The position numbers were made by a program, and so were the translations under genes. From assembly GCA_019693395.1 (NCBI GenBank), contig JAAMXP010000025.1:33003-64155 (forward strand): 31,153 nucleotides of DNA. Direction: 5' to 3'. The notes under the pieces are model-generated. The model was not told the DNA's origin, made no database searches, and was given only the letters and a program-made list of their open reading frames with translations. Of the stretch, positions 1-31,153 are shown piece by piece; within the stretch, counting starts at the first letter, position 1, and every line of letters starts with the position of its first letter. The stretch is from Ettlia oleoabundans (lineage: Eukaryota > Chlorophyta > Chlorophyceae > Chlamydomonadales).

Positions 1-290
1 AAAAAAAAATGGAAGGAGGTGGTTTTCAAATTTGGTTTCCAAATTTGAAAAAAACGTTCTCCAATTTTGTCCATTTTTTTTTATAAAAAAAATGGAAGGA
101 GGTTGTTGTTCCATTTTTTATAAAAAATGGAAACAAATTCGAAGAATTTGGAAAGAGCTCTTGCTGGTGCTCCTTTTTAAAAAAAACAGCACCAGCAAGA
201 TGATTTGATTTCAAGACAATTAGGAATTTCAGGAACTGTTTTAACAGAATCTCGAGTTTCTGATACACCAGTTTGTTTTTTTGAATTGAT
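1..290. repeat. Palindromic repeat block
   Basis: No gene is supported here. The stretch holds at least three nested palindromes: an AAATTTG/CAAATTT stem near 25-50, a CCATTTTTTTT/AAAAAAAATGG stem near 70-95, and a GCTGGTGC/GCACCAGC stem around 162-196. The same modules recur throughout the window, and reading frames that cross them are low complexity (Phe/Lys-rich). Confidence 0.8.
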
Positions 291-1433
291 TCATTCTATT
301 GGACTCTTTTTGTCACTAGGATTCAAATTTTCTTGGACCATTTCTCCTCCATTTTCTAAATCATTAACTCGATCTATCAATCCATATTTTTTTGTCAAAT
401 CAAGTACAATTTCTTGTGTATGAAAAAAACGACATTTCGTTTCATAACAATGATGCAAACGCTCTGCATCATAATTGAGATCTACAGAATATAAAACAAT
501 TCCCAAAAACTTCTTTTGATTACAAAAGTAATAAAGACCTAAGAATGAACTCTTGATTTCAGAATCCATAATGTTTGAAAGATTCTTCATTTCAAGCTGC
601 AAATTATGTGCAATTTTTTTTAATAAGTCCATTTCTTTAAAAGTGGACGTATTATCAGTAGAAAGGGTAAAAAGGAGTTGTTCAACACTCTTTTTATTTT
701 CGACAAAAATTTCATTAAAATTTAAAGCCACTCGTTGATAACTATAATTCATGTGTGTTGCAATAAATGTGGGAAGAGTAATGGTTGAAGTTTTTCTTAT
801 TGAAGTCACAGAGGGTTTTAATTGAAAGATCAATTTAGTCCACTCAACAAAATTAAAGCTAAAATGAAAATCATTAACTAAAGGAGTGTTATGAAAAAGT
901 GGTAGTATGTTTTCGTAGCTTTCACCTTTTTGTCGGAGTAATTGTATTTTTTTTATGTTTAAATTGACGATCACACTATAACCAATATACGGTACTAAAA
1001 AAACATTTCTGAAAAAAACACAGAGACAATGGAAACAATAAAGCCAAACACTCTCTGGATTTTCCATATAGTAAAGAAAACTGGCGGAGGACAAAAAAAC
1101 ATAACAACCAAAAATGTAAGGCCAATCCCTTATCAAAAAAGCACCAAAAGAAATGTAATGTCGGTGATTTAACAAAAAATCACCGAACAGTAGAGTACAA
1201 AATTTTTGAAAGATTCCGGAGAATTTTCTAAAGAAATAATAGAGAAAAAGAACGCTAAAAATAAGAACAAGGAAAAAGAAAACATTTAATCTTATTTTTA
1301 AAAGAGATCTCCCAATGTTTATAATTGGAACAACTAGATTAAAAACTATAACAAAAGCAACGACTAGTTGGCCTTGTATATTTAAAACGCATTTTTCGTT
1401 GATTCTATTAAAAAAATGAAAAATTTTATTCAT
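291..1433 (-). CDS. orf380, unrecognised multi-spanning membrane protein
   Basis: This 380-residue ORF starts at an ATG and ends in TGA. The N-terminal 165 residues hold about four hydrophobic segments (roughly 20-42, 48-70, 105-125, 130-160). The C-terminal half is soluble and lysine/asparagine-rich. I do not recognise a family. It is the last gene of a same-strand cassette (orf101-orf361-orf402-orf205-orf129-orf380). A degraded relative lies on the other strand at 24108-24492; about 29 residues align there without a gap, including a shared ISFGA motif, and further on FLVPYIGYSVIV matches FLIAFLGYSFII. That second copy shows the ORF descends from a real gene. An inner-membrane location is inferred from hydrophobicity. 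Confidence 0.75.
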   Translation of the reverse strand: MNKIFHFFNRINEKCVLNIQGQLVVAFVIVFNLVVPIINIGRSLLKIRLNVFFFLVLIFSVLFLYYFFRKFSGIFQKFCTLLFGDFLLNHRHYISFGAFLIRDWPYIFGCYVFLSSASFLYYMENPESVWLYCFHCLCVFFRNVFLVPYIGYSVIVNLNIKKIQLLRQKGESYENILPLFHNTPLVNDFHFSFNFVEWTKLIFQLKPSVTSIRKTSTITLPTFIATHMNYSYQRVALNFNEIFVENKKSVEQLLFTLSTDNTSTFKEMDLLKKIAHNLQLEMKNLSNIMDSEIKSSFLGLYYFCNQKKFLGIVLYSVDLNYDAERLHHCYETKCRFFHTQEIVLDLTKKYGLIDRVNDLENGGEMVQENLNPSDKKSPIE

Positions 1434-1538
1434 AATAAAAAAGCTATTAAAAAAAGAATTTCAAAATATCAAAAAAAAAATGGTTATAAGACTGAAATTC
1501 AATAATAGAATTTATAGCTGACTGTCCATCTGGATTTT

Positions 1539-1928
1539 TTAAAGATTTTGAAATGAAACTTTGATTAGAAGGAACGCTACTTCCATGTGTCTCATCGCCG
1601 GAACAACTGTTGTTCTTTCAACGGTCCAAGTGCGTTCGGCGGGCAGATTACCAATGGCTGGTGGATTTTTATCTATGAGACCAGTGATTTCAGCGATGTC
1701 TACACTCTCTAGCTTGAACTCTTTTCTTTGCTCTCCCACAGATATCAATTTTTGTGCAGCAACGAGTTCTAAAAAGAGTGTTTGATACTCGTCTTTTGGT
1801 AACTCTGACAAAATTTTATCTTTTTGATTATCTAATAAATAAAAAGAAATTCGTGAAACATCTTTTTCTATTTCAACCATATTTTGAAAACACGTCTCTT
1901 GAAGATTAAATGAAAAAAGCCTAAACAT
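1539..1928 (-). CDS. orf129, unrecognised small protein
   Basis: The ATG at 1928 is preferred over upstream non-ATG starts. It overlaps the end of orf205 by 8 nt (the overlap reads ATGTTTAG and contains the orf205 TAG), an arrangement that suggests co-translation. Residues about 10-60 (EKDVSRI, then YQTLFLEL) are charged and probably helical. They resemble an ORF at 23515-23778 (EKDARRI, then YEKLFIKI) in the decayed second cassette. The C-terminal third (around the run NPPAIGNLPAERTWTVER) is noticeably richer in G+C than its surroundings and has no counterpart in the second copy. Function unknown. Confidence 0.6.
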   Translation of the reverse strand: MFRLFSFNLQETCFQNMVEIEKDVSRISFYLLDNQKDKILSELPKDEYQTLFLELVAAQKLISVGEQRKEFKLESVDIAEITGLIDKNPPAIGNLPAERTWTVERTTVVPAMRHMEVAFLLIKVSFQNL

Positions 1929-2538
1929 TGGTAGTGTTTTTTTTTTCTGCAACCATTGTTTGTTGTAATGACTTTGATGTCTCAGAAGCACATAGAATAA
2001 ATTTGTCAATTAACTGTGCTAAATCTAATTCTGACCCAGTCAATTTTTCATTTTCATGTTTCAACAACTTGAATTTATTCTTTACCGAGTCGTGAGTTTT
2101 ATTGAAAGCGTTATCCTGATTGAAGAAATGCCCTATGCATGCGAAACTAGCTAAGCTTCTTACTGGTAATCCAAACTGTATTTTAAAGTTGTGATTCTTT
2201 TCATGATTTGATTTCTTAAACCTCCTTAGAAAAGAACTCAAACAACTACGTGACTTTGTTTGTTGTTGATTTTCTTTTAGTTTTTGAAAAGCTGTAGTTG
2301 TGATTGTATTTGAATCATTACTGGCTTGCTCTAATAGATTAGAGAAAGCCGCTGTATGTCTTCTCCATTTGGTTCCATTTGGTTCCATTTGGTTCCATTT
2401 GGTTCCATTTGGTTCCATTTGGTTCCATTTTTTTTCAAAAAACTGGAAAGAAAAAAAACTGGAAAGAAAAAAAAATGGAAAGAAAAAAAAATGGAAAGAA
2501 AAAAAAATGGAAAGAAAAAAAAAATGGAGGGGTATCAT
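1921..2538 (-). CDS. orf205, unrecognised ORF with repeat-derived N-terminus
   Basis: The ORF opens with an ATG at 2538 but its first ~60 residues are translated repeat: the 16-bp A-rich array and the 10-bp GGTTCCATTT array. From about residue 60 (HTAAFSNLLEQ) onward it looks like ordinary coding sequence, a charged, probably helical protein ending in TAG at 1921. No ATG lies between the repeat and the likely genuine part. So either the repeat is translated or the original N-terminus was lost when the repeats arrived. A small hydrophobic ORF just upstream (2577-2690) may be the severed N-terminus. No family recognised. Confidence 0.45.
   Translation of the reverse strand: MIPLHFFFLSIFFSFHFFFFPFFFLSSFFSFQFFEKKWNQMEPNGTKWNQMEPNGTKWRRHTAAFSNLLEQASNDSNTITTTAFQKLKENQQQTKSRSCLSSFLRRFKKSNHEKNHNFKIQFGLPVRSLASFACIGHFFNQDNAFNKTHDSVKNKFKLLKHENEKLTGSELDLAQLIDKFILCASETSKSLQQTMVAEKKNTTNV
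2371..2430. repeat. Tandem 10-bp array (GGTTCCATTT x6)
   Basis: Six perfect copies of GGTTCCATTT follow a partial copy at 2363-2370. The decamer occurs singly in many palindromes of the window, so this is local amplification of a dispersed module. It lies inside the orf205 frame, where three units make 10 codons. Confidence 0.95.
2446..2530. repeat. Tandem ~16-bp array (TGGAAAGAAAAAAAAA)
   Basis: About five copies of TGGAAAGAAAAAAAAA, with A-tract length varying by one or two, directly follow the decamer array. With the upstream ATTTTTTTTC it forms the stem of a larger imperfect palindrome. Confidence 0.9.
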
Positions 2539-2576
2539 GTGCTTTTTTCAAAAGTCAATCAACCATTTTGTGTACT

Positions 2577-2690
2577 CTAGATGATAAACTCAAAGCTATT
2601 CAATAGAGGGAAAAACAAATAGAGGCATAAAAAAAAACTCCACACTAATTCTTTATGCAAAAAACGCGAAGAATCTAAATGATTAAGCAT
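2577..2690 (-). CDS. Small hydrophobic ORF (37 aa), possibly a severed N-terminus
   Basis: ATG at 2690 and TAG at 2577 enclose 37 codons, with a hydrophobic core (WSFFLCLYLFFPLL) that could be one membrane segment. It lies in the gap between orf402 and orf205. It could be a small gene, the original start of orf205 now out of frame, or chance. Support is limited to the start, stop and hydrophobicity. Confidence 0.25.
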   Translation of the reverse strand: MLNHLDSSRFLHKELVWSFFLCLYLFFPLLNSFEFII

Positions 2691-2758
2691 ATTTAAAAAT
2701 GAAATGAATCAAAAACTCTTTACTCTCAATCTGTGAATAAATGTTTTTTCTTAACGGG

Positions 2759-3967
2759 TTAAAAAAACAATAACAAAGATTCCATTGCTGAAGAAACTTT
2801 TGGAATGTCTTCAACAGAACATGTTTCAGGTGTTTGACTGGTTTCCCCTACGACAGAAGATGGATCTTTTGGCTGCTCGCTTGAAGAAATTTCGCGAGTG
2901 GCTTCCGGATCTTGATTTAAAAGAATTTGTGCCGTATCGAGGGCCAAATCACCTCGAGCTTGAGCTGTTCTATGCTTGAGCTCGCGAGCTTGTTGTAATC
3001 CATTTTCCTTTCTAAATGAATTGATTGCTTGAAGGAGATCGGGAGTATTTGCTAGACGCTCTCTTTGCTGATTTACTTGAGCTTTAAAATCAGCGGATTG
3101 TTGTAAAGCATCCTTACCTCTCTCTAAGAGTTTATTAAGTTTAGCGATTTCGGCAGCAGATGGAGTTTCAGAAGGTGCATTCTCCAATTTTTCTGAAGTT
3201 TCTTTAACTAGAGTACCGGCGACTTGAGCCAATTGGATTGCGTCTTCCTGAGCGCTTTGCAACTGAGCTTCAGTCTTTTGAGGAACCGTATCCGCTCTAG
3301 GTACAACAGCACCGGCGACAGCGGCAGCAAGACCTGTAGCAGCGGCAGCCACTTTGCTGGCATCAGATAGAACACCACCCCCCCCCTTCGGTGTAAAATT
3401 TACTAAATTTGAAGGTGTTCCATGGAAAAAATGCTTTTTCACTTGTTTATCTTGAATCCATAATGAAATTTTTCCATGATTACAAAAAAGATGAAGCAAG
3501 ATTAAACTAGAAACTACTAGGTTTCTCAAAAAAGAAAAGAAAAAGTCATAGATAAAAACATGACTTGAAAAAGCAAGAGGTACTCTCAACGCTAGTTGAG
3601 GGTTTGAAGGAAATGTTTGATAATAGTGGCTCAATACTAACCTTACAAAAAGAAAAACAAAAAAGAAAAAATGTAACAAGTAAGATTTTTCTAGTTTTAA
3701 ATTATATAGAAACAAAACCAACCTGTACGAGCATATTTTTTCGTAAATTTGAATCAAATAAGAAAAGCTAAAAGGAATACAGTAAAGAATGAAAAAACAC
3801 AAAAAAAAAAGAAATCCAAACAAAGAAATGAATTCTTTTATTGGAAAAACAAATCCCACTCCAAATTTGAAAAGAAAAACAACCCAGAGATTCAAAATCC
3901 CAGCTAAAGCAAATGAAAATGAGCAAATGAATTGATAAAAGGGTGATAATAATGGAAAAAGAGACAT
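2759..3967 (-). CDS. orf402, two-part membrane/coiled protein
   Basis: ATG at 3967; the stop lies in a poly-T stretch at 2759. Residues 1-195 are strongly hydrophobic, with several likely transmembrane helices, and AT-rich. A G9 tract (C9 at 3378-3386 on the plus strand) encodes a GGGG run. After it comes a very different half: an Ala/Gly-rich segment (SKVAAAATGLAAAVAGAVV), then a long charged Gln/Glu/Lys helical region and a Ser/Glu/Pro tail. This part uses many GC-rich codons, unlike the neighbours. A CTCAAC-type palindrome at about 3581-3601 is read in frame as PQLALRVP. No family recognised. The abrupt join suggests a fusion or a frameshift-controlled pair. Confidence 0.6.
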   Translation of the reverse strand: MSLFPLLSPFYQFICSFSFALAGILNLWVVFLFKFGVGFVFPIKEFISLFGFLFFLCFFILYCIPFSFSYLIQIYEKICSYRLVLFLYNLKLEKSYLLHFFFFVFLFVRLVLSHYYQTFPSNPQLALRVPLAFSSHVFIYDFFFSFLRNLVVSSLILLHLFCNHGKISLWIQDKQVKKHFFHGTPSNLVNFTPKGGGGVLSDASKVAAAATGLAAAVAGAVVPRADTVPQKTEAQLQSAQEDAIQLAQVAGTLVKETSEKLENAPSETPSAAEIAKLNKLLERGKDALQQSADFKAQVNQQRERLANTPDLLQAINSFRKENGLQQARELKHRTAQARGDLALDTAQILLNQDPEATREISSSEQPKDPSSVVGETSQTPETCSVEDIPKVSSAMESLLLFF

Positions 3968-4304
3968 ATTCTTTATTTTATAAATTTTTTTTTAGATTAA
4001 AATCTAAAAAAAAGAAACATCTAATTTATTACAAGATTTTTTATAAAAAAGCAACTAAATAACGTTCTTGCTGGTGCTCCTTTTGTTTCCATTTTTTTTT
4101 CTTTCCATTTTTTTTTCTTTCCATTTGTTTCCATTTGGTTTCCAAATCCAAACGTTCTCCAATTTTGTCCATTTTTTTTTATAAAAAAAATGGAAGGAGG
4201 TTGTTGTTCCATTTTTTATAAAAAATGGAAACAAATTTGGAAAAAAAAATCTAGACAAGGCTCACTGTTAATAAAGGAATTTTGAATAAATTTCGAGTTT
4301 AAAT
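3968..4304. repeat. Spacer with palindromic repeats
   Basis: No gene is supported. It contains a TTTAGATT/AATCTAAA stem near 3988-4013, a GCTGGTGCTCCTTTTG module near 4070, two TTCTTTCCATTTTTTT units, and a CCATTTTTTTTTATAAAAAAAATGG palindrome at about 4169-4194 identical in design to the one near position 80. Confidence 0.8.
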
Positions 4305-5390
4305 TTATTTTTTTTCAGTATTAGAAATTGTTCCGCCTAAACTGTCTACTTTTTCTAAAATCAACTTATAAATCTGTTTTCCGAGTACTTTCCAAGTTAA
4401 AGGAATGTTATAATCCGGGTACTTGATACCAGCTATCACACCAGTCGCACTACGTAAAAGAGACCCATGATCCCCAGGAGTTTTATGAAGCATCTCACGA
4501 TATTTCAGAAAAGTCCAAAAAAGGAAGGGCTGTATGTCGTATTCTTTATCACCAATAGAAACTTTGAATTGTGGTCTTTGAGCTCCCGAAATTCTTGTTA
4601 AAGTATCTATTTGACCCGGTAAATCTAAATTTTTTTCCTGTAAGTAATTAAAGGCTTTAAAGCTATTTAAAACTAAATCTTTAGGGGTGAGCGCTCGATG
4701 TATTTCCTGATTTTGAAAAATTTTTTTTTCAAACTCCTCAAAATAAGGATTGTAACTAATATTGGATAGAGTGTTGTTGGACGAGCCTGCCAAAGATGTT
4801 GGAGGATGATTTGGGGATTCAAAAACAAGAGGTAACGCGTCATGTTCTACATGCTCTACTGGAATACATTCGATACCGTCACTGCTTGATGTATGCCTGC
4901 CAACAGAAGAGTTGTATTCCACACTTAAACTCTTTATGCTAGGCTGAGAATCACCTAAACTGTTTACGCTTGGTTGGTAAGAACTAATATCACGATTTAT
5001 CAAATGTTGAATTTCTTGAAACAATTCTTTTACAACATCTGTTGCAACGGGTTGCATTAAGAAATGAACATCATTTGAAGTGGAAAGCCCCTCAATTTGA
5101 ACCTCTTGAATAGCTTGACAAAATTCATTGAAAGTATCTACAGTTAAATCATCATCCCAATTAAATAGTTGAAAAAATCTAAAATAACTTTCTAAATCTT
5201 GTTGTGTAAACACCGAGGCGGGGGCAATAGGCTCCAATAATACGTTTTCCGAATTTTCTAGTGCAATAATTTCGTCACCACAACACTTGGAAAATTTAAT
5301 GGAAGATAATACAGAAAGAAATAAGGGAATAAAACTTCGATATTTGTAAAAAAACATCGATACTTGATAAGTTAAAAAAGTAAACTTCAT
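4305..5390 (-). CDS. orf361, unrecognised ORF with N-terminal anchor
   Basis: The ATG at 5390 is chosen because it is the first ATG and lies 7 nt after the orf101 stop. The same ATTCATTATG junction is conserved in the second cassette at 21826. Residues 1-33 are hydrophobic (signal or membrane anchor). The rest is soluble and acidic in the middle, with a more structured C-terminal ~100 residues (FLFWTFLKYREMLHKTPGDHG and following). I recognise no domain. In the decayed copy the first ~19 codons still align, with an in-frame TTA to TGA change. Confidence 0.65.
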   Translation of the reverse strand: MKFTFLTYQVSMFFYKYRSFIPLFLSVLSSIKFSKCCGDEIIALENSENVLLEPIAPASVFTQQDLESYFRFFQLFNWDDDLTVDTFNEFCQAIQEVQIEGLSTSNDVHFLMQPVATDVVKELFQEIQHLINRDISSYQPSVNSLGDSQPSIKSLSVEYNSSVGRHTSSSDGIECIPVEHVEHDALPLVFESPNHPPTSLAGSSNNTLSNISYNPYFEEFEKKIFQNQEIHRALTPKDLVLNSFKAFNYLQEKNLDLPGQIDTLTRISGAQRPQFKVSIGDKEYDIQPFLFWTFLKYREMLHKTPGDHGSLLRSATGVIAGIKYPDYNIPLTWKVLGKQIYKLILEKVDSLGGTISNTEKK

Positions 5391-5397
5391 AATGAAT

Positions 5398-5703
5398 TTA
5401 TTTTTTTTTTTTCGAGAAATTCCTCCATACAAACTCCTCTAGAAAATCGAAAATGAGTTGTACAATACTAAAATACTCCAAAATAAAACAGCAGAAGAAA
5501 AATAAAAAACAATAAAACAAAAAAGTCAAAGGTTGTTCAAGAAATTTCTCGAATAGCCAACAAAGAACCAAAGGTGTGTTTATGATAAAATTTTTGAAAG
5601 ATCCATCAAAAACATACCACCATGTGAACCCTGTGATTAAATAGATCAAAATGAGATTATAAAGAAAATTCTTAAATTTTTTTTGAAAATTTTTTGTTGT
5701 CAT
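5398..5703 (-). CDS. orf101, small two-span membrane protein
   Basis: ATG at 5703, TAA at 5398. After a basic N-terminus there are two hydrophobic stretches (about 13-32 and 60-85) and aromatic-rich motifs (GFTWWYVFDGSFKNFI; FLEEFVWRNFSKKKK). It is the first gene of the cassette. A copy with about 80% nucleotide identity by eye lies at 21523-21843 on the plus strand, where WW, FDGSFKNFI, PL, WLFEKFLEQPL and EFVW are kept. Many differences are at third positions, which suggests past selection on the protein. Function unknown. Confidence 0.7.
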   Translation of the reverse strand: MTTKNFQKKFKNFLYNLILIYLITGFTWWYVFDGSFKNFIINTPLVLCWLFEKFLEQPLTFLFYCFLFFFCCFILEYFSIVQLIFDFLEEFVWRNFSKKKK

Positions 5704-6102
5704 AGATGAAATTTTTTTAATGGAGTAGAGTTGGTTTTCAATTTTTTAGAAAAAAATTGAAAAGAGTTCCCTGTTCTCCAATTTTGTCCATTTTTTTTAT
5801 AAAAAAAATGGAAGGAGGTAGTTGTTCCATTTTTTATAAAAAATGGAAACAAATTCAAAGAATTTGGAAAGAGCTCTTGCTGGTGCTCCATTCTATTCCA
5901 TTTTTTTTCAAAAAAATGGAAACAAAAGGAGCAAATGCAATCAAAAATAATAAAAAAGTAACAAAAAAAAAATGTAAAAAACAGCTTTTGTTTTTTTTTG
6001 TAAAAAAAAAAAACAAAAACAAATTTTGATGCTATCTATATGAAAAACAAGAAAATGTTGCCTTTTTTTTTAATTTAAAAAATCAACGTCTATAGAATTT
6101 TC
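5704..6102. repeat. Palindromic repeat spacer
   Basis: No gene is supported. The block holds CAATTTTTTAG/AAAAAAATTG at 5738-5760, CCATTTTTTTTATAAAAAAAATGG at 5788-5811, CCATTTTTTATAAAAAATGG at 5827-5846, a GCTGGTGCTCC module and a T/A palindrome at 5985-6020. The final ~70 bases are AT-rich and lead into the 3' end of rnl. Confidence 0.75.
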
Positions 6103-6529
6103 TAAAAGCTGAATCTTTTTAGTACGAGTATGCTGTCATATCACTATGAGTGGACATCTCGCCTATCACGTAGTAGTCTTCTACGATTTGGAAAACTTGT
6201 TTTGGGCCTGCTTTCCTGCTTGAGATGCTTTCAGCAGTTCTGCATTCCGAACGTAGCTACTCAGCGGTGCCCTTGGCAGGACAACTGATACACCAGAGGT
6301 TCGTCATTCTCGGTCCTCTCGTACAAGAGAATGCCACCCTCAATTTTCAACACCCGAAAAAGATAGGATCCGTACTGTCTCCGCGTATTCCATAGTGAAA
6401 TGGTCTTGTGTCGAAATCACCTTAGGAATCCTCCATCACTGGAGGTGATTCCCTTATTACTAAGGGGGCAGACTATACCATCATCTCGCTGGCAGTGCGA
6501 GAGTCGCCGTATTATACCTTCTTGGTGTC

Positions 6530-6765
6530 AAAAAAGTTTTCCCTCCATTAAAAATGGAGAGAACCTCCTTCCATTTTTTTTGTAAAAAAAAAATGGACAA
6601 AATTGGAGAACGTTGTCCCTCCATTTGAAAAATGGAGAGGACCTTGCTAAAGCAAGAACGTTGTACCTCCATTTTCGTCCATTTTTTTTATAAAAAAAAA
6701 TTACAGCAGAGAACCTCAAGCTATTGCTTGAGAGAACCTCCACTCGCGTTGAGAATACCTTTTTT
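6530..6765. repeat. Palindromic repeats inside intron L2593
   Basis: The block has two CTCCATTT(N)AAATGGAG palindromes (about 6541-6559 and 6619-6637), a CCATTTTTTTTGTAAAAAAAAAATGG stem, an AGCAAGAACG module and CTCAAGCTATTGCTTGAG (6715-6732). They sit between the P7 strands, outside the catalytic core, so the core is left intact. Confidence 0.85.
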
Positions 6766-6825
6766 GGCAATCGAGAAGCTATCTTGTCATTTCTAACAAA
6801 GTCGTTACGGGGTTATAAGAGACGA

Positions 6826-7455
6826 TCAAACTTTCATCAATTTTTTGGAAGCCATACTCGGTATCTGCCAAATTATCGGTGAAACACTCTTATAAAAAAG
6901 TTTATAATTGTCTCCAGTAATCGATAATCGTTTTTGAATAGATCCGGATTTACTCCTACCACTGAGAGATTCTCGAGTAGTAATTCCAAAAACAGTCTGT
7001 AAAATTTGTTGAATACTTGAAATTTCATTCTGAGTGTAATTATCAACAGTAAGAAAAACTCCTGTTCTCACACCCGAACTTCTACCACCATCATCGAGAA
7101 ACCAAACAGCTAAAGCTGTAGCGTCAATACATTCTGCAAAATTCTCTGGTAACTTTTTGACACCATTTTCATGATAAAAAAGTGATCTCCACTCATGAAA
7201 GAGGGCTCGTGTATAGAATCTATAACTTTGAGTTTGTTTGCCATTTCTTTTATCGAAACGTGTTACAAGAGAGGGAGATTTTCCTGTAGTGAAACTTTTT
7301 AAATTGTTAAAAAGCCAAAACAAGTAATCTTTATGTTTTACACTTTGTTCTAATTGAATAATCCCCTTTTTTGAATAGAGAGAAGCATCTCCAAGGAGAG
7401 CGCCATAAAGAATGGAGTGTTGAAACTTTTGATTTAAAGTAAATGTATCCAACAT
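6826..7455 (-). CDS. LAGLIDADG homing endonuclease in intron L2593
   Basis: The ATG at 7455 starts a 209-residue ORF; an upstream GTG at 7524 is possible but lies in the intron core. Two LAGLIDADG helices are visible (YGALLGDASL near residue 16 and LAVWFLDDGG near residue 112), each with an acidic catalytic residue. This is the two-motif, monomeric architecture of the LAGLIDADG_2 class. The protein should cut the intron-less rnl allele at this site and may assist splicing. Note that the classical I-CreI at this site is a one-motif dimer, so the ORF type differs from I-CreI. Confidence 0.85.
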   Translation of the reverse strand: MLDTFTLNQKFQHSILYGALLGDASLYSKKGIIQLEQSVKHKDYLFWLFNNLKSFTTGKSPSLVTRFDKRNGKQTQSYRFYTRALFHEWRSLFYHENGVKKLPENFAECIDATALAVWFLDDGGRSSGVRTGVFLTVDNYTQNEISSIQQILQTVFGITTRESLSGRSKSGSIQKRLSITGDNYKLFYKSVSPIIWQIPSMASKKLMKV

Positions 7456-7675
7456 ATTGGTTTCTTTTTTCTTAAACTTCCCACGGTATTGCCCTTTATT
7501 TGTACGATAGGTAAAGGGTTTCACCGTTATGAGGCGATTTTTACTTAGAGTTTACACTCCAAGGTCGCAATTTTTGTGCGTTTACGACGTACTAAACCCA
7601 ACTCACGTACCGCTTTCATCGGCGAACAGCCGAACCCTTCGAACCTTCTTCAGCTCGAGGATGCGATGAGTCGAC

Positions 7676-8142
7676 CAGTATTGTTACCATTTAGGCTGTT
7701 TATCCTAAATCTCTACTCTTCACAGAGTAGCTCAGACTATGTCATTAACTTGAATTTTTCCTTTTTTGTCCTTTTCTGACAAATCTTTCAAGGAGCAACG
7801 CGCTTGAAGAGTTTTCAAGGAGCAACGCGCTTGAAGAGTTTTCAAGGAGCAACGCGCTTGAAGAGTTTTCAAGGAGCAACGCGCTTGAAGAGTTTTCAAG
7901 GAGCAACGCGCTTGAAGAGTTTTCAAGGGCTAGAAATCATTGTTTGATCTCTAGGTTCAAGTTAGTGGGCGCTCGTGGAGAAATTATTGGAAGGAAAATC
8001 CTCATTCTCTAGTCGTTGAACGTTCATTGTTACTTTTTTTTTTCCATTCACAATGCTTCGCTGCAAATTGTCTTTTTGTTGGGTAGAGACAAAAAGAGTT
8101 CCTTGCAATTCACCCACTTTAGCCTCGACTATGGCTTTTGTA
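7676..8142 (-). ncRNA. Group I intron L2504 of rnl, ORF-less
   Basis: This 467-nt intron follows the 4-nt exon CGAT and ends in G before GTCGACTCATC (E. coli G2505). P1 is formed by CCUCGAU of the joined exons with the internal guide GUCGAGG (minus strand of 8123-8129). The core strands GGGTGAATTGCAAGG (about 8099-8113) and GACAATTTGCAGC (8062-8074) precede the P7 strands GTTCAACGACTAG (about 8010-8023) and GACATAGTCTGAG (7731-7743). P8 is filled by a 27-bp tandem array. There is no endonuclease ORF. Confidence 0.85.
7786..7929. repeat. Tandem 27-bp array in P8 of intron L2504
   Basis: Five copies of a 27-bp unit plus a partial one. The core of each unit is CAAGGAGCAACGCGCTTGAA; TTCAAG and CTTGAA are inverted repeats, so each unit can fold as a small hairpin. 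The copies are essentially identical, implying recent expansion or gene conversion. Confidence 0.95.
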
Positions 8143-8146
8143 ATCG
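8143..8146 (-). rRNA. rnl: 4-nt rnl exon 5 (CGAU, E. coli 2501-2504)
   Basis: The upstream exon ends GGCACCU (U2500) and the downstream exon begins GUCGACUC (G2505). The universal peptidyl-transferase sequence CCUCGAUGUC therefore needs CGAU between them. The only fitting place has CGAT preceded by an intron-terminal G (8147) and followed by a recognisable intron start with a 7-bp P1. The flanking exons then match E. coli lengths exactly. Confidence 0.8.
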
Positions 8147-8246
8147 CATAGTGTTAATTGAGAGATTTCTTTTTTACGCTTTCTCCTTCCTACGGAACTT
8201 TTTTGTAAAAAAAAAGTTCCGTAGGAAGGGACAAATCAATAATTTG

Positions 8247-8861
8247 TCAGCTGATCCATTCTGTAGGAATTTTATGCATCATTGAAGGATGAATAAAAGG
8301 AATCAAAAGTTTCCCAAAAGTGATTGCATTGTTTTCACGACCACTTATGTAAATTCTAAGTGTCTCACGTTGAAAAAAGGTTCCAGTTTTTACTCCATAA
8401 AGAGTTGTTAACACACTTGCAAGTCTTTTCACGTCTTGATGTGTAAAACAATCAGTACAGAATCTCACTCCTCCATTTTTCAAATGGAGAGTACCCGAGG
8501 AATATCCTTTCCATTTTTGACTCCCATCATCCATAAACCAATAAGCAATAGCCTGTGGTGTTAACCATCGATGAATCAGCCGAGGAACCTTTTTCACGTT
8601 GGTATCCGTGTAAAATTGATGTTTATAAAACCGGAACTCTGGAAAACATCGTGTATCACATTCCCAAACACCAGTTTGTGCATTTTGTCGAGGTCTCATT
8701 GTGATATAGTCTTGAAAAACATCACACAAATGATCAAAATACTCTTTGTTTTTTTGTCGAATTGATAACCGAGCTGTAGTTTTATTCCTGTTCCAACTTA
8801 AACAACCATCACCTAATAAAATTCCTATTAAAATTTCTTTTTGCTGGTTCTTGAGTTTCAT
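8247..8861 (-). CDS. LAGLIDADG homing endonuclease in intron L2500
   Basis: The ATG at 8861 gives 204 residues; a TTG at 8876 is less likely. The two motifs are LIGILLGDGCL (about residues 10-20) and AIAYWFMDDGS (about 109-119), the double-motif type. Compared with the sister ORF in L2262 it has about eight extra residues (GTLHLKNG) after the second motif. These are the translation of a CTCCATTTTTCAAATGGAGAG palindrome at 8470-8496, so a dispersed repeat entered the gene in frame without breaking it. Whether the enzyme still cuts is unknown. Confidence 0.85.
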   Translation of the reverse strand: MKLKNQQKEILIGILLGDGCLSWNRNKTTARLSIRQKNKEYFDHLCDVFQDYITMRPRQNAQTGVWECDTRCFPEFRFYKHQFYTDTNVKKVPRLIHRWLTPQAIAYWFMDDGSQKWKGYSSGTLHLKNGGVRFCTDCFTHQDVKRLASVLTTLYGVKTGTFFQRETLRIYISGRENNAITFGKLLIPFIHPSMMHKIPTEWIS

Positions 8862-8929
8862 AAAAAAAATTCTCAACGTTCCTTAAATTTTCGGAGTCTC
8901 TTTATTGACAAATCAGTTCTTTGTCTTCC

Positions 8930-9185
8930 TCCATTTGTTTCCATTTTTTTTTTCTTTCCATTTGGTTCCATTTTTTTGAAAAAAAAATGGAAAGAAAAAA
9001 AATTACACCAAATGGAACCAAATGGAACCAAATGGAGGATAGGTACTCTCTATTGAAGAGAAATCTACTCTCTATTCACAATAGAGGTCGTCTCCATTTT
9101 CGTCCATTTTTTTTTATAAAAAAATGGAAGGAGGTTGTCTCCATTTTCGTCCATTTTTTTTTATAAAAAAATGGAAGGAGGGGAA
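8930..9185. repeat. Palindromic repeats in intron L2500 (P9 side)
   Basis: It contains a palindrome built from TTTGGTTCCATTTTTTTG and its complement (about 8958-9030), then two nearly identical ~54-bp direct copies of TCTCCATTTTCGTCCATT with AAAAAATGGAAGGAGG (about 9091-9181). The latter module also occurs as a direct pair at 27783-27889. Confidence 0.85.
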
Positions 9186-9415
9186 AAGAGATAACCAAAG
9201 CTCTTAGATGTTTAAGGAATCCTTCTAATCGCTTAGAAGATCAGACTATATCATCTATCAAAAATGAAATCAATAATTTGTCATTTGATAGTGAAGCGTG
9301 TAGTCGTTGAGGGGTTCTCTCCTGTTTTCTTTGTTTTTTTTTTAACAATCCGGATTTTTAAGAAAACAATGAGAACTTCCCTGCTGATTGTCCGCACTAG
9401 ATCATTTTTTCTGCC

Positions 9416-9590
9416 ATCCGGTCCTCTCAACGCTAGTTGAGAGGATAACACATCAATAGTTTACAAATCATTTATTTGTCCCTCCATTTGAAAAATGGAG
9501 AGAACCTCCATTTGTTTCCATTTTTTTGAAAAAAAAATGACACCAAATGGAGGAAACCTCAACTAGCGTACGCTAGTTGAGAGAACGTGT
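9416..9590. repeat. Palindromic repeats in the intron L2500 core region
   Basis: Three families sit together: CTCAACGCTAGTTGAG (9426-9441), CTCCATTTGAAAAATGGAG (9482-9500), an ATTTGTTTCCATTTTTTTG stem with a matching right arm ending CCAAATGGAGG, and CTCAACTAGCGTACGCTAGTTGAG (9557-9580). They lie between the conserved core strands, so they occupy a loop. Confidence 0.85.
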
Positions 9591-9984
9591 GTTATATGAC
9601 GAGCGTATCTAGATTCTCTGACAAATCTCTGATTTGTCAATCGGAGGTTCCAGCATATAGCTTCATTGTCACCATCTTTTTTCAAATATGGGACCCCATT
9701 ACAAGGTGCCAAACGACTCCGTCGATAAGAGCTCTTGGGAGTCATCAGCCTGTTATCCCTAGCGTACCTTTGATCCGTTGATCGAGAGCCTTTCCACAGA
9801 GAACTCCCGGGTCACTATGGCCGACTTTCGTCTCTGCTTGACTTGTAAGTCTTACAGTCAGGCAAGCTTCTACCATTACGCTCTTCAGCTGATTTCCGTC
9901 CAGCTTGAGCTTACCTTCGCACACTTCCGTTACTCTTTAGGCAATTGTGTTACTCATTGAATTCCTCCATTTCAGGGCCTCTTG

Positions 9985-10165
9985 ACTTTTTTTTAGATTT
10001 TCTTTCCTCAACTAGCATACGGTAGTTGAGAGAACCTCAACTAGCGTTGAGAGGACCTGTTTATTCCATTTTTTTATAAAAAATGGAATAAATCCAAACG
10101 TTCTCCAATTCTGTCCATTTTTTTTCAAAAAAATGGAAAGAAAATCTAAAAAAAAAAGTCAAATC
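9985..10165. repeat. Palindromic repeats at the 3' side of intron L2262
   Basis: The stretch holds CTCAACTAGCATACGGTAGTTGAG (about 10012-10035), CTCAACTAGCGTTGAG, and CCATTTTTTTATAAAAAATGG and CCATTTTTTTTCAAAAAAATGG stems. The whole is enclosed by the inverted repeat GACTTTTTTTTAGATTTTCTTT and its complement. Confidence 0.85.
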
Positions 10166-10179
10166 TCACGCCCTTATTA

Positions 10180-10809
10180 CTAAGGGCGCAGTCGAGGTTC
10201 AGGCCATTTGTACCACATATCATCCGTAAAAAACGGTGTAATTAGGGCACCTAACCGTTCATAACTTTTTCCTGACACATAGATTTTGTAACCACCGGAA
10301 TCTGGTCGTTTCCACGAATTCAGATCAAATTTTCTTTTGAGAACTCCACAAACACGATCAATATCGGTTTCTGAAAAACTCTGTGTATTCAAATAAACTC
10401 CTTTTGATTGAGATGACTTGAGACTTCCATCATCCATATACCAAATGGAAACAACCAGTGGGCTTAACAAATCTTCAATAGACAAGGGTATGTGTTTTTG
10501 TTTTTCATGATAAAACATTTTGGCGTAACGAGTAAACACGTGACTTGTTGTGGTTGTAAACCGTAAACTCGATGACAGACCTTGTTGTGTTTGATAAGTT
10601 CGTTTGTACACGGGTGTTGTGATGAATCTTTGAAAGTGTTGATAGAGAAAATTGAAATACAGAGTTTTTTTCGAAGACTGAACAACAGTAAATCTGTATG
10701 TTTTCCCACCATTTTGGGTTTCAAGGTGTCCATCACCTAACAATGAACCAATTAAAATCTGTTTTTCAACACATGTCAATTCTGTTTGTTTTTCAAAACA
10801 GGGTTTCAT
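10180..10809 (-). CDS. LAGLIDADG homing endonuclease in intron L2262
   Basis: ATG at 10809, TAG at 10180, 209 residues. The two LAGLIDADG helices are QILIGSLLGDGHLE (about 17-30) and LVVSIWYMDDGSL (about 119-131). Spacing and C-terminal sequence resemble the ORF of L2500, so the two probably share ancestry. The last codons overlap a CCCTTAGTAATAAGGG hairpin (10171-10186) that is identical to the P9 hairpin of intron L2593. This hints that part of an intron travelled with the ORF. Confidence 0.85.
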   Translation of the reverse strand: MKPCFEKQTELTCVEKQILIGSLLGDGHLETQNGGKTYRFTVVQSSKKTLYFNFLYQHFQRFITTPVYKRTYQTQQGLSSSLRFTTTTSHVFTRYAKMFYHEKQKHIPLSIEDLLSPLVVSIWYMDDGSLKSSQSKGVYLNTQSFSETDIDRVCGVLKRKFDLNSWKRPDSGGYKIYVSGKSYERLGALITPFFTDDMWYKWPEPRLRP

Positions 10810-10957
10810 AGAAAAAAGTATGTCAATGAGATTTTAGAACGTTTGGGCCATTCTAAAATTCTACTGGTCGCCCAGTAGTTCAGACTCTATCATCATCCTT
10901 TTAAAAAAAGGATGTCTGGCGTATAGTCGTTGAGGATCCTACTCTGTTCCAAACTTA

Positions 10958-11175
10958 TTTAATTTGGCTGTTGCTTTGCTCCTTTTTTAAAAAAGGAGTT
11001 GCCTCCATTTTTTAAATGGAGGAAGGCGCAAGGTACAGCGTTCTCCAATTTTGTCCATTTTTTTTTATAAAAAAAAAATGGAAAGAAAAAATGGAAACAA
11101 ATTTGTAGATTTGGTTTCCAAATTAAATAAATTTGGAACGACCTTTTTTTTAGATCAAAATCCAAAAAAAAGGTC
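10958..11175. repeat. Repeats within intron L2262
   Basis: Modules seen are CTCCTTTTTTAAAAAAGGAG, CTCCATTTTTTAAATGGAG (11001-11020), CCATTTTTTTTTATAAAAAAAAAATGG and a GACCTTTTTTTTAGAT/ATCCAAAAAAAAGGTC stem (11131-11175). No reading frame of note. Confidence 0.8.
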
Positions 11176-11695
11176 AATGGTTTCCTGCTGATTATCTGCA
11201 CTCAGCACTGTTTCTCCTTTTAAAAAGCGAGCAGCTGAGATTCTTTTTCCTTTTTCCCATTTAGGCGGGAAAAAAAGGCACCAAATGGCTCATTTTTTGA
11301 GTAAGTTCTCTGTATTTTTTTTATTTTGTAGGAGACGGTGGAGAGAAAAAAATGAGTTTATGGACAGATGTTCCAGCATACAGCCAGATTTGCTCCATAA
11401 ATTACTAGTATGGAGGCTCCATAATTAAAGCGACCGCCCCAGTCAAACTACCCATCTATCAGTGTCCCTTTATGATGAATTATGGAGGTTAGAAAAATGA
11501 GAAAGAAAGAGTGGTATTTCATTGATGTTTTTAAAAAAAAACTCCCACCTATTCTACACATTCAAACTCTTTTTTCAATGATAGATTATAGTAAAGGTGC
11601 ATAGGGTCTTACCGTCTACTTTCGGGAACTCCGCATCTTCACGGAGAATTCAATTTCACTGAGATCATGTTGGAGACAGTGGGGAAGTCGTGACA

Positions 11696-11736
<41 letters not shown>

Positions 11737-11737
<1 letters not shown>

Positions 11738-12195
11738 CAGTTGATCTCTTGATTTTCATAAAGAGCTGGACTCTCTCTTAAATTTTTTGCTTTTCGATTC
11801 ATAGTTTGTTGAATTTGTTGAATTTTTTTGAATCCTTCTGTATCCAGGTGTTGTTTTTTTTCCATCATCAACAAAACTCTACGAAATTTTTCAAAATCAA
11901 CACGTTTGCTTGTAAGTAATTGGTGTTTTTCAAAAAAAGGCACAATCAGATTTTGTAGATGCTGAAATCCACGAACCCTATAACAATACCGGTCACCGTG
12001 GTTGACACGTACAACACCGCAACCAAAAAAAGTTTTTAGTGCATACAACACTTTAATGTCTTTTTCATGTTGAGTCACTGTGAATTCAGGAAGTATCTGA
12101 TATCCACAAGTCATTTTTGGGTTTTGGTTGACAGCTATATGAAAACATCCTTCACCATCTACAAACCCTACAATCCATTGTGTTTGTAATTTCAT
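11737..12195 (-). CDS. Single-motif LAGLIDADG endonuclease in intron L1931
   Basis: The ATG at 12195 gives 152 residues. An open frame continues upstream through repeats to 12369 but is rejected as coding. One LAGLIDADG motif is present (WIVGFVDGEGCFHI, residues 7-20), so the enzyme should act as a homodimer like I-CreI. The following FGCGVVRVNHGDRYCYRV and LIVPFFEKHQLLTSKR segments fit this class. The C-terminal codons (RESPALYENQEIN) double as the 3' P7-P9 part of the ribozyme. The TGA stop uses the first nucleotide of the 3' exon. Confidence 0.9.
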
Positions 12196-12676
12196 ATTCT
12201 TTTTTTCTTTCTTGTCTTGCTCCTTCCTCCATTTGGTGTAATTTTTTTTTTCTTTCCATTTGGTTCCAGTTTTTTTTTCAAAAAACTGGAAAGAAAAAAA
12301 AATTACGTTCCATTTTTTTTCAAAAAAATGGAAACAAATGGAAAAAAATGGAAACAAAAGGAGCACCAATCAAGCAGGATAAAAAAGCGACAAAAGCAAA
12401 AAACCCCCAAACGTATAGTCTCTGAGGATTGTATTGAGTATATTCAATACTCTTTCCTGCTGATTGTCCCCATGTCTTGTATATTTTCACTGAAAAGTCG
12501 AGACTTTTTTCTCCTTTAAGATCTGACTTGAGAAGACCTTAAAGCAGGAAACAAAGTATCGATTTAACGAGTAATACAGAGTTTTTGAGGAGTTTCCAGC
12601 ATATAGTTTGGTTTTACTAAGGCTAGCGAAGCTTCTTAAACTAGAGTTTAATATGAGCGTAAATGCTTATCATTTA
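11738..12676 (-). ncRNA. Group I intron L1931 of rnl
   Basis: The 5' exon ends GGTCCTAAGGT and the 3' exon begins AGCGAAATTCC, the E. coli 1931 site. The core strands are CTATATGCTGGAA (about 12594-12606), GGGGACAATCAGCAGG (12456-12471), CCTCAGAGACTATACG (12411-12426) and AGAGAGTCCAGC (11764-11775). The last of these lies inside the endonuclease ORF. The intron ends in G at 11738. Confidence 0.9.
12196..12365. repeat. Nested palindromes upstream of the L1931 ORF
   Basis: TTTGGTTCCAGTTTTTTTTTC and its complement form an inner stem (about 12258-12287), enclosed by further GTAATTTTTTTT/AAAAAAAATTAC arms (12238-12305). A second CCATTTTTTTTCAAAAAAATGG palindrome follows (12311-12332). Confidence 0.85.
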
Positions 12677-12690
12677 ACCTTAGGACCGTC
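12677..12690 (-). rRNA. rnl: 14-nt rnl exon 2 (E. coli 1918-1931)
   Basis: GACGGTCCTAAGGT lies between the ends of introns L1917 and L1931. It equals the E. coli segment 1918-1931 in length. G replaces A at the first position, as in many eukaryotic rRNAs. Confidence 0.9.
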
Positions 12691-12806
12691 CATTTCCTAA
12701 AATGTTACTTGTCTTTTTTTTTAATCTATCAACAAGCGGTTTTTTTTGGTTTTAGATTTGCGAATGAAAAAACCCTTTTCATCACTGAAAAGATCGGACT
12801 CTATCA

Positions 12807-13390
12807 TCAAAGAGTGTCTTGCTCTCTTTGTTTGGCGTGTAGTCTCTGAGGATTCTTTATCTGACAGTTACGCTTTTTTATTGTGTCTTGATTTCGTTCC
12901 CAAAAAACACGAGCTCGCTCAAGAATTTCAGTGCTTGAAAATTTACGCTTTGACTTGAATTGATTCTCATCCAAAAGTTGGAGAATTTGTGAAACATCAT
13001 CCAATGTTGTGCTGGAATGTCGATCCAAAATAAATTTTTGTGAAACGTTGAAAATCTGCTCGTTTTTTTTCAGATAGAAATCGATACCTCCAAAGGGATG
13101 ATAATTGTACGAATAGCTGTTTTATTGTCCACTTGATAGACCCAAACACCGTCGTTGCGATATCGAATGGTCCCGCAATTGAGATGATGTTTAATGAGTG
13201 CTAAAATGTCTCGTTGTTTTTGACACACATTAAACACCGGAGTCATTTTCCAACCCAATAAAGAATCATCTCTTTTGCGAAAGCTTGTGTTAAAACTGCC
13301 TTCACCATCACTAAAACCCTCAACTCTTGTTGAGAGTACCACTATGTAATACGCTTTGTTGCGTGGAATGTTTTTTACACTGTCTGTCAT
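12807..13390 (-). pseudogene. Broken single-motif LAGLIDADG gene in intron L1917
   Basis: From the ATG at 13390 the frame reads a LAGLIDADG helix (VEGFSDGEGSF) and the expected FNVCQKQRDILALIKHHLNCG and IRTIIIP segments, then stops at 13070. The expected continuation (RFLSEKKRADFQRF) is present just downstream in another frame. The tail (LDDVSQILQLLDENQFKSKR) lies in a third, ending at 12807. Two frameshifts therefore break the gene. Immediately before the motif the codons STRVE come from a CCCTCAACTCTTGTTGAGAG palindrome (13318-13340). Confidence 0.8.
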
Positions 13391-13574
13391 ACCATAAAGT
13401 CTTTCCTGCTGATTGTCTCTCCTTTTCACATTTTTACGCTTGTTGTTCCAAATTTTCTAAAAAAAATTGTTATTCCAAATAGGGTAAACCTTATTTGGAA
13501 CAGCCAAATTTTATTCTATTTTTGTGTTTCCTGTTCTCATTTTGATTTCAAATTGAGTTGCTTTTTTTTGCAAA

Positions 13575-13790
13575 AAAAAAGCACAGGTTCCATTTTTTTT
13601 TTCCTTCCATTTGGTGTAATTTGGTGTAATTTCTTTCCATTTGGTTCCAGTTTTTTTGTTTCCATTTTTTTTCTTTCCAGTTGGTTCCATTTTTTTTCAA
13701 AAAAATGGAAACAAAAAAACTGGAACCAAATTATACCAACTGGAAAGAAAAAAAAATGGAACATAATTTTTTTGAAAAAAAAATGGAAAA
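13575..13790. repeat. ~200-nt nested palindrome in intron L1917
   Basis: CCAGTTTTTTTGTTTCCATT (from 13647) is matched by the complementary AATGGAAACAAAAAAACTGG (to 13725). Outside these arms TTCTTTCCATTTGG/CCAACTGGAAAGAAA and ATTTTTTTTTCC arms continue the stem. TTTGGTGTAA is duplicated in tandem on the left arm. Confidence 0.85.
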
Positions 13791-13928
13791 AGTCGTAATG
13801 AAAATTCAACGAGATTTTCCAGCATATAGCCAAATTTTACAACTCCAACGGTTTTTTTAGAGTTACGGCCGCCGTTTACTGGACCTTTCATTTAGAGCTT
13901 GTATTGCCACGCACCCCTCCTGTTAAGT

Positions 13929-13960
<32 letters not shown>

Positions 13961-13976
13961 GTCGTGTTACCACTTA

Positions 13977-14009
<33 letters not shown>

Positions 14010-14189
14010 CCCCCTATTCTGTGCCACATGGAAGTCTTGATTGAATTCAACAGAATCCATCAATAACAAACCATGTCCTCCTTATTCCGAAGTTACGGAG
14101 GTAATTTGCCGAGTTCCTTCAACATGATTCTCTCTAAGCCTTAGTCTGTCAAACCAGTCCACCAGTGTCGGTTGTAGTACGGTGTTTCT

Positions 14190-14415
14190 CAATTTGATTT
14201 CAAATTGAGAAAGTGTTTTCAATCTTTTTCCAAAATTGGAATCAACTGAAAACTCATTTAGTTTTTTCCTGGACTCACTTATACCTTGATTTCTCTGTGT
14301 TTCAAAGAAATTCTCGGTCCGTATCCATGACCTTGTAAGGTATGTTTCCAAATTGGTTTCCAAATCCGGAATTCCAAATTTGTTTCCAAATCTTGAATTC
14401 CAAATTTGGACACCA
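14190..14415. repeat. Repeat-rich expansion of an rnl variable domain
   Basis: Within exon 1, between conserved domain II/III segments, lie CTCAATTTGATTTCAAATTGAG (14188-14209), and a cluster of TTTCCAAAT/ATTCCAAATTTG units (14344-14410). No group I core or splice-site motifs are visible, so this is best read as an expanded variable region retained in the rRNA rather than an intron. Confidence 0.65.
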
Positions 14416-15427
14416 ATTTGGAACGAGCCGTCACTAAATGAAACATCAATGAATGGTACACATTGTACCCATTAAGACGGAGCATTCGCTTCTCTCTTAG
14501 GGGCCGATTCACTCTACACCGAGAAACGGTCTGTAGAAAACCTAGGACTTTCGGCTATCATGATTTTCACATGATTTCTCGTTACTCATGTCAGCATTCT
14601 CACTTCTGATTTCTCGATTCCATTTAACAATGAAACTTCAACGATTTACAGAACGTTCTGCTACCTTTTCAGTGTGTTGCTTTTTTTTCCATTAAAGGCA
14701 AAAGCAACAAACCGAAAATCGCCGCTTCGGTGAATTTCTTGAGCTCCGATACATTTTTGGCGCTACTAGACAGTCCAAAAAGCTTTTTTGGAAAGACCAG
14801 TGAGCTATTACGCTTTCTTCAAAGGATGGCTGCTTCCAAGCCTACCTCCTGGTTGTCTAGGCCTAGTAACTCCCTTTACCACTCAGAAATTGCTTTGGAA
14901 CCTTAGCGTTCGATCTGGGCTGTTTCCCTTTTGACTAGAGACCTTAGCGCCTCTAGTCTGTCTGTATAAGGATTAAAAAGGCATTCGGAGTTTCCGTGGG
15001 ATCAGTAAGGCTTTGGGCCACCATCACCCAATGAGTGCTCTACCTCCTTTTCAACCAATGTCTATACGCTCTACCTCAATAGATTTCGCAGAAAACCAGC
15101 TATTTCCAAGCTCGATTGGCTTTTCACCCCATAATCACAAGTCGTCCCCATCTATTGCCACAGATGTGGGTTGGGTCCTCCAAAACGTGTTATCATTTTT
15201 TCAACCTGCTCATGATTAGATCGCTTGGTTTCGGGTCAAATTGCACAAACTGATTTGTTGATTTAAAACTTGCTTTAACTCCGCCTCCACTTAAGAGTTT
15301 AGGCTTGCTTGATAAATTTACTCGCTGACCCATTATGCAAAAGGTACGCCGTTACTTTTTTAAAAAGCGTCGACTGCTTGTAAGCATTCAGTTTCAGGAT
15401 CTATTTCACTCCCTATTTAGGAATCTG

Positions 15428-15462
<35 letters not shown>

Positions 15463-15873
15463 ATCAGAAGATTTTACTTAGGCTTAGAGGGTGGTCCCCC
15501 TTTTACAAATTCAAACAAAGGAGGTCTTCGTTTTACTCATGTTTTAATCCTTTTGACAAAAAAAATGTTCACCATCTACATAGGTTTACAGGGCTATCAC
15601 CTTCTTTGGCGCGTCGTTCCAAACAGCTTCAATATGTAAGATTTAAAAAGAATTAAGGCCTAATCCGTGTTCGCTCACCACTACTAACGGAGTCTCGGTT
15701 GATTTTTTTTCCTCTAGTTACTTAGATGTTTCAGTTCACTAGGTCAAATTTGATCTTGAAGTTTCCTTTAGGGAAATCCATAGTTCTTAGGATTTACGCA
15801 CCTAACATATGGCGTTTCGTTGCGTCTAACGTCCCTGATTTTCTTCTGTCTAGGCATCCACTAAATGCTTTTT

Positions 15874-16272
15874 TTTCTTTTTACCTTTTATTTTTGGGAG
15901 AATTTGTTACAAATCACTCCTTTTTTTTCCAAATTTTCTAAAGAAAATTTGGAAAAAAGAAAACAATTCAATTTTTTATAAAAATTTGTTGTTGCTCTTT
16001 ATTCCATTTTTTCTTTCCATTTTAAAAAAAAAAAAATGAAAAGAAAAGAAAATGGAAAGAAAAAAATGGAACAACAATCTTCTATTGTCGTAAAAGGGTT
16101 ACGTGATTTGATTCCAAATTCAATGAATTAGGAGTTACTCTATATAAAAGACACGTATCACGTATTTTGTATTTTGTCGTTCCAAATTTTCTTTCAAATT
16201 GAGTTTTGAGTTTGATTTGAAAACTCAAATTCTTCTAGAAGCAATAAATTTTTTTGGATTGTAAAGGTTGGT
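15874..16272. repeat. Spacer between rnl and trnM with palindromes
   Basis: No gene is supported. A CCAAATTTTCTAAAGAAAATTTGG palindrome (15929-15952) is followed by a long imperfect inverted repeat around a TTTTAAAAAAAAAAAAATGAAAA centre (15985-16072, arms GTTGTTGCTC..TTCCATTTTTTC and complement). A further AAATTGAG/TTTGAGTTT stretch lies near 16195-16230. Confidence 0.7.
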
Positions 16273-16345
16273 TGACGGAAGATGGACTTGAACCAACGAC
16301 CTCTGGATTATGATTCCACTGTTCTACCAACTGAACTATTCCGTC
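16273..16345 (-). tRNA. trnM: tRNA-Met (CAU)
   Basis: The minus strand folds with a perfect 7-bp acceptor stem GACGGAA/UUCCGUC, a 4-bp D stem GUUC/GAAC, an anticodon loop AUCAUAA (anticodon CAU) and a T arm with loop UUCAAGU. There is one mismatch in the anticodon stem (27-43) and one in the T stem. The discriminator base is A. The anticodon stem lacks the three G-C pairs of an initiator, so elongator Met is preferred. An Ile tRNA with modified CAU cannot be excluded. Confidence 0.85.
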
Positions 16346-16655
16346 AAAATCTTGATTTTTACCACGTCTCCCGGATTTTCTAGTACATATGGTAACACAA
16401 GGGGTCACAAGTCGAAGTTGAAAAGGTTCGGGTGTTTCACTTGTTTAAATCAAGATGATTTCTTTGATTGTGGAGATTTCCTATCAAAACCTTGCTGGTG
16501 CAAGTACGTTGTACCTTGCTGGTGCTTTTTTAAAAAAAAAAAAGCAAAAGCAAGGTTGTTTTCAATTTTTTAAAAAAAAATTGAAAAGAGTACTTGCTGG
16601 TGCTTTTTTTTCAAAAAAAAAAAAGCAAAAGCAAGGTTTTGTGATTTTTTTCTTT
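16346..16655. repeat. Spacer with GCTGGTGC/GCAAAAGC repeat family
   Basis: No gene is supported. The CTTGCTGGTGC..AAAAGCAAAAGCAAGG unit occurs twice (16512-16555 and 16587-16635), separated by a CAATTTTTTAAAAAAAAATTG palindrome. The same double unit recurs at 17440-17523. Confidence 0.85.
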
Positions 16656-16883
<228 letters not shown>

Positions 16884-16939
16884 CTAATTTTTTTTTTAGT
16901 TGATTTGTATTCAAAAGGCTAAGAAAGTTCTTAATATCA

Positions 16940-17540
16940 TTGCTTTTGCTCCTTTTTATTCCATTTGTTTCCATTTTTTTGTTTCCATTTGTTTCCATTT
17001 TTTTTTCTTTCCATTTGGTTCCATTTTTTTTTCAAAAAAATGGAAAGAAAAAAAAATGGAACCAAATGGAAACAAATGGAACGAAAATTTGGAAATAGGA
17101 AATTTTAACCAGTTTATCATTCTATAAAAAGTACATAATTTTTTTGAAAAAGAAAATGGAATAAAATGAAAAAGAAAATGGAATAAAATGAAAAGAAAAA
17201 AATGGAATAAAATGAAAAAGAAAATGGAATAAAAGAAAAAGATGGAATAAAATGGTTTACCAGAAAAAATAGAATAAAAAGGAGTTCCAAAGGCCTTCTC
17301 CATTTGGTATAATTTTTTTGAAAAAAAAATGGAAAAAAATGGAGGTTCTCTCCATTTTTTAAATGGAGGAAAGAGCTCTTTTTGGTGCTTTTCTTTACAA
17401 AAAGCAAAAGCAAGGTACACCGTTCTCCAATTTTATTGGAGGTTGTTTTCAATTTTTTAAAAAAAAATTGAAAAGAGTACTTGCTGGTGCTTTTTTTTCA
17501 AAAAAAAAAAAGCAAAAGCAAGGTACAACGTACTTGCTTC
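16940..17540. repeat. Repeat-dense spacer upstream of atp9
   Basis: No gene is supported. It contains a TTGGTTCCATTTTTTTTTC palindrome with complementary right arm (about 17006-17080), an array of ~22-bp units (AAAATGGAATAAAATGAAAAAG, about 17153-17255, four copies with length changes), a CTCCATTTTTTAAATGGAG palindrome (17350-17368) and a GCTGGTGC/GCAAAAGC unit (17478-17522). Open frames across it are translated repeat. Confidence 0.85.
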
Positions 17541-17969
17541 AGCAAGGAAACAAAAAGATGGAATCATACCATATAGAAGAACAAGAAAATGAGTCAAAAA
17601 AAGAGTTTTTTTACTTTATGGAAAAGTCTAAACGTTTGATTTCTTTTTTCCATATAAGGACAATTCCTAGATTTTACAAATTGAACAATTTTTTAATGGA
17701 TTTGATTTTTGTACAAATGATTTGCTTTCCTTTACAAGAGCTTGTTCCAAATTGAGAACAGGAATCAAGTGGAACAACCAATTTTTTTAGAAATTGTTAT
17801 TCCATTTGGTAGAATTTGGTATAATTTTTTTGTTTCCATTTTTTTTTCAAAAAAAGGGAGTTCCATTTTGTTCCAGTTTTTTTTCTTTCCATTTTTTTGA
17901 AAAAAAAAAATGGAACCAACTGGAAAGAAAAAAAAATGGAAACAAAAAAATTTCTAAATTTTTGCAAAT
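17541..17969. repeat. Spacer between atp9 and trnE
   Basis: A 17559-17755 open stretch (MESYHIEEQENESKKEFFYF and following) has no recognisable counterpart and shares its frame with upstream repeats. It could be a decayed ORF but I do not call it. From 17795 to 17945 lies a nested palindrome with TTTCTTTCCATTTTTTTG and complementary arms. Confidence 0.6.
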
Positions 17970-18042
17970 TATCCCTTACGGGACTCGAACCCGTGTTTCT
18001 GCCTTGAAAAAGCAATGTCCTAGGCCTCTAGACGAAAGGGAC
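17970..18042 (-). tRNA. trnE: tRNA-Glu (UUC)
   Basis: The minus strand gives acceptor GUCCCUU/AAGGGAU, a Glu-like D arm (GUCUAGAGGCCUAGGAC), anticodon loop UUUUCAA (anticodon UUC) and a T arm CGGGUUCGAGUCCCG. The discriminator base is A. Confidence 0.93.
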
Positions 18043-18575
18043 ATTTTTTAGTGGTTTTTTAATTCTTTTTTTTGCATATCATATAGAGAGACAAGAAAAA
18101 GATCTTTAAAAAAACCAGTCTTTTCTGTAAAAAAAATTTAGAAATCAAAGAATGGAAGCGCTTATGCTTCTCCATAAGACTTGATTTATGTAGATACGTA
18201 AGGATAATCAAGTTGTTCTGTTTAACAGTTTGTACTTATAAAACTTTTTTTAACCACTAGTTGTTGGTTGCTCTTTTTTTCTTTCCTCCTTCCATTTTTT
18301 TTTCTTTCCTCCTTCCATTTTTTTTTCTTTCCATTTTTTTGAAAAAAAAAAATGGAACCAAATGGAAAAAAATGGAAACAAAAGGAGCAATGCAAGGAAA
18401 AAAGAGCAACAACTTGTTTCCTTAATTCAAAGCCAACACGTGGTTTTCTTTTGTTTTATAGAATACAATAATGAATAAATGGTTTTTTCTCTAAAAAAAG
18501 AGGAATAAATTGATTATCAACATCCCAAAAATCTTTTAAGAATTGTAAATATATATTTTTTAATTATTAATTTTT
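18043..18575. promoter_or_regulatory. Divergent spacer between trnE and the ribosomal protein cluster
   Basis: Transcription diverges here (trnE leftward, rpl5 rightward), so promoters are expected, but I cannot identify a consensus. Contents: a CTTATG-CTTCTC-CATAAG hairpin (18161-18178), AT-rich sequence, and a block of palindromic repeats (18285-18390) with two direct copies of TTTCCTCCTTCCATTTTTTT. Confidence 0.4.
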
Positions 18576-19289
18576 ATGAATACGAAAAAATTCAAAACTA
18601 ATGAATTGCCATCCCAATTTCAAAATTTAGAAAGTAGATTTCCAAATTTAAATCACTTTGTTTTGTGTCAAAAGGGAAAATTTTTAGTTCCAAACCAAGA
18701 AAATTTGAGTAAAAATTATTATCAAAAGATTCTTGTTTATGATTTGATTTTAAAACAAAATTTTAGAACTGTTATGGAACTGGCTCGTTTAAACAAAATA
18801 GTCTTAAATACAACATCAAAAAACTATATTAAAGAAAGAAAGTTGATGCTTTTCACTTTAGCAGCATTTGAATTGATTTCAGGACAAAAGCCTCAATGTA
18901 CTTATGCCCGAAAATCTATAGCAAATTATAAAATTCGTCAACATCAACTTCTGGGGTGTAAAGTAGTGTTACGCAGAAAAGAAATGTATAATTTTTTAGA
19001 GAAACTTTCTAAAATGATTTTTCCACGTATTCGGGATTCTTCAAAAAGAATAGATCTTAAACAAATTGATTCAAAGAAATTTTCTAATTTTTGCGACAAA
19101 CACAGTAAAAATTGTACATATACTGTTGGATTTCAGGATATGATGATTTTTCCAGAATTGGAAAACAATTTTGAATTAGTGGAAAGTTTTAATGGTATGA
19201 ATTGTAGTTTTGTTTTCTCTAATTGTAATCACAGGAATTCAATGTTGCTTATTAGTGGTTTTCAAATCCCTCCTTCCATTTTTTTATAA
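18576..19289 (+). CDS. rpl5: Ribosomal protein L5
   Basis: ATG at 18576. The L5 family signature is clear from about residue 95 (LISGQKPQCTYARKSIANYKIRQHQLLGCKVVLRR) through FPRIRDSSKR to YTVGFQDMMIFPEL and SGFQIP. It binds 5S rRNA in the large subunit. At 237 residues it has an N-terminal extension compared with bacterial L5, as in other mitochondrial forms. The last five codons (PSIFL) and the TAA come from a CCTTCCATTTTTTTATAAAAA palindromic repeat, so the repeat supplies the stop codon. It heads the rpl5-rpl6-rps13-rps11 cluster. Confidence 0.95.
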   Translation: MNTKKFKTNELPSQFQNLESRFPNLNHFVLCQKGKFLVPNQENLSKNYYQKILVYDLILKQNFRTVMELARLNKIVLNTTSKNYIKERKLMLFTLAAFELISGQKPQCTYARKSIANYKIRQHQLLGCKVVLRRKEMYNFLEKLSKMIFPRIRDSSKRIDLKQIDSKKFSNFCDKHSKNCTYTVGFQDMMIFPELENNFELVESFNGMNCSFVFSNCNHRNSMLLISGFQIPPSIFL

Positions 19290-19630
19290 AAAAAATTACA
19301 GGTCCTCTCAACAAGAGTTGAGGAGAGGACCTTGCTTTTGCTTTTTTTTTTTTAAAAAAAGCACCAGCAAGCACTCTTTTCAATTTTTTTTAAAAAATTG
19401 AAAACAACCTCCTTCCATTTTTTTTTATAAAAAAAATGGACAAAATTGGAGAACGTTGTACCTTGCATTGCTCCTTTTGTTTCCATTTTTTTTTCTTTCC
19501 ATTTTTTTTCAAAAAAAGGGAGTTCCATTTTTTTGAAAAAAATTATGTTCCATTTTTTTTCAAAAAAATGGAAACAAATGGACTGGAATTTTTTTGAAAA
19601 AAAATGGAAACAAATGGAAACATATTTGGA
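19268..19630. repeat. Repeat block between rpl5 and rpl6
   Basis: In order: CCATTTTTTTATAAAAAAAATTAC, CTCAACAAGAGTTGAG (19307-19322), GCTTTTGCTTTT..AAAAAAAGCACCAGC, CAATTTTTTTTAAAAAATTG (19381-19401), CCATTTTTTTTTATAAAAAAAATGG, and two nested CCATTTTTTTTCAAAAAAA stems. It overlaps the end of rpl5. In bacterial order rps14 and rps8 would lie here; neither is visible. Confidence 0.85.
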
Positions 19631-19777
19631 ATAAAAAAGAAAAACTCAATTTTTGTTTTTATCAAGTCTGGGAACAGTACAGATTCTTGTACATCACAAA
19701 AACTTTAAATTGTAATTATTTGAATCAATAACAAAAAATTTTTGAAAAATTTAATAACTTTAATAATTGAAAATCAT

Positions 19778-20320
19778 ATGAAATCTAATTTTTATCATCA
19801 TGTATTTCAAATACCATCTCCTACAACTATCGAAAAAAAAGATCATTTATTAAAATTTTCTGGTCCTTTAGGACAGACTTATTTAAATTTAAACAAAACG
19901 GATCCTAAGGGTTTAGGTGCAATTTATTTGAATCAAGAAAAAAAACAATTACAGCTTAAAAGTGGATCAAAATCTTTTTTTGGTTTATTTAAAAAACTTA
20001 TTGAGAATAAAATTATAGGAGTTACTCGTGGATTTCTTGTTTATCTTAAAATTATTGGAATTGGATATCGTGCAAATCTGGATCACGAGAATTTACATCT
20101 GAAAGTAGGGTATAGTCATGATATAGTCTATCGGATTCCTTCATCCATTAAATTATTTCTCTTAGATTCTACAGTTATTTGCATTTTCGGTGTAGATAAA
20201 AATCAGATCACACAAATTGCAGCTAAAATTCGTCATTTACGTGAACCATCTCCTTATAAAGGAAAAGGAATTCGACTAATAAATGAAAAAGTTTTGCTAA
20301 AACAAGGCAAAAAAAAATAA
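19778..20320 (+). CDS. rpl6: Ribosomal protein L6
   Basis: The first ATG (19778) gives 180 residues, close to the bacterial length; an upstream TTG frame is rejected. Family features are the N-terminal FSGPLGQTYLNL, a central IIGVTRGFLVYLKIIGIGYRA segment, and the C-terminal RNA-binding motif IRHLREPSPYKGKGIR (residues about 150-165). It belongs to the large subunit near the GTPase centre. The gene ends in a Lys-rich tail and TAA. Confidence 0.96.
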   Translation: MKSNFYHHVFQIPSPTTIEKKDHLLKFSGPLGQTYLNLNKTDPKGLGAIYLNQEKKQLQLKSGSKSFFGLFKKLIENKIIGVTRGFLVYLKIIGIGYRANLDHENLHLKVGYSHDIVYRIPSSIKLFLLDSTVICIFGVDKNQITQIAAKIRHLREPSPYKGKGIRLINEKVLLKQGKKK

Positions 20321-20370
20321 AAATGTGAATCTGCGAAAATTTTTTCAAATGGAAACAAAAAAAAGTCTTT

Positions 20371-20461
20371 CCAAATTTTGTAAACAAAATTTGGAAACCA
20401 AATTTTGTAAACAAAATTTGGAAACCAAATTTTGTAAACAAAATTTGGAAACCAAATTTTG
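20371..20461. repeat. Tandem 27-bp palindromic array between rpl6 and rps13
   Basis: Three copies of CCAAATTTTGTAAACAAAATTTGGAAA plus a partial fourth. Each unit is itself a near-perfect palindrome (CCAAATTTTGT/ACAAAATTTGG). It separates two essential genes by about 200 nt and could form a processing or stop structure, but that is not shown. Confidence 0.95.
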
Positions 20462-20523
20462 TTGTTCCATTTGGTTCCATTTTTTTCAAAAAAATTGAGC
20501 ATTAAACTTTCTTTTAAATTGTT

Positions 20524-20883
20524 ATGTTATATGTTTTAAACACTAACTTGAACAGCAATAAAAAACTTTTTATAGCTTTAACCGAAATTTATGGTTTGGG
20601 TAAACATAATTGTTCTCAATTATGTGATTTATTAGGTATAAGTACAGATCGACGATTAAAACAATTATCTGGATTACAATTAGAACATTTAACACAATTA
20701 GTAAATAAAAATTATAATGTAAGTGGAGAAATTAAACGTTCGACAATTAAAAACATACAAAGATTAATTACAATTGCAAGTTATAGAGGTTTTCGACATA
20801 CAGAAGGATTACCTGTTCGTGGACAGCGCACACACGGAAATAGTCGTACTAGAAGAAAATTAAAGTCCAATTTCAAAAAATAA
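20524..20883 (+). CDS. rps13: Ribosomal protein S13
   Basis: ATG at 20524, TAA end, 119 residues as in bacteria. Hallmarks are the helix-two-turns-helix region (ALTEIYGLGKHNCSQLCDLLGI) and the C-terminal rRNA-binding stretch SYRGFRHTEGLPVRGQRTHGNSRTRRK written here only as its key ends: SYRGFRH, LPVRGQRTH and SRTRRK. It is a head protein of the small subunit and contacts the P-site tRNA. Confidence 0.97.
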   Translation: MLYVLNTNLNSNKKLFIALTEIYGLGKHNCSQLCDLLGISTDRRLKQLSGLQLEHLTQLVNKNYNVSGEIKRSTIKNIQRLITIASYRGFRHTEGLPVRGQRTHGNSRTRRKLKSNFKK

Positions 20884-21039
20884 CTCGATAAAAAATTTAT
20901 GGACACATTCACAAAATCTCTCCAAAATCTTGACTGGTCCTTCCATTTGGTTCCAGTTGGAAAGGAAAAAATGGACAGAATTGCAAAATCATAATTGAAA
21001 TGGATTCCAAAATCCATCTAAATAATTAGTTGAATTATT

Positions 21040-21408
21040 ATGTCAAAATTTTTAAAAAAATCTAATGAAAAGGGTATTATTCATATCCAAAGTACACAGA
21101 ACAATACTATTTGTACATTAACAGATAGAGAAGGCAATACAAAATTTTGGTCATCAGCAGGAAATCTAGGCTTTAAGAATTCTAGAAAGTCTACGAGTTA
21201 TGCTGCACAAGCAGTAGCAGAAGTGGTTGCAAGCAAAGCATTCAATTTAGGATTAAATTCAATAACTCTAAAAATTAAAGGTTTAGGATACGGAAAACTT
21301 CCAGCAATTAGAGCTCTTTATAAATCCAAATTGAACATAACAAAAATTGTTGAATCTACACCTATAGCTCATAATGGATGTCGTAAAAAGAAAAAACGAC
21401 GTGTATAA
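21040..21408 (+). CDS. rps11: Ribosomal protein S11
   Basis: ATG at 21040, TAA end, 122 residues. The family pattern is complete: GIIHIQSTQNNTICTLTD, the GFKNSRKSTSYAAQ segment, IKGLGYGKLPAIRAL and the basic end STPIAHNGCRKKKKRRV. It is a small-subunit platform protein. The 156-nt gap to rps13 holds only short AT-rich sequence with TTCCATTTGGTTCCAGTTGG. Confidence 0.97.
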   Translation: MSKFLKKSNEKGIIHIQSTQNNTICTLTDREGNTKFWSSAGNLGFKNSRKSTSYAAQAVAEVVASKAFNLGLNSITLKIKGLGYGKLPAIRALYKSKLNITKIVESTPIAHNGCRKKKKRRV

Positions 21409-21414
21409 TTTTGT

Positions 21415-21522
21415 GGAATTTTTCTTTCCATTTTTTTTCTCTCCGTTTTCTTCCATTTTTTAAAAAAAAAAAATGGAAACAAATGGAACAACAACATTTT
21501 CTCCATTAAAATCATTTCATTT
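21415..21522. repeat. Palindrome downstream of rps11
   Basis: TTTCTTTCCATTTTTTTT and CTTCCATTTTTTAAAAAAAAAAAATGGAAAC form one stem-loop (21420-21490). It is followed by a segment (CTCCATTAAAATCATTTCAT) that aligns with the upstream flank of orf101 at 5707-5726 (minus strand) and so marks the start of the duplicated cassette. Confidence 0.75.
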
Positions 21523-21843
21523 ACGAAAACATAAAATTTTCAAAAAAAATTAAAGAATTTTCTTTTTAATCTCATTTTGATCTACTCCATCACAGGATTT
21601 TTATGGTGGTCTCTTTTTGATGGATCTTTCAAAAATTTTATTGTACATACACCATTGTTTCTTTCTTGGCTTTTCGAAAAATTTTTAGAGCAACCATTGG
21701 TAATTAGTTTTGTAGTTTTATTCTGCTTTTTTATCTTCGGGTATTTCAGTTTTGTATATCAAGTTTTACACCTTTTAGATGAGTTTGTCTGGAGCAATTT
21801 TTCAAAAAAAAAAAAGAAATTCATTATGTACTTGATTTTTTGA
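21523..21843 (+). pseudogene. orf101 copy, start lost and stop gained
   Basis: The sequence aligns almost without gaps to orf101 (5398-5703, minus strand), including the upstream flank. The ATG has become ACG (21523). The fourth codon AAA has become TAA (21532). The original TAA stop has become GAA, so the frame runs on to a TGA at 21843. The internal protein sequence is still well conserved (GFLWWSLFDGSFKNFI, WLFEKFLEQPL, EFVWSNFSKKKK). A shorter product from a TTG at 21577 is possible in principle. I read it as a recent pseudogene. Confidence 0.8.
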
Positions 21844-21900
21844 ACTTGTCAAATATTGATGTTTTTTTATAATTATCCAAGTAGAACATGATGCGTTCCC
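21826..21900 (+). pseudogene. orf361 copy, 5' remnant
   Basis: ATG TAC TTG ATT TTT TGA ACT TGT aligns codon by codon with the orf361 start (ATG AAG TTT ACT TTT TTA ACT TAT). About 19 codons match, with an in-frame TTA to TGA change at codon 6. Similarity ends near 21890 before a repeat block, so the rest of orf361 is missing or unrecognisable. Confidence 0.7.
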
Positions 21901-21919
21901 TCCTCTTTTTCAACATCCT

Positions 21920-22125
21920 AATCAACCTCCTTCCATTTTTTTTATAAAAAAATGGACAGAATTGGAGAACGTTTGGATTTGGAAACCAAATTGAGTTCCA
22001 TTTGGTTCCAGTTTTTTTTGTTTCCATTTGGTTCCAGTTTTTTTTCTTTCCAGTTTTTTGAAAAAAAAACTGGAACCAAATGGAAAGAAAAAAAAATTAC
22101 ACTAAATGGAGAGGAGAAATTTTCT
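21920..22125. repeat. Palindromic repeats replacing the body of the orf361 copy
   Basis: CCTTCCATTTTTTTTATAAAAAAATGG (21930-21956), then TTTGGTTCCAGTTTTTTTTG, TTTCTTTCCAGTTTTTTG and the complementary AAAAAAACTGGAACCAAATGG form nested stems. Nothing coding is seen. Confidence 0.85.
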
Positions 22126-23100
22126 AAAGTTTTGATGACAAAAACCTTTAAAACGTACTTGTTTCCCATAAAAAGTGAAAAAGTCCTGAAATGTTATGTA
22201 TTATTTATAACTTTCCTTTAATTATTCATAGTTTGATTCTCTTTCAATTGATTTGAAAGGGAATAATAGAGAATCTCTTTCTCTTCTCTAAATTCTCACT
22301 TGATATCGTTTATTGTATTTTCTTGGATTCGTTTAATTTGCTTTTATTCTCTTTTCTTCTAAATGAAATCTCTCTGTTTGATGGATTGTTTCATTCTTTC
22401 AATCTTCCACTGAATCTTTGAGACTTGAAATCTCTCTTTTTCTCTCTTTAATTGATTGTTTGTTTGAGACTTGAAATTTCTGTTTTTCTTCTGATTGTGA
22501 ATGTTTCTCATTTTTTTTCTGTTATTCTTTGTTAAATCTTTCTTTTCATTCTCTCTCTGTGTTTCTGATTCTGAGTTTCTTAGATTTAAAATCATTCTCT
22601 CTCTTTGAATCTCATTTTTTGATTTGGATTCCAATCTTGTAAATTTGATGCTTTGAATCTGATTCTCTAAATTGGATTTTTTGAATCTCTCATTGTACGT
22701 TTGTTTTTTATTTGAGTGTTTCTCGTTGTGAATCTCTTTCTTTTCCTCCATTTATACGATGGAGAAAACCTTCATTTATACGATGGAGAAAACCTCCATT
22801 TATACGATGGAGAAAACCTCCATTTATACAATAGAGAAGACTTCCGGTTTCGTCCATTTTTTTTCTATAAAAAAAATAGAAGTCCTGTTTTAGATTCTGC
22901 TTGAGTTTCTGTAAATCTCTTCTTGTTTTGAAATCTCTTTTTGTTTGTTTCCTTGTTGAAACTCTTTGTCTTTGCTTGTGTTTTTGAGATTTCAATGGTT
23001 TCTCATTTCTTTTTCACCTGTTTTTCGACCAAAAAGTCTATTTATTTTCCTTTTCTTTGTTTTTCCTTTTTCAACAAGAAATTTTTAATTATATATTTTT
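22126..23100. repeat. Low-complexity T/C-rich tract, no gene supported
   Basis: From about 22240 to 22740 the plus strand is built from drifting TTGAATCTCT, GAGACTTGAAATCTCTC and TTTCTCTCTTTAATTGATTG units. For example, GAGACTTGAAAT is repeated at 22419-22430 and 22466-22477. Similar sequence continues at 22890-23000. The open frame on the minus strand is Lys/Glu/Asn-rich because of this composition and is not called. In the first cassette this position would correspond to orf402/orf205, but no similarity is visible. Confidence 0.7.
22745..22840. repeat. Tandem 24-bp palindromic array
   Basis: Four copies of CCTCCATTTATACGATGGAG followed by AAAA, with a few substitutions in copies 2 and 4. 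Each unit is a hairpin (CTCCAT/ATGGAG). It belongs to the CTCCATTT family seen elsewhere. Confidence 0.95.
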
Positions 23101-23514
23101 AAATTTTTTGATCATTGTTGGATTCAATCCATTTTTCCATCTAAAGAGTCCTTGCATTCTAAAAGTCAAGCATTAAAAATGATCATAAATTGATGTAAAA
23201 CATTCCATGTCATAGGTCCTCTCAACGCGAGTTGAGGTGTTAAACTCAAAGTAGAGGTGTAACCGTAAGTGATGAAATTAGAATTGTTAGATAAGAAAAG
23301 AGTCCTAAATCTCTAATTTTTCAATTTGCACCGTAATCGTAAAGTAAACAGGTCAAGCTGTATGTAATGACAAAAAGATCTAGTAACAGTAGTTTTCGAG
23401 ATTATAGAGAACTAAACAAGAGTTTGTAGAACAAAAACTCTAAAGCAAAGTCTTTGTAGTGATGCATTAAACAAAAACAGGATTTTCTTAAAAGAGACCA
23501 TCCCACAATTACCA
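23101..23514. other. AT-rich spacer without identifiable gene
   Basis: I see no reading frame, tRNA or rRNA signature. It includes one CTCAACGCGAGTTGAG palindrome (23220-23235). By position it could contain an eroded orf205 copy, but I cannot align it. Confidence 0.5.
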
Positions 23515-23778
23515 GTGCTTTCCAAACAACTCGATAACAAGAGTTTGATTCAAATGGAAGCCTTAGAAAAAGACGCTCGCCGAATCTGGTACCATTTACA
23601 AAAGAATCGAATTGATCTTTTAGAAAAAGAGATACCTTTGCTCTGTGACCATTATGAAAAACTTTTTATTAAAATCAGACCTAGCAAAACATTCTCTCAA
23701 ATCAGCCACCAGTTGAAAACATCAAGTGTAAAAACAAAGAATGTCGAACACAAGTCAAATTGCTCAACAATGGCTTGA
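23515..23778 (+). pseudogene. Probable orf129 copy, remnant
   Basis: The frame opens at GTG 23515 (ATG at 23554) and ends at 23778. Residues MEALEKDARRIWYHLQKN and YEKLFIKI resemble orf129 (MVEIEKDVSRISFYLLDN; YQTLFLEL) at the same relative position in the cassette. The C-terminal part has no counterpart. Similarity is limited to about 40 residues, so homology rests on sequence plus conserved order. It may be a shortened but functional gene. Confidence 0.5.
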
Positions 23779-23902
23779 TGTTGATAGTTTTTTTCAATGG
23801 CTTTGTAAAATTTGAACGTTTTCATTTTTACACCTTTTTAAATTCTGTCTTATCTACTCGATTTTTTAAATCAACAATGGAATTCATTTATTCTTAAAAG
23901 GA

Positions 23903-24040
23903 GGTCCTCTCAAGAAAGAGCTTGAGGTCCTCTCAAGAAAGAGCTTGAGGTCCTCTCAAGAAAGAGCTTGAGGTCCTCTCAAGAAAGAGCTTGAGGTCCT
24001 CTCAAGAAAGAGCTTGAGGTCCTCTCAAGAAAGAGCTTGA
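23903..24040. repeat. Tandem 23-bp array x6
   Basis: Six identical copies of a unit starting GGTCCTCTCAAGAAAGAGCT and ending TGA. CTCAAG and CTTGAG at the unit borders make each copy a hairpin. Perfect identity implies recent amplification. Confidence 0.97.
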
Positions 24041-24107
24041 GGAGTGAATTTCTTGTTTTTTGGTTTACAGCGTTTTTTTTACATCAGTAAATGTCTCCAG
24101 AGCGATT

Positions 24108-24492
24108 TTTGATGTACGTTTTAATTCTTCTCTTTTTCTTTTTACTGTTTTGTTTTTTTTCTCTTTTTTTTAAGTTTTCCACAAATTTATTATGCTTTAG
24201 TGAAAATTCTTTTTAATGCCTTGATTCTTGGTGAAAAACATATAATTTCTTTTGGTGCTAGAATAATAAACAAGTATCCCTCAACTCTTGTTGGAGTTGA
24301 GAGGACTTACATTTTTGGTTTTTATGTTTCCTTATCTATTAGTAGTTTGAATCTTATAAGAAACGATTGTGAGACTTTTTGGATCTATTTAGTCTATGTT
24401 TTGTGTGTGTGTGTTTTCGAAATTTTTTCCTAATAGCTTTTTTAGGGTATTCTTTTATAATACACGTTAATGAGAATTACTTGCATTTGTGT
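24108..24492 (+). pseudogene. orf380 copy, frameshifted and interrupted by a repeat
   Basis: From about 24108 the translation follows orf380 residues ~48-170: LVKILFNALILGEKHIISFG aligns with CTLLFGDFLLNHRHYISFG, then YIFGFYVSL with YIFGCYVFL. Between them a CCCTCAACTCTTGTTGGAGT palindrome (24277-24307) adds about ten codons. After FEIFS a stop and frameshift occur, and FLIAFLGYSFIIHVN continues in another frame (orf380: FLVPYIGYSVIVNLN). The gene is clearly broken. Confidence 0.8.
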
Positions 24493-25000
24493 AACTTTTT
24501 ATGGCTAGAAACTGAGAAATGACACATTCCACACTTTTTGAGGAGACCAAAAAAAGCTTTTTTCGGGTTTCATCAAATTTTCCATTTCTCAGTCAATAGA
24601 ATTGATGCTTTTAGCTGTAAATTTCAATTTTAGAATGTTTTCAGTTTCTTTAGTTGTACCACGAAATTCGAGAATAGAAAAACTTTCCGGGGTAGTTTTT
24701 AAAAATCGCTCTAGACACATTTTAAAGGTATCTAGAGGCCATCCCAGGAAAAACCTACATGGAAATGTGAAAATCGCTCTAGACGCATTTTAAATGCCTT
24801 CTAACACCATTTTCAATTTTAAAACTTTTTTAGACTTTTTTAGACTTTTTTTGAGTTACTTGATTTGTTTTTTTATTGTTTTTAAAAATCTATCTGATCT
24901 CTTTAAACTTGTTAAATACAAGAGAAATTGTGTACAATCCTCTGCGTTGGCTTGTTCTTGATCAAAACCAAATGTCCAATTTGCTGAGACTAACACATCT
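24493..25000. other. AT-rich spacer with a dispersed 25-bp direct repeat
   Basis: AAAATCGCTCTAGAC with flanking CATTTTAAA occurs at 24702-24726 and again at 24770-24794. The segment between and before them has a short open frame (24608-24793) with no recognisable relatives. It may contain further eroded orf380 sequence, but alignment is not convincing. Confidence 0.6.
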
Positions 25001-25099
25001 CCTCAACTTTCGTTGAGAGAATCCTCAACTTTCGTTGAGAGAATCCTCAACTTTCGTTGAGAGAATCCTCAACTTTCGTTGAGAGAATCCTCAACTTTT
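25001..25099. repeat. Tandem 22-bp CTCAAC palindrome array x4
   Basis: Four copies of CCTCAACTTTCGTTGAGAG followed by AAT, plus a partial fifth. Each is a hairpin (CTCAAC/GTTGAG). The same unit, inverted and one base shorter, forms the six-copy array at 28327-28454. Confidence 0.97.
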
Positions 25100-25249
25100 C
25101 TCCATTTTTTTCCATTTTTTTTTCTTTCCATTTTTTTTTCTTTCCATTTTTTTTTGCAAAAAAATTATGTTCCATTTGGTTCCATTTTTTTTTCAAAAAA
25201 ATGGAAAGAAAAAAAATGGAAAAAAATGGAACCAAATGGAACCAAATGG
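25100..25249. repeat. Nested CCATTT palindrome
   Basis: CTCCATTTTTTTCCATTTTTTT, TTCTTTCCATTTTTTT twice and a TTTGGTTCCATTTTTTTTTC centre are matched by complementary arms that end CCAAATGGAGAG at 25252. Confidence 0.85.
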
Positions 25250-25767
25250 AGAGTACGTTGAGAGGACCCTCGAGGAAAATCGGCTAACAGACCTTGATTC
25301 AATTTTGTTGTTAAAATCTTCACCGGTGATGACAGTAACAAGTCACTATCTAAACGCATAGACCATCGTTTCTGTTTACCCTTTTTTTCATTCTGAGAAA
25401 CCCATTCTAGACTAGACTCAAGTTTGAGATGGTTGCTTTTTGCATAACGCACTACACACCCATAATCGCTTAAGAAAATGTCATACACCAATTCTTTATT
25501 TGATCTCACAAATGGAAAGAAAAAAAAAAAATGGAACAACCCTCAACTTTCGTTGAGAGAACCTTTATTGATTTATTGTTTCGTTGAGAGATCCAAAACC
25601 CGAAAGGAATAATTCAAATTCAGAGTTCTCCATTTTTCTTTACTTGAATTTTTTAGTTGCATTAAAAATGGAGATTGAAATCTAAAAAAACAAATTTGTA
25701 AAACAACAGTTTCTAATTCTCTTTTTTTCAGACCACGCAAAGGTCGTGTACATGCTGGAACAGTCAT
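25250..25767 (-). pseudogene. Unrecognised ORF split by repeats
   Basis: ATG at 25767 opens a basic 64-residue frame (CTRPLRGLKKRELE; LKNSSKEKWRTLNLNYSFRVLD) that stops inside a CTCAACGAAA..GTTGAGAG repeat near 25573. A second coding-like piece (RSNKELVYDIFLSDYGCVVRYAKSNHLK and LEWVSQNEKKG) follows at about 25515-25260, flanked on both sides by repeats. The two pieces look like parts of one gene interrupted by a repeat insertion. I recognise no domain. Confidence 0.45.
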
Positions 25768-26459
25768 ACTTGTTTGATTTACTTGAAACTTTCAACTCCA
25801 TGAAAAATTCAGGTGAAAACATGAATTTACTGTTACAGTTTCTACAAAATCTAAAAAAACACTTTTACAAAACCACAATTAGCTTTCGGTTTCAATTATT
25901 ATCAACATTTTCTCAGTTGGTGATTCTCTTTTAGCTGGAATTTGAAATCTCTTATTATCAACATTTTCTCTTTTTAGTTGTTGATTATCATTTCTTTTAG
26001 ATGGAATTTGAAATCTCCGGATCTAAAAAAACACATTTACAAAAAAACCATTAGCTTTGGTATAGGATTTCTTTTTCCAATTAAAGATTTCATTTATTTG
26101 TTTCGAGTTGTTTTTTTACATTGTCTATAACATCGACACACAAAAAACACACTTTTTATTACAAACAAATTCACAAAATCTCCATCAAAATCAAAAACAA
26201 TTACAAAATCTAAATCAAAAAACAAATCAAAAACAAAAACAATTACACTTTTTAAACATTATCAAAAGTCACAAATCTAATCAACACTTTTAGAGTCTAA
26301 CCATCTCAAACATTCACACAAATCTAATCAAGTGGAAAAACAAAAACAATTACACTTTTTAAACATTATCAAAAGTCACAAATCGTACCAATTACAAAAT
26401 TCACAAATTAGAAAATTCACAAATCCAAAAAAGACAAAAATCAAACCATTTCAATACCC
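25768..26459. repeat. Degenerate direct repeats, no gene supported
   Basis: Three sets are visible. ATCTAAAAAAACACTTTTACAAAACCACAATTAGCTTT-type sequence occurs at about 25848-25887 and 26019-26057. GGAATTTGAAATCTC occurs at 25936-25950 and 26002-26016. A ~45-bp unit (starting AAACAAAAACAATTACACTT) occurs near 26230 and 26340. Rest is A/C-rich. Confidence 0.8.
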
Positions 26460-26690
26460 CCTCCATTTAAAAAATGGAGAGGACCTCCATTTGAAAAATG
26501 GAGAGGACCTTGCTTTTGCTTTTTTTTGAAAAAAAAAAGCACCAGCAAGAACGTTTTTTTCAAATTTGTTTACAAATTTGAAAACCACCTCCATTTTTTT
26601 CCATTTTTTTTCAAAAAAATGGAAACAAATGGAAACAACAAAAATGGAAAGAAAAAAAATTACACCAAATTAGACCAAATGGAGAGGACC
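26460..26690. repeat. Palindromic repeat block
   Basis: Two copies of CTCCATTT(N)AAATGGAGAGGACC (26461-26510), a GCTTTTGCTTTTTTTTGAAAAAAAAAAGCACCAGC stem, CAAATTTGTTTACAAATTTG (26562-26581), and a nested CCATTTTTTTTCAAAAAAATGG palindrome. The right end supplies the stop of the next ORF. Confidence 0.88.
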
Positions 26691-27682
26691 CTTGTAAGTC
26701 TCTTTCTTTTGTTTCTTTTTCTTAAAAAGTCTTTCAAGTAATCCTGCTTTCGTAGACTAAAAGACAAGTCTACATTGAAAAAACCATAAAAACCAAAACT
26801 CGAACTGGGTTTTTCAGGATTCATTTTGTGACTATCTACCAATTTTTGATAATCTTTGATAAACTTTTCATGAAAAATCACCGCATAATCCACTAAAGAA
26901 TACACCACAAATGGATCAAGATACAATCCACCTGTAAATGAGATTCCTCGATTGCTGGTTACACTAAAATCATACACAAACGGTTGAGTGTGAGATGTTT
27001 GATTTACTTTAAATTTCAATCTTACAGTTGTAAGTTTATCAAATACATTCATCACTTTCTCTCGATTCGTTGTTGTGTTCTTTAAACACAAAAAACTGAA
27101 AACATCCTTGATTTTAAATTCTATGTAATAGTTTGAAGTTTTTAAAAAACGCTCCTCCTTACTCTTTTTATCGTCCCAATTGCTCTTATGGATGAATGTC
27201 TTGATTTCTAAAACATCTGAATAACTCTTTTTCCATTTTTGTAGAAGGAGTAGGCTACAATACACCAAAATCATAAAGTTGAGACATTCTTTGTTATCTG
27301 AAATACCCACACTCTTTAAAAGAGTCGTGTTTGAAGTGTAATTTCTATGACTCCACACTTGTCTCAAACTGGATCCATTCTTTTCTCCAATTTGTTCTAG
27401 ACCCCTTTCACCTTTTTCACCAGGGAGTTTTCGTTTATAAAAAGTTTGTGTTGGAAACTGGGATTGTTTTGGAGCATGTAAAAAGTTTTTATTCCAATCG
27501 AGTAATGGTTTTGTGTAAGCACACTCTTTGATTTTTGAAAAACTAGAAATCAATTCTAAAACCAGTGTCCTATTCAAGCCAGCAATGTCTCCAGCTTTGA
27601 GATATTCAGAATAAGCACTTGCTGATTCCTTTTTACATTCTAATTCCCAGGCGGTTTGAGCTGAAACAGATGTTGTTATCAT
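26660..27682 (-). CDS. orf340, unrecognised long ORF
   Basis: ATG at 27682 with an upstream in-frame TGA; 340 residues. The composition is that of a soluble, lysine-rich protein with a short hydrophobic stretch (FMILVYCSLLLLQKW, about residues 133-147). Other landmarks are KERFLKTSNYYIEFKIKDVF, LDPFVVYSLVDYAVIFHEKF and SFGFYGFFNVDLSFSLRKQDY. I recognise no family. The last codons and TAA derive from a CTCCATTTGGTCTAATTTGG repeat, so the true C-terminus may be lost. It lies among decayed fragments on the same strand and could be part of an integrated plasmid-like element. Confidence 0.6.
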   Translation of the reverse strand: MITTSVSAQTAWELECKKESASAYSEYLKAGDIAGLNRTLVLELISSFSKIKECAYTKPLLDWNKNFLHAPKQSQFPTQTFYKRKLPGEKGERGLEQIGEKNGSSLRQVWSHRNYTSNTTLLKSVGISDNKECLNFMILVYCSLLLLQKWKKSYSDVLEIKTFIHKSNWDDKKSKEERFLKTSNYYIEFKIKDVFSFLCLKNTTTNREKVMNVFDKLTTVRLKFKVNQTSHTQPFVYDFSVTSNRGISFTGGLYLDPFVVYSLVDYAVIFHEKFIKDYQKLVDSHKMNPEKPSSSFGFYGFFNVDLSFSLRKQDYLKDFLRKRNKRKRLTRVLSIWSNLV

Positions 27683-27701
27683 GCGACGAGATTGTCAACT
27701 T

Positions 27702-27725
27702 CCCCTCAACTCGTGTTGAGAGGAC
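27702..27725. repeat. CTCAAC palindrome upstream of orf340
   Basis: CCCTCAACTCGTGTTGAGAGG, a single copy of the CTCAAC/GTTGAG hairpin family, lies 20 nt upstream of the orf340 ATG. Confidence 0.9.
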
Positions 27726-27751
27726 CCTGTAACCAATGACAAAACCACGAT

Positions 27752-27991
27752 TCAAATCACTTTGGAATCTATCCAACCTTTGCACCTCTCCATTTTCGTC
27801 CATTTTTTTTTATAGAAAAAAAATGGAACAAGAAAACACCTCTCCATTTTCGTCCATTTTTTTTCTATAAAAAAAATGGAACAAGAAAACACCTCATGAA
27901 AACTTTCCAGTAAATCTGCTTGATGTGGAAAATTCGTAAATTGAAAGCCTGGAACTTGAATTTTAAAATTAATTGGTGTGATTTTTGACAT
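27752..27991 (-). pseudogene. ORF fragment carrying a duplicated repeat
   Basis: From ATG 27991 about 33 residues look coding (MSKITPINFKIQVPGFQFTN, then QADLLESFHEV). The frame then enters two direct copies of a ~54-bp repeat (27783-27889: TCTCCATTTTCGTCCATT, T/A stem, AATGGAACAAGAAAA) and leaves with GWIDSK before stopping. The two copies are read in different registers, yet both stay open. No family recognised. Confidence 0.45.
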
Positions 27992-28019
27992 CAAACTACT
28001 CTATTCTAAATCACCTCAA

Positions 28020-28493
28020 CTCTTGTTGAGAGGGACCTCGAACTAAAGCATGAAACACTCGGTTGGCTAAGTCTCCTGGAATCCTTACGTACTGTTTTGA
28101 AAAGTTTTCTTTGGTGTAATAATCAATAATCACATGATAAGTGATTTGATACTCTTTGGATGGATAAGTTTTTGAATACTACTTTTTGGACAATTTTTGA
28201 AATTCCTCTGTTGTTTTTTCCTTATTACGTTGTTCCAACATGTCTCTTGATCGTAGATTGGGTTTGAGTTTATCCAATTCACTCACAATAAAAGTCTGAG
28301 AGCCAGAACCACCATACTCTGCTGTGAGGATTCTCTCAACGAAAGTTGAGGTTCTCTCAACGAAAGTTGAGGTTCTCTCAACGAAAGTTGAGGTTCTCTC
28401 AACGAAAGTTGAGGTTCTCTCAACGAAAGTTGAGGTTCTCTCAACGAAAGTTGAGGGATGTATGAAAGAGAATCTATTGACACAAAAGGTCAT
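28020..28493 (-). pseudogene. ORF with an in-frame heptapeptide array and a TAG
   Basis: ATG 28493 is followed by six repeats of the heptapeptide TSTFVER-type unit from the 21-bp array, then a coding-like stretch (EYGGSGSQTFIVSELDKLK and RDMLEQRNKEKTTEEFQKL). TAG at 28179 interrupts, but the same frame continues convincingly (YPSKEYQITYHVIIDYYTKE; YVRIPGDLANRVFHALVRG) to about 28030, where a CTCAAC repeat ends it. The gene is probably dead by one nonsense mutation. A sense TAG or read-through is a less likely option. Family unknown. Confidence 0.5.
28327..28454. repeat. Tandem 21-bp CTCAAC palindrome array x6
   Basis: Six copies of GGTTCTCTCAACGAAAGTTG followed by A; the first copy has an extra base. 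Unit length 21 keeps the surrounding reading frame open. It is the reverse complement of the 22-bp unit at 25001-25099 minus one A. Confidence 0.97.
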
Positions 28494-28636
28494 AATGTTT
28501 TCGACATATCGAAATTTTCACTCTTCTTCTCAACTCGCGTTGAGAGTACCTGACCCACTGTTGAAATACCCTGAACCGGTGTTGAGAGAATTTGGTGTTG
28601 ACTTAATGTTTTTGTTTTTTCCATAAAGTTTGTGTT
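28494..28636. repeat. Spacer with degenerate CTCAAC units
   Basis: CTCAACTCGCGTTGAGAG (28529-28546) is followed by two related, degenerate units (GACCCACTGTTGAAATACCC and TGAACCGGTGTTGAGAGAAT). No gene is visible. Confidence 0.65.
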
Positions 28637-29202
28637 TTATTCTATTAAAGAGTCTAAAGCCTCTGCTTTTTCTTGATCTGAGAGACGATCACGACTGTAT
28701 CTTAACGTTGTTTGGATGGATTTATGATTGACCAATTCCCTGACTGAATGAATTGGGAGTTTTTCTAACAATTTAGTGACAAAACCTATCCTAAATGAAT
28801 GTCCACTTATTTGTAAATTCTTTTTGTGAATCATTATATGATGGTTTAAACGTTTATTTAGAAATTTTATCCAACTAGCATTTTTGTAACACGCTTTTTT
28901 TTTTCTGCTTTTTTCTCTAATTTTTCTAGGATTTCATTTTTGCTTTATTCAATATGAAAAGACACACCACGAAAACCTGAATTGACATGTTGTAGGACTG
29001 AACCGTAGAACTTTTCTGCTGAGATCTCACCACCATGACGTTCTATCAACTTGAGTTGAGAATTTTCTTGAAAATCTAAGGCATGAGACTTGATCCTTGA
29101 AGATAATAGAGAAAACAGACTTTTTTTTGGGTGATTTTCCAAAGAATAGGGTAAATTGATGGACACCAGTTGATTTTCATTTACTTTTTGTATTGTTTTC
29201 AT
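28637..29202 (-). pseudogene. Tyrosine recombinase (phage-integrase family), broken
   Basis: The C-terminal piece (28637-28834 and a little upstream) has the catalytic block of tyrosine recombinases: SGHSFRIGFVTKLL (H-x-x-R), VRELVNHKSIQTTLRY (third box His and the nucleophile Tyr). The upstream piece, from ATG 29202, ends at a TAA after FRGVSFHIE. The frame continues (KNEILEKLEKKAEKKK) and then shifts at a run of nine A's into the frame of WIKFLNKRLNHH and HSFR. The first catalytic Arg and the Lys are not visible, so the N-terminal catalytic half is missing or diverged. Integrases are known in some green algal organelle genomes and mobile elements. Confidence 0.75.
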
Positions 29203-29809
29203 AAATTTGAGTTTGTGTTTTTTTAGTGACAGATAATGAGAAAAAAAACAAAGACTAACACAATAACCAAATCTAAATGATCATGATGAAAATTACCCGC
29301 TTTTTTCTAACACTTGTTTACTAAAAAATGAAAACTTTTGTTGTAATTTTCAAAGTTGGTCAAATTGGATAAACCAACTGAAACCATCCGTTGAAACTTC
29401 AAAAAAAACTGGAACAACAACCTTTTAATAATTTTTTGTATAGTTCTAATTCAATGGATCTTTTTTAGGAAAAACAACATGTTTATTATATAGAGTAATT
29501 GCCAAAAGAAATTGTGTTACTGTATGTTTCAATAATGACAAAAAAACAAGCTTTCTTTTTCTGCCAATTAAAAAAAGAGAGAAGCCAAATTGGTTTCCAT
29601 TTTTTTGGTTGCTCTGCTTTTTTTTGTAAAAAAAAGCAGAGCAACCAAATGAAACCAACAGGTTCTCACGATTTTGCAAAAAAAGAAACTAGAATTTTTT
29701 TTATGTTTTGCTTTTTTTTAGAACAATGACAACTAAATAAATCTCTCTTTTTTCATTTAATAAAAACAAAGACACGTAATATACATTAATCATTAAACTC
29801 TAACAAATA
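29203..29809. other. Spacer upstream of rps3
   Basis: AT-rich and without a supported gene. A GGTTGCTCTGCTTTTTTTTG/AAAAAAAGCAGAGCAACC hairpin (29608-29648), flanked by AAATTGGTTTCCATT and complementary TGAAACCAA, is the only clear structure. The last ~100 bases before rps3 are free of repeats. Confidence 0.6.
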
Positions 29810-31057
29810 ATGGGTCAAAAAATCAATCCAGTTTCTTTAAGAATACAATCTCAAAATAGACATTTTGACAATTCTTGGTCTAGTCATTATTTTTATAAAA
29901 ATTTAATTGTTCGAGATGTTTTTTTACAACGTTATTTTGATAATTTCTTGAGATTATTAAAACTTCCTACAGGTAGGTATTCAATCCAACATTTGCAAAA
30001 AAAAACTCAAATTTATAATTTCTTGTGTTCTACAAAGTCAACAAGAGAATGGAGATCCAAAATTTTGGGATCCCCGAAAAGTCATTCTTCAAAAAAAAAT
30101 CGATTTTTTTTTAGGACCAAAACAAAATTTAAAAAAGTGAAAAAAACCACAAAATTATGTTGTTTTTACACAACTCTAAATCAACTTGCACTCTACAAAA
30201 TCCAAAAAAAAATGACGAGTTTTCAAAATTTGAAATTATGGTCAAAATTCTTCAAAAAGTCAATACACAAGAATTCATGCTCCATTTTTTTTTTACCGAG
30301 TTTGGAAAACAAGACGGCTGTCTCAGTGGTCTCAAATTTAGAAAATTTAAAAAAAAATTCTTTTGATTTTTCAATAAAGAATCTCCTCCCAACAGGTGGT
30401 TTGTTAATAAACAAAATGAATAGAAAAAATTGTACTCTTCAACAGAGCACAATTCTTACTCGAGATGGAATCTCAAATCAACCAGTAAACAATTCCAATT
30501 TAGTTTTTTTACAACACCTCTTTGTTTATAAAACATTAAAATCAAACCTAAAAATAAAAAAAAATACAAACATTTTAGATAAAAAACGAATCAAGAGTCA
30601 ATATGCACGGTTGTTTTTATATCTCAAAAAAGAAAACACTTGGTCTGTTTTTCATCCATTTCATTTTAAGTATAAAAATTATTTAGAATCCCGTTTATCT
30701 TGGTTACATCAAGTTGAAATGGATTACATTCCTTTTAAAGTGAAAAATGACTGGCAACATGCAAATTATTTAGCTGATGAAATTTGTTATTTTTTAGAAA
30801 AACGCATACCTTTTCGTCGATTAAAAAGTCTAATTTCTAGACAATTATCAAAAATCTCTCAAATTCGAGGTGTTCGTATTACATGTTCTGGACGAGTTGG
30901 TGGAAAATCAAAAAAAGCTCAACGTGCTAAAACAGAATGCATGAAATACGGGCAAACTTGTTTACATATTTTTTCTTCTAAGATTGACTTTTCTGTGAAA
31001 ACAGCTTTTACAAGTTTTGGTGTAGTTGGTGTGAAAGTTTGGATTTGTTACAATTAA
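29810..31057 (+). CDS. rps3: Ribosomal protein S3, expanded
   Basis: ATG at 29810, TAA end, 415 residues. The N-terminus (MGQKINPVSLRI, then SWSSHYFYKNLIVRDVFLQ) and C-terminus (CYFLEKRIPFRRLKSLISRQ, SQIRGVRITCSGRVGGKSKK, FGVVGVKVWICYN) are canonical. Between residues about 85 and 300 a Lys/Asn/Ser-rich region replaces the compact bacterial core; bacterial S3 is about 230 residues. Such expansions are usual in mitochondrial rps3. No palindromic repeat is visible inside the gene. Confidence 0.96.
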   Translation: MGQKINPVSLRIQSQNRHFDNSWSSHYFYKNLIVRDVFLQRYFDNFLRLLKLPTGRYSIQHLQKKTQIYNFLCSTKSTREWRSKILGSPKSHSSKKNRFFFRTKTKFKKVKKTTKLCCFYTTLNQLALYKIQKKMTSFQNLKLWSKFFKKSIHKNSCSIFFLPSLENKTAVSVVSNLENLKKNSFDFSIKNLLPTGGLLINKMNRKNCTLQQSTILTRDGISNQPVNNSNLVFLQHLFVYKTLKSNLKIKKNTNILDKKRIKSQYARLFLYLKKENTWSVFHPFHFKYKNYLESRLSWLHQVEMDYIPFKVKNDWQHANYLADEICYFLEKRIPFRRLKSLISRQLSKISQIRGVRITCSGRVGGKSKKAQRAKTECMKYGQTCLHIFSSKIDFSVKTAFTSFGVVGVKVWICYN

Positions 31058-31153
31058 AACTATTTAGTGGTATTGAACTTTTAAAAACTTGCTGGTTGCT
31101 CTTTATTCCATTTGTTTTCATTTTTTTTTTCTTTCCAGTTTTTTCCATTTTTT
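31058..31153. repeat. Repeat-bearing 3' flank of rps3
   Basis: After rps3 a GCTGGTTGCTC module and TTCTTTCCAG/TTTTCCATTTTTT units begin another palindromic block that runs out of the window. Confidence 0.7.

Follow-up and report, generated by a model that had tools for sequence, protein, structure and literature searches.

Does the row of non-standard genes on this mitochondrial contig descend from a plasmid-like invader, or does it belong to the alga's own gene complement? The window, that is, the whole stretch of 31,153 nucleotides analysed here, lies on contig C14. Its minus strand carries at 291-5747 six ORFs in the order orf101-orf361-orf402-orf205-orf129-orf380. This is cassette A, the copy that is still largely open:

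5398..5703, minus strand: orf101, small hydrophobic protein; 68% amino acid identity to copy B
4305..5390, minus strand: orf361, without hydrophobic stretch at KD19>=1.6
2759..3967, minus strand: orf402, several N-terminal hydrophobic stretches and a hydrophilic tail; paralogues on contigs C780 and C31
2551..2760, minus strand: orf402-orf205 spacer, broken small ORF; 76.5% nucleotide identity to C780 11293-11526
1921..2538, minus strand: orf205, N-terminus largely a translated dispersed repeat
1539..1928, minus strand: orf129, without hydrophobic stretch
291..1433, minus strand: orf380, N-terminal hydrophobic stretches and a hydrophilic C-terminal part

Hydrophobic stretches (Kyte-Doolittle of at least 1.6) are present in orf101, orf402 and orf380, that is, in only three of the six ORFs and not in most of them, as had been claimed from the sequence alone; at this threshold there is none in orf361, orf129 or the C-terminal part of orf205. 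Relatives of orf380 are found at 24.1-24.6 kb, at 29.3 kb and on C780. Cassette A is itself not wholly intact: the small ORF between orf402 and orf205 is broken.

The inverted copy

Cassette B (21478-24627, plus strand) is an inverted, colinear and decayed relative of cassette A:

21478..21882, plus strand: 5' part, with flank, orf101' (start lost, ACG in place of ATG; in-frame TAA) and orf361 start
21878..21930, plus strand: orf361' fragment (residues ~179-200), after the loss of ~160 codons
23515..23745, plus strand: orf129' remnant, phmmer match
24119..24627, plus strand: orf380' remnant, with stops, a frameshift and an in-frame 27-bp hairpin insert at ~24281-24307

The sequence-only reading had proposed such a copy, with orf101 alignable at the nucleotide level together with its upstream flank and the junction to orf361, and this is borne out. 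On opposite strands, 5334-5747 aligns with 21478-21882 over 415 columns at 79.5% identity (E 9e-101); the alignment runs from the upstream flank through orf101 and the junction to codon 19 of orf361. In a match set restricted to regions 1-6300 and 21400-29800, with matches of a median depth above 3 dropped, the following block pairs 4801-4853 with 21878-21930 (79%), so that about 480 bp of orf361 have been lost in cassette B.

Homology between 291-5726 and 21500-24500 reaches beyond orf101, to orf129 and orf380. In a protein search of 1467 six-frame segments of C14 (phmmer --max), all matches in cassette B lie on the plus strand and keep the cassette order: orf101 (E 1e-37), orf361 residues 179-200 (E 0.001), orf129 against 23416-23775 (E 1.8e-4), and orf380 against 24125-24430 (E 3e-7) and 24373-24519 (E 1.4e-4). 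Only reversed queries, one per protein, served as control; a block-shuffle control was discarded because shuffled proteins can still match their source ORF. The best reversed-query E-values were 0.2 (orf101), 0.43 (orf361), 0.91 (orf129) and 0.016 (orf380). The orf101, orf129 and orf380 matches are therefore beyond chance, since their reversed queries score far worse. The putative orf361 remnant is recognized mainly by the nucleotide alignment and its position, and orf129' taken by itself has modest backing (E 0.126 when the whole genome was searched). No remnant of orf402 or orf205 was found by phmmer inside the 21.5-24.6 kb copy, with orf205 matches starting before residue 60 left out as repeats. 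Both orf129' and orf380' are much more diverged from cassette A than orf101', suggesting that cassette B may be a mosaic and not the product of a single event.

The differences between the two orf101 copies concentrate at third codon positions, which argues that orf101 is a real protein. Their dN/dS is 0.26 by NG86 (bootstrap 0.14-0.51) and about 0.51 by YN00; given the latter value this is weak evidence, and it suggests that orf101 of cassette B once functioned, at least during some of its past.

Further loci and repeats

The cassette had been thought to exist twice. In fact, six loci are found on three contigs: cassette A, cassette B and the fragments at 25.8-29.4 kb in the window, two loci on C780 and one on C31. 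The additional copies, together with two neighbouring features of the window, are:

25848..26124, plus strand: orf402' N-terminal fragment, partly repeated in tandem
29285..29422, plus strand: orf380'' fragment (residues ~174-219), also on contig C368
26660..27694, minus strand: orf344, orphan ORF beside the recombinase remnant; N-terminal extension interrupted by repeats
28637..28933, minus strand: tyrosine recombinase remnant, last 98 aa only; HxxR, H and Y motif identified by eye
C780 4490-5641: orf383, intact 383-aa orf402 paralogue, 31% identity
C780 11526-10832: spacer and orf380-like sequence
C31 7959-6807: orf402-like, frame broken

The orf380'' fragment counts as a separate copy, since the part it covers overlaps one already present at 24.6 kb. 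In the search of the whole assembly orf205 was left out, and one match listing omits the repeat-derived orf205 and orf443. C780 holds cox2, cox3 and nad7, and C31 holds cox1, nad1 and atp1 (named by reading translations). Both are mitochondrial, since they carry these standard genes and have many matches in common with the window (218 for C780 and 346 for C31, versus 0 for C388 and 2 for C368). The GC-rich C388, with a weak match only (E 0.038), was rejected as a cassette carrier.

Host genes lie upstream on the same strand in four cases: rnl for cassette A, rps11 for cassette B, and trnI and a probable rpl10 for the two C780 copies. The copy next to trnI, orf383, stands alone and intact between trnI and cox2. 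The C31 copy adjoins a trnE copy on its 3' side, and this trnE copy is itself degraded at the 3' end.

Repeats abound: at least five matches cover 17% of the window, orf205 and orf443 match dozens of places, and many ORFs of the window are translated repeats. Compared with the cassette A spacer, the spacer copy on C780 (11293-11526) contains one additional hairpin, about 23 nt long. With the site filled in one copy and empty in the other, it follows that the hairpins move. The idea that the hairpins share an AGGAC tail was rejected, as a hairpin stands in front of 5 of 40 AGGAC sites versus 99 of 921 permuted pentamers, which is no excess.

The recombinase remnant matches PF00589 (6.8e-7, above its cut-off) and the XerC model (5.7e-6, below its cut-off). 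It covers profile positions 121-168 of 172 of PF00589 and retains the catalytic HxxR...H...Y; the box I arginine and the N-terminal domain are absent. It lies among the debris, on the strand opposite to the surrounding fragments and not adjacent to cassette A, and may be a candidate member of the cassette. For orf344, a by-eye likeness to Rep_3-type replication initiators found no backing in Pfam, NCBIfam, plasmid or phage searches; its best PHROG matches, to two families without a known function, reach E 0.0065 (22 residues) and E 0.031.

Coding character and origin of the cassette

The codon usage of cassette A is distinct: five of its six genes score below all 19 standard genes and orf380 below 18 of the 19 (Mann-Whitney p 2e-4), and GC3 is higher than in the standard genes (p 8e-4). 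A low level of expression, and not foreign descent, may explain this. In three of the six ORFs (orf101, orf129 and, for orf205, its C-terminal part) at least one off-frame scores above the ORF's own frame, so that the codon score alone does not show every ORF to be coding.

That the ORFs fall outside the usual mitochondrial set, as first read, agrees with the profile searches. The best E-values were 0.029 in Pfam (six ORFs), 0.099 in NCBIfam (five of the six, orf205 left out) and 0.093 in PHROGs, and no nad, cox, atp, ribosomal-protein or tatC family was matched in Pfam (six) or NCBIfam (five). The same Pfam library recovered rpl5 (3e-15), rps3 (2e-17) and rps10 (3e-14). Among 5.8 billion proteins, a method that finds only relatives sharing short exact words returned no homologue of orf361, orf418 (orf380 read through one TGA) or the orf402 family. 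Three scans of viral contigs found nothing, and the PDB gave no homologue of the ORFs tested. Several leads were dropped: orf402 as a PHROG DNA-ejection pilot protein (E 0.12) or Pfam SNAP (E 0.17), both at chance level; an N-terminal homology of orf402 and orf380 based on an RN motif shared by eye (hhalign probability 0.9, E 0.062; unsupported); and single-sequence structure models of orf361 and orf344, with mean pLDDT of 33.8 and 35.5, too low for use. Comparison of rpl5 with a plasmid collection taught nothing beyond its being a ribosomal protein.

By a narrow preference, we take the six loci for integrated remains of a plasmid-type mitochondrial mobile element with operon-like orphan genes. 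Such an element, presumably extrachromosomal in origin, would have entered, or spread within, this alga's mitochondrial DNA more than once. Its orf101, orf402 and orf380 would encode membrane proteins, and orf361, orf205 and orf129 others. Integration may have used recombination at repeats, or a tyrosine recombinase whose truncated gene shares the debris field. Lying downstream of same-strand host genes, the copies could be expressed by host read-through transcription. All copies but cassette A and the lone intact orf383 have been eroded by deletions, frameshifts and the insertion of short hairpin repeats.

The original suggestion of an integrated plasmid or other mobile module holds in part: a non-standard, multi-copy, partly decayed and spread cassette fits it, but of the marks of a plasmid no DNA polymerase B, free copy or terminal repeats were seen. 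A scan of the 32.9 Mb assembly with PF03175 (DNA polymerase B) gave no match at E<=1, with about 26 kb of C14, C31 and C780 masked; among 14 control genomes it matched only in E. coli, below cut-off. Phage-type RNA polymerase (PF00940), of which divergent forms can be missed, was not seen in unmasked C14, C31 and C780; it matched none of the 14 control genomes and, in the assembly, only two short split stretches of contig C366, taken as the host enzyme. The assembly searches returned no separate contig that carries the cassette. Neither terminal repeats nor a target-site duplication was seen, the downstream flank of cassette A lying inside a masked stretch of C14 (contig positions 17082-33002). 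Integrated, degraded copies are present in the mitogenome, and native duplication is also compatible with them.

Native duplication, a possible if rather doubtful origin, would mean a fast-evolving mitochondrial gene family copied by recombination between the abundant hairpin repeats, the extra copies decaying as pseudogenes. The intact orf383 between trnI and cox2 resembles a retained gene more than it does debris, and dense, moving repeats, purifying selection on orf101 and the failure to find a plasmid polymerase all suit this explanation. However, it sits poorly with codon usage unlike that of the 19 standard genes, six scattered loci with differing gene subsets, and three queries without any homologue in the protein search. 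Improbable in our view is a new class of polymerase-less elements, spreading by membrane proteins with hydrophobic stretches and long hydrophilic tails and integrating beside host genes to use their transcripts. Spread may then involve, for example, mitochondrial fusion or membrane contact, which the mF plasmid of Physarum promotes.

Very unlikely is a defective integrated phage-like mitochondrial virus. The recombinase remnant scores with integrase families and orf402 has its weak pilot-protein match, but that match is at chance level, the cassette ORFs matched no capsid, terminase or replication family in PHROG or Pfam, and the viral-contig scans were empty. Diverged standard genes (nad, atp, tatC, ribosomal proteins) are close to refuted: several ORFs resemble membrane proteins and some of the usual set are not visible in the unmasked sequence read, but the best profile E-value is 0.029 (Pfam, six ORFs; NCBIfam, five), against 3e-14 to 2e-17 for true ribosomal proteins in Pfam, and orf402 and orf380 occur at several loci. 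That AT-rich, Phe-rich or repeat-derived sequence matched by chance, conceivable where so many ORFs are translated repeats, is refuted for orf101 and orf361 and scarcely credible elsewhere, given the 79.5% identity over 415 bp that lie outside repeats (median match depth 1), the reversed-protein controls, and the agreement of order and strand.

If plasmid-like, the cassette is a probable green-algal case in which all visible cargo is orphan, nearly as in the Leucomyxa plasmid pLPM, and the six loci of differing divergence provide a graded set from which invasions of a single mitochondrial genome could be dated. If native, the cassette represents a mitochondrial gene family without a relative in the databases searched. 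Either way, the intact and decayed pair and the filled and empty hairpin site make turnover measurable in related strains.

Known systems offer partial parallels. Linear dpo/rpo mitochondrial plasmids, such as that of Marophrys, are described in excerpts of PMC6425028 as selfish elements that integrate into mitochondrial DNA; unlike them, the present loci yielded no dpo or rpo, and their ends could not be seen. Genes for int are noted in passages of PMC2442088 from the Oedogonium plastid and the mitochondria of Chaetosphaeridium and Prototheca. Our remnant differs in comprising only the C-terminal 98 aa, separate from the cassette, but by description it is likewise a tyrosine recombinase coded by green-algal organelle DNA. 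As portrayed in parts of PMC11528492, pLPM of Leucomyxa plasmidifera is a circular mitochondrial plasmid that exists as its own molecule in high copy number and has a divergent phage-type RNA polymerase; it also has a counterpart inserted in the cob intron. Neither a separate molecule nor an RNA polymerase was seen here, and the proteins are compared by description only. The resemblance lies in series of orphan ORFs that almost all point the same way, many of them combining a transmembrane N-terminus with a tail that varies; in those parts of the source, paralogues are also shared between plasmid and mitogenome, and there is no sign of a DNA polymerase. Finally, the circular Ulva plasmids pUme, pUmu1 and pUmu2, with tRNA-like pseudogenes on the two from U. 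mutabilis, carry an RNA polymerase gene according to sections of PMC9389341; none was seen in the unmasked mitochondrial contigs here. They too come from a green alga, and their integrated, degraded copies, like the loci of the present cassette, place plasmid-derived ORFs in several intergenic positions, in some cases on the opposite strand, and show decay to varying degrees.

Cassette A and its decayed copy B

The six genes of cassette A begin about 400 bp downstream of the end of the large rRNA match (6117) and share its strand:

5398-5703, minus strand, orf101
4305-5390, minus strand, orf361
2759-3967, minus strand, orf402
1921-2538, minus strand, orf205
1539-1928, minus strand, orf129
291-1433, minus strand, orf380

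The inverted copy, B, begins 70 bp past rps11 (21040-21408). The sequence-only reading had the two orf101 copies aligning together with their flank and the orf361 junction. Indeed, 5334-5747 and 21478-21882 are 79.5% identical over 415 columns (BLASTN), a significant match which extends from the flank through the whole of orf101 and across the junction into the first part of orf361, and which lies outside repeats because its match depth is one. The spacing of the next block (4801-4853 versus 21878-21930) suggests that about 160 orf361 codons were lost in B. Further along B, in cassette order and strand, are the remnants orf129', which phmmer finds at E 1.8e-4, and orf380', with two matches of E 3e-7 and 1.4e-4; one reversed-query control per protein gave best E-values of 0.2 (orf101), 0.43 (orf361), 0.91 (orf129) and 0.016 (orf380). 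In the whole-assembly search the two remnants reach only E 0.126 and 0.012, respectively, so this part of the proposed colinearity leans much on position. No remnant of orf402 or orf205 was found within B.

The decay of B is evident. The orf101 remnant has ACG as its start codon and TAA as its fourth codon, and orf380' is interrupted by stops and a frameshift and has taken in a 27-bp hairpin, inserted in frame (~24281-24307). Across the 94 alignable codons of the orf101 copies, differences at codon positions 1, 2 and 3 number 17, 9 and 28, and dN/dS is 0.26 (NG86), 0.34 (LWL85) or 0.51 (YN00); 500 bootstraps of NG86 gave 0.14-0.51, with 2.6% at 0.5 or above. A copy dead since duplication would be expected to draw dN/dS to 0.5 or above. 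Therefore, both copies were probably functional for a time, although the YN00 value leaves doubt.

Further copies, hairpins and host contigs

The window is the right end (33003-64155) of contig C14 (64,155 bases), which is mitochondrial as judged by its translated genes and Pfam/Rfam matches. Pfam or Rfam identified rpl5, rps3, rps10 and the large rRNA; rpl6, rps13 and rps11 in the window, and cob, nad3, atp6, rps2 and rps14 among others in the left part, were read from translations. Translations likewise gave cox1, nad1 and atp1 on contig C31, and cox2, cox3, nad7, atp8 and a probable rpl10 on C780; the Pfam match of the last, at E 0.01, falls short of the cut-off. This probable rpl10 and the set of genes are suggestive of a green alga. 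C31 and C780 have 346 and 218 matches, mostly repeats, in common with the window at E 1e-8, versus 0 for C388 and 2 for C368, both GC-rich, which argues that they belong to the same mitochondrial genome as C14. The assembly searched comprised 32.9 Mb in 1230 contigs, about 26 kb being masked (C14 1-1311 and 17082-33002; C31 1-6475; C780 1-2510).

Rather than twice, as first proposed, the cassette is represented at six loci: A, B and a set at 25.8-29.4 kb in the window, a further two on C780, and another on C31. The window set includes an orf402 N-terminus fragment at 25848-26124 (E 2.6e-5, against 0.23 for the reversed control) and, at 29285-29422, a stretch covering orf380 residues 174-219 (E 3.7e-8); the latter is probably a separate copy since it overlaps orf380 sequence that B already has. 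On C780, an intact 383-aa paralogue, orf383 (4490-5641), is 31% identical to orf402 (108/348 columns, E 6e-31) and lies between trnI and cox2. The orf402-orf205 spacer (2551-2760) is matched on the C780 minus strand (11293-11526, 76.5%), followed by an orf380-like ORF (E 5.9e-5). On C31, a frameshift splits an orf402-like gene (7959-6807), which sits 3' of a copy of the trnE region whose tRNA has a degraded 3' end. That copy (8040-8592) is 82-84% identical to window 17838-18279; after the degraded 3' part of the tRNA come hairpin repeats adjoining the orf402-like gene, and ARAGORN predicts no tRNA in it. Queries with orf361, orf101, orf344 (an orphan ORF at 26660-27694), orf380, orf402 and orf129 found no more matches in the unmasked assembly save one on C388 (E 0.038). 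Four extra orphan ORFs on C31 (14371-15791 and 18496-19859; 227, 172, 122 and 122 aa, the first two hydrophobic) have no detected relationship to the cassette.

The C780 spacer copy contains a ~23-nt hairpin absent from the window spacer. The pair is the filled and empty site of a mobile hairpin, so short hairpins are mobile in this genome; the 27-bp hairpin in orf380' is similar. Repetitive palindromes are described in the mitochondrion of the trebouxiophycean Lobosphaera (PMC4524435). At four sites in the window, units of 21-27 bp, hairpin-like by look, are repeated in tandem almost perfectly, and their sequence differs from site to site:

7786-7928, tandem array
23901-24042, tandem array
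25000-25098, tandem array
28325-28456, tandem array

By eye, an extra stretch of orf402, missing from its two paralogues, also looks repeat-derived. The large rRNA gene (6117-15884) is interrupted by group I introns, two reaching gathering score, with putative LAGLIDADG endonuclease-like ORFs, judged by eye.

Cassette proteins and a recombinase remnant

Profile searches assigned the cassette ORFs to no family: the best E-values were 0.029 in Pfam and 0.093 in PHROG for all six, and 0.099 in NCBIfam for the five other than orf205. The best PDB matches had E 0.32 (orf402 family) and 1.8 (orf361). A search of 5.8 billion proteins, which detects only relatives having short exact words in common, returned nothing at E<=10 for orf361 (1852 candidates), orf418 (orf380 with a read-through tail through one TGA; 2711) or the orf402 family (at least 7994 scored candidates). 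Viral contigs gave no match to the orf402 family, orf361 or orf344. The claim that most of these proteins are hydrophobic applies to orf101 and to orf402 and orf380, in which N-terminal hydrophobic stretches precede hydrophilic tails; orf361, orf205 and orf129 are not hydrophobic.

In synonymous codon score, five of the six genes fall under all 19 standard genes and orf380 under 18 of them (p 2e-4; C-terminal part only for orf205), and GC3 exceeds that of standard genes (p 8e-4). Since at least one wrong frame outscores the right one in orf101, orf129 and orf205, the score indicates usage unlike that of standard genes rather than proof that each ORF codes.

Between two cassette fragments, on the strand opposite to theirs, is a truncated gene:

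28637-28933, minus strand, C-terminal 98 aa of a tyrosine recombinase, over the PF00589 cut-off at 6.8e-7

It also matches phrog_1 (2.9e-10) and XerC (5.7e-6, below the XerC cut-off). The lowest E-values were 0.02 among 12 listed of 36 matching plasmids and 0.006 among 12 listed of 120 matching phages. The sole other copy found is on C368: near the end of that contig (20990-21468), two stretches of 171 bp and 163 bp match the 28.7-29.5 kb region at 99.4% and 96.9% identity, respectively, and are rearranged. C368 is probably nuclear, being GC-rich, and the two stretches may have reached it by recent nuclear transfer or may stem from a chimeric assembly. Tyrosine recombinase genes are described from green algal mitochondria (PMC2442088); that this one belongs to the element is a guess.

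Plasmid-like element or native gene family

A native mitochondrial gene family, copied through repeat-mediated recombination, would account better for the lone intact orf383 and requires no unseen plasmid. We favour a plasmid-like element, which would integrate between genes and whose integrated copies would then decay; its integration and spread are what we infer. The proposed plasmid or mobile-module origin stands as the favoured reading with a real gap, as neither a DNA polymerase nor an RNA polymerase of the element was found in the unmasked mitochondrial contigs. No open-access paper title found reports this cassette, a search that says little. The Leucomyxa plasmid is likewise described without a DNA polymerase find, and its RNA polymerase as recognised only with a more sensitive method, whereas here none was found (PMC11528492). 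Integration between genes followed by decay is reported for mitochondrial plasmids of Ulva (PMC9389341) and for Leucomyxa (PMC11528492).
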